The notes under the pieces are model-generated. The model did not search any database, had not been told where the DNA came from, and saw only the letters and a list, made by a program, of their open reading frames with translations. From Styela clava (Eukaryota > Chordata > Ascidiacea > Stolidobranchia > Styelidae): DNA of 64,000 nt. Positions 1 through 64,000 of the stretch are shown piece by piece; the first letter of the stretch is position 1; every line of letters starts with the position of its first letter. A program made the position numbers and the translations under genes. The DNA lies in the NCBI RefSeq assembly GCF_964204865.1, contig NC_135255.1, positions 17,761,135-17,825,134 on the forward strand, written 5' to 3'.

Positions 1-198
1 GCACGAAGACAGCTGCAAATCTTCCATACTGCTTCCACCGGAGTAACTTCGGAACGCACAACAATTTCACGAATTCTTTAAATGGAAGTTAGATGGGCAT
101 TGTGATGTCACAGAGCAGAGACGGCAATTAAAATGTATTTGGTTACAGGCGAAGAGAATCTGGAATTTCTTTAACCGGTTAACTGCAGCGTGACGTTT

Positions 199-232
199 GA
201 CGTAATAATTTATTGTTTTAGCTTATTACGTC
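199..232. promoter_or_regulatory. Perfect inverted repeat of CRE/ATF-like half-sites in the spacer
   Basis: GACGTAATAA (199-208) and TTATTACGTC (223-232) are exact reverse complements with a 14-nt spacer. They are preceded by another TGACGT at 191-196. The pair recurs in most units. Some units carry CTTATTACGATG or GACGAAATAA and lose perfect symmetry. TGACGTAA resembles ATF/CREB-family sites; a regulatory role is inference. Confidence 0.4.
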
Positions 233-634
233 GCAATGGTTACAAATTAATTTCGAGTGATTTATCCTGGTATCTCTCAAAATTATTGACGAATCTAGAT
301 CGTTTTGTGATCCCTTGCTGCAAGAGATATGCAGCGTGCTTTGGACATATGGAAGTATTTTAGTGAAACAGTTTCCGTTATTCAATGTCACTTATGTGAC
401 AAATTTACAGTGCCCAGTGTGCAAATTCTTCTTTGAGATATCATACGGAAAAACAGCATCAACTGCGCCACATGGAATAGACAATTTACGCTTTTACCGA
501 AAACTGATTATGAATTTATCATTGTCCAATTTTCATAATCAGCAATCTTGGTACTTCAATTATTTTTCACCTCTATTGGGTCTCTACAAATACAGTTAGT
601 GATATTCTTTTAAATGAAACGCTACAGGAGATAA

Positions 635-653
635 ATTTGCGAAGACGTAATCA
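635..653 (+). promoter_or_regulatory. Candidate distal element: octamer-like plus CRE-like site
   Basis: ATTTGCGA (635-642) matches 6 of 8 positions of the octamer ATTTGCAT and is followed by GACGTAATCA. It lies 218-225 bp upstream of the U2 start, where vertebrate snRNA genes have their distal sequence element. It is kept in nearly all A and B spacers (B reads ATTTGCGATGACGTAATC). Function is inferred from position and conservation. Confidence 0.4.
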
Positions 654-740
654 TTTCTGACAAAATTGTACATTATAAAGATGATTTGTACCTGAGATGT
701 CAGTCAACGGTTAAAATAAATCGTAACCTTCAACCATCCA

Positions 741-757
741 GAATGGGTCAACCATTC
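741..757. promoter_or_regulatory. Short inverted repeat at about -119 of U2
   Basis: GAATGG and CCATTC flank GTCAA, forming a 17-bp palindrome 103-119 bp upstream of the U2 start. A-type units keep it. B-type units change the left arm (AAAATTGGTCAACCATTCC). Meaning unknown. Confidence 0.25.
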
Positions 758-794
758 CCAGCCCTACTAATTAGTATTGTAAGTGGAAACTTAA

Positions 795-812
795 TCACCG
801 TCACCGGAACCG
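795..812 (+). promoter_or_regulatory. Proximal sequence element (PSE) of the U2 promoter
   Basis: TCACCGTCACCGGAACCG lies at -65 to -48 of the U2 start at 860. It resembles the vertebrate snRNA PSE core (TCACCNTNAC followed by an A-rich part). The same spacing holds in all copies I measured, for example 15294 to 15359. Copies in the right half read TCGCCATCACCGGCACCG or TCACCATCACCGGCACCG. No TATA box sits at -25, which fits RNA polymerase II transcription of U2. In these genes the PSE recruits the SNAPc complex. Confidence 0.75.
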
Positions 813-859
813 TTTTCATAAATTCCTAATACATTATTGCGTGAAAACACCGACCATTT

Positions 860-1046
860 ATCGCTTCTTCGGCCTATTGGCTAAGATCAAGTGTAGTAAC
901 TGTTCTATTCAGATTAATACCTGAATCGTGGGGTACTCCCCCACTCTTGTATTAATTTGATTTTTGCGACGACGAGAGCGAGGGTTTGGCTTGCCACTCC
1001 GTTCTCACCGGTCGACTTGGCGTTGCACTACAGCCTTGACTGGCCC
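860..1046 (+). ncRNA. U2: U2 spliceosomal snRNA, copy 1
   Basis: U2 pairs with the intron branch point in the spliceosome. Recognised by the 5' end ATCGCTTC, then GGCC-TATT-GGCTAAGATCAAG, the branch-point recognition sequence GTGTAGTA, stem-loop IIa (TTCAG/CTGAA), IIb (GTGGGGTACTCCCCCAC), the Sm site ATTTTTG, stem III (GAGAGCG/CGCTCTC) and loop IV with TTGCACTAC, where U2B'' would bind. The length of 187 nt agrees with ~188 nt in human. The 3' end is placed by analogy and may be off by a few bases. This copy has TTTGG for TTCGG in stem-loop III and CGTTCTC in the stem, leaving a G-U pair. Confidence 0.95.
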
Positions 1047-1050
1047 GTCA

Positions 1051-1067
1051 CTTTCCTATTCGGAAAG
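1051..1067 (+). promoter_or_regulatory. Conserved hairpin 4 nt after U2, candidate 3'-end signal
   Basis: CTTTCC-TATTC-GGAAAG forms a 6-bp stem with a 5-nt loop just after the mature 3' end. It is present after every U2 copy. Changes cluster in the loop (TATTT, CATTT, TATTA), while the stem is kept in nearly all units. In vertebrates a 3' box follows snRNA genes at this place; no close match to the vertebrate box is seen, so this hairpin and the following GTTACGATTTATA are the best candidates. Confidence 0.4.
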
Positions 1068-2029
1068 TTACGATTTATCTAATGTTTGTCATGTTTCTCC
1101 TACTACTTTGTGAGGCAAAGCGAGTACTCACCCTCGTTCCGTGTCTTTTGGAATGGGCGCGGAGCGTCAGGCACGAAGACAGCTGCAAATCTTCCATACT
1201 GCTTCCACCGGAGTAACTTCGGAACGCACAACAATTTCACGAATTCTTTAAATGGAAGTTAGATGGGCATTGTGATGTCACAGAGCAGAGACTGCAATTA
1301 AAATGTATTTGGTTACAGGCGAAGAGAATCTGGAATTTCTTTAACCAGTTAACTGCAGCGTGACGTTTGACGTAATAATTTATTGTTTTAGCTTATTACG
1401 TCGCAATGGTTACAAATTAATTTCGAGTGATTTATCCTGGTATCTCTCAAAATTATTGACGAATCTAGATCGTTTTGTGATCCCTTGCTGCAAGAGATAT
1501 GCAGCGTGCTTTGGACATATGGAAGTGTTTTAGTGAAACAGTTTCCGTTATTCAATGTCACTTATGTGACAAATTTACAGTGCCCAGTGAGCAAATTCTT
1601 CTTTGAGATATCATACGGAAAAACAGCATCAACTGCGCCACATGGAATAGACAATTTACGCTTTTACCGAAAACTGACTATGAATTTATCATTGTCCAAT
1701 TTTCATAATCAGCAATCTTGGTACTTCAATTATTTTTCACCTCTATTGGGTCTCTACAAATACAGTTAGTGATATTCTTTTAAATGAAACGCTACAAGAG
1801 ATAAATTTGCGAAGACGTAAACATTTCTGACAAAATTGTACATTATAAAGATGATTTGTACCTGAGATGTCAGTCAACGGTTAAAATAAATCGTAACCTT
1901 CAACCATCCAGAATGGGTCAACCATTCCCAGCCCTACTAATTAGTATTGTAAGTGGAAACTTAATCACCGTCACCGGAACCGTTTTCATAAATTCCCAAT
2001 ACATTATTGCGTGAAAACACCTACCATTT

Positions 2030-2203
2030 ATCGCTTCTTCGGCCTATTGGCTAAGATCAAGTGTAGTAACTGTTCTATTCAGATTAATACCTAAATCGTG
2101 GGAGTGTATTAATTTGATTTTTGCGACGACGTGAGCGAGGGTTCGGCTTGCCACTCCGCTCTCACCGGTCGACTTGGCGTTGCACTACAGCCTTGACTGG
2201 CCC
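2030..2203 (+). pseudogene. U2: U2 snRNA copy 2, stem-loop IIb deleted
   Basis: Only 174 nt. The IIb hairpin is replaced by CGTGGGAGTGTATT, a net loss of 13 nt that removes the 3' arm. It also has CTAAATCG after IIa and GTGAGCG in stem III. The 5' half, Sm site and promoter are intact, so it may still be transcribed. I call it a likely defective gene. Confidence 0.8.
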
Positions 2204-3186
2204 GTCACTTTCCTATTCGGAAAGTTACGATTTATATAATGTTTGTCATGTTTCTCCTACTACTTTGTAAGGCAAAGCGAGTACTCACCCTCGTTCCGTG
2301 TCTTTTAGAATGGGCGCGGAGCGTCAGGCACGAAGACAGCTGCAAATCTTCCAAACTGCTTCCACCGGAGTAACTTCGGAACGCACAACAATTTCACGAA
2401 TTCTTTAAATGGAAGTTAAATGGGCATGGTGATGTCACAGAGCAGAGACTGCAATTAAAATGTATTTGGTTACAGGCGAAGAGAATCTGGAATTTCTTTA
2501 ACCGGTTAACTGCAGCGTGACGTTTGACGTAATAATTTATTGTTTTAGCTTATTACGTCGCAATGGTTACAAATTAATTTCGAGTGATTTATCCTGGTAT
2601 CTCTCAAAATTATTGACGAATCTAGATCGTTTTGTGATCCCTTGCTGCAAGAGATATGCAGCGTGCTTTGGACATATGGAAGTATTTTAGTGAAACAGTT
2701 TCCGTTATTCAATGTCACTTATGTGAAAAATTTACAGTGCCCAGTGTGCAAATTCTTCTTTGAGATATCATACGGAAAAACAGCATCAACTGCGCCACAT
2801 GGAATAGACAATTTACGCTTTTACCGAAAACTGATTATGAATTTATCATTGTCCAATTTTCATAATCAGCAATCTTGGTACTTCAATTATTTTTCACCTC
2901 TATTGGGTCTCTACAAATACAGTTAGTGATATTCTTTTAAATGAAACGCTACAGGAGATAAATTTGCGAAGACGTAATCATTTCTGACAAAATTGTACAT
3001 TATAAAGATGATTTGTACCTGAGATGTCAGTCAACGGTTAAAATAAATCGTAACCTTCAACCATCCAGAATGGGTCAACCATTCCCAGCCCTACTAATTA
3101 GTATTGTAAGTGGAAACTTAATCACCGTCACCAGAACCGTTTTCATAAATTCCCAATACATTATTGCGTGAAAACACCGACCATAT

Positions 3187-3373
3187 ATCGCTTCTTCGGC
3201 CTATTGGCTAAGATCAAGTGTAGTAACTGTTCTATTCAGATTAATACCTGAATCGTGGGGTACTCCCCCGCTCTTGTATTAATTTGATTTTTGCGACGAC
3301 GACAGCGAGGGTTCGGCTTGCCACTCCGCTCTCACCGGTCGACTTGGCGTTGCACTACAGCCTTGACTGGCCC
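3187..3373 (+). ncRNA. U2: U2 snRNA, copy 3
   Basis: 187 nt. Has CCCCCGCTCT after loop IIb and GACAGCG in the stem III 5' arm, which breaks one pair. The base before the start is A rather than T (CCATATATCG). Confidence 0.9.
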
Positions 3374-4356
3374 GTCACTTTCCTATTCGGAAAGTTACGA
3401 TTTATATAATGTTTGTCATGTTTCTCCTACTACTTTGTAAGGCAAAGCGAGTACTCACCCTCGTTCCGTGTCTTTTGGAGTGGGCGCGGAGCGTCAGGCA
3501 CGAAGACAGCTGCAAATCTTCCATACTGCTTCCACCGGAGTAACTTCGGAACGCACAACAATTTCACGAATTCTTTAAATGTAAGTTAGATGGGCATTTT
3601 GATGTCACAGAGCAGAGACTGCAATTAAAAAGTATTTGGTTACAGGCGAAGAGAATCTGGAATTTCTTTAACCGGTTAACTGCAGCGTGACGTTTGACGT
3701 AATAATTTATTGTTTTAGCTTATTACGTCGCAATGGTTACAAATTAATTTCGAGTGATTTATCCTGGTATCTCTCAAAATTATTGACGAATCTAGATCGT
3801 TTTGTGATCCCTTGCTGCAAGAGATATGCAGCGTGCTTTGGACACATGGAAGTATTTTAGTGAAACAGTTTCCGTTATTCAATGTCACTTATGTGACAAA
3901 TTTACAGTGCCCAGTGTGCAAATTCTTCTTTGAGATATCATACGGAAAAACAGCATCAACTGCGCCACATGGAATAGACAATTTACGCTTTTACCGAAAA
4001 CTGATTATGAATTTATCATTGTCCAATTTTCATAATCAGCAATCTTGGTACTTCAATTATTTTTCACCTCTATTGGGTCTCTACAAATACAGTTAGTGAT
4101 ATTCTTTTAAATGAAACGCTACAGGAGATAAATTTGCGAAGACGTAATCATTTCTGACAAAATTGTACATTATAAAGATGATTTGTACCTGAGATGTCAG
4201 TCAACGGTTAAAATAAATCGTAACCTTCAACCATCCAGAATGGGTCAACCATTCCCAGCCCTACTAATTAGTATTGTAAGTGGAAACTGAATCACCGTCA
4301 CCGGAACCGTTTTCATAAATTCCCAATACATTATTGCGTGAAAACACCGACCATTT

Positions 4357-4543
4357 ATCGCTTCTTCGGCCTATTGGCTAAGATCAAGTGTAGTAACTGT
4401 TCTATTCAGATTAATACCTGAATCGTGGGGTACTCCCCCACTCTTGTATTAATTTGATTTTTGCGACGACGAGAGCGAGGGTTCGGCTTGCCACTCCGCA
4501 CTCACCGGTCGACTTGACGTTGCACTACAGCCTTGACTGGCCC
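4357..4543 (+). ncRNA. U2: U2 snRNA, copy 4
   Basis: 187 nt. Differs from the consensus by CGCACTC in the stem III 3' arm and GACTTGACG in stem IV. Confidence 0.93.
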
Positions 4544-5526
4544 GTCACTTTCCTATTCGGAAAGTTACGATTTATATAATGTCTGTCATGTTTCTCCTAC
4601 TACTTTGTAAGGCAAAGCGAGTACTCACCCTCGTTCCGTGTCTTTTGGAGTGGGCGCGGAGCGTCAGGCACGAAGACAGCTGCAAATCTTCCATACTGCT
4701 TCCACCGGAGTAACTTCGGAACGCACAACAATTTCACGAATTCTTTAAATGGAAGTTAGATGGGCATTGTGATGTCACAGAGCAGAGACTGCAATTAAAA
4801 TGTATTTGGTTACAGGCGAAGAGAATCTGGAATTTCTTTAACCGGTTAACTGCAGCGTGACGTTTGACGCAATAATTTATTGTATTAGCTTATTACGTCG
4901 CAATGGTTACAAATTAATTTCGAGTGATTTATCCTGGTATCTCTCAAAATTATTGACGAATCTAGATCGTTTTGTGATCCCTTGCTGCAAGAGATATGCA
5001 GCGTGCTTTGGACATATGGAAGTATTTTAGTGAAACAGTTTCCGTTATTCAATGTCACTTATGTGACAAATTCACAGTGCCCAGTGTGCAAATTCTTCTT
5101 TGAGATATCATACGGAAAAACAGCATCAACTGCGCCACATGGAATAGACAATTTACGCTTTTACCGAAAACTGATTATGAATTTATCATTGTCCAATTTT
5201 CATAATCAGCAATCTTGGTACTTCAATTATTTTTCACCTCTATTGGGTCTCTACAAATACAGTTAGTGATATTCTTTTAAATGAAACGCTACAGGAGATA
5301 AATTTGCGAAGACGTAATCATTTCTGACAAAATTGTACATTATAAAGATGATTTGTACCTGAGATGTCAGTCAACGGTTAAAATAAATCGTAACCTTCAA
5401 CCATCCAGAATGGGTCAACCATTCCCAGCCCTACTAATTAGTATTGTAAGTGGAAACTGAATCACCGTCACCGGAACCGTTTTCATAAATTCCCAATACA
5501 TTATTGCGTGAAAACACCGACCATTT

Positions 5527-5713
5527 ATCGCTTCTTCGGCCTATTGGCTAAGATCAAGTGTAGTAACTGTTCTATTCAGATTAATACCTGAATCGTGGGG
5601 TACTCCCCCACTCTTGTAATAATTTGATTTTTGCGACGACGAAAGCGAGGGTTCGGCTTGCCACTCCGCTCTCACCGGTCGACTTGACGTTGCACTACAG
5701 CCTTGACTGGCCC
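5527..5713 (+). ncRNA. U2: U2 snRNA, copy 5
   Basis: 187 nt. Has TTGTAATAA before the Sm site, GAAAGCG in stem III and GACTTGACG in stem IV. The hairpin after the gene is weakened (CTTTCTTATTCGGAAAA). Confidence 0.92.
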
Positions 5714-6696
5714 GTCACTTTCTTATTCGGAAAATTACGATTGATATAATGTTTGTCATGTTTCTCCTACTACTTTGTAAGGCAAAGCGAGTACTCACCC
5801 TCGTTCCGTGTCTTTTGGAGTGGGCGCGGAGCGTCAGGCACGAAGACAGCTGCAAATCTTCCATACTGCTTCCACCGGAGTAACTTCGGAACGCATAACA
5901 ATTTCACGAATTCTTTAAATGAAAGTTAGATGGGCATTGTGATGTCACAGAGCAGAGACTGCAATTAAAATGTATTTGGTTACAGGCGAAGAGAATCTGG
6001 AATTTCTTTAACCGGTTAACTGCAGCGTGACGTTTGACGTAATAATTTATTGTTTAAGCTTATTACGTCGCAATGGTTACAAATTAATTTCGAGTGATTT
6101 ATCCTGGTTTCTCTCAAAATTATTGACGAATCTAGATCGTTTTGTGATCCCTTGCTGCAAGAGATATGCAGCGTGCTTTGGACATATGGAAGTATTTTAG
6201 TGAAACAGTTTCCGTTATTCAATGTCACTTATGTGACAAATTTACAGTGCCCAGTGTGCAAATTCTTCTTTGAGATATCATACGGAAAAACAGCATCAAC
6301 TGCGCCACATGGAATAGACAATTTACGCTTTTACCGAAAACTGATTAGGAATTTATCATTGTCCAATTTTCATAATCAGCAATCTTGGTACTTCAATTAT
6401 TTTTCACCTCTATTGGGTCTCTACAAATACAGTTAGTGATATTCTTTTAAATGAAACGCTACATGAGATAAATTTGCGAAGACGTAATCATTTCTGACAA
6501 AATTGTACATTATAAAGATGATTTGTACCTGAGATGTCAGTCAACGGTTAAAATAAATCGTAACCTTTAACCATCCAGAATGGGTCAATCATTCCCAGCC
6601 CTACTAATTAGTATTGTAAGTGGAAACTTAATCACCGTCACCGGCACCGTTTTCATAAATTCCCAATACATTATTGCGTAAAAACACCGACCATTT

Positions 6697-6883
6697 ATCG
6701 CTTTTTCGGCCTATTGGCTAAGATCAAGTGTAGTAACTGTTTTATTCAGATTAATACCTGAATTGTGGGGAACTCCCCCACTCTTGTATTAATTTGATTT
6801 TTGCGACGACGAGAGCGAGGGTTCGGCTTGCCACTCCGCTCTCGCCGGTCGGCTTGGCGTTGCACTACAGCCTTGACTGGCCC
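6697..6883 (+). ncRNA. U2: U2 snRNA, copy 6
   Basis: 187 nt. Has CTTTTTCGG in stem-loop I, GTTTTATTC after the branch-point region, GGGGAACTCCCCC in IIb and CTCGCCGGTCGGC in III/IV. It is followed by the truncated spacer. Confidence 0.92.
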
Positions 6884-7146
6884 GTCACTTTCCTATTCGG
6901 AAAGTTACGATTTATATAATGTTTGTCATGTTTCTCCTACTACTTTGCAAGGCAAAGCGAGTACTCACCCACCCACCGGTTAAAGATGATTTGTACCTGA
7001 GATGTCAGTCAACGGTTAAAATAAATCGTAACCTTCAACCATTCCCAGCCCTACTAATTAGTATTGTAAGTGGAAACTTAATCACCGTCACCGGAACCGT
7101 TTTCATAAATTCCCAATACATTATTGCGTGAAAACACCGACCATTT
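6884..7146 (+). repeat. Truncated array unit (spacer deletion of ~720 bp)
   Basis: Between U2 copies at 6697 and 7147 the spacer is only 263 bp. The sequence jumps at ~6970-6985 from the 5' spacer (GCGAGTACTCACCC) through ACCCACCGGTTAAAG to the promoter-proximal spacer (GATGATTTGTACCTG). The PSE and ~165 bp upstream of the next U2 are kept. The candidate octamer/CRE region at about -220 is lost for the downstream copy. Confidence 0.9.
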
Positions 7147-7333
7147 ATCGCTTCTTCGGCCTATTGGCTAAGATCAAGTGTAGTAACTGTTCTATTCAGA
7201 TTAATACCTGAATCGTGGGGTACTCCCCCACTCTTGTATTAATTTGATTTTTGCGACGACGAGAGCGAGGGTTCGGCTTGCCACTCCGCTCTCACCGGTC
7301 GACTTGGCGTTGCACTACAGCCTTGACTGGCCC
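7147..7333 (+). ncRNA. U2: U2 snRNA, copy 7
   Basis: 187 nt, equal to the array consensus over the gene. Its upstream spacer is cut to 263 bp, so it keeps the PSE but lacks the -220 region. Confidence 0.95.
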
Positions 7334-8313
7334 GTCACTTTCCTATTAGGAAAGTTACGATTTATATAATGTTTGTCATGTTTCTCCTACTACTTTGTAA
7401 GGCAAAGCGAGTACTCACCCTCGTTCCGTGTCTTTTGGAATGGGCGCGGAGCGTCAGGCACGAACAGCTGCAAATCTTTCATACTGCTTCCACCGGAGTA
7501 ACTTCGGAACGCACAACAATTTCACGAATTCTTTAAATGGAAGTTAGATGGGCATTGTGATATCACAGAGCAGAGACTGCAATTAAAATGTATTTGGTTA
7601 CAGGCGAAGAGAATCTGGAATTTCTTTAACCGGTTAACTGCAGCGTGACGTTTGACGTAATAATTTATTGTTTTAGCTTATTACGTCGCAATGGTTACAA
7701 ATTAATTTCGAGTGATTTATCCTGGTATCTCTCAAAATTATTGACGAATCTAGATCGTTTTGTGATCCCTTGCTGCAAGAGATATGCAGCGTGCTTTGGA
7801 CATATGGAAGTATTTTAGTGAAACAGTTTCCGTTATTCAATGTCACTTATGTGACAAATTTACAGTGCCCAGTGTGCAAATTCTTCTTTGAGATATCATA
7901 CGGAAAACAGCATCAACTGCGCCACATGGAATAGACAATTTACGCTTTTACCGAAAACTGATTATGAATTCATCATTGTCCAATTTTCATAATCAGCAAT
8001 CTTGGTACTTCAATTATTTTTCACCTCTATTGGGTCTCTACAAATACAGTTAGTGATATTCTTTTAAATGAAACGCTACAGGAGATAAATTTGCGAAGAC
8101 GTAATCATTTCTGACAAAATTGTACATTATAAAGATGATTTGTACCTGAGATGTAAGTCAACGGTTAAAATAAATCGTAACCTTCAACCATCCAGAATGG
8201 GTCAACCATTCCCAGCCCTACTAATTAGTATTGTAAGTGGAAACTTAGTCACCGTCACCGGAACCGTTTTCATAAATTCCCAATACATTATTGCGTGAAA
8301 ACACCGACCATTT

Positions 8314-8500
8314 ATCGCTTCTTCGGCCTATTGGCTAAGATCAAGTGTAGTAACTGTTCTATTCAGGGTAATACCTGAATCGTGGGGTACTCCCCCACTC
8401 TTGTATTAATTTGATTTTTGCGACGACGAGAACGAGGGTTCGGCTTGCCACTCCGCTCTCACCGGTCGGCTTGGCGTTGCTCTACAGCCTTGACTGACCC
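8314..8500 (+). ncRNA. U2: U2 snRNA, copy 8
   Basis: 187 nt. Has CAGGGTAATACC in the IIa loop, GAGAACG in stem III, TGCTCTAC in loop IV and TGACTGACCC at the 3' end. Confidence 0.92.
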
Positions 8501-9483
8501 GTCACTTTCCTATTCGGAAAGTTACGATTTATATAATGTTTGTCATGTTTCTCCTACTACTTTGTAAGGCAAAGCGAGTACTCACCCTCGTTCCGTGTCT
8601 TTTGGAATGGGCGCGGAGCGTCAGGCACGAAGACAGCTGCAAATCTTCCATACTGCTTCCACCGGAGTAACTTCGGAACGCATAACAATTTCACGAATTC
8701 TTTAAATGGAAGTTAGATGGGCATTGTGATGTCACAGAGCAGAGACTGCAATTAAAATGTATTTGGTTACAGGCGAAGAGAATCTGGAATTTCTTTAACC
8801 GGTTAACTGCAGCGTGACGTTTGACGTAATAATTTATTGTTTTAGCTTATTTCGTCGCAATGGTTACAAATTAATTTCGAGTGATTTATCCTGGTATCTC
8901 TCAAAATTATTGACGAATCTAGATCGTTTTGTGATCCCTTGCTGCAAGAGATATGCAGCGTGCTTTGGACATATGGAAGTATTTTAGTGAAACAGTTTCC
9001 GTTATTCAATGTCACTTATGTGACAAATTTACAGTGCCCAGTGTGCAAATTCTTCTTTGAGATATCATACGGAAAAACAGCATCAACTGCGCCACATGGA
9101 ATAGACAATTTACGCTTTTACCGAAAACTGATTATGAATTTATCATTGTCCAATTTTCATAATCAGCAATCTTGGTACTTCAATTATTTTTCACCTCTAT
9201 TGGGTCTCTACAAATACAGTTAGTGATATTCTTTTAAATGAAACGCTACAGGAGATAAATTTGCAAAGACGTAATCATTTCTGACAAAATTGTACATTAT
9301 AAAGATGATTTGTACCTGAGATGTCAGTCAACGGTTAAAATAAATCGTAACCTTCAACCATCAAGAATGGGTCAACCATTCCCAGCCCTACTCATTAGTA
9401 TTGTAAGTGGAAACTTAATCACCGTCACCGGCACCGTTTTCATAAATTCCCAATACATTATTGCGTGAAAACACCGACCATTT

Positions 9484-9669
9484 ATCGCTTCTTCGGCCTA
9501 TTGGCTAAGATCAAGTGTAGTAACTGTTCTATTCAGATTAATACCTGAATCGTGGGGTACTCCCCACTCTTGTATTAATTTGATTTTTGCGACGACGAGA
9601 GCGAGGGTTCGGCTTGCCACTCCGCTCTCACCGGTCGACTTGGCGTTGCACTACAGCCTTGACTGGCCC
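9484..9669 (+). ncRNA. U2: U2 snRNA, copy 9
   Basis: 186 nt. Loop IIb has one C less (GTACTCCCCACTC). Otherwise consensus. Confidence 0.94.
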
Positions 9670-10652
9670 GTCACTTTCCTATTCGGAAAGTTACGATTTA
9701 TATAATGTTTGTCATGTTTCTCCTACTACTTTGTAAGGCAAAGCGAGTACTCATCCTCGTTCCGTGTCTTTTGGAATGGGCGCGGAGCGTCAGGCACGAA
9801 GACAGCTGCAAATCTTCCATACTGCTTCCACCGGAGTCACTTCGGAACGCACAACAATTTCACGAATTCTTTAAATGGAAGTTAGATGGGCATTATGATG
9901 TCACAGAGCAGAGACTGCAATTAAAATGTATTTGGTTACAGGCGAAGAGAATCTGGAATTTCTTTAACCGGTTAACTGCAGCGTGACGTTTGACGTAATA
10001 ATTTATTGTTTTAGCTTATTACGTCGCAATGGTTACAAATTAATTTCGAGTGATTTATCCTGGTATCTCTCAAAATTATTGACGAATCTAGATCGTTTTG
10101 TGATCCCTTGCTGCAAGAGATATGCAGCGTGCTTTGGACATATGGAAGTATTTTAGTGAAACAGTTTCCGTTATTCAATGTCACTTATGTGACAAATTTA
10201 CAGTGCCCAGTGTGCAAATTCTTCTTTGAGATATCATACGGAAAAACAGCATCAACTGCGCCACATGGAATAGACAATTTACGCTTTTACCGAAAACTGA
10301 TTATGAATTTATCATTGTCCAATTTTCATAATCAGCAATCTTGGTACTTCAATTATTTTTCACCTCTATTGGGTCTCTACAAATACAGTTAGTGATATTC
10401 TTTTAAATGAAACGCTACAGGAGATAAATTTGCGAAGACGTAATCATTTCTGACAAAATTGTACATTATAAAGATGATTTGTACCTGAGATGTCAGTCAA
10501 CGGTTAAAATAAATCGTAACCTTCAACCATCCAGAATGAGTCAACCATTCCCAGCCCTACTAATTAGCATTGTAAGTGGAAACTTAATCACCGTCACCGG
10601 AACCGTTTTCATAAATTCCCAATACATTATTGCGTGAAAACACCGACCATTT

Positions 10653-10839
10653 ATCGCTTCTTCGGCCTATTGGCTAAGATCAAGTGTAGTAACTGTTCTA
10701 TTCAGATTAATACCTGAATCGTGGGGTACTCCCCCACTCTTGTATTAATTTGATTTTTGCGACGACGAGAGCGAGGGTTCGGCTTGCCACTCCGCTCTCA
10801 CCGGTCGACTTGGCGTTGCACTACAGCCTTGACTGGCCC
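10653..10839 (+). ncRNA. U2: U2 snRNA, copy 10
   Basis: 187 nt, consensus sequence throughout. A good reference copy for the array. Confidence 0.95.
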
Positions 10840-11822
10840 GTCACTTTCCTATTCGGAAAGTTACGATTTATATAATGTTTGTCATGTTTCTCCTACTACT
10901 TTGTAAGTCAAAGCGAGTACTCACCCTCGTTCCGTGTCTTTTGGAATGGGCGCGGAGCGTCAGGCACGAAGACAGCTGCAAATCTTCCATACTGCTTCCA
11001 CCGGAGTAACTTCGGAACGCACAACAATTTCACGAATTCTTTAAATGGAAGTTAGATGGGCATTGTGATGTCACAGAGCAGAGACTGCAATTAAAATGTA
11101 TTTGGTTACAGGCGAAGAGAATCTGGAATTTCTTTAACCGGTTAACTGCAGCGTGACGTTTGACGTAATAATTTATTGTTTTAGCTTATTACGTCGCAAT
11201 GGTTACAAATTAATGTCGAGTGATTTATCCTGGTATCTCTCAAAATTATTGACGAATCTAGATCGTTTTGTGATCCCTTGCTGCAAGAGATATGCAGCGT
11301 GCTTTGGGCATATGGAAGTATTTTAGTGAAACAGTTTCCGTTATTCAATGTCACTTATGTGACAAATTTACAGTGCCCAGTGTGCAAATTCTTCTTTGAG
11401 ATATCATACGGAAAAACAGCATCAACTGCGCCACATGGAATAGACAATTTACGCTTTTACCGAAAACTGATTATGAATTTATCATTGTCCAATTTTCATA
11501 ATCAGCAATCTTGGTACTTCAATTATTTTTCACCTCTATTGGGTCTCTACAAATACAGTTAGTGATATTCTTTTAAATGAAACGCTACAGGAGATAAATT
11601 TGCGAAGACGTAATCATTTCTGACAAAATTTTACATTATAAAGATGATTTGTACCTGAGATGTCAGTCAACGGTTAAAATAAATCGTAACCTTCAACCAT
11701 CCAGAATGGGTCAACCATTCCCAGCCCTACTAATTAGTATTGTAAGTGGAAACTTAATCACCGTCACCGGAACCGTTTTCATAAATTCCCGATACATTAT
11801 TGCGTGAAAACACCGACCATTT

Positions 11823-12015
11823 ATCGCTTCTTCGGCCTATTGGCTAAGATCAAGTGTAGTAACTGTTCTATTCAGATTAATACCTGAATCGTGGGGTACT
11901 CCCCCACTCTTGTATTAATTTGATTTTTGCGACGACGAGAGCGAGGGTTCGGCTTGCCACTCCGCTCTCACCGGTCGGCTTGGCGTTGCACTACACTTAC
12001 AGCCTGGACTGGCCC
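11823..12015 (+). ncRNA. U2: U2 snRNA, copy 11, 6-nt insertion in loop IV
   Basis: 193 nt. Loop IV reads GCACTACACTTACAGCCTGG, an insertion of 6 nt, and TTGACTGG became TGGACTGG. The change enlarges the loop expected to bind U2B'', so function may be affected. Confidence 0.85.
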
Positions 12016-12998
12016 GTCACTTTCCTATTTGGAAAGTTACAATTTATATAATGTTTGTCATGTTTCTCCTACTACTTTGTAAGGAAAAGCGAGTACTCAC
12101 CCTCGTTCCGTGTCTTTTGGAATGGGCGCGGAGCGTCAGGCACGAAGACAGCTGCAAATCTTCCATACTGCTTCCACCGGAGTAACTTCGGAACGCACAA
12201 CAATTTCACGAATTCTTTAAATGGAAGTTAGATGGGCATTGTGATGTCACATAGCAGAGACTGCAATTAAAATGTATTTGGTTACAGGCGAAGAGAATCT
12301 GGAATTTCTTTAACCGGTTAACTGCAGCGTGACGTTTGACGTAATAATTTATTGTTTTAGCCTATTACGATGCAATGGTTACAAATTAATTTCGAGTGAT
12401 TTATCCTGGTATCTCTCAAAATTATTGACGAATCTAGATCGTTTTGTGATCCCTTGCTGCAAGAGATATGCAGCGTGCTTTGGACATATGGAAGTATTTT
12501 AGTGAAACAGTTTCCGTTATTCAATGTCATTTATGTGACAAATTTACAGTGCCCAGAGTGCAAATTCTTCTTTGAGATATCATACGGAAAAACAGCATCA
12601 ACTGCGCCACATGGAATAGACAATTTACGCTTTTACCGAAAACTGATTATGAATTTATCATTGTCCAATTTTCATAATCAGCAATCTTGGTACTTCAATT
12701 ATTTTTCACCTCTATTGGGTCTTTACAAATACAGTTAGTGATATTCTTTTAAATGAAACGCTACAGGAGATAAATTTGCGAAGACGTAATCATTTCTGAC
12801 AAAATTGTACATTATAAAGATGATTTGTACCTGAGATGTCAGTCAACGGTTAAAATAAATCGTAACCTTTAACCATCCAGAATGGGTCAACCATTCCAAG
12901 CTCTACTAATTAGTATTGTAAGTGGAAACTTAATCGCCATCACCGGCACCGTTTTCATAAATTCCCAATACATTATTGCGTGAAAACATCGACCATTT

Positions 12999-13185
12999 AT
13001 CGCTTCTTCGGCCTATTGGCTAAGATCAAGTGTAGTAACTGTTCTATTCAGATTAATACCTGAATCGTGGGGTACTCCCCCACTCTTGTATTAATTTGAT
13101 TTTGGCGACGACGAGAGCGAGGGTTCGGCTTGCCACTCCGCTCTCACCGGTCGGCTTGGCGTTGCACTACAGCCTTGACTGGCCC
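12999..13185 (+). ncRNA. U2: U2 snRNA, copy 12
   Basis: 187 nt. The Sm site reads GATTTTGGCG in place of GATTTTTGCG. Stem IV has GGTCGGCTTGG. It is the first copy with the PSE variant ending CACCGGCACCG next to TCGCCA. Confidence 0.92.
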
Positions 13186-14168
13186 GTCACTTTCCCATTT
13201 GGAAAGTTACAATTTATATAATGTTTGTCATGTTTCTCCTACTACTTTGTAAGGAAAAGCGAGTACTCACCCTCGTTCCGTGTCTTTTGAAATGGGCGCG
13301 GAGCGTCAGGCACGAAGACAGCTGCAAATCTTCCATACTGCTTCCACCGGAGTAACTTCGGAACGCACAACAATTTCACGAATTTTTTAAATGGAAGTTA
13401 GATAGGCCTTGTGATGTCACAGAGCAGAGACTGCAATTAAAATGTATTTGGTTACAGGCGAAGAGAATCTGGAATTTCTTTAACCGGTTAACTGCAGCGT
13501 GACGTTTGACGTAATAATTTATTGTTTTAGCTTATTACGATGCTATGGTTACAAATTAATTTCGAGTGATTTATCCTGGTATCTCTCAAAATTAATGATG
13601 AATCTAGATCGTTTTGTGATCCCTTGCTGCAAGAGATATGCAGCGTGCTTTGGACATATGGAAGTATTTTAGTGAAACAGTTTCCGTTATTCAATGTCAT
13701 TTATGTGACAAATTTACAGTGCCCAGTGTGCAAATTCTTCTTTGAGATATCATACGAAAAAACAGCATCAACTGCGCCACATGGAATAGACAATTTACGC
13801 TTTTACCAAAAACTGATTATGAATTTATCATTGTCCAATTTTCATAATCAGCAATCTTGGTACTTCAATTATTTTTCACCTCTATTGGGTCTTTACAAAT
13901 ACAGTTAGTGATATTCTTTTAAATGAAACGCTACAGGAGATAAATTTGCGAAGACGTAATCATTTCTGACAAAATTGTACATTATAAAGATGATTTGTAC
14001 CTGAGATGTCAGTCAACGGTTAAAATAAATCGTAACCTTTAACCATCCAGAATGGGTCAACCATTCCCAGCCCTACTAATTAGTATTGTAAGTGGAAACT
14101 TAATCGCCATCACCGGCACCGTTTTCATAAATTTCCAATACATTATTGCGTAAAAACATTGACCATTT

Positions 14169-14355
14169 ATCGCTTCTTCGGCCTATTGGCTAAGATCAAG
14201 TGTAGTAACTGTTCCATTCAGATTAATACCTGAATTGTGGGGTACTCCCCCACTCTTGTATTAATTTGATTTTTGCGACGACGAGAGCGAGGGTTCGGCT
14301 TGCCACTCCGCTCTCACCGGTCGGTTCGGCGTTGCACTACAGCCTTGACTGGCCC
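14169..14355 (+). ncRNA. U2: U2 snRNA, copy 13
   Basis: 187 nt. Has GTTCCATTC after the branch-point region, GAATTGTGG before IIb and GGTCGGTTCGGC in stem IV. Confidence 0.92.
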
Positions 14356-15358
14356 GTCACTTTCCTATTTGGAAAGTTACAATTTATATAATGTTTGTCA
14401 TGTTTCTCCTACTACTTTGTAAGAAAAAGCGAGTACTCACCCTCGTTCCGTGTCTTTTGGAATGAGCGCGGAGCGTCAGGCACGAAGACAGCTGCAAATC
14501 TTCCATACTGCTTCCACCGGAGTAACTTCAGAACGCACAACAATTTCACGAATTCTTTAAATGGAAGTTAGATGGGCATTGTGATGTCACAGAGCAGAGA
14601 TTGCAATTAAAATGTATTTGGTTACAGGCGAAGAGAATCTGGGATTTCTTTAACCGGTTAACCGCAGCGTGACGTTTGACGAAATAATTTATTATTTTAG
14701 CTTATTACGTCGCAATGGTTACAAATTAATTTCGAGTGATTTATCCTGGTATATCTCAAAATCATTGATGAATCTAGATCGTTTCGGGATCCCTCGCTGC
14801 AAGAGATATGCACCGTGCTTCGGACATATGGAAGTATTTTAGTGAAACAGTTTCCGTTATTCAATGTCATTTATGTGACAAATTTACAGTGCCCAATGTG
14901 CAACTTTTTCTTTGAGATATCATACAGAAAACAGCATCAACTGGGCTACATTGAATAGACCATTTACAAGAAAACAATATATTTTTACCGAAGAATATAT
15001 GCTTTTACCGAAAACTGAATATGAATTTATCATTGTCATCAACATCTTGGTACTTCAATTATTTCTCACATTTATTGGGACTTTACAAATACAGTTAGTG
15101 ATATTCTTTTAAATTAAACGCTACAAGAGATAAATTTGCGATGACGTAATCATTTATGACGAAATTATACATTATAAAGAGAATTTGTTTCTGAGATGTC
15201 AGTTAACGGTTAAAATAAATCGTAACCTTTAATTATCCAAAATTGGTCACCCATTCCCAGCCCTACTAATTAGTATTGTAAGTGGAAACTTAATCGCCAT
15301 CACCGGCACCGTTTTCATAAATTCCCAATACATTATTGCGTGAAAACACCGACCATTT

Positions 15359-15545
15359 ATCGCTTCTTTGGCCTATTGGCTAAGATCAAGTGTAGTAAAT
15401 GCTCTATTCAGATTAATACCTGAATTGAGGGGTACTCCCCCACTCTTGTATTAATTTAATTTTTGCGACGACGAGAGCGAGGGTTCGGCTTGCCAATCCG
15501 CTCTCACCGGTCGGCTTGGCGTTGCACTACAGCCTTGACTGGCCG
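15359..15545 (+). ncRNA. U2: U2 snRNA, copy 14 (type 2)
   Basis: 187 nt. First type-2 gene: CTTCTTTGGCC in stem-loop I, GTAGTAAATGCTC after the branch-point core, GAATTGAGGGG at IIb, TTAATTTAATTTTTG at the Sm site, GCCAATCCG in III and GGCCGG at the 3' end. It follows a B-type spacer. Confidence 0.9.
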
Positions 15546-16530
15546 GTCACTTTCCTATTCGGAAAGTTACAATTTATATAATGTTTGTCTTGTTTCTCCT
15601 ACTACTTTGTAAGGCAAAGCGAGTACTCACCCTCTTTCCGTGTCTTTCGGAATGGGCGCGGAGCATCAGGCATGAAGACAGCTGCAAATCTTCCATACTG
15701 CTTCCACCGGAGTAACGTCGAAACGCACAACAATTTCACGAATTTTTCAAATGAAAGTTAGATGGGCATTGTGATGTCACAAAGCAGAGACTGCAATTAA
15801 AATGTGTTTGGTTACAGGCGAAGAGAATCTGGAATTTCTTTAACCGGTTAACTGCAGCGTGACGTTTGACGTAATAATTTATTGTTTTAGCTTATTACGT
15901 CGCAATGGTTACAAATTAATTTCGAGTGATTTATCCTGGTATCTCTCAAAATTATTGACGAATCTAGATCGTTTTGTGATCCCTTGCTGCAAGAGATATA
16001 TGCAGCGTGCTTTGGACATATGGAAGTATTTTAGTGAAACAGTTTCCGTTATTCAATGTCATTTATGTGACAAATTTACAGTGCCCAGTGTGCAAATTCT
16101 TCTTTGAGATATCATACGAAAAAACAGCATCAACTGCGCCACATGGAATAGACAATTTACGCTTTTACCAAAAACTGATTATGAATTTATCATTGTCCAA
16201 TTTTCATAATCAGCAATCTTGGTACTTCAATTATTTTTCACCTCTATTGGGTCTTTACAAATACAGTTAGTGATATTCTTTTAAATGAAACGCTACAGGA
16301 GATAAATTTGCGAAGACGTAATCATTTGTGACAAAATTGTACATTATAAAGATGATTTGTACCTGAGATGTCAGTCAACGGTTAAAATAAATCGTAACCT
16401 TTAACCATCCAGAATGGGTCAACCATTCCCAGCCCTACTAATTAGTATTGTAAGTGGAAACTTAGTCACCATCACCGGCACCGTTTTCATAAATTTCCAA
16501 TACATTATTGCGTAAAAACATCGACCATTT

Positions 16531-16717
16531 ATCGCTTCTTCGGCCTATTGGCTAAGATCAAGTGTAGTAACTGTTCTATTCAGATTAATACCTGAATCGT
16601 GGGGTACTCCCCCACTCTTGTATTAATCTGATTTTTGCGACGACGAGAGCGAGGGTTCGGCTTGCCACTCCGCTCTCACCGGTCGGTTTGGCGTTGCACT
16701 ACAGCCTTGACTGGCCC
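16531..16717 (+). ncRNA. U2: U2 snRNA, copy 15
   Basis: 187 nt. Has TTAATCTGATTTTTG at the Sm region and GGTCGGTTTGG in stem IV. Copies 17, 23 and 27 share both variants. Confidence 0.93.
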
Positions 16718-17720
16718 GTCACTTTCCTATTTGGAAAGTTACAATTTATATAATGTTTGTCATGTTTCTCCTACTACTTTGTAAGAAAAAGCGAGTACTC
16801 ACTCTCGTTCCGTGTCTTTTGGAATGAGCGCGGAGCGTCAGGCACGAAGACAGCTGCAAATCTTCCATACTGCTTCCACCGGAGTAACTTCGGAACGCAC
16901 AACAATTTCACGAATTCTTTAAATGGAAGTTAGATGGGCATTGTGATGTCACAAAGCAGAGACTGCAATTAAAATGTGTTTGGTTACAGGCGAAGAGAAT
17001 CTGGAATTTCTTTAACCGGTTAACTGCAGCGTGACGTTTGACGTAATAATTTATTGTTTTAGCTTATTACGATGCAATGGTTACAAATTAATTTCGAGTG
17101 ATTTATCCTGGTATCTCTCAAAATTATTGACGAATCTAGATCGTTTTGTGATCCCTTGCTGCAAGAGATATGCAGCGTGCTTTGGACATATGGAAGTATT
17201 TTAGTGAAACATTTTCCGTTATTCAATGTCATTTATGTGACAAATTTACAGTGCCCAATGTGCAACTTTTTCTTTGAGATATCATACAGAAAACAGCATC
17301 AACTGGGCTACATTGAATAGACCATTTACAAGAAAACAATATATTTTTACCGAAGAATATATGCTTTTACCGAAAACTGAATATGACTTTATCATTGTCA
17401 TCAACATCTTGGTACTTCAATTATTTCTCACATTTATTGGGTCTTTACAAATACAGTTAGTGATATTCTTTTAAATTAAACGCTACAAGAGATAAATTTG
17501 CGATGACGTAATCATTTCTGACGAATTTATACATTATAAAGAGAATTTGTTTCTGAGATGTCAGTTAACGGTTAAAATAAATCGTAACCTTTAACCATCC
17601 AAAATTGGTCAACCATTCCCAGCCCTACTAATTAGTATTGTAAGTGGAAACTTAATCGCCATCACCGGCACCGTTTTCATAAATTCCCAATACATTATTG
17701 CGTAAAAACACCGACCATTT

Positions 17721-17907
17721 ATCGCTTCTTCGGCCTATTGGCTAAGATCAAGTGTAGTAACTGTTCTATTCAGATTAATACCTGAATCGTGGGGTACTCC
17801 CCCACTCTTGTATTAATTTGATTTTTGCGACGACGAGAGCGAGGGTTCGGCTTGCCACTCCGCTCTCACCGGTCGGCTTGGCGTTGCACTACAGCCTTGA
17901 CTGGCCC
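17721..17907 (+). ncRNA. U2: U2 snRNA, copy 16
   Basis: 187 nt. Type 1 over its whole length, with GGTCGGCTTGG in stem IV, although it follows a B-type spacer. Confidence 0.94.
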
Positions 17908-18889
17908 GTCACTTTCCTATTTGGAAAGTTACAATTTATATAATGTTCGTCATGTTTCTCCTACTACTTTGTAAGGAAAAGCGAGTACTCACCCTCGTTC
18001 CGTGTCTTTTGAAATGGGCGCGGAGCGTCAGGCACGAAGACAGCTGCAAATCTTCCATACTGCTTCCACCGGAGTAACTTCGGAACGCACAACAATTTCA
18101 CGAATTTTTTAATGGAAGTTGGATAGGCATTGTGATGTCACAGAGCAGAGACTGCAATTAAAATGTATTTGGTTACAGGCGAAGAGAATCTGGAATTTCT
18201 TTAACCGGTTAACTGCAGCGTGACGTTTGACGTAATAATTTATTGTTTTAGCTTATTACGATGCAATGGTTACAAATTAATTTCGAGTGATTTATCCTGG
18301 TATCTCTCAAAATTATTGACGAATCTAGATCGTTTTGTGATCCCTTGCTGCAAGAGATATGCAGCGTGCTTTGGACATATGGAAGTATTTTAGTGAAACA
18401 GTTTCCGTTATTCAATGTCATTTATGTGACAAATTTACAGTGCCCAGTGTGCAAATTCTTCTTTGAGATATCATACGAAAAAACAGCATCAACTGCGCCA
18501 CATGGAATAGACAATTTACGCTTTTACCAAAAACTGATTATGAATTTATCATTGTCCAATTTTCATAATCAGCAATCTTGGTACTTCAATTATTTTTCAC
18601 CTCTATTGGGTCTTTACAAATACAGTTAGTGATATTCTTTTAAATGAAACGCTACAGGAGATAAATTTGCGAAGACGTAATCATTTGTGACAAAATTGTA
18701 CATTATAAAGATGATTTGTACCTGAGATGTCAGTCAACGGTTAAAATAAATCGTAACCTTTAACCATCCAGAATGGGTCAACCATTCCCAGCCCTACTAA
18801 TTAGTATTGTAAGTGGAAACTTAGTCACCATCACCGGCACCGTTTTCATAAATTTCCAATACATTATTGCGTAAAAACATCGACCATTT

Positions 18890-19076
18890 ATCGCTTCTTC
18901 GGCCTATTGGCTAAGATCAAGTGTAGTAACTGTTCTATTCAGATTAATACCTGAATCGTGGGGTACTCCCCCACTCTTGTATTAATCTGATTTTTGCGAC
19001 GACGAGAGCGAGGGTTCGGCTTGCCACTCCGCTCTCACCGGTCGGTTTGGCGTTGCACTACAGCCTTGACTGGCCC
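18890..19076 (+). ncRNA. U2: U2 snRNA, copy 17
   Basis: 187 nt. Same variants as copy 15 (AATCTGATTTTTG, GGTCGGTTTGG). Confidence 0.93.
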
Positions 19077-20078
19077 GTCACTTTCCTATTTGGAAAGTTA
19101 CAATTTATATAATGTTTGTCATGTTTCTCCTACTACTTTGTAAGAAAAAGCGAGTACTCACTCTCGTTCCGTGTCTTTTGGAATGAGCGCGGAGCGTCAG
19201 GCACGAAGACAGCTGCAAATCTTCCATACTGCTTCCACCGGAGTAACTTCGGAACGCACAACAATTTCACGAATTCTTTAAATGGAAGTTAGATGGGCAT
19301 TGTGATGTCACAAAGCAGAGACTGCAATTAAAATGTGTTTGGTTACAGGCGAAGAGAATCTGGAATTTCTTTAACCGGTTAACTGCAGCGTGACGTTTGA
19401 CGTAATAATTTATTGTTTTAGCTTATTACGATGCAATGGTTACAAATTAATTTCGAGTGATTTATCCTGGTATCTCTCAAAATTATTGACGAATCTAGAT
19501 CGTTTTGTGATCCCTTGCTGCAAGAGATATGCAGCGTGCTTTGGACATATGGAAGTATTTTAGTGAAACAGTTTCCGTTATTCAATGTCATTTATGTGAC
19601 AAATTTACAGTGCCCAATGTGCAACTTTTTCTTTGAGATATCATACAGAAAACAGCATCAACTGGGCTACATTGAATAAACCATTTACAAGAAAACAATA
19701 TATTTTTACCGAAGAATATATGCTTTACCGAAAACTGAATATGAATTTATCATTGTCATCAACATCTTGGTACTTCAATTATTTCTCACATTTATTGGGT
19801 CTTTACAAATACAGTTAGTGATATTCTTTTAAATTAAACGCTACAAGAGATAAATTTGCGATGACGTAATCATTTCTGACGAAATTATACATTATAAGGA
19901 GAATTTGTTTCTGAGATGTCAGTTAACGGTTAAAATAAATCGTAACCTTTAACCATCCAAAATTGGTCAACCATTCCCAGCCCTACTAATTAGTATTGTA
20001 AGTGGAAACTTAATCGCCATCACCGGCACCGTTTTCATAAATTCCCAATACATTATTGCGTGAAAACACCGACCATTT

Positions 20079-20265
20079 ATCGCTTCTTTGGCCTATTGGC
20101 TAAGATCAAGTGTAGTAAATGCTCTATTCAGATTAATACCTGAATTGAGGGGTACTCCCCCACTCTTGTATTAATTTAATTTTTGCGACGACGAGAGCGA
20201 GGGTTCGGCTTGCCAATCCGCTCTCACCGGTCGGCTTGGCGTTGCACTACAGCCTTGACTGGCCG
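20079..20265 (+). ncRNA. U2: U2 snRNA, copy 18 (type 2)
   Basis: 187 nt. Matches copy 14 at every type-2 position. Follows a B-type spacer. Confidence 0.9.
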
Positions 20266-21250
20266 GTCACTTTCCTATTCGGAAAGTTACAATTTATATA
20301 ATGTTTGTCTTGTTTCTCCTACTACTTTGTAAGGCAAAGCGAGTACTCACCCTCTTTCCGTGTCTTTCGGAATGGGCGCGGAGCATCAGGCATGAAGACA
20401 GCTGCAAATCTTCCATACTGCTTCCACCGGAGTAACGTCGAAACGCACAACAATTTCACGAATTTTTCAAATGAAAGTTAGATGGGCATTGTGATGTCAC
20501 AAAGCAGAGACTGCAATTAAAATGTGTTTGGTTACAGGCGAAGAGAATCTGGAATTTCTTTAACCGGTTAACTGCAGCGTGACGTTTGACGTAATAATTT
20601 ATTGTTTTAGCTTATTACGTCGCAATGGTTACAAATTAATTTCGAGTGATTTATCCTGGTATCTCTCAAAATTATTGACGAATCTAGATCGTTTTGTGAT
20701 CCCTTGCTGCAAGAGATATATGCAGCGTGCTTTGGACATATGGAAGTATTTTAGTGAAACAGTTTCCGTTATTCAATGTCATTTATGTGACAAATTTACA
20801 GTGCCCAGTGTGCAAATTCTTCTTTGAGATATCATACGGAAAAACAGCATCAACTGCGCCACATGGAATAGACAATTTACGCTTTTACCGAAAACTGATT
20901 ATGAATTTATCATTGTCCAATTTTCATAATCAGCAATCTTGGTACTTCAATTATTTTTCACCTCTATTGGGTCTTTACAAATACAGTTAGTGATATTCTT
21001 TTAAATGAAACGCTACAGGAGATAAATTTGCGAAGACGTAATCATTTCTGACAAAATTGTACATTATAAAGATGATTTGTACCTAAGATGTCAGTCAACG
21101 GTTAAAATAAATCGTAACCTTTAACCATCCAGAATGGGTCAACCATTCCCAGCCCTACTAATTAGTATTGTAAGTGGAAACTTAATCGCCATCACCGGCA
21201 CCGTTTTCATAAATTCCCAATACATTATTGCGTAAAAACATCGACCATTT

Positions 21251-21437
21251 ATCGCTTCTTCGGCCTATTGGCTAAGATCAAGTGTAGTAACTGTTCTATT
21301 CAGATTAATACCTGAATCGTGGGGTACTCCCCCACTCTTGTATTAATTTGATTTTGGCGACGACGAGAGCGAGGGTTCGGCTTGCCACTCCGCTCTCACC
21401 GGTCGGCTTGGCGTTGCACTACAGCCTTGACTGGCCC
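21251..21437 (+). ncRNA. U2: U2 snRNA, copy 19
   Basis: 187 nt. Sm region reads GATTTTGGCG, as in copy 12. Otherwise type 1 with GGTCGGCTTGG. Confidence 0.92.
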
Positions 21438-22440
21438 GTCACTTTCCTATTTGGAAAGTTACAATTTATGTAATGTTTGTCATGTTTCTCCTACTACTTT
21501 GTAAGGAAAAGCGAGTACTCACCCTCGTTCCGTGTCTTTTGGAATGAGCGCGGAGCGTCAGGCACGAAGACAGCTGCAAATCTTCCATACTGCTTCCACC
21601 GGAGTAACTTCGGAACGCACAACAATTTCACGAATTCTTTAAATGGAAGTTAGATGGGCATTGTGATGTCACAAAGCAGAGACTGCAATTAAAATGTATT
21701 TGGTTACAGGCGAAGAGAATCTGGAATTTCTTTAACCGGTTAACCGCAGCGTGACGTTTGACGAAATAATTTATTATTTTAGCTTATTACGTCGCAATGG
21801 TTACAAATTAATTTCGAGTGATTTATCCTGGTATATCTCAAAATCATTGACGAATCTAGATCGTTTCGTGATCCCTTGCTGCAAGAGATATGCACCGTGC
21901 TTCGGACATATGGAAGTATTTTAGTGAAACATTTTCCGTTATTCAATGTCATTTATGTGACAAATTTACAGTGCCCAATGTGCAACTTTTTCTTTGAGAT
22001 ATCATACAGAAAACAGCATCAACTGGGCTACATTGAATAGACCATTTACAAGAAAACAATATATTTTTACCGAAGAATATATGCTTTTACCGAAAACTGA
22101 ATATGACTTTATCATTGTCATCAACATCTTGGTACTTCAATTATTTCTCACATTTATTGGGTCTTTACAAATACAGTTAGTGATATTCTTTTAAATTAAA
22201 CGCTACAAGAGATAAATTTGCGATGACGTAATCATTTCTGACGAATTTATACATTATAAAGAGAATTTGTTTCTGAGATGTCAGTTAACGGTTAAAATAA
22301 ATCGTAACCTTTAACCATCCAAAATTGGTCAACCATTCCCAGCCCTACTAATTAGTATTGTAAGTGGAAACTTAATCGCCATCACCGGCACCGTTTTCAT
22401 AAATTCCCAATACATTATTGCGTAAAAACACCGACCATTT

Positions 22441-22627
22441 ATCGCTTCTTCGGCCTATTGGCTAAGATCAAGTGTAGTAACTGTTCTATTCAGATTAATA
22501 CCTGAATCGTGGGGTACTCCCCCACTCTTGTATTAATTTAATTTTTGCGACGACGAGAGCGAGGGTTCGGCTTGCCAATCCGCTCTCACCGGTCGGCTTG
22601 GCGTTGCACTACAGCCTTGACTGGCCG
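22441..22627 (+). ncRNA. U2: U2 snRNA, copy 20 (type 1/type 2 recombinant)
   Basis: 187 nt. The 5' half is type 1 (CTTCTTCGG, GTAGTAACTGTTC, GAATCGTGGGG) and the 3' half is type 2 (TTAATTTAATTTTTG, GCCAATCCG, GGCCGG). The switch lies between ~22511 and ~22540. Confidence 0.92.
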
Positions 22628-23612
22628 GTCACTTTCCTATTCGGAAAGTTACAATTTATATAATGTTTGTCTTGTTTCTCCTACTACTTTGTAAGGCAAA
22701 GCGAGTACTCACCCTCTTTCCGTGTCTTTCGGAATGGGCGCGGAGCATCAGGCATGAAGACAGCTGCAAATCTTCCATACTGCTTCCACCGGAGTAACGT
22801 CGAAACGCACAACAATTTCACGAATTTTTCAAATGAAAGTTAGATGGGCATTGTGATGTCACAAAGCAGAGACTGCAATTAAAATGTGTTTGGTTACAGG
22901 CGAAGAGAATCTGGAATTTCTTTAACCGGTTAACTGCAGCGTGACGTTTGACGTAATAATTTATTGTTTTAGCTTATTACGTCGCAATGGTTACAAATTA
23001 ATTTCGAGTGATTTATCCTGGTATCTCTCAAAATTATTGACGAATCTAGATCGTTTTGTGATCCCTTGCTGCAAGAGATATATGCAGCGTGCTTTGGACA
23101 TATGGAAGTATTTTAGTGAAACAGTTTCCGTTATTCAATGTCATTTATGTGACAAATTTACAGTGCCCAGTGTGCAAATTCTTCTTTGAGATATCATACG
23201 GAAAAACAGCATCAACTGCGCCACATGGAATAGACAATTTACGCTTTTACCGAAAACTGATTATGAATTTATCATTGTCCAATTTTCATAATCAGCAATC
23301 TTGGTACTTCAATTATTTTTCACCTCTATTGGGTCTTTACAAATACAGTTAGTGATATTCTTTTAAATGAAACGCTACAGGAGATAAATTTGCGAAGACG
23401 TAATCATTTCTGACAAAATTGTACATTATAAAGATGATTTGTACCTAAGATGTCAGTCAACGGTTAAAATAAATCGTAACCTTTAACCATCCAGAATGGG
23501 TCAACCATTCCCAGCCCTACTAATTAGTATTGTAAGTGGAAACTTAATCGCCATCACCGGCACCGTTTTCATAAATTCCCAATACATTATTGCGTAAAAA
23601 CATCGACCATTT

Positions 23613-23799
23613 ATCGCTTCTTCGGCCTATTGGCTAAGATCAAGTGTAGTAACTGTTCTATTCAGATTAATACCTGAATTGTGGGGTACTCCCCCACTCT
23701 TGTATTAATTTGATTTTGGCGACGACGAGAGCGAGCGTTCGGCTTGCCACTCCGCTCTCACCGGTCGGCTTGGCGTTGCACTACAGCCTTGACTGGCCC
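23613..23799 (+). ncRNA. U2: U2 snRNA, copy 21
   Basis: 187 nt. Has GAATTGTGG, the Sm variant GATTTTGGCG, and GCGAGCGTTCGG in stem-loop III. Confidence 0.92.
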
Positions 23800-24802
23800 G
23801 TCACTTTCCTATTTGGAAAGTTACAATTTATGTAATGTTTGTCATGTTTCTCCTACTACTTTGTAAGGAAAAGCGAGTACTCACCCTCGTTCCGTGTCTT
23901 TTGGAATGAGCGCGGAGCGTCAGGCACGAAGACAGCTGCAAATCTTCCATACTGCTTCCACCGGAGTAACTTCGGAACGCACAACAATTTCACGAATTCT
24001 TTAAATGGAAGTTAGATGGGCATTGTGATGTCACAAAGCAGAGACTGCAATTAAAATGTATTTGGTTACAGGCGAAGAGAATCTGGAATTTCTTTAACCG
24101 GTTAACCGCAGCGTGACGTTTGACGAAATAATTTATTATTTTAGCTTATTACGTCGCAATGGTTACAAATTAATTTCGAGTGATTTATCCTGGTATATCT
24201 CAAAATCATTGACGAATCTAGATCGTTTCGTGATCCCTTGCTGCAAGAGATATGCACCGTGCTTCGGACATATGGAAGTATTTTAGTGAAACATTTTCCG
24301 TTATTCAATGTCATTTATGTGACAAATTTACAGTGCCCAATGTGCAACTTTTTCTTTGAGATATCATACAGAAAACAGCATCAACTGGGCTACATTGAAT
24401 AGACCATTTACAAGAAAACAATATATTTTTACCGAAGAATATATGCTTTTACCGAAAACTGAATATGACTTTATCATTGTCATCAACATCTTGGTACTTC
24501 AATTATTTCTCACATTTATTGGGTCTTTACAAATACAGTTAGTGATATTCTTTTAAATTAAACGCTACAAGAGATAAATTTGCGATGACGTAATCATTTC
24601 TGACGAATTTATACATTATAAAAAGAATTTGTTTCTGAGATGTCAGTTAACGGTTAAAATAAATCGTAACCTTTAACCATCCAAAATTGGTCAACCATTC
24701 CCAGCCCTACTAATTAGTATTGTAAGTGGAAACTTAATCGCCATCACCGGCACCGTTTTCATAAATTCCCAATACATTATTGCGTAAAAACACCGACCAT
24801 TT

Positions 24803-24989
24803 ATCGCTTCTTCGCCCTATTGGCTAAGATCAAGTGTAGTAACTGTTCTATTCAGATTAATACCTGAATCGTGGGGTACCCCCCCACTCTTGTATTAATT
24901 TGATTTTTGCGACGACGAGAGCGAGGGTTCGGCTTGCCACTCCGCTCTCACCGGTCGGCTTGGCGTTGCACTACAGCCTTGACTGGCCC
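24803..24989 (+). ncRNA. U2: U2 snRNA, copy 22
   Basis: 187 nt. TTCGCCCTATTGG in stem-loop I breaks a conserved G-C pair, and IIb reads GGTACCCCCCCAC. The first change is private to this copy. Confidence 0.9.
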
Positions 24990-25971
24990 GTCACTTTCCT
25001 ATTTGGAAAGTTACAATTTATATAATGTTCGTCATGTTTCTCCTACTACTTTGTAAGGAAAAGCGAGTACTCACCCTCGTTCCGTGTCTTTTGAAATGGG
25101 CGCGGAGCGTCAGGCACGAAGACAGCTGCAAATCTTCCATACTGCTTCCACCGGAGTAACTTCGGAACGCACAACAATTTCACGAATTTTTTAATGGAAG
25201 TTGGATAGGCATTGTGATGTCACAGAGCAGAGACTGCAATTAAAATGTATTTGGTTACAGGCGAAGAGAATCTGGAATTTCTTTAACCGGTTAACTGCAG
25301 CGTGACGTTTGACGTAATAATTTATTGTTTTAGCTTATTACGATGCAATGGTTACAAATTAATTTCGAGTGATTTATCCTGGTATCTCTCAAAATTATTG
25401 ACGAATCTAGATCGTTTTGTGATCCCTTGCTGCAAGAGATATGCAGCGTGCTTTGGACATATGGAAGTATTTTAGTGAAACAGTTTCCGTTATTCAATGT
25501 CATTTATGTGACAAATTTACAGTGCCCAGTGTGCAAATTCTTCTTTGAGATATCATACGAAAAAACAGCATCAACTGCGCCACATGGAATAGACAATTTA
25601 CGCTTTTACCAAAAACTGATTATGAATTTATCATTGTCCAATTTTCATAATCAGCAATCTTGGTACTTCAATTATTTTTCACCTCTATTGGGTCTTTACA
25701 AATACAGTTAGTGATATTCTTTTAAATGAAACGCTACAGGAGATAAATTTGCGAAGACGTAATCATTTCTGACAAAATTGTACATTATAAAGATGATTTG
25801 TACCTGAGATGTCAGTCAACGGTTAAAATAAATCGTAACCTTTAACCATCCAGAATGGGTCAACCATTCCCAGCCCTACTAATTAGTATTGTAAGTGGAA
25901 ACTTAGTCACCATCACCGGCACCGTTTTCATAAATTTCCAATACATTATTGCGTAAAAACATCGACCATTT

Positions 25972-26158
25972 ATCGCTTCTTCGGCCTATTGGCTAAGATC
26001 AAGTGTAGTAACTGTTCTATTCAGATTAATACCTGAATCGTGGGGTACTCCCCCACTCTTGTATTAATCTGATTTTTGCGACGACGAGAGCGAGGGTTCG
26101 GCTTGCCACTCCGCTCTCACCGGTCGGTTTGGCGTTGCACTACAGCCTTGACTGGCCC
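25972..26158 (+). ncRNA. U2: U2 snRNA, copy 23
   Basis: 187 nt. Same variants as copies 15 and 17. Confidence 0.93.
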
Positions 26159-27160
26159 GTCACTTTCCTATTTGGAAAGTTACAATTTATATAATGTTTG
26201 TCATGTTTCTCCTACTACTTTGTAAGAAAAAGCGAGTACTCACTCTCGTTCCGTGTCTTTTGGAATGAGCGCGGAGCGTCAGGCACGAAGACAGCTGCAA
26301 ATCTTCCATACTGCTTCCACCGGAGTAACTTCGGAACGCACAACAATTTCACGAATTCTTTAAATGGAAGTTAGATGGGCATTGTGATGTCACAAAGCAG
26401 AGACTGCAATTAAAATGTGTTTGGTTACAGGCGAAGAGAATCTGGAATTTCTTTAACCGGTTAACTGCAGCGTGACGTTTGACGTAATAATTTATTGTTT
26501 TAGCTTATTACGATGCAATGGTTACAAATTAATTTCGAGTGATTTATCCTGGTATCTCTCAAAATTATTGACGAATCTAGATCGTTTTGTGATCCCTTGC
26601 TGCAAGAGATATGCAGCGTGCTTTGGACATATGGAAGTATTTTAGTGAAACAGTTTCCGTTATTCAATGTCATTTATGTGACAAATTTACAGTGCCCAAT
26701 GTGCAACTTTTTCTTTGAGATATCATACAGAAAACAGCATCAACTGGGCTACATTGAATAAACCATTTACAAGAAAACAATATATTTTTACCGAAGAATA
26801 TATGCTTTACCGAAAACTGAATATGAATTTATCATTGTCATCAACATCTTGGTACTTCAATTATTTCTCACATTTATTGGGTCTTTACAAATACAGTTAG
26901 TGATATTCTTTTAAATTAAACGCTACAAGAGATAAATTTGCGATGACGTTATCATTTCTGACGAAATTATACATTATAAGGAGAATTTGTTTCTGAGATG
27001 TCAGTTAACGGTTAAAATAAATCGTAACCTTTAACCATCCAAAATTGGTCAACCATTCCCAGCCCTACTAATTAGTATTGTAAGTGGAAACTTAATCGCC
27101 ATCACCGGCACCGTTTTCATAAATTCCCAATACATTATTGCGTAAAAACACCGACCATTT

Positions 27161-27347
27161 ATCGCTTCTTCGGCCTATTGGCTAAGATCAAGTGTAGTAA
27201 CTGTTCTATTCAGATTAATACCTGAATCGTGGGGTACTCCCCCACTCTTGTATTAATTTAATTTTTGCGACGACGAGAGCGAGGGTTCGGCTTGCCAATC
27301 CGCTCTCACCGGTCGGCTTGGCGTTGCACTACAGCCTTGACTGGCCG
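27161..27347 (+). ncRNA. U2: U2 snRNA, copy 24 (recombinant, as copy 20)
   Basis: 187 nt. Type-1 5' half and type-2 3' half with the same switch zone as copy 20, exactly 4,720 bp downstream of it. One recombination followed by duplication explains both. Confidence 0.92.
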
Positions 27348-28332
27348 GTCACTTTCCTATTCGGAAAGTTACAATTTATATAATGTTTGTCTTGTTTCTC
27401 CTACTACTTTGTAAGGCAAAGCGAGTACTCACCCTCTTTCCGTGTCTTTCGGAATGGGCGCGGAGCATCAGGCATGAAGACAGCTGCAAATCTTCCATAC
27501 TGCTTCCACCGGAGTAACGTCGAAACGCACAACAATTTCACGAATTTTTCAAATGAAAGTTAGATGGGCATTGTGATGTCACAAAGCAGAGACTGCAATT
27601 AAAATGTGTTTGGTTACAGGCGAAGAGAATCTGGAATTTCTTTAACCGGTTAACTGCAGCGTGACGTTTGACGTAATAATTTATTGTTTTAGCTTATTAC
27701 GTCGCAATGGTTACAAATTAATTTCGAGTGATTTATCCTGGTATCTCTCAAAATTATTGACGAATCTAGATCGTTTTGTGATCCCTTGCTGCAAGAGATA
27801 TATGCAGCGTGCTTTGGACATATGGAAGTATTTTAGTGAAACAGTTTCCGTTATTCAATGTCATTTATGTGACAAATTTACAGTGCCCAGTGTGCAAATT
27901 CTTCTTTGAGATATCATACGGAAAAACAGCATCAACTGCGCCACATGGAATAGACAATTTACGCTTTTACCGAAAACTGATTATGAATTTATCATTGTCC
28001 AATTTTCATAATCAGCAATCTTGGTACTTCAATTATTTTTCACCTCTATTGGGTCTTTACAAATACAGTTAGTGATATTCTTTTAAATGAAACGCTACAG
28101 GAGATAAATTTGCGAAGACGTAATCATTTCTGACAAAATTGTACATTATAAAGATGATTTGTACCTAAGATGTCAGTCAACGGTTAAAATAAATCGTAAC
28201 CTTTAACCATCCAGAATGGGTCAACCATTCCCAGCCCTACTAATTAGTATTGTAAGTGGAAACTTAATCGCCATCACCGGCACCGTTTTCATAAATTCCC
28301 AATACATTATTGCGTAAAAACATCGACCATTT

Positions 28333-28519
28333 ATCGCTTCTTCGGCCTATTGGCTAAGATCAAGTGTAGTAACTGTTCTATTCAGATTAATACCTGAATT
28401 GTGGGGTACTCCCCCACTCTTGTATTAATTTGATTTTGGCGACGACGAGAGCGAGCGTTCGGCTTGCCACTCCGCTCTCACCGGTCGGCTTGGCGTTGCA
28501 CTACAGCCTTGACTGGCCC
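28333..28519 (+). ncRNA. U2: U2 snRNA, copy 25
   Basis: 187 nt. Same three variants as copy 21 (GAATTGTGG, GATTTTGGCG, GCGAGCGTTC). Confidence 0.92.
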
Positions 28520-29522
28520 GTCACTTTCCTATTTGGAAAGTTACAATTTATGTAATGTTTGTCATGTTTCTCCTACTACTTTGTAAGGAAAAGCGAGTAC
28601 TCACCCTCGTTCCGTGTCTTTTGGAATGAGCGCGGAGCGTCAGGCACGAAGACAGCTGCAAATCTTCCATACTGCTTCCACCGGAGTAACTTCGGAACGC
28701 ACAACAATTTCACGAATTCTTTAAATGGAAGTTAGATGGGCATTGTGATGTCACAAAGCAGAGACTGCAATTAAAATGTATTTGGTTACAGGCGAAGAGA
28801 ATCTGGAATTTCTTTAACCGGTTAACCGCAGCGTGACGTTTGACGAAATAATTTATTATTTTAGCTTATTACGTCGCAATGGTTACAAATTAATTTCGAG
28901 TGATTTATCCTGGTATATCTCAAAATCATTGACGAATCTAGATCGTTTCGTGATCCCTTGCTGCAAGAGATATGCACCGTGCTTCGGACATATGGAAGTA
29001 TTTTAGTGAAACATTTTCCGTTATTCAATGTCATTTATGTGACAAATTTACAGTGCCCAATGTGCAACTTTTTCTTTGAGATATCATACAGAAAACAGCA
29101 TCAACTGGGCTACATTGAATAGACCATTTACAAGAAAACAATATATTTTTACCGAAGAATATATGCTTTTACCGAAAACTGAATATGACTTTATCATTGT
29201 CATCAACATCTTGGTACTTCAATTATTTCTCACATTTATTGGGTCTTTACAAATACAGTTAGTGATATTCTTTTAAATTAAACGCTACAAGAGATAAATT
29301 TGCGATGACGTAATCATTTCTGACGAATTTATACATTATAAAAAGAATTTGTTTCTGAGATGTCAGTTAACGGTTAAAATAAATCGTAACCTTTAACCAT
29401 CCAAAATTGGTCAACCATTCCCAGCCCTACTAATTAGTATTGTAAGTGGAAACTTAATCGCCATCACCGGCACCGTTTTCATAAATTCCCAATACATTAT
29501 TGCGTAAAAACACCGACCATTT

Positions 29523-29709
29523 ATCGCTTCTTCGGCCTATTGGCTAAGATCAAGTGTAGTAACTGTTCTATTCAGATTAATACCTGAATCGTGGGGTACC
29601 CCCCCACTCTTGTATTAATTTGATTTTTGCGACGACGAGAGCGAGGGTTCGGCTTGCCACTCCGCTCTCACCGGTCGGCTTGGCGTTGCACTACAGCCTT
29701 GACTGGCCC
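29523..29709 (+). ncRNA. U2: U2 snRNA, copy 26
   Basis: 187 nt. Shares GGTACCCCCCCAC in IIb with copy 22 but keeps the normal stem-loop I (TTCGGCC). Confidence 0.92.
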
Positions 29710-30691
29710 GTCACTTTCCTATTTGGAAAGTTACAATTTATATAATGTTCGTCATGTTTCTCCTACTACTTTGTAAGGAAAAGCGAGTACTCACCCTCGT
29801 TCCGTGTCTTTTGAAATGGGCGCGGAGCGTCAGGCACGAAGACAGCTGCAAATCTTCCATACTGCTTCCACCGGAGTAACTTCGGAACGCACAACAATTT
29901 CACGAATTTTTTAATGGAAGTTGGATAGGCATTGTGATGTCACAGAGCAGAGACTGCAATTAAAATGTATTTGGTTACAGGCGAAGAGAATCTGGAATTT
30001 CTTTAACCGGTTAACTGCAGCGTGACGTTTGACGTAATAATTTATTGTTTTAGCTTATTACGATGCAATGGTTACAAATTAATTTCGAGTGATTTATCCT
30101 GGTATCTCTCAAAATTATTGACGAATCTAGATCGTTTTGTGATCCCTTGCTGCAAGAGATATGCAGCGTGCTTTGGACATATGGAAGTATTTTAGTGAAA
30201 CAGTTTCCGTTATTCAATGTCATTTATGTGACAAATTTACAGTGCCCAGTGTGCAAATTCTTCTTTGAGATATCATACGAAAAAACAGCATCAACTGCGC
30301 CACATGGAATAGACAATTTACGCTTTTACCAAAAACTGATTATGAATTTATCATTGTCCAATTTTCATAATCAGCAATCTTGGTACTTCAATTATTTTTC
30401 ACCTCTATTGGGTCTTTACAAATACAGTTAGTGATATTCTTTTAAATGAAACGCTACAGGAGATAAATTTGCGAAGACGTAATCATTTCTGACAAAATTG
30501 TACATTATAAAGATGATTTGTACCTGAGATGTCAGTCAACGGTTAAAATAAATCGTAACCTTTAACCATCCAGAATGGGTCAACCATTCCCAGCCCTACT
30601 AATTAGTATTGTAAGTGGAAACTTAGTCACCATCACCGGCACCGTTTTCATAAATTTCCAATACATTATTGCGTAAAAACATCGACCATTT

Positions 30692-30878
30692 ATCGCTTCT
30701 TCGGCCTATTGGCTAAGATCAAGTGTAGTAACTGTTCTATTCAGATTAATACCTGAATCGTGGGGTACTCCCCCACTCTTGTATTAATCTGATTTTTGCG
30801 ACGACGAGAGCGAGGGTTCGGCTTGCCACTCCGCTCTCACCGGTCGGTTTGGCGTTGCACTACAGCCTTGACTGGCCC
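30692..30878 (+). ncRNA. U2: U2 snRNA, copy 27
   Basis: 187 nt. Same variants as copies 15, 17 and 23. Confidence 0.93.
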
Positions 30879-31880
30879 GTCACTTTCCTATTTGGAAAGT
30901 TACAATTTATATAATGTTTGTCATGTTTCTCCTACTACTTTGTAAGAAAAAGCGAGTACTCACTCTCGTTCCGTGTCTTTTGGAATGAGCGCGGAGCGTC
31001 AGGCACGAAGACAGCTGCAAATCTTCCATACTGCTTCCACCGGAGTAACTTCGGAACGCACAACAATTTCACGAATTCTTTAAATGGAAGTTAGATGGGC
31101 ATTGTGATGTCACAAAGCAGAGACTGCAATTAAAATGTGTTTGGTTACAGGCGAAGAGAATCTGGAATTTCTTTAACCGGTTAACTGCAGCGTGACGTTT
31201 GACGTAATAATTTATTGTTTTAGCTTATTACGATGCAATGGTTACAAATTAATTTCGAGTGATTTATCCTGGTATCTCTCAAAATTATTGACGAATCTAG
31301 ATCGTTTTGTGATCCCTTGCTGCAAGAGATATGCAGCGTGCTTTGGACATATGGAAGTATTTTAGTGAAACAGTTTCCGTTATTCAATGTCATTTATGTG
31401 ACAAATTTACAGTGCCCAATGTGCAACTTTTTCTTTGAGATATCATACAGAAAACAGCATCAACTGGGCTACATTGAATAAACCATTTACAAGAAAACAA
31501 TATATTTTTACCGAAGAATATATGCTTTACCGAAAACTGAATATGAATTTATCATTGTCATCAACATCTTGGTACTTCAATTATTTCTCACATTTATTGG
31601 GTCTTTACAAATACAGTTAGTGATATTCTTTTAAATTAAACGCTACAAGAGATAAATTTGCGATGACGTTATCATTTCTGACGAAATTATACATTATAAG
31701 GAGAATTTGTTTCTGAGATGTCAGTTAACGGTTAAAATAAATCGTAACCTTTAACCATCCAAAATTGGTCAACCATTCCCAGCCCTACTAATTAGTATTG
31801 TAAGTGGAAACTTAATCGCCATCACCGGCACCGTTTTCATAAATTCCCAATACATTATTGCGTGAAAACACCGACCATTT

Positions 31881-32067
31881 ATCGCTTCTTTGGCCTATTG
31901 GCTAAGATCAAGTGTAGTAAATGCTCTATTCAGATTAATACCTGAATTGAGGGGTACTCCCACACTCTTGTATTAATTTAATTTTTGCGACGACGAGAGC
32001 GAGGTTTCGGCTTGCCAATCCGCTCTCACCGGTCGGCTTGGCGTTGCACTACAGGCTTGACTGGCCG
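31881..32067 (+). ncRNA. U2: U2 snRNA, copy 28 (type 2)
   Basis: 187 nt. Type 2 with three private changes: CTCCCACACTC in IIb, GAGGTTTCGG in III and ACAGGCTTGA in IV. The following hairpin has one broken pair (CTTTCC/GAAAAG). Possibly a decaying copy. Confidence 0.87.
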
Positions 32068-33050
32068 GTCACTTTCCTATTCGAAAAGTTACAATTTATA
32101 TAATGTTTGTCTTGTTTCTCCTACTACTTTGTAAGGCAAAGCGAGTACTCACCCTCGTTCTGTGTCTTTTGGAATGGGCGCGGAGCGTCAGGCACGAAGA
32201 CAGCTGCAAATTTTCCATACTGCTTCCACCGGAGTAACTTCGGAACGCACAACAATTTCACGAATTCTTTAAATGGAAGTTAGATGGGCATTGTGATGTC
32301 ACAGAGCAGAGACTGCAATTAAAATGTATTTGGTTACAGGCGAAGAGAATCTGGAATTTCTTTAACCGGTTAACTGCAGCGTGACGTTTGACGTAATAAT
32401 TTATTGTTTTAGCTTATTACGATGCAATGGTTACAAATTAATTTCGAGTGATTTATCCTGGTATCTCTCAAAATTATTGACGAATCTAGATCGTTTTGTG
32501 ATCCCTTGCTGCAAGAGATATGCAGCGTGCTTTGGACATATGGAAGTATTTTAGTGAAACAGTTTCCGTTATTCAATGTCACTTATGTGACAAATTTACA
32601 GTGCCCAGTGTGCAAATTCTTCTTTGAGATATCATACGGAAAAACAGCATCAACTGCGCCACATGGAATAGACAATTTACGCTTTTACCGAAAACTGATT
32701 ATGAATTTATCATTGTCCAATTTTCATAATCAGCAATCTTGGTACTTCAATTATTTTTCACCTCTATTGGGTCTTTACAAATACAGTTAGTGATATTCTT
32801 TTAAATGAAACGCTACAGGAGATAAATTTGCGAAGACGTAATCATTTCTGACAAAATTGTACATTATAAAGATGATTTGTACCTGAGATGTCAGTCAACG
32901 GTTAAAATAAATCGTAACCTTTAACCATCCAGAATGGGTCAACCATTCCCAGCCCTACTAATTAGTATTGTAAGTGGAAACTTAATCGCCGTCACCGGCA
33001 CCGTTTTCATAAATTTCCAATACATTATTGCGTAAAAACATCGACCATTT

Positions 33051-33239
33051 ATCGCTTCTTAGGCCTATTGGCTAAGATCAAGTGTAGTAACTGTTCTATT
33101 CAGATTAATACCTGAATTGTGGGGTACTCCCCCACTCTTGTATTAATTTGATTTTTGCGACGACGAGAATGGGTTCGGCTTGCCACTCCGCTCTCACCGG
33201 TCGGCTTGGCGTTGCACTACAGCCTTGACTGACTGGCCC
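33051..33239 (+). pseudogene. U2: U2 snRNA copy 29, stem III and IV altered
   Basis: 189 nt. The stem III 5' arm reads GACGAGAATGGGTTCGG (2 nt lost), so GAGAGCG is gone. GACT is duplicated in the 3' arm of stem IV (TTGACTGACTGGCCC). Stem-loop I has CTTCTTAGGCC. Three structural changes make it a likely defective copy. Confidence 0.75.
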
Positions 33240-34242
33240 GTCACTTTCCTATTTGGAAAGTTACAATTTATATAATGTTTGTCATGTTTCTCCTACTACT
33301 CTGTAAGAAAAAGCGAGTACTCACCCTCGTTCCGTGTCTTTTGGAATGGGCGCGGAGCGTCAGGCACGAAGACAGCTGCAAATCTTCCATACTGCTTCCA
33401 CCGGAGTAACTTCGGAACGCACAACAATTTCACGAATTCTTTAAATGGAATCTAGATGGGCATTGTGATGTCACAGAGCAGAGACTGCAATTAAAATGTA
33501 TTTGGTTACAGGCGAAGAGAATCTGGAATTTCTTTAACCGGTTAACTGCAGCGTGACGTTTGACGTAATAATTTATTATTTTAGCTTATTACGTCGCAAT
33601 GGTTACAAATTAATTTCGAGTGATTTATCCTGGTATATCTCAAAATCATTGACGAATCTAGATCGTTTCGTGATCCCTTGCTGCAAGAGATATGCATCGT
33701 GCTTCGGACATATGGAAGTATTTTAGTGAAACATTTTCCGTTATTCAATGTCATTTATGTGACAAATTTACAGTGCCCAATGTGCAACTTTTTCTTTGAG
33801 ATATCATACAGAAAACAGCATCAACTGGGCTACATTGAATAGACCATTTACAAGAAAACAATATATTTTTACCGAAGAATATATGCTTTTACCGAAAACT
33901 GAATATGAATTTATCATTGTCATCAACATCTTGGTACTTCAATTATTTCTCACATTTATTGGGTCTTTACAAATACAGTTAGTGATATTCTTTTAAATTA
34001 AACGCTACAAGAGATAAATTTGCGATGACGTAATCATTTCTGACGAAATTATACATTATAAAGAGAATTTGTTTCTGAGATGTCAGTTAACGGTTAAAAT
34101 AAATCGTAACCTTTAACCATCCAAAATTGGTCAACCATTCCCAGCCCTACTAATTAGTATTGTAAGTGGAAACTTAATCGCCATCACCGGCACCGTTTTC
34201 ATAAATTCCCAATACATTATTGCGTGAAAACACCGACCATTT

Positions 34243-34429
34243 ATCGCTTCTTTGGCCTATTGGCTAAGATCAAGTGTAGTAAATGCTCTATTCAGATTAA
34301 TACCTGAATTGAGGGGTACTCCCCCACTCTTGTATTAATTTAATTTTTGCGACGACGAGAGCGAGGGTTCGGCTTGCCACTCCGCTCTCACCGGTCGGCT
34401 TGGCGTTGCACTACAGCCTTGACTGGCCG
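34243..34429 (+). ncRNA. U2: U2 snRNA, copy 30 (type 2), last in the array
   Basis: 187 nt. Type 2 except for the type-1 base in GCCACTCCG. The unit breaks off ~285 bp after the gene. Confidence 0.9.
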
Positions 34430-34714
34430 GTCACTTTCCTATTCGGAAAGATACAATTTATATAATGTTTGTCTTGTTTCTCCTACTACTTTGTAAGGCA
34501 AAGCGAGTACTCACCCTCTTTCCGTGTCTTTCGGAATGGGCGCGGAGCATCAGGCATGAAGACAGCTGCAAATCTTCCATACTGCTTCCACCGGAGTAAA
34601 GTCGAAACGCACAACAATTTCACGAATTCTTCAAATTGAAGTTAGATGGGCATTGTGATGTCACAAAGAAGAGGCTGCAATCAAAATGTATTTGGTTACA
34701 GGTGAAGAGAATTC

Positions 34715-35880
34715 GGAATGAAACACCTGGCCAGGCGGCTTCGTTTCAGATGAATGAAACCAGTGGCCGAGGCAACAGAGCGGGTAAATATCAAGCACGG
34801 AAACGCCAGTAAAATAATCGGGCTTTCAAGCCGAACTGCAGGATGCTACTGAATTTATTCGGACTCAGAAGCTAGAATTGAATTTTCTATACGCTCTTTG
34901 CCAGCCAACCTGCTCCGTTCGGAACGGCGCCTGTTTATATTGGAGCAATCATCAAGGAAGGCAGACTGTACAATTTAGAAATTGCATTGTCGGGATAAAT
35001 TAATAAAATTAATTGTGTACAGTGGAACGTTATTCTATCATTCACAGCAATACCCAGGGCCTGATCTCACAACAATTCACCCACACTGTCCAAAACAGCA
35101 ATACCTGCGTTCAGGCGCACAGCTGACGACACTTATTCCTATTAGCTCGGTCGATCAGCTGGTGCCCATTGCCCATTCAAGGAAGCGCGGTGAATGGGAT
35201 GGCAAGCAGATCTATGCACACACTCCCCGACTTCAAATCAGCAGGTAATTGTGGTGTCAAGAATTCTTCTGATGAGTCATTGATGGGGGTTTGCCTTCCG
35301 GATTTGCATGCGCTGAACCTGACAGCCTCTGAATTTCTCATGCACAAAACCAGACACCGTTTCGAAACGCACTTGCTTTATTTTGTCCACTCAACTGTAT
35401 AAGCACTATTGTGGCCACTCGTATGAGGTTAAGTGCTTTAAAAAGTCCGGACTACAATGCTTTCAAACTCTAATTGATTAGATACGCAGATGTAACTAAA
35501 TGCACAATAGAACAGTTTAAATATAAACCTAATGACTTAATTCCTACCCTAACATCTCTGCATGAAGTACAATCCTAATTTTCCTATAAGTAACACTAAA
35601 TCTACCATACAAAATACCATGCTCTTTCACCAAATACTGATGAACCAAGAGACTGTCGTAACAACAGGAGGCAAGGCCACAATATGCACAAAGTGACTTG
35701 AAAGGGCACTGGACTGCAATCACAAATTATTATCTCAATGGAATAAGAGTCATTACAGTGGATCATAAGCCTATGCCTAACACAATTCTAAATAGGTAAA
35801 TTATTATTCCAATACCATTGTGCAATGACCAACGACTAACATACCATGATGCGCAACTAAAGCCTTGACCAATGAGGAGT
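34715..35880. other. Flank of the array, no gene recognised
   Basis: Single-copy-looking sequence with short open frames only. One stretch, ATGGCAAGCAGATCTATGCA at ~35199, runs to AATCAGCAG followed by GTAATT (a possible donor) at ~35247. Nothing in it resembles a known protein, and I do not call an exon. Confidence 0.4.
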
Positions 35881-35892
35881 GTCTGACGCGAT

Positions 35893-35918
35893 ACGCTCCA
35901 TTGCGGCAACTTGATTCG
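35893..35918 (+). repeat. Left copy of inverted repeat flanking the P-like relic
   Basis: Starts ACGCTCCATTGCG and ends ACTTGATTCG. The reverse complement at 39751-39778 matches 22 of 26 positions. The two copies face each other across 3.8 kb that contains the transposase relic, as terminal or subterminal inverted repeats would. The exact ends and a target duplication were not found. Confidence 0.4.
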
Positions 35919-36019
35919 TTAACGCCCACTCGAGTTCCCAGCGTTTTGCTGCAGTTTCACCTTATCTGTTGGTCGCATCGGACTCAAGGGCTGTAGTTAT
36001 TATATAATCAGTGGCTATT

Positions 36020-36303
36020 ATGGCTAATAAAGGTAAGTCTACCATTTCTATACGTTAGGTATATACTATCAGTATGTTTCCATTAGCGGGTGACTATTCA
36101 GGGAGCTACCATGTGCTGATATATGACAGACAGAGCTGCCGAGTTTAAATCCCTGAATCAGATCCTGAATTTGATGATACATTCAGACATTACCTGTCTG
36201 CCTGTACCGTACTAGACTCATTCATGTTAGAGGATCATAAACTGACAGTATTCATAGATCTTGACGAGGCAATGGAAGAAAAGTTTACGTTGAATGAGCA
36301 AAA
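36020..36303 (+). pseudogene. Possible two-exon fragment of unknown protein
   Basis: ATGGCTAATAAAG (36020-36032) is followed by the donor GTAAGT. An acceptor CAG at 36159-36161 would join in phase to an open frame ending at 36303 before GTAAGA. The joined peptide begins MANKDPEFDDTFRHYL and is acidic, with no motif I know. An in-frame TAA lies just upstream of the second exon, which supports the acceptor. The next readable frame (36612) does not match in phase. It could be the start of a small host gene or part of the transposon debris around it. Confidence 0.25.
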
Positions 36304-36611
36304 GTAAGACAGCTATTGAAAAGAGAGCTACAGACAGACAGAGGGCAAATTTACGGACCATATGACTAACTGGCAAAAATTGCTTAATTGGGTTTTTATT
36401 CATACATAAGGCTATAAAACGCAAATGTTTTCTAAGCAATATTGGTTTTGAATGTGGGCAATAAAGCACTAACTGATACATACATTGTGCGCACCAGCTT
36501 AACAGGCGCTTGATCGATTTTAATTCCAAGTATTGACCCTGTTTGATTGACATTCATGTAATCAATAATGCAATATCCTAATATTACACACCTGTTCCCT
36601 ATGTTTTCCAG

Positions 36612-36859
36612 ATTTACTGGATTCAAGTTCTATCATATTGAATGACGATGAGGTCCATATAATCCAATACAATGCTGGGTTTATTTTACAAAAAATGCAA
36701 AAACGATGCTAAGACCCGGAAGACTGCAAAAGAATCCAGTCATTATTTAATCCCGAACCGGACTGTTTGATAACTGACTCTATGATTGCAGTAATGCAGG
36801 AAACAGAATATGGACGCCTAACCGTACCCTTGCCCAGTGTCCAAGCTGCTCAAAATTGA
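36612..36859 (+). pseudogene. Transposase C-terminal-like fragment, one stop
   Basis: After TTTTCCAG at 36604-36611 a frame reads LLDSSSIILNDDEV, then IIQYNAGFILQKMQKRC, a stop at 36710, and on in the same frame through DPEDCKRI to YGRLTVPLPS and a TGA. The order acidic-H-I-x-x-Y-x-x-G-x-I-x-x-K, CxxC-like spacing, then GRL-x-x-P-S is what P-element/THAP9-type transposases show near the C-terminus. It lies on the opposite strand to the larger relic at 37.4-38.0 kb, so it is either an inverted piece or a second element. Confidence 0.35.
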
Positions 36860-37317
36860 ATTTAGATTAAACTATGCTCATGAAGGTGTTACAGCCACAG
36901 TTTTTAAAAATTTTAATATAGAATCATTTGCTGCTGGACATCTTGGAAAAATAAGGTGCCATCAAACAGAATTTATCCCTACGAAAACTGCTTAAAAAAT
37001 AAATGTAGATGAAGAGCATGATCTCTTTTCACTTTATTTTGCAAGGTAGTGCGTTTAGATGTGATTCCAGTTTTATTTTTAATACTTAGCAGTAATTAAA
37101 CAAAGCAATCTATTTTTCATAACAAAATTTTCATTGCAATATAGTATATTTTCATGACAATAGGCAATGTAAGTTGCATAATAAAAATACAGCATTTCTA
37201 GAACTGTTTGAGTTGTCACAGCGACAGATGATTCCAGTTGCGTATTCCTGGAATGAAAATTATTTTCAAGCCAAATCATACGCTCACCAATGCTATGGAA
37301 TGGTCGGAGCACTTTTT

Positions 37318-37393
37318 TAGGCACTCCCGTAGTATGTGTACCAAGATAGCGCACATCCTGATAACCCCAACCTGGTACACATATCACGGGAGC
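37318..37393. repeat. Short element with inverted ends CTCCCGTAGTATGTGTACCA
   Basis: CTCCCGTAGTATGTGTACCA near 37325 is matched in reverse complement by CTCCCGTGATATGTGTACCA ending near 37390. Related copies lie at 53348, 57241 and 58888 (GCTCCCGAAGTATGTGCACC). The one at 58888 is followed by a second TAGTATGTGAACCAAG. This looks like a small foldback or MITE-like family. It sits inside the P-like transposase relic region. Confidence 0.5.
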
Positions 37394-37443
37394 ACCCTTT
37401 TTTATATCCAAAATTTAGCCAAGTATTCATAATATCAAACCAT

Positions 37444-38010
37444 TTATCCATAGACAATGCTGACCAAGAGCTCTGGCCCACCTCTCTGCTGCATCAATCT
37501 TGCAGCAGTCTTAGATAGCACCTGGGCTGCATATTTGACACACACTTTTAGGTAGCTTTGTAAGCACAAGTGGGATTTCGTCAATTTGCAGGAGCGGAAC
37601 TTTTCGGATGAAAAAGAAGGGTACTGCACGAAAATGGTCCTCTTTTTTAATAGGCGAATTCCACCAGCGTGACTCGCAAACACATTATTGCGTACTGTTT
37701 TGAGTAAATGAAATGATCAGAACCATTGAAACTTGTATATGGGAAAGTTAACCTCAAATTATTTAACTCATGGAACATTTTACAGTTTGCACTAAGTCCA
37801 TCTGTAATGAGCCCCAAACCCACTTCTCCAACACTTTCCCAGAAAATGCTGGCGAGATGGTCTGAGCGGATAACGTCAAGGGCTTTGAAAACTTCCCAAT
37901 CAAACCATGTGCATAAACTTGCAGTGCATTGTGTGCAGGAACTTTTTGTCGACTCTCCCAAGTCAACAAAGCCATCATATCATATCCAACCATCATATCT
38001 TCTTTTGAAT
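37444..38010 (-). pseudogene. P-element/THAP9-like DNA transposase relic (catalytic part)
   Basis: Read on the - strand, the order of motifs is IVYNSKEDMMVGYD, then HNALQVYAHGLIGKFSKPL, a frameshift at ~37880, then ALDVIRSDHL and GLITDGLSANCKMFHEL, a second frame change at ~37660, then KLTKSHLCLQSYLKVCVKYA and AAQVLSKTAARL. In P-element and THAP9 transposases a histidine/valine-rich strand with a GL motif, a DG-x-x-N-x-x-F segment and a VKxAAQVLS segment follow each other in just this order. A splice acceptor (TTTTTAG) precedes the first block. A lysine-rich SPKKRKVAEK and coiled segment (about 38.85-39.11 kb, same strand) may be its N-terminal part. Frameshifts and stops show it is dead. Family recognition is by motif order only. 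Confidence 0.6.
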
Positions 38011-39750
38011 TGTAGACAATATTTTCTTTGACTAAAAAGATGAAAAAGGTTTGTCTTCAAATATTTTGAATCGAAGTTATGTCAGGTTTTGAACCAAATT
38101 TCGCACATTACAGTTTGTTCACTAATAATAATTGTACAATTATAAATTTGGGCACTCCTCAACTAATTTTGTTCGCCTACTTTACATCAATTTGTGTAAA
38201 GGAACTGAAACTTATGGACAGGTGTATGTATGTATATTCAATTGGCTATGAGTCCCTGAGCTCGTAATAGAAGTGAAACAAGGGAAATCTTCAAAACACT
38301 GTTCCCATCTTTTTCCAGATGAAATAAATATTTCACAATTTAGTGATCTAAAATAATGATAAAAGAAATTTCCTATTATTGCTCAAAGGAAGTGCCCACA
38401 TAGCAGTGTTGTTATGTCATTCGCAAGATGATACTGTTAATGGAAATAAAAATAGAAGGTATTACGCTCAGACAAACAAGCTGAAATTACTGATTCAAGT
38501 AATTTGTTAGTGAAAAAATTGTAAAATTTTCAAGGTATTAACATGATGATATCAACATCAGTGGTGAACATTGTGAATTCTTGAAACAGATGATTAGAAA
38601 AATATGTAATACCTTAAATCAAGCAATCTAAGCTGTGGAGGCCCTTGTTCGAATTAGATCTCGAAAAGGACACTTCAAAATGTTGACTCGTTGTGGGACT
38701 GGAATTACTGCTGCCAGTTATCCCCTCACAAATGATCGATGTTCAAATAATATGCAGGATATTTGATAAAGTTGTTTCTTTTACATTAATATTATTTAGG
38801 ACTTCCGATGTTACACTAGTCCAGCCATGATAAATTGCACCGATCTCCAACTCTGAATCAATGTTTATAGCTAAACTTGATTGCTCTGCAGCTGATTAGG
38901 GCTTGAGAAAAAATTGAATATTGTCTTCTAAATCCTGGTATTGCCAGTTGGAAGGTGAATAAGTTGATGCACTTTTTTTCAAGTCTTGCAAATTTTTATG
39001 ACATACTTTTTCAGCTACTTTCCTCTTTTTTGGAGAAGATCTATTCAAAGTTGGCGTTCATCTTGAGTATTGCACCAATTCAAAGACGCGACTGTGAGGC
39101 TTTGTTGAATATTTCTCTCTTTTTATATAAAATTACAATCTTGAACATACTGGAATGCAACAACGATTACTCATGTTGATGAGTGATGTGAATAAATAGC
39201 CTATAACAGTATAATACAAATTATGCAATTCTAAAAAAAGTAATACAAAAACGTAAAGAAGAGATAAAACGAGTCGACTTTGAAAAAAAAATTGGTACTT
39301 TTGGTGTTTGGTAAATCTGTGAATACTACCTGACTATAATGCTGCTATGTTAGTCGTAAGTTATAATAGTAGAATTATATCTCCTAGAATGAAGGCTGTG
39401 TAACTAAAAAGATCGTAACCCAGAACCGGACTCACATAACATAAGAAATAAAGTAGCCTAGGTCCTAGGTTACGATAATCGGGTAGAATATTTCAGTATT
39501 GAGGTGTTTCATAGAACGCCAAGTTACCGTACCGTACCTGCGTTGTCTTGAGGGGGAAATACTAGTTGAAGCCGAAAAGTAAATCTAATCTATCTTGAAA
39601 TAAACTAAAGAGACCGAGCTTAGGATGGACAACCGGCATTTGATTAAAGTATTGAACCAACTTAATGAAATACTAGGCCCATAGGCTGCTGAGCTAAAAA
39701 ATATACAGCGAGACATTTTGTGCACATACCACCGTCTTCACCAAGCTCCG

Positions 39751-39778
39751 CGCAAATCAAGTGATCGCAATGGAGCGT
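39751..39778 (-). repeat. Right copy of inverted repeat flanking the P-like relic
   Basis: CGCAAATCAAGT through CGCAATGGAGCGT is the inverted partner of 35893-35918. It is followed by AAGCTGCAGAAACGCG, whose reverse complement resembles GCGTTTTGCTGCAG near 35941 at the left end. The two motifs are therefore in a different order at the two ends. Confidence 0.4.
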
Positions 39779-39799
39779 GAAGCTGCAGAAACGCGAATA

Positions 39800-41240
39800 A
39801 CTTTGTTTGTTTTATTAATGTGGGCGCGGCTTTCTAGACTAGTTTCATCCCCCTGGCAATGACACAATACATCGGGATAGGTACGTAAAAATGGCAATAT
39901 GTGGCAACACTATAAACCATGCTTTTTATACAGAAAGGGCAATTCAAAGCCCATATATACCTAAGTTGAGCAGCAATGGAAACGTCGCCTGCGAGGTTAC
40001 GGCGGTTCTGCGTGATCCTCGGCTAGGCTGGCGCCTTCTGCTATAAAATCATAGGATGCTCGGCGTCTAATTGCAGCGGGAATAGCGAACAGTGCAACTA
40101 TTGAAGCTATCAGCAGATGCCGAGAGAAGAAACAAAAGGGGAAATAATTGTAGAGGCTGGAAATCCGGCCCTGGCAGTTCGTTGTGTGAGGTTAGTCAAA
40201 CGAATGGCCTAATGTCAAACCGACACCAGGAAAGACAGGCTGTACATAGTTTTTGGATGATGTCATAATTAATTATTTATATCAAGTTGCCGATCCGACC
40301 CACTGAAGTTAGCTCAGAAAAGTTACCGGTATCTAAAGTTAAGTTGAACTACTGAGAGAAAACTGTATTTAAATCATCCTAAGTAATGCAAAGTCAGAAA
40401 TCAGTGCATTAGATGTATAAGATTCACTGTCATGATTGCTTGGAGTCCTGCGGTCACAACAATTCATAGTAATTAGTAGCAATATGAATAGACAATTCGG
40501 AGCTTGGTGGAAATAATGATTTATCTTTTGAATTCTGATCTTCTGAACTGATTGCGTGTTTAGTTAAGTCACTGTCAATTATATTTTGTGGTAAAAATGG
40601 GATGCTGAACGCTTGCTATTTCAAAAGTACGTTCATTTTATAACCTACAACACATTCCATTTTCAGACTCATTTTTGAAAAATATCAATTTGAACCGAAG
40701 AGGACGGATAGATGGGAAAAAATAAAATGGGATATAGACAATATCTAGGAGCCAAATTCATCAAAAAATTCAAATCATCAAAACCTGAATTAGCTAAAAT
40801 ATTGACTGAGATGAAATTTCAAAAAAGTACAATAAGCCTACAGTAAGTTTTGAATGCCAAAGTAATCTGTAAAGTCAGTTTGAATGTCTTGAAATGAATC
40901 ATTTTATCTACGTTTTAGGTTTGATCAAAACATCCTACTCCAGGTGCCACCAGGACAAACCAGTTGTGTCAGAAGCCTATAATGTTAGGTCATATACAGC
41001 ACAAGAGTGTGAGACTGCTGCCTAAGCCTCAAGAATGACTTCAGAAGGCCTCTGTTTATGCATATAATGTATTGTAGACTGTAGAGGACGCAAATCGATG
41101 GTTACTACTTTGCGCACAGTGAGTGGAATGTTGCATGTGTCCATAACCACATTACACTGTGTAAAACACATTTTGTTACTGGCTTCTGATTATTATTTTC
41201 TGATGAACAGTTACACACCAAAACTGAGACAGAATGGATT
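39800..41240. other. Intergenic AT-rich sequence, nothing recognised
   Basis: No open frame of note, RNA gene or repeat was seen on either strand. A GC-richer patch at ~39,970-40,080 has no coding signature. Confidence 0.4.
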
Positions 41241-41262
41241 TCGATTTTTTAAAAATTGGAGA

Positions 41263-41320
41263 GGGGGGGGGGGGAGTATTTCACCAAAATCCTTTTTTTT
41301 TTGGGGGGGGGGGGGGGGGG
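41263..41320 (+). repeat. Two long G-runs (G12 and G18) around a T10 run
   Basis: G12 at 41263-41274, T10 at 41293-41302, then G18 at 41303-41320. Such runs can form G-quadruplexes and are hard to sequence, so the exact lengths are unsure. A readable frame across them is chance. Confidence 0.8.
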
Positions 41321-41419
41321 ATATCGCTCCCTCCTGTCCATACCAAAACAGTTTATTTGCTGTGACTATTTTATTAATGACTGTATTTTTTGGTTAACAA
41401 AATAATAAAATCTCTCTCT

Positions 41420-41790
41420 CTCGTTGTACTGCCATTGGTAAGGACGTTTACAATTCAGTTATGCAGCCAGAGTGTCTAAAAAATGCAAATTTCTAATGTA
41501 ACATTGACATCAATATTTAGCTACAGTAATCAGTAATCAGTAGTTTATTTCTCACCATACTTAAAATAGGCACAAACATACAAATTGCAATAAATTAAAT
41601 TATAAATTGGCCATATTTCAGGGTGAAGGAGACGCGAGAAACCAATACTGGTTATCGAGCAGCGGCACCTATAAAATAAGTCTAACACTATAATATAAAA
41701 AACAAAAACAAAAAAACGAACTAAGTTTAAATAAATTGAGGAAAAAAATACATAAAATATCTCGAGACGATCTGCTGTAACCAGCAATCG
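41420..41790. repeat. Diverged dispersed repeat, related to 53.77-53.99 and 57.62-57.86 kb
   Basis: Contains TAATCAGTAGTTTATTT, then ACAAATTGCAATAAAT, GGGTGA, GCGAGAAACCAA, GGTTATC and AAGTCTAACA in the same order and spacing as in the two duplicated segments. Its first 90 bp (TGTACTGCCATTGGTAAGGA to GACATCAATATT) also recur at 63167-63260. A TE-derived family; class not determined. Confidence 0.55.
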
Positions 41791-41923
41791 CTCGCTTCAA
41801 CCAAAGTGACTATAATAGTCACTTAGGCTTCAACAAAAGAAAAGACAACTCCGAACACCACTGATTCGGTAGCCATGGAGATGGCGTTAGTGGATTGTAT
41901 CACAACAATACTGTTGTGAAGCC

Positions 41924-43350
41924 CAGGGGTCACCAAACTACGGCCCGCGACGTCATTTTATCCGGCCCGCGGCGTCATTTTATCCGGTCCGCAATAACAT
42001 GCAAAAATGGCTAAATTTTTTTCCAAGGAAGATTTTCACGAGCATCGTCGTCCTTGTTTATTTCGTAACATTGGCCAATCGGCAAGATGCAGAAAAGTGA
42101 CGTAATAATAGGCCTTTCCGCATCCGATCAGACACTTTTGTCACCCTGACAGATTTTCAGTCGTGGTTGTAAACAAAACTTCGTTTTTGCGACTTTGAAT
42201 GCTACCAGTACGTAACGTTTTCTGCGATACACTTGTACACTCGTGGTGCTTGCTTTCGACGAAACTGTTTGTTTTTCGTGCTAAAATAAACGTCGAATGT
42301 GCATTTTGTGCTAACAGTACTGTAATCCCTCGCGTACTGCTCCAATTTCAAAAGCCACACTAACTTTTGTACTGCTTTAATGCAGATATTCATGTAGGTA
42401 TGTTACAAAAAAATTGAAGTTCATCCGATTTAAATAAAAAACTGCTCCAGTGAAAAGATCTGAGTAAAAATAGAAAACAATACCAAGTTTGGAATAAACG
42501 GTCAAGAAATAACGGAGATATCGGAATTTTAGTACTGCCCGACAGCCAATTTTTTCCATAATGATTGTATTACTTTTTTGATAAGAACTGTACTAAATAT
42601 GGAAAAATAACACATATCAATCACTAATCTTTCGATGTGCGTCACATCTATGGTATATTGAGATAATTTCAGGATTTTATTCTGGCAACGGTCATTGACA
42701 CCGCCGAAAGATCGTCGCAAATAAACGCTGGAGTTGTGCATGATAGTTTGACAGTGGTTCATTGTGGGTAATAATTAACGATGTTCTGATTGTACGAACT
42801 TCAGAAAAATTGGTAAGCATCAAGTTAGACAAGAAATACACACGTCCATATAAATTTTATTGGTGTCCATAAACAATATCAATAATTTGCACTACGTATA
42901 ACTGGAGCGTAATTTTTAAAAGCGTCGAATGTTGGGAAATTTATGCGCTAATGAAAAAATTCAAATACCAGATAATAGTTGTTTATTTTATCTAAATTAT
43001 GTCAAAATTTCATAAAATTCCAAGCTACAGCAGGCAGTCGTTTTTATGAGCGGTATTTCAACACGGCTTAACGGTACTTAGCAGACGTGAAGCGTACATT
43101 TTTGCCGCGGATTTTGTAACATATCTAATTCATGACAGCAACGTTTTGATAACAGCTAAACTCAGGATAGTTGTCTAGATATAGAAATCTTGTTAATTTT
43201 TTTTTCCTAGGATGTTCTCGATCTATATTCTGCGATATTCCCAACATTTGTGAATTTATTGTATTGCATTGACAAAAATATTCATCCGGCCCGTTTCAAC
43301 ACAATTTGGGTCATACCCGGCCCGCGGTCAAAAAAGTTTGGTGACCCCTG
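41924..43350. mobile_element. Complete non-autonomous hAT element, 1,427 bp
   Basis: Left end CAGGGGTCACCAAACTACGG, right end TTTGGTGACCCCTG as inverted complement. An 8-bp direct repeat GTGAAGCC flanks both ends (41916-41923 and 43351-43358), the hallmark of hAT transposition. GGCCCGCG motifs repeat just inside both ends; on the left a ~24-bp unit around CGTCATTTTATCC is duplicated in tandem. No transposase-like frame is visible inside, so it must have moved with enzyme from elsewhere. The intact target duplication suggests it is not very old. Confidence 0.9.
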
Positions 43351-43358
43351 GTGAAGCC

Positions 43359-44870
43359 CATTAGCTAACAATGGCTAACATGGTTTGCTGAGGGCGACAA
43401 CAGGATCACCAACGAATAAACCATACCTTTATGCTAGAAAGGAATTGAGGTACCTGTTAATGGGATCTAGTGATTGGCAGCTGGAGTCAGGGCTTCACAT
43501 AATAAGTATAAGTATAAGTTTATTTCGACTCCATAATCAGCATAACAATACATTTGACAGATAAAAACAAATAAATAAAAACTGATTATGAAATCAGGGG
43601 AGCAAACAAAACCTTAGATAAGGTTTATAACGTACAAAATATAAGATGGAAGGTTTTGCCAAGAGGAAGTGGTACGTGTTAACTCACCTAAAATTATTAA
43701 GTTATTTCACACACGCTCACATGCACCCACCAGCCACACACACACACACACAACCACTGAGAATTTATTTAAGTAAGAATAAGACGCGATAAATTTAGGG
43801 TATACTATACAGTAAACAAAAAAAATAAATAAATAAATACAAAAAAAGAAAAAAAAATTTTTCTGCCACACCATATTGATATTTTTGTAATGATTGCCAT
43901 TGCCAAATTGATCGATCTTCTAATCGTTAATTAAGATATAAAAGGAAGATTCTATTGAAAACATATTGCCAAGCTGATTATAATTGGAGTCAAATGCCAA
44001 GTTGCCCAACCAAAGTTGCCAGAATTGGGTGCATGAAGAGGTGGGCGAGACCATTTCATTCCCCAAATTAGAGCCTATTATTGCCAAATTCTAGTCCAGA
44101 TTGTAGTAAGTAATTAAAGTTACCGGTAACACTAAAATTACTATAATTAAGTAAAGTAGGATGTGGAAATAAATTGGTTACAAAGGGTGTAAGTGAGGTT
44201 TTTCATTCTTGGGTATTGATTTCAGACAAGGATATAGGAATAAAGTTGTTATTTCACAGGATATCGGAGTCTTTTTTTGATTTTTTTCTTATGTGTTTTA
44301 CTTCATTTAATCACTTTGAAGTAACCTGAAAAACAAAAAATAAAACTGCGAGTAGATGTTTCAATGATTGGGTGAAGGGGAACGCTCTGAACTATTTATT
44401 ACAGGCAAAAAATAATTGTTTAATTAAATGGGATGTATTATCATTGTATAGCGATGGATAGATGATCTATGATGACATTCTGCTTGGGACAGAGAAAAAT
44501 TTATCACACCATGCAAAAAACACACAAAATTTTACTATCTATACCTTGGCCAACAAGTCAACTCAAACACCATGCCTTAAACATAAAACGCATGCATACA
44601 TAAATGATATAAAAACCACATCCAATTACAATGACCCACAGCAAATTAAAATCTGAAGGGGAGAAACCAACATAGCTCTACTGCTCGCCTAGTTGCAATA
44701 ATTAGTAACCTTGCAGGAACAATATTGTACTATCTACAACCCTTATACCACCACTCAAACATAAGACCAAGCGTGTATGATAAGGACATCACAGCTAGAA
44801 AAAGATAAAAACACGAGCGTGAAGTGATAGAATGTGTGCAGTTATTTAAAGAAAATATCATCCGGGTACG
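43359..44870. other. Intergenic sequence with microsatellites and a LINE-like tail
   Basis: AAGTATAAGTATAAGTTTATTTCG at 43502-43525 read on the - strand gives AATAAACTTATACTTATACTT, a 3' end typical of some CR1/L2-like LINEs. It may be the tail of an older insertion. A (CA)n run lies at 43736-43752 and an AAAT-rich run at 43820-43855. No gene is seen. Confidence 0.4.
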
Positions 44871-45073
44871 TTAGTTACCTATATATTTAAAAAAATATAT
44901 ATATATACTCAAGCATGTCACAATACCATTTCTTTGGTGCTGGACTAGTTCTGGCCAAGTCGTGGCAAGATCTAACAATATTATTATAGCTGTTCAACAT
45001 TTTCATTAAAACAATAATGTGCAAGTGTGAAGTGTCCCAAGTTTTTGTCATCGAATACCACCAGTAGTAATGT

Positions 45074-48000
45074 TTAATATTTGGAGACTAAATGAGACTT
45101 GACTTGTTTTTGAAAAGATTTTTTGGACTTTAAGGTCTTCAAATTTAAGGGAAGAGAATTCCAAAGTTTGGGTCCAGTAAAAGACAAGGAATGCTGACTC
45201 ACGGATTTACTCATGAAAGGTACGAATAAATCAGAACTGCTTCTTCGGTTGGAGGTATTTTTGACAAGTATGTCATTAAAGCAATTGGGCAGCGCATTAT
45301 TATGGAAGTCGTGAGCTAGAGATAATATTTCAAATTTCATCATATCTTCAACCTTAAGTATATTTAGTGATTTGAAGTAAGATTCTACACTTTCACGTTT
45401 TCTTTTACCAAAAACTATTCTTAAAAAATTATTACAAATACTCTGCAGTTTTGAGACAAGTGTTTTATTACCATGAAGCCAGACTGAACAACAATATCGA
45501 ATATGGCCAACACACTGGGATACTTTGGCAGAAACTGCTAGGTTTCTTTTTGTTTTACCAATAGCATGCATTATTTGTGATTTCCATGACAGATTTTCAT
45601 CAAAGATAACTCCTAGAAATTTTATTTCTTTCACTCTTTCAATTTCATTGCCATTGAGCAGTAGTTTTTTTGAACAACTCACACTTTTATGCTTGCTTGG
45701 ATGGAATAATACAAATTTAGTTTTGTTAGCATTCAGAGATAATTTATTAACTAACATCCAGCTACGAATGTTGGTTAGTTCTTGGTTTGCAACTGTGAAT
45801 AGATCTTCAAGGTTTTCCCCATGAAGAATCAAGTTAGTGTCATCAGCAAACATGATCGACTCAGAGGATTTCAGACACCTGGACATGTCATTAATGTAAG
45901 CTAGAAAAAATAATGGGCCAAGTAAAGATCCTTGTGGAACTCCGTGCTTCATGACACAAATATTTGTAGAGAATGAGTTGTCATATTGCACAATTTGCTT
46001 CCTGTCCTGAAGGTAGCTCTTGATCCAATTGAATGGAACGCCTCTAATTCCATAGTGATAGAGCTTACTTAAGAGGATGGAATGGTCAATGGTGTCAAAA
46101 GCTTTTGAGATATCAAGAAATATTCCAATTGCATGTTGTTTGTATTCAAACGCATTGGTCAGTTTGTGTACCAAAACATTAGCAGCCATAGCGGTGGAGT
46201 GATGCTTGCGGAAACCAAATTGATGCGAGTGGAAAACATTGTTAGTTTCAAAGTAGTTTTTTTCAAGAATCTTAGAAAATGATGGTAAAAGACTAATAGG
46301 TCTATAGTTTCCAAGATCTGAAACACTACCCTTTTTAAAGAGAGGAAGAACTTTGGATGTCTTGAAGCTTTCAATGAATAATCCACTAGATAGTGAAAGA
46401 TTAAATATATATGTCAGGATATCAATAATATGTTCTGGAACATATTTCAATATTTTAAATGGAATACCATCGATTCCAAAACTTGACTTGGGCTTCATAT
46501 CGCGTATAATATTTTTTATTTCTAATGATGTAGCTGGCCTTAAGAACATGGATGAGGATTCTTGCTTCCCAAGATATGAAATGTAATTTTTGTCACAGCC
46601 AGCTGGTTGTGGCATACAGTCAAGCAGGCTTTGTGCCACTTGGGAAAAGTGTTCATTAAATTTATTTGCAGTTTGTGTATTACTGCAATCAAATCCAATC
46701 AAAGGACAAGAATTTGTTTTATTTTTACCAATAAGTTCATTAATTGTTTTCCACACTGCCTTGATGTTGCCTTTGTGAGAAGCAAATTTAGATTTGTAAT
46801 AATTTGATTTCTTTTTGTGGAGCAATCGAGTATAAAGGTTCCTGCATTCATTGAACTGTAATTTGTGCTTGTCATTTATGTTTTTATTGTTTATTAATTG
46901 CTTATAAAGTTTTTGTTTGACTTTGTTGAGTTTGCGTAACTCAGTATCATACCAAGGTTTGTTTGATCTGTCTGTCTGTTTTTTGTAAGGAAAAGATTGA
47001 GAGTAAGCAGTGGAGAATTTTTCAAAAAAAATTTCAAAGCAAGTGTTGGGATCCTCGATGCTGCTGAAGTCATCAATATCAATAGAATTCAGTTCATTCA
47101 TAAAAGTATTCAAGTTGGACGAAGTAAACTGGCGATAAAGCGTTTCAATTCTGGTCTGAATTTGCTTTTCTAGAAGAGAGCATTGTACAATCGGCAGATG
47201 ATCAGAAACACATTCTGCTAAAACAGCACTGTTAATTTTTTTATCATATACGTTTGTCCAGATGTGGTCTATACAGGTAGCAGAACTTGAAGTTATCCTG
47301 GTGGGGCAGTTTATCAAAGAATAATAGGCCATGTTGTGCATAATATCAACAAATAGGCTGGTATTCATATTGGACTCATCAATAAGATTATAGTTGAAGT
47401 CACCCATTATATAATTATAATTCAACCTGTTCATCTTTGAGAGAACTTGGGACAAGAGATTCCGAAAGTTAGCATTGTTCAATTCATCAGTTAGTGGTGA
47501 TCTATAAATAGTACCGCAGGTTATTGTTTTATTTTCCAATGATATGTCAATGAATATAGATTCAAAAACCTTTTCGCACATTATAGTAATATCTTTGCGG
47601 ACAATGTATTTCAAATCATTTCGAATGTAGAGACCAACACCACCACCTCGGTGATGAGATCTACTATTAGAGATAAAAACATAGCCATCCAGTGCATTGA
47701 AATGGCCATTTGTACCAGATACAATCCATGTTTCATTTACAGCAATTACATGAGGCTTACAATTCAGTGAATTAACTAGTGCTTCAAATTTTGTGAAGTT
47801 TTTGAAAGAGGCTAAAGATCTGATATTGATGGAGAGAGTCATGAAACCACTTAGTTTAAGGCTGTCATTGAATTTAAGGGCATTGACATCACTGGAGCAG
47901 ATATATTGATTTGAGCAATTGTACAAGAAAACACTATCAATGTTGTTGAATTCATCAGTATCAGTATTGGCTGATTCAAGAAACAGTTTGTTGAGGTATT

Positions 48001-48298
48001 CAGGATCAAGAATTTTGGCAAGTGCCTGGGCTTCAGCTTTTTCTGTATGAAGGGGAACAAATAACTCAGATATTTCAGAATCAGAGAGACAAGACAATGG
48101 CATACAGTCTATTTCACAAAGGAAACAGCACCAAGGTATTTCATCAGCTTCAGATTCAAGGTTTTCAAATTGTTGTCCAGAAATATTGGTACATTTTAAA
48201 TGTATCCAAGAAGAACAAATGTCACAATAAAGACCTTTTTGATTGATTCGAACTGATTTGTGGCAATTTCTACATGGGTATTTTAAATTAGTTTTCAT
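45074..48298 (-). CDS. LINE ORF2: PHD finger, APE endonuclease, reverse transcriptase
   Basis: 1,074 residues, open from ATG to stop. It makes DNA copies of LINE RNA at a nicked target. Residues 7-63 form a PHD-type zinc finger (CRNC, CDIC, H33-C36, CCFLC). Residues ~152-375 are the endonuclease: NETW at 188-191, GDFN at 299-302, SDH at 365-367. Residues ~640-900 are the reverse transcriptase, with LDISKAFD at 728-735, GVPQGSLLGP at 786-795 and the catalytic FADD at 817-820. Two places look short for the family. KILEK at 677-681 runs straight into NYFETNNVF, where a further ~10 residues normally stand. KVSQCVGHIRYCCSVW (925-940) seems to lack ~20 residues of the thumb. Both gaps keep the frame. 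The ORF is open but the enzyme may be impaired. The nearby partial ORF1 is its partner. Confidence 0.88.
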   Translation of the reverse strand: MKTNLKYPCRNCHKSVRINQKGLYCDICSSWIHLKCTNISGQQFENLESEADEIPWCCFLCEIDCMPLSCLSDSEISELFVPLHTEKAEAQALAKILDPEYLNKLFLESANTDTDEFNNIDSVFLYNCSNQYICSSDVNALKFNDSLKLSGFMTLSINIRSLASFKNFTKFEALVNSLNCKPHVIAVNETWIVSGTNGHFNALDGYVFISNSRSHHRGGGVGLYIRNDLKYIVRKDITIMCEKVFESIFIDISLENKTITCGTIYRSPLTDELNNANFRNLLSQVLSKMNRLNYNYIMGDFNYNLIDESNMNTSLFVDIMHNMAYYSLINCPTRITSSSATCIDHIWTNVYDKKINSAVLAECVSDHLPIVQCSLLEKQIQTRIETLYRQFTSSNLNTFMNELNSIDIDDFSSIEDPNTCFEIFFEKFSTAYSQSFPYKKQTDRSNKPWYDTELRKLNKVKQKLYKQLINNKNINDKHKLQFNECRNLYTRLLHKKKSNYYKSKFASHKGNIKAVWKTINELIGKNKTNSCPLIGFDCSNTQTANKFNEHFSQVAQSLLDCMPQPAGCDKNYISYLGKQESSSMFLRPATSLEIKNIIRDMKPKSSFGIDGIPFKILKYVPEHIIDILTYIFNLSLSSGLFIESFKTSKVLPLFKKGSVSDLGNYRPISLLPSFSKILEKNYFETNNVFHSHQFGFRKHHSTAMAANVLVHKLTNAFEYKQHAIGIFLDISKAFDTIDHSILLSKLYHYGIRGVPFNWIKSYLQDRKQIVQYDNSFSTNICVMKHGVPQGSLLGPLFFLAYINDMSRCLKSSESIMFADDTNLILHGENLEDLFTVANQELTNIRSWMLVNKLSLNANKTKFVLFHPSKHKSVSCSKKLLLNGNEIERVKEIKFLGVIFDENLSWKSQIMHAIGKTKRNLAVSAKVSQCVGHIRYCCSVWLHGNKTLVSKLQSICNNFLRIVFGKRKRESVESYFKSLNILKVEDMMKFEILSLAHDFHNNALPNCFNDILVKNTSNRRSSSDLFVPFMSKSVSQHSLSFTGPKLWNSLPLNLKTLKSKKSFQKQVKSHLVSKY

Positions 48299-48473
48299 GG
48301 CAGTGGCACAACAAAATAAAAGTAAAAATAAAAATGAATAAATAAGTCAAATATCTAGTCTGGCTATATAGGTTTCCAGATGTTTGAGAGATGGAGAACC
48401 ATTGATTAGACAGCACTAGCCTATTTAAATAAGAAAAATGGAGATTAGGAATGAGTTAATCGTTCCCCGCTGC

Positions 48474-48830
48474 TCATAGGCTACCGCTACGTCTTGAGGT
48501 TGGTCCCACTGAACGGGCAGCAGCCTTGGAGTAGAGGGGACGAGAGAGAGTAGTGATATCATTTAAGGAAGATATTACTCGCCTTTTATCTAGGTAAGCG
48601 TAGATAATCCCATTCATTGTGCTCACTTTTTGTTTTCCGAAGGCTTCCTTGGCAGCGCTGAGTAGCTTGAGCCTGCTACGGGTCAAGGACTCAGTGATGG
48701 ACAATCCGCTGCCTTTGAGTTCTTTTTTTCTACCATACACCATATTCTTCGTTGATCTTCTGACGAATTTGATGATGATGGGGTTCTTCGGAGATCTTGA
48801 TTTTAATTTGTGAGTAATATCAATGTAACG
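48474..48830 (-). pseudogene. LINE ORF1 C-terminal fragment
   Basis: A 118-residue frame ending GSL. It reads DITHKLKSRSPKNPIIIKFV, then YGRKKELKGSGLSITESLT, LLSAAKEAFGKQKVSTMNGI and IYAYLDKRRVISSLND. This is the pattern of the C-terminal part of LINE ORF1 RNA-binding proteins (rPiivkF, LkgtglsItEdLT, then a W/S-T-x-x-G-I-I-Y strand). The N-terminal half is missing because of 5' truncation. ORF2 starts 175 bp downstream. Confidence 0.65.
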
Positions 48831-48835
48831 TTACA

Positions 48836-49225
48836 GGAAATATAAAATCAGGGAAGACATGAGATATCAAAATGTGAAAGATATTCCATAACAGTCATTC
48901 AAAACGAATGTAACCTAGTATCAACATTCACAGTGGGAAACTAGATAGACTACAAGACATGAAACAGCAAAACTAAGTAGAGTCAAGTACCGTAGTCTAA
49001 TAGTTGAGTGAACCAATGAAGCAAAGTTTAAAAGTAGATGAGCAGATGGGCTTAGAATTTCAATGTGGTTAAATTCGTACAAAGCTTCATGAACCATCTC
49101 AAACATAAGAAAAGTAGTTTACTATATTGTGCAGGTTACGAACAAATACAGGTCATGCAATTAGCATGGCACACTTTACATAATTCAAATCACTGGCAAG
49201 AATGCAATAAGATGAGGACATGAAA
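48836..49225. other. Spacer between two LINE copies, no gene
   Basis: AT-rich sequence with no coding pattern. It separates the 5' truncation point of the first LINE from the tail of the second. Confidence 0.4.
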
Positions 49226-50606
49226 AAATTGAAAAAAAAAAAAAAAAGTATTATTATTACAGGTATAGGCCTAGCGGAGCAAGCGGGAAAGAGTGCTGAG
49301 GCCACATCATTTGGATGCAATCACAGCAGACTGGTAAGGTGACAGCAAGAATTTTTTATATTTTGTTTTGAAAGTTTCATAAGAAGAGTCACGTAAGATT
49401 TGGGGAATACTATTCCAAATTACAACACCCTTATACTTCAAGGAGTTTTGGGACTTGCTTAGCGAAAATCTGGGAACAAAAAAATTCGATTTTGTCGAAG
49501 AGCGTGTGTTATGCTCATGCACATTACTGAGAACAGTGAAATAATCAGCGAAAGCTGCAGGCAATTGGTTGTTGTGGAACTGGTGCATAATCTTAGAAAT
49601 TTCTAATTTATAGATGTCAGACAATTTTAGCACCCTGGCTTTATGATATAGGGTGTTTATGTTTGAACGAACTGGTGCTCCGGAGAGAATTTTAACAGCC
49701 CTATTTTGTAAAATCTCTAATTTACGCAAGCTAGTTTGAGTAGCGGAGCCCCATGCAGCTAAGGCGTATTGGATATGTGATTGAAAAAGAGCAAAGTAAA
49801 TAGTCCGCAGAGTTGGGCTCGGCACATAATACTTGAGTTTTCCCAGAATCCCTACTGATCTGGAGAGTTTCTTGTACATCTCAGTGATGTGGCTGTTCCA
49901 TTTGAGTTGATGGTCAATATGAAGCCCAAGATATCTATAAGACTGGACGATTTCTAATGGAATACCATTAATTTTAATTGAAAGACTTGAATTTCTAGTC
50001 CGGCTTTTAGGGCTGAATAACATGACTTTGGATTTTTCCACATTTACAGTGAGTTTATTGCATATCATCCACTCATATACTTTATTAATTCCAGTGTTCA
50101 CTTTAGCTTGAAGTGTGATCAAATCCTTCGCACTATCGAGAAGGCAGGCATCATCGGCAAACAATTTTGTCAGGAAATTAGAGCTGTTTGATAAATCGTT
50201 TATAAAAAGTAAGAAACCAAGAGGTCCTAATACACTACCCTGTGGAATTCCATACTGGATGGGCAACATTGGAGATTTATGAGAATTGACCTCTACATAT
50301 TGGTACCGACAAGACAGGTAATCAGTTAATAAGTTGCCTGAAACACCTCGAAAGCCATAATGTCTTAGTTTATGAGAAAGAATATGATGATCGACAGTAT
50401 CAAAGGCTTTTTTTAAATCTAGAAAAGTACAACAAACAAATTCCCCCTTGTCAAGTTTGTCATAAATGGACGAAATTAAATCTAGAATAGCATGGTTGGT
50501 AGAGTGTTTGGTCTGAAATCCAAATTGGCACTTGTCGATCAAGTTAAATTTTGAACAAAAATTAATTATTCTTTCATACAATAATTTTTCTAGAATAAGT
50601 CCCCTA
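49226..50606 (-). mobile_element. 5'-truncated LINE of a second family
   Basis: Carries only the reverse transcriptase part and a short 3' region. On the - strand the tail reads TGTAATAATAATAC followed by a T-run (plus-strand A16 near 49233-49248). The 5' break lies just before LILEKLLYERII, so most of ORF2, including the endonuclease, is gone, the usual result of incomplete reverse transcription. Confidence 0.8.
49307..50581 (-). pseudogene. LINE reverse transcriptase, N-terminally truncated
   Basis: 424 residues, open to its stop. It starts inside the finger domain. The frame extends a few codons upstream (LILEKLL) without a real start, so the TTG at 50581 is arbitrary. FGFQTKHST is at 20-28, FLDLKKAFD at 53-61, GIPQGSVLGP at 111-120, FADD at 141-144, then a complete thumb and a C-terminal region with VIWNSIP. 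It differs clearly from the neighbouring LINE (for example LDLKKAFD versus LDISKAFD), so it comes from another family. No promoter or ORF1 is present. It has no internal stop, so it is fairly young. Confidence 0.85.
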
Positions 50607-50700
50607 CAGTCCCATTTGACGTCGCCTTTACTGTCAAAAAATTTAGTTTGTTTTAGTCATTTAGGCCTGTTGTAGTGTGAAACTGTGTGTGTGGAACTAC

Positions 50701-51221
50701 CAGAGTTGGATCAATTCAGTTTAATTACAATTACTCCCTCAAATTTTTCAATTACATCACAATTACTCCATACAAAAAATATCAAATTACGTTTATAATT
50801 ATAACATTTTAGTTCGTATTTACATTTTCACTTGCTCAAAAACGGTTGAATTGCACTTGATGAAGATTATGCTGCGAAAGTTTCTGACCCAATGAAGATG
50901 GGGAGAACATCTCTTCAAGTGCGCTATCAAGTTTGGCGAAGCCTTGGTTGAGAACTTAGGTTTCCTTTGGCAGTTGTTACAGCATGCCTCAGTGCTGCTC
51001 AAAGATTTAAAAAATTCTGACAATGGTGCAGGAAGTGGTACAACACAGTTTTCGGAAAAGTTTGTTTGATGTTCATCCATTTTCAAAATACTAAGTTTAG
51101 TCTAATTGAAAGTGTAAAGCTAAAAATTTTTAGCAAATTACAATTACACAGAATGAAAATTACTCAATTACATGAAAAACTGTAAATATTAATTACATCA
51201 ATTACAATTGATCCAACTCTG
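50701..51221. mobile_element. Internally deleted hAT-like element with BED-finger remnant
   Basis: The ends CAGAGTTGGATCAATT (50701-50716) and AATTGATCCAACTCTG (51206-51221) are exact 16-bp inverted repeats. Further in, both arms are rich in AATTACAATTAC. The flanks GGAACTAC and GTGTCTAC agree at 5 of 8 positions, as an aged 8-bp target duplication could. Length is 521 bp. The inner part keeps a coding remnant on the - strand, described separately. Confidence 0.7.
50820..51086 (-). pseudogene. BED-type zinc-finger-like fragment of a hAT transposase
   Basis: An 88-residue frame inside the inverted repeats. It holds CCNNCQRKPKFSTKASPNLI followed by AHLKRCSPHLHW. C-x2-C, then a Ser/Thr-Asn-Leu stretch and H-L-K-R before a final His, matches the BED finger that hAT transposases carry at their N-terminus for DNA binding. 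The catalytic domain and dimerisation domain are absent. Probably what remained after internal deletion of an autonomous element. Confidence 0.5.
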
Positions 51222-51239
51222 GTGTCTACTATCTTAATG

Positions 51240-51366
51240 GAAAAATCAACATGGAGCTTTTGTTGCGCCATCAGCGCCTTGGTTATTAAGAAATTCCGGA
51301 CAACCGGGAGGCCAGACGTCGATTCCGGGACTGTCCCGGCTGTTCCCGGGACGGTTGGTAGCCCTA
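51240..51366. mobile_element. Possible orphan end of another hAT-like element
   Basis: Ends with GTTCCCGGGACGGTTGGTAG and CCCTA, and is GC-rich with repeated CCGGGA/TCCCGG. The reverse complement TAGGGCTACCAACCGTCCCG resembles termini of some hAT MITEs. No partner end was found to the left. Confidence 0.3.
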
Positions 51367-51644
51367 GCATCACCAGGTCTTGAATAGTTTTAGATTTTGC
51401 CTACTTTCCCGATTTTCCGTAGGCTATATGTGTGTGTGTTGACTTGCATTGCCTCTATATTTGTTTTAGTGTTACGGAAAATCGAAATAAACTTTACTAA
51501 CCGTGCGTTGCGTCTATATTATGTTTGTTACCGAGCGGGTGGGTTGTTAATGTAAGTGCGACTTATGGTGCGCCATGGGAATATAACTACTGATTTAAAT
51601 CTGCATCAATAGCCTTTTAAAACTACTAAAATTAGGCTTGGTGT

Positions 51645-54600
51645 TTTGCAGTTTTGGCAAAGTATCGAGTTCGGTATGACTGTGAGAAATGTTGAATATC
51701 ACATGCTTGATACTTTACATCCCATTCAATAGTCAACAGTATTCTTTTATTTGCAGTATAGCGTTTTCTACGCTAATGTCCTATGTCATGGATCAATAGT
51801 TCAAAAGCCACATTTTCGTGGTTTCCTGTTCTCTATTGCCTTCTAGTGTATACTGAACAAACTGTCCATTCATTGGAGCCGGCACCCAGTTGTCTATCCG
51901 GTCCTTGTGACTATTGATAGGGACTGATTACAATTACATATCCCAGGCTGGTTAAAAGGATATTACGCCAAATGAAATTTAGTTACAAATAGCTAGATTG
52001 TAACTAAACTCTCCTAGCTCTATCCATCCAAAATCCAAGGATAGCAGTCGTTCTATGACATTCGGTCATTAGAATTTCGCTGGAGATGGCCAATGCTGCC
52101 AGCACCACCATAATAATCATGTCATATAAACACAAAAAACTACCCAGTATTGCTGTATTGGGAGTTGTTCCTCAACAATTTTAGGTTCTGGACTCAGCAT
52201 TGGTCTTGCATATACAATGCTCGGTGGTGGTGGCGCATTGTGCTAAACGTATGGTTCACGGTCGGTTACTGCTTCCTGCACTGTCAAGTCCATGCTTTTG
52301 AAAACAAATAACTGGCCAATAATTCATACCCGACCTGGACTGGTAACCGGACGAGGGGCTGTGGTGTGCCATATGATTAAGTCGTCCTCCCTCTCTCCCA
52401 GGATAAATATGTAAATCCTATCCTCCCCTAATATGATATATGTTCCATCTTGCAGACAGTATAGTCTAAGTTAACCGGTAAAACACAACAGATGCGTGGA
52501 CTAGGGCAATTGCATCAATCATCTTACCCTGACATGGGCAAACTACGGCTCGTTAGGTAATTCAATCTGGCCCGCCTGATGCTGCCACAACAAAAATAGC
52601 TCAAGGAATTTGTTGCATTTAATTTTTTATTGCATTTAATTTGCAATTAAATTTAGTTTTGGCCAGGGGCTCATTGTTTTCCATGTTCCCTTCTGTAACA
52701 CTGTGAATTTTTTTCATAAAATGTAACTTTTTACGTCACATTTACATGGCCCGACAGTGTATGTGAACAATATTTTTGGCCCTTGGTCCAGAAACCTTGC
52801 CCACCCCTGATCTTACCAGTACCTGTACCACCCAGACAGAATCAAGTGAAACAAAGCTTGCAAAATTTTAGTTGTAGAAAATCCAGGTATTGGGCACATA
52901 GCCTGGGTCTGTCACACTGATTATTTATTATACCGAGTTCACTACGATTAAACAAAATATCACACAAAATTTAAAAGAAAATGAAAAATAAACAAGTTTT
53001 GAATAGAGAGACTCAACAGATTATGTAGCACAAAGTGTGTTATATGTTGGGCTGTATGTTGCCAATGTCATTTTGTATCATAAATGCAAGAATTCTTTAA
53101 TGAACAATATATTTCACTTTCACAATAATCAAAATAACATATCAAATAAAAGGTAATGCAGAACAATGACTATTTCAATGATGAATTTTTATCATGAGGG
53201 ATTGTTAGCAATATATAGGAGACTGATTGGGCAAACAGATTTGCATGAAAATAACCATTCTAACTGGTGTTTTATCCACAATGTCACAATTAAATCCACA
53301 AGTCCCAATCGAAGGAAAAAAATGAAAGATAATATTCATTCGATGGTACTCCCGTAGTATGTGTGCCAAGTTGGGGGTTAGGCCATAATTTTATTCTGAT
53401 TTTTCTTTTTTAGTTCTATTACGAGTGCGGGACTGTCCCCTTTCCCATATGTTTAAGTAACTTGATGTAAAATAGGCAAACAAAATTAGTTACCTCCATA
53501 CTGGTACACACACTTCTGGATTACCCACTCGACTAGTTTGTAAGCGTTCAAATTATTAAATTGTTTTATTCCGCAAAAGATTGTTATCAACATTAAACTG
53601 TAAGTGAATCAGGTTTGAGAAATCACATATGAACAGTACATTTCGCTTCATGAAATTACACTTCTATCAAAGAGATATATAATACCCTACGGTAAATGCG
53701 AGAAATTTCCGAATATGGACTCCTACTCTATTATATTGTGAATATGCATAAATGTTCAATTTCAGTTTATTCAGTAATCAGTAGTTTATTTTCTCATCAT
53801 ACTAAAAACACACTTGATATACAAATTGCAATAAATAATTAAAAAGCATTTTAGGGTGAGGGGAGCCGCGAGAAACCAAATTTGGTTATCTAGCAGCTGC
53901 ACCCATAAGCAAGTCTAACAAGAAAACAATAACAAAAAGTCGAACTGTATATATACAGTAATATATAAGTTAATTTAGAAAAAAAATAAATACAAAAAAA
54001 AGAAGTCACGGGTTAACAACAATTTAGGCTGAAGAATCAAAATGAAAGCCAATACTCCATGAGCTCCTTCCTCCCTTGGCTACTTCAAGTCTCATTCCAA
54101 TCAATATTTACTGACATGTAATTCCACACTATAATTCCTAATAAGCTCAGTAGCTTTTGATGCTTCAGTGGTCACTTGTAATATTGTTCAAAGATCAGTC
54201 TCTCTTTTTCTTAGTTTTTCATATATTTTGAAAATCCCGGGATTAGACAAAAAAAATTCATTGTTCTTTTAGTTTATTTTTCTATTTTAAAAGTTAGGGA
54301 TATACAGTAGGAATGATTAGGGGTGGATAAATTGAAACATTTATAAGATTGTTATTCAAATACAACTTAAGTACAGCAGTTGTCAATCATGATAAACAAG
54401 AAAAGCCGAGTGCAGTGGATGAAAATTTACAATGAGTATTGCAAAACAGGTCACTGTACATGTATCCCTATTGTTATATACCGTAACTAATTTATAATAA
54501 CTTAATTTATAATTAATATCTCTTTTTACATCACATAGATTAGGAGCAAAGGGGCCACTGGGGTTAAGTAAAGTCTTCAACCACCAATTTGGAATAGGAA
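51645..54600. repeat. Duplicated segment, copy A
   Basis: Aligns collinearly with 55515-58397 at an offset of ~3,870 that shrinks to ~3,800 through small indels. Shared landmarks include TAGCAGTCGTTCTATGACAT, CCGACCTGGACTGGTAACCG, GATTGGGCAAACAGATTTGC and GCCGAGTGCAGTGGATGAAA. Identity is high but below that of the U2 array. It starts abruptly at TTGGTGTTTTG and ends at CAACCACCAATTTG. No protein gene is seen in it; the frame at 53166 has no support. Confidence 0.85.
52529..52809. mobile_element. hAT MITE, 281 bp, inside duplicated copy A
   Basis: Left end CTGACATGGGCAAACTACGG, right end CCTTGCCCACCCCTG. The target duplication ATCTTACC is exact at 52521-52528 and 52810-52817. GGCCCG motifs lie at both ends. 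Too short to encode anything. Confidence 0.85.
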
Positions 54601-55129
54601 GCATACCAAACCATATTTCCCGATGAAAATTGCAAGTGTACAAAATAAACATCCACCTGTGCCTACGCTAATCTATTAGCACATTAGCATTTCCATCAAA
54701 AACTATGCTGGGTCCTATGAAAGTGCCAGCTCCACCTACCGTCGCATTGGTTAGACTTGCAATCATATAGGTAGCCCTTTTATTTCTGCCAGGATAAAAT
54801 GTGGTCTGTATTTTTGTCAATGGCAAAGGAGATTAGTTAAAAATATAAACATATTTTGAAGGCGCTATTGAGTCTAATGATCGGTAAAATTTAGTTCGTC
54901 TGCGGGAAAAAATTTTGCTCTGTTTCGGCGTACTTATAACGCTTGAAAGCGTTTAAACCTTATATCAAGCTGATCTCTGGAACAACGCATAATTTTTTTG
55001 ACGCGAAGTGGACCTGTGTGTACCTTTGCTAAATTGCTGGTATTGGAGGTCTCGTTACTGTAAAAAATTGCTATTATCAACAACTGATGAATATTAAAAG
55101 TTGTTATACCTTTCTAATATATTATTTTC
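54601..55129. other. Spacer between duplicated segments, no gene
   Basis: Unique-looking AT-rich sequence. No coding pattern or known repeat. Confidence 0.4.
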
Positions 55130-55514
55130 TCCCTTTAATGGTCAACAATATTATTTTTTAAATGCAGTTTAGTATTTATTATGCAAAATGTTCTAGGTCA
55201 TGGGTCAATAGCTCAAAAGCCACATTGTTGTTATTTCCTGTTCTCTATTGCTCCCTAGTGTATACTAGAAAAACTTTCGCCAATTGAGCGGCGCTGTGCC
55301 CAAAAACCTTACGATACCGGTACATGTGTACTATTGATAAATGGTAAATATGACCTGGTTACAATCACGGTTACACATCTGAGACTCTCCTTCCTCATCC
55401 ATCCAAAATCCGAGGATAAGAGTCGTTCTATGACATTCGGCCATTTAAACCTCGCTGAAGCTGGACAATTTCGTCGCCATGGATACGCTGGTATTTGCCA
55501 CCAAGTGGCAGTTG
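55130..55514. repeat. Extra partial copy of the segment start
   Basis: Runs ATGGTCAACAATATT, GGTCATGGGTCAATAGCTCA, GTTCTCTATTGC, then ATCCGAGGATAAGAGTCGTT and CATTCGGCC. The same order reappears ~510 bp later in copy B. It is more diverged than A versus B, so it is older. Copy A begins where the tail of this module begins. Confidence 0.7.
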
Positions 55515-58397
55515 GTGTTTTGGTAGAGTTTCGAGTTCGCTATGACTGCGAGAAACCTTGAATATCACTTGTATGATAGTTCACGTCCCATTTAATGGTC
55601 AACACTGCAATATAGTGTTTTTTATGCTGATGTTCTATATGTCATGGGTTAATAGTTCAAAATACAACATGGCACATTGTTTTTAGTTTCCTGTTCTCTA
55701 TTGCGTCCTAGTGTATATGGAAAAAACTGTCCCCCAATCGGAGCCGCGGCACCCAGTTGTCTATCTGGTCCTTGTGTACTATTGATGGGGACTGATTACA
55801 ATTACATATTCGAGACTGGTTAAAATGATATTACCCCAAATGAAAGTTGGTGACAAATAGCCAGATTGTTACTAAACTCTCACGGCTCTATCCACCAAAA
55901 ATCCGTGGATAGCAGTCGTTCTATGACATTCGGCCATTGGAATTTCGCTTAAGCTGGCCAATGCTGCTAGCACCACCATGAAAATCATGTCATATAAAAA
56001 CAAAAAACCACCCAGTATTGCGGTATCGGGAGTTGTTCCTCCACACTTTTAAGTTCTGGGCTTAGCATTGGTCTTGCATATACAATGCTTGGTGGTGGTG
56101 ACACACCGTGCCAAGCAACCGCTGGTCGGTTACTGCTTCTTACACTAGCAAGTCCATGCTTTTGAAAACAAATAACTGGACAACTAATTCATACCCGACC
56201 TGGACTGGTAACCGGACGAGGGGCTGTGGTTTGCCATATAATTAAGCCGTCTTCCCTGTCTCCCAGGGTAAATATGTAAATCCTATCCTCCCCAAACATG
56301 ATATATGTTCCATCTTGCAGATAGTCCAGGTGTATACAGTATAGTCTAAGTTAACCGGTAAAACACAACAGATGCTTGGACTAGGGCAATTGCATCAATC
56401 ATCTCACCCTGACATGGGCAAACTACGGCCCGTTAGGTAATTCAATCTGGCCCGCCTGATGCTGCCACAACCAAACTGAAACCAAATTTTTATGTTTTAG
56501 CTAAAAATAGCTCAAGGAATTTGTTGAGATTGCGATTAAATTTAGTTTTGGCCAGAGGCTCATTGTTTTCCATGTTCCCTTCTGTAACACTGTGAATATT
56601 GTTCATAAAATGTAACTTTTTACGTCACATTTACATGGCCCGACAGTGTATGTGAACAATATTTTTGGCTCTTGGTCCAGAAACCTTGCCCACCCCTGAT
56701 CTTACCAGTACATGTACCACCCAGACAGAATCAAGTGAAACAAAGCTTGTAAAATTTTAGTTGTAGACAATCCAGGCATTGGGCCTGGAGCCTGGGTCTG
56801 TCACACTGAATATTTATTATACCGAGTTCACTACGATTAAACAAAATATCACACAAAATTTAAAAGAAAATTAAAAAATGAAAAATAAACAAGTTTTGAA
56901 TAGAGAGACTCAACAGATTATGTAGCACAAAGTGTGTTATATGTTGGGCTGTATGTTGCCAATGTCATTTTGTATCATAAATGCAAGAATTCTTTAATGA
57001 ACAATATATTTCACTTTCACAATAATCAAAATAACATATCAAATAAAAGGTAATGCAGAACAATGACTATTTCAATAATGAATTTTCATCATGAGGGATT
57101 GTTAGCAATATATAGGAGACTGATTGGGCAAACAGATTTGCATGAAAATAACCATTCTAACTGGTGTTTTATCCACAATGTTACAAATAAATCCAAAGTC
57201 CCCATCGAAGGAAAAAAATCTAAGATAATATCCATTCGATGGTACTCGCGTAGTATGTGTGCCAGGTTAGGGTTAGGCCATAATTTTATTCTGATTTTTC
57301 TTTTTTAGTTCTATTACGAGTGCGGGACTGCCCCCTTTCCCATATGTTTAAGTAATAGAATAGGTGAACAAAATTCACCTCCATACTGGTACACACACTT
57401 CTGGATTACCCACTCGACTAGTTTGTAAGCGTTCAAATTATTAAATTGTTATCAACATTAAACTGTAAGTGTTTGAGAAATCACATATGAACAGCACATT
57501 TCGCTTCATGAAATTACACTTCTATCAAAGAGATATATAATACCCTACGGTAAATGCGAGAAATTTCAGAATATGGACTCCTACTCTATTATATTGTGAA
57601 TATGCATAAATGTTCAATTTCAGTTTATTCAGTAATCAGTAGTTTATTTTCTCATCATACTAAAAACACACTTGATATACAAATTGCAATAAATAATTAA
57701 AAAGCATTTCAGGGTGAGGGGAGCCGCGAGAAACCAAATTTGGTTATCTAGCAGCTGCACCCATAAGCAAGTCTAACAAGAAAACAATAACAAAAAGTCG
57801 GACTGTATATATACAGTATTATATAAGTTAATTTAGAAAAAAAATAAATACAAAAAAAAAAAAGTCACGGGTTAACAACAATAAAATTTGAAGAAATCTA
57901 TTTTTATTTAGGCTGAAGAATCAAAATCAAAGCCAATACTCCATGAGCTCCTTCCTCCCTTGGCTACTTCAAGTCTCATTCCAATCAATATTCACTGACA
58001 TGTAATTCCACACTATAATCTTAACAAGCTCAATAGCTTTTGATGCTTCAGTGGTCACTTGTAATATTGTTCAAAGATCAGTCTCCCTTTTTCTTAGTTC
58101 TTATATATTTTGAAAATCCCGGGATTAGACAAAAAAAATTTCAGTTATATTTTTGTTCTTTTAGTTAAATTTTTCTATTTTAAAAGTTGGGTTATACAGC
58201 TTAAGTACAGCAGTTGTCAATCATGATAAACAAGAAAAGCCGAGTGCAGTGGATGAAAATTTACAATAAGTATTGCGAAACAGGTCACTGTACATGTATC
58301 ACTATTATTATATACCGTAACTTAATTTATAATTAATACTTTTTACATCACATAGATTAGGAGCAAAGGGGCCAGTAAAGTCTTCAACCACCAATTT
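55515..58397. repeat. Duplicated segment, copy B
   Basis: Partner of 51645-54600. Compared with A it has small indels, for example an added TCCAGGTGTATACAG near 56325 and a lost GATGTAA near 57352. It carries the same hAT MITE. No protein gene is seen; the frame at 57063 shares its start with the one at 53166 and then shifts, so neither is conserved. Confidence 0.85.
56409..56698. mobile_element. hAT MITE inside duplicated copy B
   Basis: Same element as at 52529, here 290 bp. It keeps an extra stretch near CAAACTGAAACCAAATTT and lacks a TTTAATTTTTTATTGC run. Left target copy ATCTCACC has one change from the right copy ATCTTACC. The shared insertion site shows it landed before the segment was duplicated. 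Confidence 0.85.
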
Positions 58398-58739
58398 GCT
58401 CTTTCTGATTAGAAACATAATATCAAACCACAAGGCGGACTAGAGTCAAAATCCATCACCCAAGTTCAACAGTTATTTATTCTAAAGCTACTTGGAATTG
58501 TTTGATGACTTGTTGCGGGTTTGCATTCAAATTTCAATTCCTAACTTCAAAAGGATGCCACTGAGTTATGTCATATATCTTTTCATCCAAAGAGCAATAC
58601 TAGTGAATAATTATGACATCAAATTATGCACTAGCAATAAATATTCCTCATTGCTTACTATGTCATACTGAAAAGTTCAAATCAATGGGAAAAATAAGAA
58701 AACAAAATAGAAGATGATTGCCACACAACCAGTCTGTGG

Positions 58740-59665
58740 GTTTATTGATTATTAAACACCAAACAAAAAAAGGTCAAAGACCATTGAACAAGTTGTAAAT
58801 AAATCAAGCTTGAGACATCACACACAAATAGCACATTTTGTTCTATAAAAAATACTTTAATCTAAGAGATGAATGACATAATATGGAGCTCCCGAAGTAT
58901 GTGCACCAAGATGTCGCACAAACTGAACATAGTATGTGAACCAAGTTAGGGTTCAGATTCACATACTCCAGCAGCGCCCATAATATACCAAATGCAAAAA
59001 TTCCCAAATGCGTATTTTCTACTACATTGTAAATGATATATATATGTATGAATTTGACATTGGTGAATATCCGAAACCCATTGGGATAAAAACAATATGA
59101 AGAAGTAAAATTTTTTTATACTAAAGGTAAGAATCAAAATAAAAATCCATATACAACAAATTAAGTACAATGTTGTCAATCATAATATAGTAATAAACAA
59201 GTTGAAGCTGAATTTTTTTGCTGAAATTTATAAAAATTTAAATAATATAAAAATTAATTGATGATAAATTAGTTACAGTCAGTGGGATAGAGTTATCGAG
59301 ATAAATTAAAATAAAAAATGTTCCAAGCAAAAAAATGTCAAAACCTGTAAACAATAAAGTTGACATTACATACAAACTACTAGTCAATATTCCGTTATAC
59401 AATATTTACAAAATGCGCATGACAATGGAATATTAGCCAAATGGAACTTTCGAATACCATGCGGGGTTTATTATGTGCAAGACGGTTGCTGAACTCCTCG
59501 CCACCGTAGGGTGGTAAGCGCTGGTTGGTTGAGGCTTCCTCCACCATCAAGTCCAAGCTGAAAAAATAATATAACCAACTAATCCCATACCTGGCATGGT
59601 ATGGTAACTGGACCAGAGGTCTATCAGCTATCATTCTCGAGACAAATATGTAAATCCTAAATGCT
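58740..59665. repeat. Diverged, rearranged third copy of the duplicated family
   Basis: Pieces match copy A but in another order: 58750-58870 resembles 53560-53690 (TTGAGACATCACACACAAAT), 58886-58970 the CTCCCGTAGTATGTG module, 59155-59205 the GTTGTCAATCATGATAAACA part, and 59510-59665 the CATACCTGG/GGTAACTGGACCAG part of 52270-52400. The family is thus a mobile or satellite-like repeat rather than a simple local duplication. Confidence 0.55.
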
Positions 59666-59826
59666 ATAAAATATATAAATTTGGGCGCACTATAACAAAA
59701 CAGAATAATGGTCGACGTAAAGCTTCCACATTATTTCAACTGATCCAAGGACAAGTTCGGGCTTGATAAAAATTTTTTAAGGTAACCATGGGATTATCAT
59801 TAAGCAAGATTGCAATATAATTTATA

Positions 59827-60126
59827 AAATTGTACATTTGGCACATTGTGTTAACCGTTGGAAACCATCACAAAAAGAAAACAATACACACAGTAAATAA
59901 TGGTGACCTAGAAGTTTTTTTTAAATTAGTCTTAGGAAGAGATGAGACTGTTCACGAAAATCTTTGCATAAAAACACCTATACAGGTATATGAGACACTC
60001 TGTGTTCATATATTAAAAATATACAAAAACAAATTCAATTTCAATGAATCGTATAAAGCCTTTAAAATACATCCTCTTCAAGATTATAGCTCCCCACAAG
60101 AGATTTTACAACACCCAGCGATTTGA
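59827..60126 (+). CDS. Unrecognised open frame, possible exon
   Basis: About 98 codons ending in TGA, with no ATG start (opens at TTG). It contains FFKLVLGRDETVHENLCIKT, PIQVYETLCVHILKIYKNKF and HPLQDYSSPQEILQHPAI. The composition looks protein-like, with varied residues in spite of AT-rich DNA. CAG followed by GTATAT at 59983-59991 could be a donor. I see no family match. It converges with the KEN-domain gene on the other strand, 160 bp away. It may be an exon of an unseen gene or chance. Confidence 0.2.
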   Translation, partial: KLYIWHIVLTVGNHHKKKTIHTVNNGDLEVFFKLVLGRDETVHENLCIKTPIQVYETLCVHILKIYKNKFNFNESYKAFKIHPLQDYSSPQEILQHPAI

Positions 60127-60285
60127 AACTAAAATAAGCCAAGCTTATAAATACATTTACAAAATTTTCATATATTGTTCTATTGATATATGACAAAAAA
60201 ACATATTAATGCATGTCTTGTAGTTGAAAAAGGTTCATCAATTATATATATTTTTAGGACCTGTTCCAAATAAGAATGAATTAGT

Positions 60286-61569
60286 TTATGGGTCAGCACT
60301 GTACTCTGCATACATATAAGTTGACTCAGGAGCACATTCACTAAAACTTTTGAACTCCGGAAGTCCTTCCACTTTCGGCCACATCTTTGAGTGAATGTAA
60401 TAGAAAAAGCAAGAATACTTGGAAGCAAAAAAATTCCAAAATCCAGTTGAGCTATTTTCAAACACATGCTTAACATCCTCCTCATCCTCCAAAAAGTGAG
60501 TGTAGCGGTTGCGAAAGAAACGCATCAAATCATACAAAGAATGCTCTTTGTGATTTTTTTTCATTGCAATTTTATGGATTGTTTCAGGTTTGGCAATTCC
60601 TTTTTTTTTGTTCAATTTGCTCAATTCATTCTTAGATATCTCGAGAGATTCAATCCATCCATTTCCAGAGAATACAAATTCACCAGACATTTTATAATTT
60701 TCACGTAAATCGTCATCATATTTTGTTTTATATCCATCCGTAAATTTATCTTTCATCTTGAAATACTCAAAAACAGCACATACAAACTGACACTTTTTTG
60801 GCTCTGACCAAAAAAATGAATGACGCAAAATTTCCTCATAGTATGTGTTCTCCTCACCATTGCCCTCTGTTTTATATTCTCCATCGTACATATTAGTCAC
60901 TAAATCGAAAGCTAAAATCGGTTCTTTGCAGCACAAAAACCCAGTCAAGTCTTCAATTCGTTCAAGAGAAATATTTCCTTGTTTTACGTTTGTGTCTTCG
61001 CGTTTTGCTATATTTTTTTCTTTTATTAAAATAGATAATAAAGAAGACGCATTCACTCTTTGCCCTTGTTTACACATTTCTTTCAGTCCATTGAATGTTT
61101 TGTCATTTGGAGAAGTATCTTCTTTGTCTGATACACGACCATTAGAAAGGAGATAAAGTGCAAATTTTGCAAAGTATTTCAGGCTCTCAATGTTGTTGGG
61201 GGGCGCAGGACTTGCAATAGCGAACTGCTTTTTGTCTTTAGACAAATAGACACATGAAGGGTCAATTGGTGTATCATGCATGTACTTTAGGCATCGTGTC
61301 ATTTTTTGAAGTAACTCAATACAATATGCAGTAGAAATTCTACTGTGCAGGTGTCCGCCATTGTTTGTACCATGTATTTCATTTTGACGTTCTTTAATCT
61401 GAAATCGCATTTCCATAATTTCTCGAATTGAACGATCGAATAAGACACTGTGTTTATTTTGATTTTCTCGTAAAAATGTCACAAAATGATAGACAAGATC
61501 CGAATCAAAGCGACTTGTACTCCATGTGTAATCCACTTGCCATTCTGAATTTCCCATATTCTCAGCCAT
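60286..61569 (-). CDS. Pseudokinase-KEN ribonuclease, RNase L/IRE1-like
   Basis: 427 residues, one exon, with an in-frame TAA 18 bp before the ATG. The C-terminal part (about 246-400) is a KEN domain: EEILRHSFFWSEPKKCQF at its start, then LYDLMRFFRNRYTHF (345-359), with D347, R353, N354 and H358. In RNase L and IRE1 the corresponding Asp, Arg, Asn and His have the same spacing and cut RNA; this R-N-x3-H is also the HEPN-superfamily motif. The Tyr that IRE1 has 13 residues before the Arg is a His here (H340). Residues ~81-245 read like a worn kinase C-lobe: IELLQKMTRCLKYMHD as helix E, VYLSKDKKQFAIASP where HRD-to-DFG should be but both are missing, KYFAKFALYLLSNGR as helix F. No N-lobe, ankyrin repeats, signal peptide or membrane segment is seen. 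Residues 1-80 are unknown. Likely a cytosolic RNase of stress or antiviral type. Role is inference. No polyadenylation signal was placed. Confidence 0.75.
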   Translation of the reverse strand: MAENMGNSEWQVDYTWSTSRFDSDLVYHFVTFLRENQNKHSVLFDRSIREIMEMRFQIKERQNEIHGTNNGGHLHSRISTAYCIELLQKMTRCLKYMHDTPIDPSCVYLSKDKKQFAIASPAPPNNIESLKYFAKFALYLLSNGRVSDKEDTSPNDKTFNGLKEMCKQGQRVNASSLLSILIKEKNIAKREDTNVKQGNISLERIEDLTGFLCCKEPILAFDLVTNMYDGEYKTEGNGEENTYYEEILRHSFFWSEPKKCQFVCAVFEYFKMKDKFTDGYKTKYDDDLRENYKMSGEFVFSGNGWIESLEISKNELSKLNKKKGIAKPETIHKIAMKKNHKEHSLYDLMRFFRNRYTHFLEDEEDVKHVFENSSTGFWNFFASKYSCFFYYIHSKMWPKVEGLPEFKSFSECAPESTYMYAEYSADP

Positions 61570-62870
61570 TACAAATATTATTATTTACAATTTGTTAAAT
61601 TCATCAATACATCTATTATGCTATATCTAAAAAAATGACAAAAGTTTGTATTTTAAAATCATACTTTACAAATTAATTTCAGCAAGATGGCCAATTTCTG
61701 AAAAAAAATTATCAAGAAAAATCAAGAAGGATTAGATGGAATTAAATGTAAATAATCATGAATACCAAAATATAAGGCAATCTAACAAATATACAATGCA
61801 AATGTTCAAAATTATAAAAATGAAGTTTGAATATAGAGTTAGTAACAGAACATGCATCTCATTTTCTCAGTAATACACAGTTCAAAATTGTCGCAAGGAA
61901 AATGTAAAAAGATACAAGGTATGAAGTCAACGCACAGGTACCACATAATAATAATTTTTGATTCGAGTTGTTTCATCAAAAACATAAATTAGTTAAATGA
62001 AACGCAAAGTACATGAAGAAGGTGGCATTTTTGAAGAAAAATGGGAGCAATATTTCTGCAATTCTCAAAATTCTTAAGCACATTATTTAATTTGTCACAT
62101 TTCCATCAATCAGTACTATGAAAGGGTACAATATAAGTAGACATTACCAGAATAGTCAGCAGTCAATGTGACAAATTTAAAGATAAACTTTGAACAGAAA
62201 ATTTTTATGTGTTGTATATTATTATAATTATACAACTACCTAGTTTCTAAAAAGCAATATCAATCATAACTCAAGCGTTCCTATGCCACGTAATGGTAGA
62301 AAATGTCTGGTCCGAAAAGTCAGTTATTTATTTGTTTACTGATCTATACATGAAATAATAAAACGTAATATTTTTGCATCACTGAAATTAATCGAACATT
62401 CTCAACGATCCAGATTAACCGATGTTCATGTGACCTCGTTATTTAGAGTTGGTTCTGTAAAATCATTTCAGCCTGATATTAGTAAGCTGGTGGCACAAAA
62501 GAGATGCCAAACGTCAGGACATATGTATCGAAAAAAAAAATTAAGTGTCTTCTGTAGTATTTTTGTAAATTGTAGGTATATATATTTAGATTAATACCTT
62601 TTTAGTGTATGTATTATTCTTCCCTTATCAAAAATGTTTTGGATAGTTGTACATAAAAATTTATGTATTTTTGTAATGAATACAGTAAATTGCAAAAATA
62701 CTGAAAGGAAAATATTAATATGTAAATGCCATTTGAAATTTAGGAAAACAACAAAACTTCATTCGGCTGTTTAATTGCATCAGAAATTATTATTTATAAT
62801 ATATGTCACAAACTACATCCATCTAAAAATATGCTTCAAGTAGACATAATCAAAATGTATCAAGAACTGT
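61570..62870. other. AT-rich region upstream of the KEN gene, nothing recognised
   Basis: Searched on the - strand for a kinase N-lobe or ankyrin exons belonging to the KEN gene; none is visible. No other gene or clear repeat seen. A promoter must lie here but no motif stands out. Confidence 0.4.
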
Positions 62871-62939
62871 TTGCGGCCCTTTGCACAATTCCCAAAATGC
62901 AATGCGGCCCTCGAAAGTCCACGAGCTCGACACCCCTGT
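62871..62939. mobile_element. Right end of a hAT-like element, left end missing
   Basis: GCGGCCC occurs twice (62874, 62903), followed by TCGAAAGTCCACGAGCTCGA and CACCCCTG at the edge. This is the layout of hAT/Charlie-type termini (CAGGGGTG reversed, with GGCCGC subterminal). No matching CAGGGGTGTCGAGC lies to the left in the window, so it is truncated or the left end has decayed. Confidence 0.55.
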
Positions 62940-62945
62940 AATAGA

Positions 62946-64000
62946 CCATAAAACTTTCAGTATTACACAGCAGGGTGGTATTGTTTAGTGTTTTTGATAT
63001 TCCAGAGATATCTTCCTTGCATTCTATGTAAGAAATCTTAAAATTAACTCATTTTAAATAACTTTTAGCCTACAATGACCTAACTTGATAAAAAAAAATT
63101 AATTTTTCAAATTTCCACATTGATATCCTGTATAGTCCCCCTAATGTAGTAACCATCGTTCACTCATTGTACTGTCATTGGTAATGGAGGTTTACAAACC
63201 AATTATGTCGCAATAGTGGGTGAAAATGCAGATTTTAATTGTAAAATTGACATCAATGTTAGGCAGGCTCCTCTCATTCGACATTGCCTTTAATGCTGGA
63301 TTTTTTTTTTGTATTTAGGGGCTGTTGTAAGGTAAAATTGTGTGACTCTACTACCCTACTAGATGGTGAATTCCAATGCTCTCAGGCTAAAAGGATCAAA
63401 TAGATCTGAATTTTTCGGCGGTCTCAGCCAAATACTGATGTCAAGGTTGCATTCAAAATTTTTCCTTTTTTACACACTATAGCGTCATAATTTGATTGCA
63501 AACGTTCTAACCAATTACAGTACAATGGGGGGTACTACATTTTGGGTCTATTTAGTTGCAAAAACTCAAAATGTGTTTGTATTAATTTTTTTGTAATGTA
63601 AGAAATTGTAAGAAGTTCACCAATTCACCTCATTTTCACAAAACCAAAACTAAAAAAAGGTAATTTGCTCAATGTTCATGTCAAAAGCAAACAGGAAATC
63701 TAGGAAAAAAGCCGGGAACAAAGAAAGTTAATATCATATCGAAACTCGGCGACCGATGTCCCACTGAGAACGTCGTCGTGAAAGTGATTTTGCCACGCAA
63801 TACGTTTCGAACGTATGTATCAACATCTTCCTGACGTTAGTCACGTGATCGGCTTTTGCGTAGCTGCGTAATCAGTGTGTCATGGTCGCTTATCGAAGTT
63901 GTTCACCCGGCACACTGATACACAATTGGATATTTGAATATAAAATTGGTTATACGGCAGCCACAATACTAATTCGAATATCAACAAAAAGCTTATAAAG
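62946..64000. other. Right-hand flank, dispersed repeat pieces only
   Basis: 63160-63260 matches 41425-41515 (TGTACTGTCATTGGTAATGG to GACATCAATGTT). The last 300 bp are slightly GC-richer with an ACGTCGTCGTG stretch near 63770, but no open frame or RNA gene is evident. Confidence 0.4.

Follow-up and report, generated by a model that had tools for sequence, protein, structure and literature searches.

The splicing of messenger RNA depends on the RNA U2, and tandem rows of U2 genes are known in other animals. In a 64,000-nt window of Styela clava DNA, by which we mean the whole stretch analysed here, a large repeat presents 30 ordered, readable copies of this essential RNA gene, and it raises the question of how selection acts on a gene whose single copies may each be dispensable. 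We consider the best explanation of the locus to be that the window holds the right-hand end of a tandem U2 snRNA gene array that evolves as a whole, a reading to which we give a probability of roughly 78%.

Extent and composition of the array

A search of the window with cmscan against Rfam, at the gathering threshold, returned exactly 30 U2 matches (RF00004), the number proposed by an earlier sequence-only reading, all of them on the + strand, from 860 to 34436. Every match covers model positions 1-192 of 192, with scores of 118.2-153.6 bits (cut-off 46) and E values of at most 2.6e-23; the genes at 860, 10653 and 15359, which that reading had singled out, are significant at 146.9, 145.8 and 140.0 bits. 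The genes are arranged head to tail, one per unit, and 28 of the 29 start-to-start spacings are 1157-1192 bp, in agreement with the predicted unit of about 1.17 kb.

U2 snRNA genes, + strand (RF00004), first ten of 30 starts: 860, 2030, 3187, 4357, 5527, 6697, 7147, 8314, 9484, 10653
Next ten starts, + strand: 11823, 12999, 14169, 15359, 16531, 17721, 18890, 20079, 21251, 22441
Last ten starts, + strand: 23613, 24803, 25972, 27161, 28333, 29523, 30692, 31881, 33051, 34243
1..859, + strand: partial unit (unit positions 312-1169) comprising spacer and the sequence upstream of the first complete gene; matches unit 17721 at 97.7% identity (blastn)
6697..7146, + strand: unit shortened by loss of unit positions 275-985 from its spacer; blastn aligns it in two pieces, 6697-6970 and 6981-7146
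34243..34719, + strand: last, truncated unit with the U2 gene and the first part of the 3' spacer, at the right array edge; 93.1% identity over 477 columns (blastn)

The limits of the array were set by blastn with one unit (17721) as the query against the window. The repeat runs from base 1, which corresponds to unit position 312, to 34719, and so fills over half of the window, as had been claimed. Since the window begins within a unit, the array extends further left, also as anticipated; the right end does lie where it had been placed (34714), although repeat identity reaches 5 bp beyond that point. Identity among the 28 full units is 93.3-100%, that is, they differ by up to 6.7%. The single short step of 450 bp, from 6697 to 7147, is explained by the spacer deletion in unit 6697, whose junction carries 10 nt of other sequence and which has a further 18-nt gap. 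This unit is about 720 bp short; its own gene is still present, as is the proximal region upstream of the next one.

No other RNA gene in the window exceeded its Rfam gathering score, and ARAGORN, run with the bacterial code, found no tRNA. In a test stretch of 2.7 kb, weak snoRNA-like matches reached 14.5-23.2 bits, where the cut-offs are 55-88, and were taken as chance. An antisense exon with a good 5' splice site also seemed possible about 270-400 nt into the unit; it was set aside by eye, given the 10 variable sites in the 40-column bin 281-320.

Variation in the gene and its upstream region

All 30 copies keep nucleotides 14-40, which include GTAGTA (the branch-site recognition sequence GUAGUA), and all have an Sm-type site, [AG]AT4-6G. 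This 27-nt core without variation is at most suggestive of selection (permutation P = 0.066), and the spacer too has an invariant run, of 31 nt. The consensus forms 38 of the 45 Rfam pairs and departs from four strongly conserved Rfam letters, at positions 17, 40, 54 and 188. That each unit holds a full U2 gene stands insofar as all 30 match the whole model, but the claim needs softening because four of them carry indels: gene 2030 has lost 13 nt from stem-loop IIb, gene 9484 has lost 1 nt, gene 11823 has gained 6 nt in loop IV, and gene 33051 has lost 2 nt in stem III and gained 4 nt in the stem IV region.

15359..15552, + strand: example of a variant gene class, defined from gene alignments (other members at 20079, 31881 and 34243)

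The members of this class have C11T, C41A, T44C, C68T and T70A in common, the fourth of which also occurs in five copies outside the class. Two further genes, 22441 and 27161, are mosaics that carry 100A, 138A and 187G of the variant class and none of its 5' changes. So coherent a class within one array is what might be expected if the tandem copies supplied eggs and early embryos with U2 and another U2 locus supplied later stages; the sequence of the window is silent on timing, and we regard such a division of labour as improbable.

The gene varies no less than the spacer does, with variable sites at 38/194 gene positions and 148/976 spacer positions (P = 0.13). Sites varying in a single copy are commoner in the gene (22/194 vs 65/976, P = 0.035, uncorrected), a hint of extra load that we do not press to a claim. 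When 28 gene copies were compared with 28 spacer copies by Rfam conservation class, 28 of 122 less conserved positions were variable (P = 0.035 vs spacer) and 10 of 72 conserved ones. Structural constraint was assessed with the genes aligned together with their downstream sequence, so that the 4-nt insertion in gene 33051 is accommodated. The 30 genes show 44 distinct substitutions, 12 of which disrupt a stem pair where 12.9 are expected at random (P = 0.43), and without genes 2030 and 33051 the figure is 9 of 38 against 10.8 expected (P = 0.27); substitutions that make a pair from a consensus non-pair number 4 against 1.4 expected (P = 0.048, uncorrected). As the gene is as variable as the spacer and stems are broken at a random rate, selection on single copies is not visible.

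These figures for variable and single-copy sites, together with the four indel-bearing genes and the four departures from conserved Rfam letters, are what would be seen if the array were a U2-derived satellite, largely pseudogenic and amplified as anonymous DNA, with the working U2 genes elsewhere. Such an array would hardly be expected to keep nucleotides 14-40 and the Sm-type site in every copy, to reach at least 118 bits over the full length of the model 30 times out of 30, or to retain most Rfam pairs in its consensus, and we judge this explanation improbable. The 30 full-length matches, the retained nucleotides 14-40 and the Sm-type site count in favour of a U2 gene array that evolves as a whole.

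17911..17929, + strand: example of an inverted repeat at the U2 3' end, with 7-bp arms and a 5-nt loop
17655..17676, + strand: candidate PSE at -66 to -45 of gene 17721, an example of a block present in all units (assigned by position and sequence only)

Both arms of the 3'-end inverted repeat are intact in 27 of 30 copies. Folding 35 nt by themselves gives -10.0 kcal/mol, but in the fold of the whole 218-nt stretch no more than four pairs of the inverted repeat form. Upstream of the gene, the sequence-only reading had placed a PSE at a fixed distance. In a Pol II snRNA promoter a PSE lies near -55 and is shared among the snRNA genes of a species. The block at -66 to -45, which we liken to the vertebrate PSE, does stand at the same distance in every unit, as any repeat would give, and is a candidate only: variation touches 5 of its 22 sites, and the 100 bp preceding the gene show no more conservation than the other spacer positions (16/100 vs 132/876 variable sites, P = 0.77).

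Two unit types and a higher-order repeat

860..14168, + strand: left sub-array of short-type units of about 1170 bp, including the truncated unit 6697 (spacings, blastn, unit identities)
14169..34242, + strand: right sub-array of 17 full units, long and short alternating (unit lengths, lag identities)
22261..31863, + strand: two tandem copies of a four-unit block of 4720 bp; 22261-27143 is identical to 26981-31863 at every base but 24815 (exact-repeat scan)
19613..19968, + strand: spacer segment separating long from short units, example in unit 18890 (alignment columns 736-1105)

The left sub-array is without higher-order periodicity, its ten full units starting before 12000 being 98.2-98.4% identical at lags 1-5. 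The right sub-array consists of nine long units (1189-1192 bp) and eight short ones (1169-1172 bp), with identities of 95.0-95.1% at lags 1, 3, 5 and 7 and of 97.9-98.6% at lags 2, 4, 6 and 8. Multi-unit blocks are therefore more alike than adjacent units, as in a satellite-type higher-order repeat, and the two adjacent 4720-bp blocks differ at one base over 4883 bp. A near-perfect duplication inside a repeat is just where assemblers err, and the higher-order repeat might be an assembly artefact laid over a real monomeric array, but misassembly alone would not create a length alternation across 17 full units, several with private variants, which makes this very unlikely.

The difference between the unit types is confined almost entirely to one part of the spacer. 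Within columns 736-1105, where long units have a 33-column insertion relative to short ones, long-short identity is 91.0%, against 96.4-97.0% in the other three parts of the unit, and 71 of the 72 fixed differences lie there. Across the 28 units, the further apart two units lie in the array the more they diverge (Mantel Spearman 0.25, a value reached in 4 of 2000 permutations), which, together with the 4883-bp stretch with one mismatch, indicates local homogenisation. The earlier view of the array as a visible record of concerted evolution is thus supported by the block duplication, the even- and odd-lag identities and the unit comparisons. To that view the analysis adds the alternating unit types with their 4.72-kb higher-order repeat, the deletion in unit 6697, the indel-bearing genes and a gene as variable as its spacer. 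In the order of their variants, the copies reveal with unusual clarity block duplication, exchange within genes, and divergence limited to one spacer segment.

Proposed evolution and related arrays

We propose that the gene of each unit, which comes with an upstream region of its own and nearly 1 kb of spacer, would be transcribed, and that the many copies together may supply the large amount of U2 RNA needed for splicing. Unequal exchange would add and remove blocks of one or more units, while gene conversion or crossover would carry shorter tracts from unit to unit. On the right side one divergent spacer segment could have produced the two unit types, and amplification of a long/short pair, and then of a four-unit block, would have led to the higher-order repeat. 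Selection may maintain the consensus of the array, and perhaps the U6/branch-site core, rather than every copy. It is possible, though less likely than not, that an essential snRNA array has become organised like a satellite: block amplification would preserve the strict alternation of two spacer types, exchange between these types would involve the gene and a large share of the remaining unit, selection on the consensus would be so weak per copy that the gene drifts as fast as the spacer, and a coherent variant U2 class would spread inside the higher-order block.

Concerted evolution is known for the human RNU2 array. That array, as described in PMC3795722, likewise has head-to-tail U2 genes, one per unit, in 6.1-kb units that form a nearly perfect tandem array of 6-82 copies per allele. 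The Styela clava unit is about one fifth as long, its full units differ by up to the 6.7% given above where RNU2 is described as nearly perfect, and it has two unit types in a higher-order arrangement. In titles and abstract openings of the literature searched, we found no U2 array with a higher-order repeat, and we make no claim of absence.

Divergent monomers that alternate and are amplified in multi-unit blocks are also a feature of higher-order repeats of satellite DNA such as alpha satellite, with the difference that each Styela clava monomer holds an RNA gene. The tandem U1/U2 snRNA repeats of sea urchins include compact U2 units of about 1 kb, like those found here, a likeness by description, not sequence. 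PMC4291461 cites the developmental regulation of U2 in sea urchins.

A search by U2 sequence pattern, from which the window's own genome records were possibly excluded, returned no viral contig; the 3 genome contigs that it returned carry a U2 different from that of the window. One of the contigs (MAG record JAOZOU010000036.1, evidently eukaryotic) likewise has a full U2 gene (172.1 bits), but as a single copy beside U1, 5S rRNA and three histone 3' stem-loops, none of which reaches its gathering score in the Styela clava window. The locus is of a known kind, a tandem U2 array evolving in concert, and its fine structure is the instructive part; as such arrays are known from other animals, its value is that of a worked example and not of a discovery.

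Utopia and Keno are described as U2-targeting retrotransposons (PMC4640811), and by the unit spacings no insertion of such an element lengthens any unit in the array. Two reverse transcriptases are present elsewhere in the window, at least 10 kb to the right of the array.

Number and extent of the U2 genes

We identified 30 U2 genes with Rfam, all on the forward strand and all covering model positions 1-192, with scores of 118.2-153.6 bits (cut-off, 46 bits); besides U2, no Rfam family reached its gathering score anywhere in the window. The sequence-only reading had claimed 30 U2 genes, and both its count and its identification were right, with the three genes it had singled out for checking (860, 10653 and 15359) scoring 146.9, 145.8 and 140.0 bits. 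Its further claim of a full gene in every unit is somewhat too strong: all 30 span the model, but four genes (2030, 9484, 11823 and 33051) carry indels. The 30 gene stretches of 194 nt comprise 22 distinct sequences.

Of the 29 start-to-start steps, 28 measure 1157-1192 bp. The single 450-bp step arises because unit 6697 (units are named by gene start) lacks unit positions 275-985, while the flanking genes on both sides are kept. With one unit as blastn query, repeat identity spans base 1 (unit position 312) to 34719; therefore, the array continues past the left edge and stops mid-unit at the right.

Tandem U2 genes are an already documented kind of locus. Concerted evolution of human RNU2 has reportedly been the subject of earlier work, and sea urchin units are compact, at ~1 kb. 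Human RNU2 is described as a nearly perfect tandem array of 6.1-kb units, with 6-82 copies per allele (PMC3795722), and developmental regulation of sea urchin U2 isoforms is among the work cited in PMC4291461. Searches of open-licence papers, mostly at the level of titles and abstract openings, turned up no higher-order repeat in a U2 array. The present array is real and ordinary in kind, with an instructive internal order; its most interesting features are the alternating unit types, a near-perfect 4.72-kb duplication and the lack of visible constraint on each copy.

Alternating unit types and block duplication

The alignment comprised the 28 complete units; units 6697 and 34243, both truncated, and the incomplete unit with which the window begins were excluded. 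Ten full units begin before 12000; their identity is 98.2-98.4% at each lag from 1 to 5, and these units, together with unit 12999, have the short-type state at 69-72 of the 72 type-separating columns. From 14169 on, the 17 full units alternate between long (1189-1192 bp, n = 9) and short (1169-1172 bp, n = 8), and identity in this right sub-array is 95.0-95.1% at odd lags 1-7 versus 97.9-98.6% at even lags 2-8. A four-unit block is superimposed on this pairing, as 22261-27143 and 26981-31863 form a 4.72-kb duplication whose sole mismatch in 4883 bp is at base 24815. At a distance of 7082 bp, or six units, there are further exact repeats that reach 1180 bp. The observed order would be explained by unequal exchange of blocks of several units.

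Fixed long/short differences occupy 72 alignment columns (gap columns counted); columns 736-1105 contain 71 of these, and the gene has none. Long-short identity is 91.0% within this segment and 96.55%, 96.43% and 96.99% in the gene, earlier spacer and end, respectively; thus, the types differ chiefly in one spacer segment. However, the contrast is not absolute, since long-short identity elsewhere is still somewhat below same-type identity (earlier spacer, 96.4% versus 97.8 and 97.9%) and falls to 94.2% in an 81-column window from column 244. The segment at columns 736-1105 is the most uniform part within the short type (99.37% versus 97.05% for the gene), and there the left units match the short type at 98.7% over distances of ~2 to 31 kb. 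The remainder of the unit, including the gene, has apparently been swapped between types. An example of such exchange is given by the mosaic genes 22441 and 27161, which share 100A, 138A and 187G with a variant class of four genes (15359, 20079, 31881 and 34243; 138A is absent from 34243) and lack its 11T, 41A, 44C, 68T and 70A.

Constraint on the gene and its flanks

Across the 28 full units, 38 of 194 gene positions and 148 of 976 spacer positions vary (P = 0.13). When the 44 distinct substitutions in the 30 genes were mapped onto the Rfam structure, 12 broke consensus pairs, against 12.9 expected with the same base changes placed at random (P = 0.43); with genes 2030 and 33051 excluded, 9 of 38 did so against 10.8 (P = 0.27). 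Selection on single copies is therefore not clearly visible. Four substitutions create a pair where the consensus has none, compared with an expectation of 1.4 (P = 0.048, uncorrected); this is the sole hint of structural selection. On the simplest reading, any one of many copies matters little and selection acts on the consensus, which forms 38 of 45 Rfam pairs and departs at 17, 40, 54 and 188 from letters strongly conserved in Rfam. A largely silent array would leave a similar pattern. Nucleotides 14-40 are invariant and an Sm-type site is present in all 30 copies, both of which are signs of function. By permutation the 27-nt run is suggestive only (P = 0.066), and the spacer has an invariant stretch of 31 nt.

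An inverted repeat lies at the 3' end of the gene:

17911-17929, and the equivalent place in other units: inverted repeat with 7-bp arms

Both arms are intact in 27 of 30 copies. In isolation the repeat folds stably (-10.0 kcal/mol over 35 nt); in the whole 218-nt fold just four of its pairs form. By eye, the U2 gene of a genome contig (L002) likewise has a 3' hairpin or inverted repeat.

The PSE proposed earlier may correspond to a block at -66 to -45. This block is present in all units and is a plausible candidate, but 5 of its 22 positions vary, and the 100 bp upstream of the gene are not more conserved than other spacer (16 of 100 versus 132 of 876 variable, P = 0.77).

Other features

Several further features lie in the window, including two reverse transcriptases outside the U2 array:

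37447-37979, minus strand: pieces of what may be a decayed P-element/THAP-type transposase
45074-48298, minus strand: non-LTR reverse transcriptase with endonuclease domain (1074-aa open frame)
49307-50581, minus strand: second non-LTR reverse transcriptase
51775-58327: direct duplication, copies ~3.85-3.9 kb apart
60286-61569, minus strand: 427-aa open frame

One putative transposase piece gave a weak TNP-like_GBD match (15.9 bits, under the 24.8 cut-off) and its neighbouring piece gave no match. Four 300-nt pieces of the duplication are 88-99% identical. The 427-aa frame carries a Ribonuc_2-5A (KEN) domain near its end (E = 2e-10), a domain that occurs in RNase L and IRE1; the frame matches no further Pfam family at E <= 0.001. 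Elsewhere, a contig deposited under a bacterial MAG (JAOZOU010000036.1) carries, at 118-4586, U1, U2 and 5S rRNA together with three histone 3' stem-loops, and so appears to be eukaryotic contamination with a clustered RNA-gene/histone locus.
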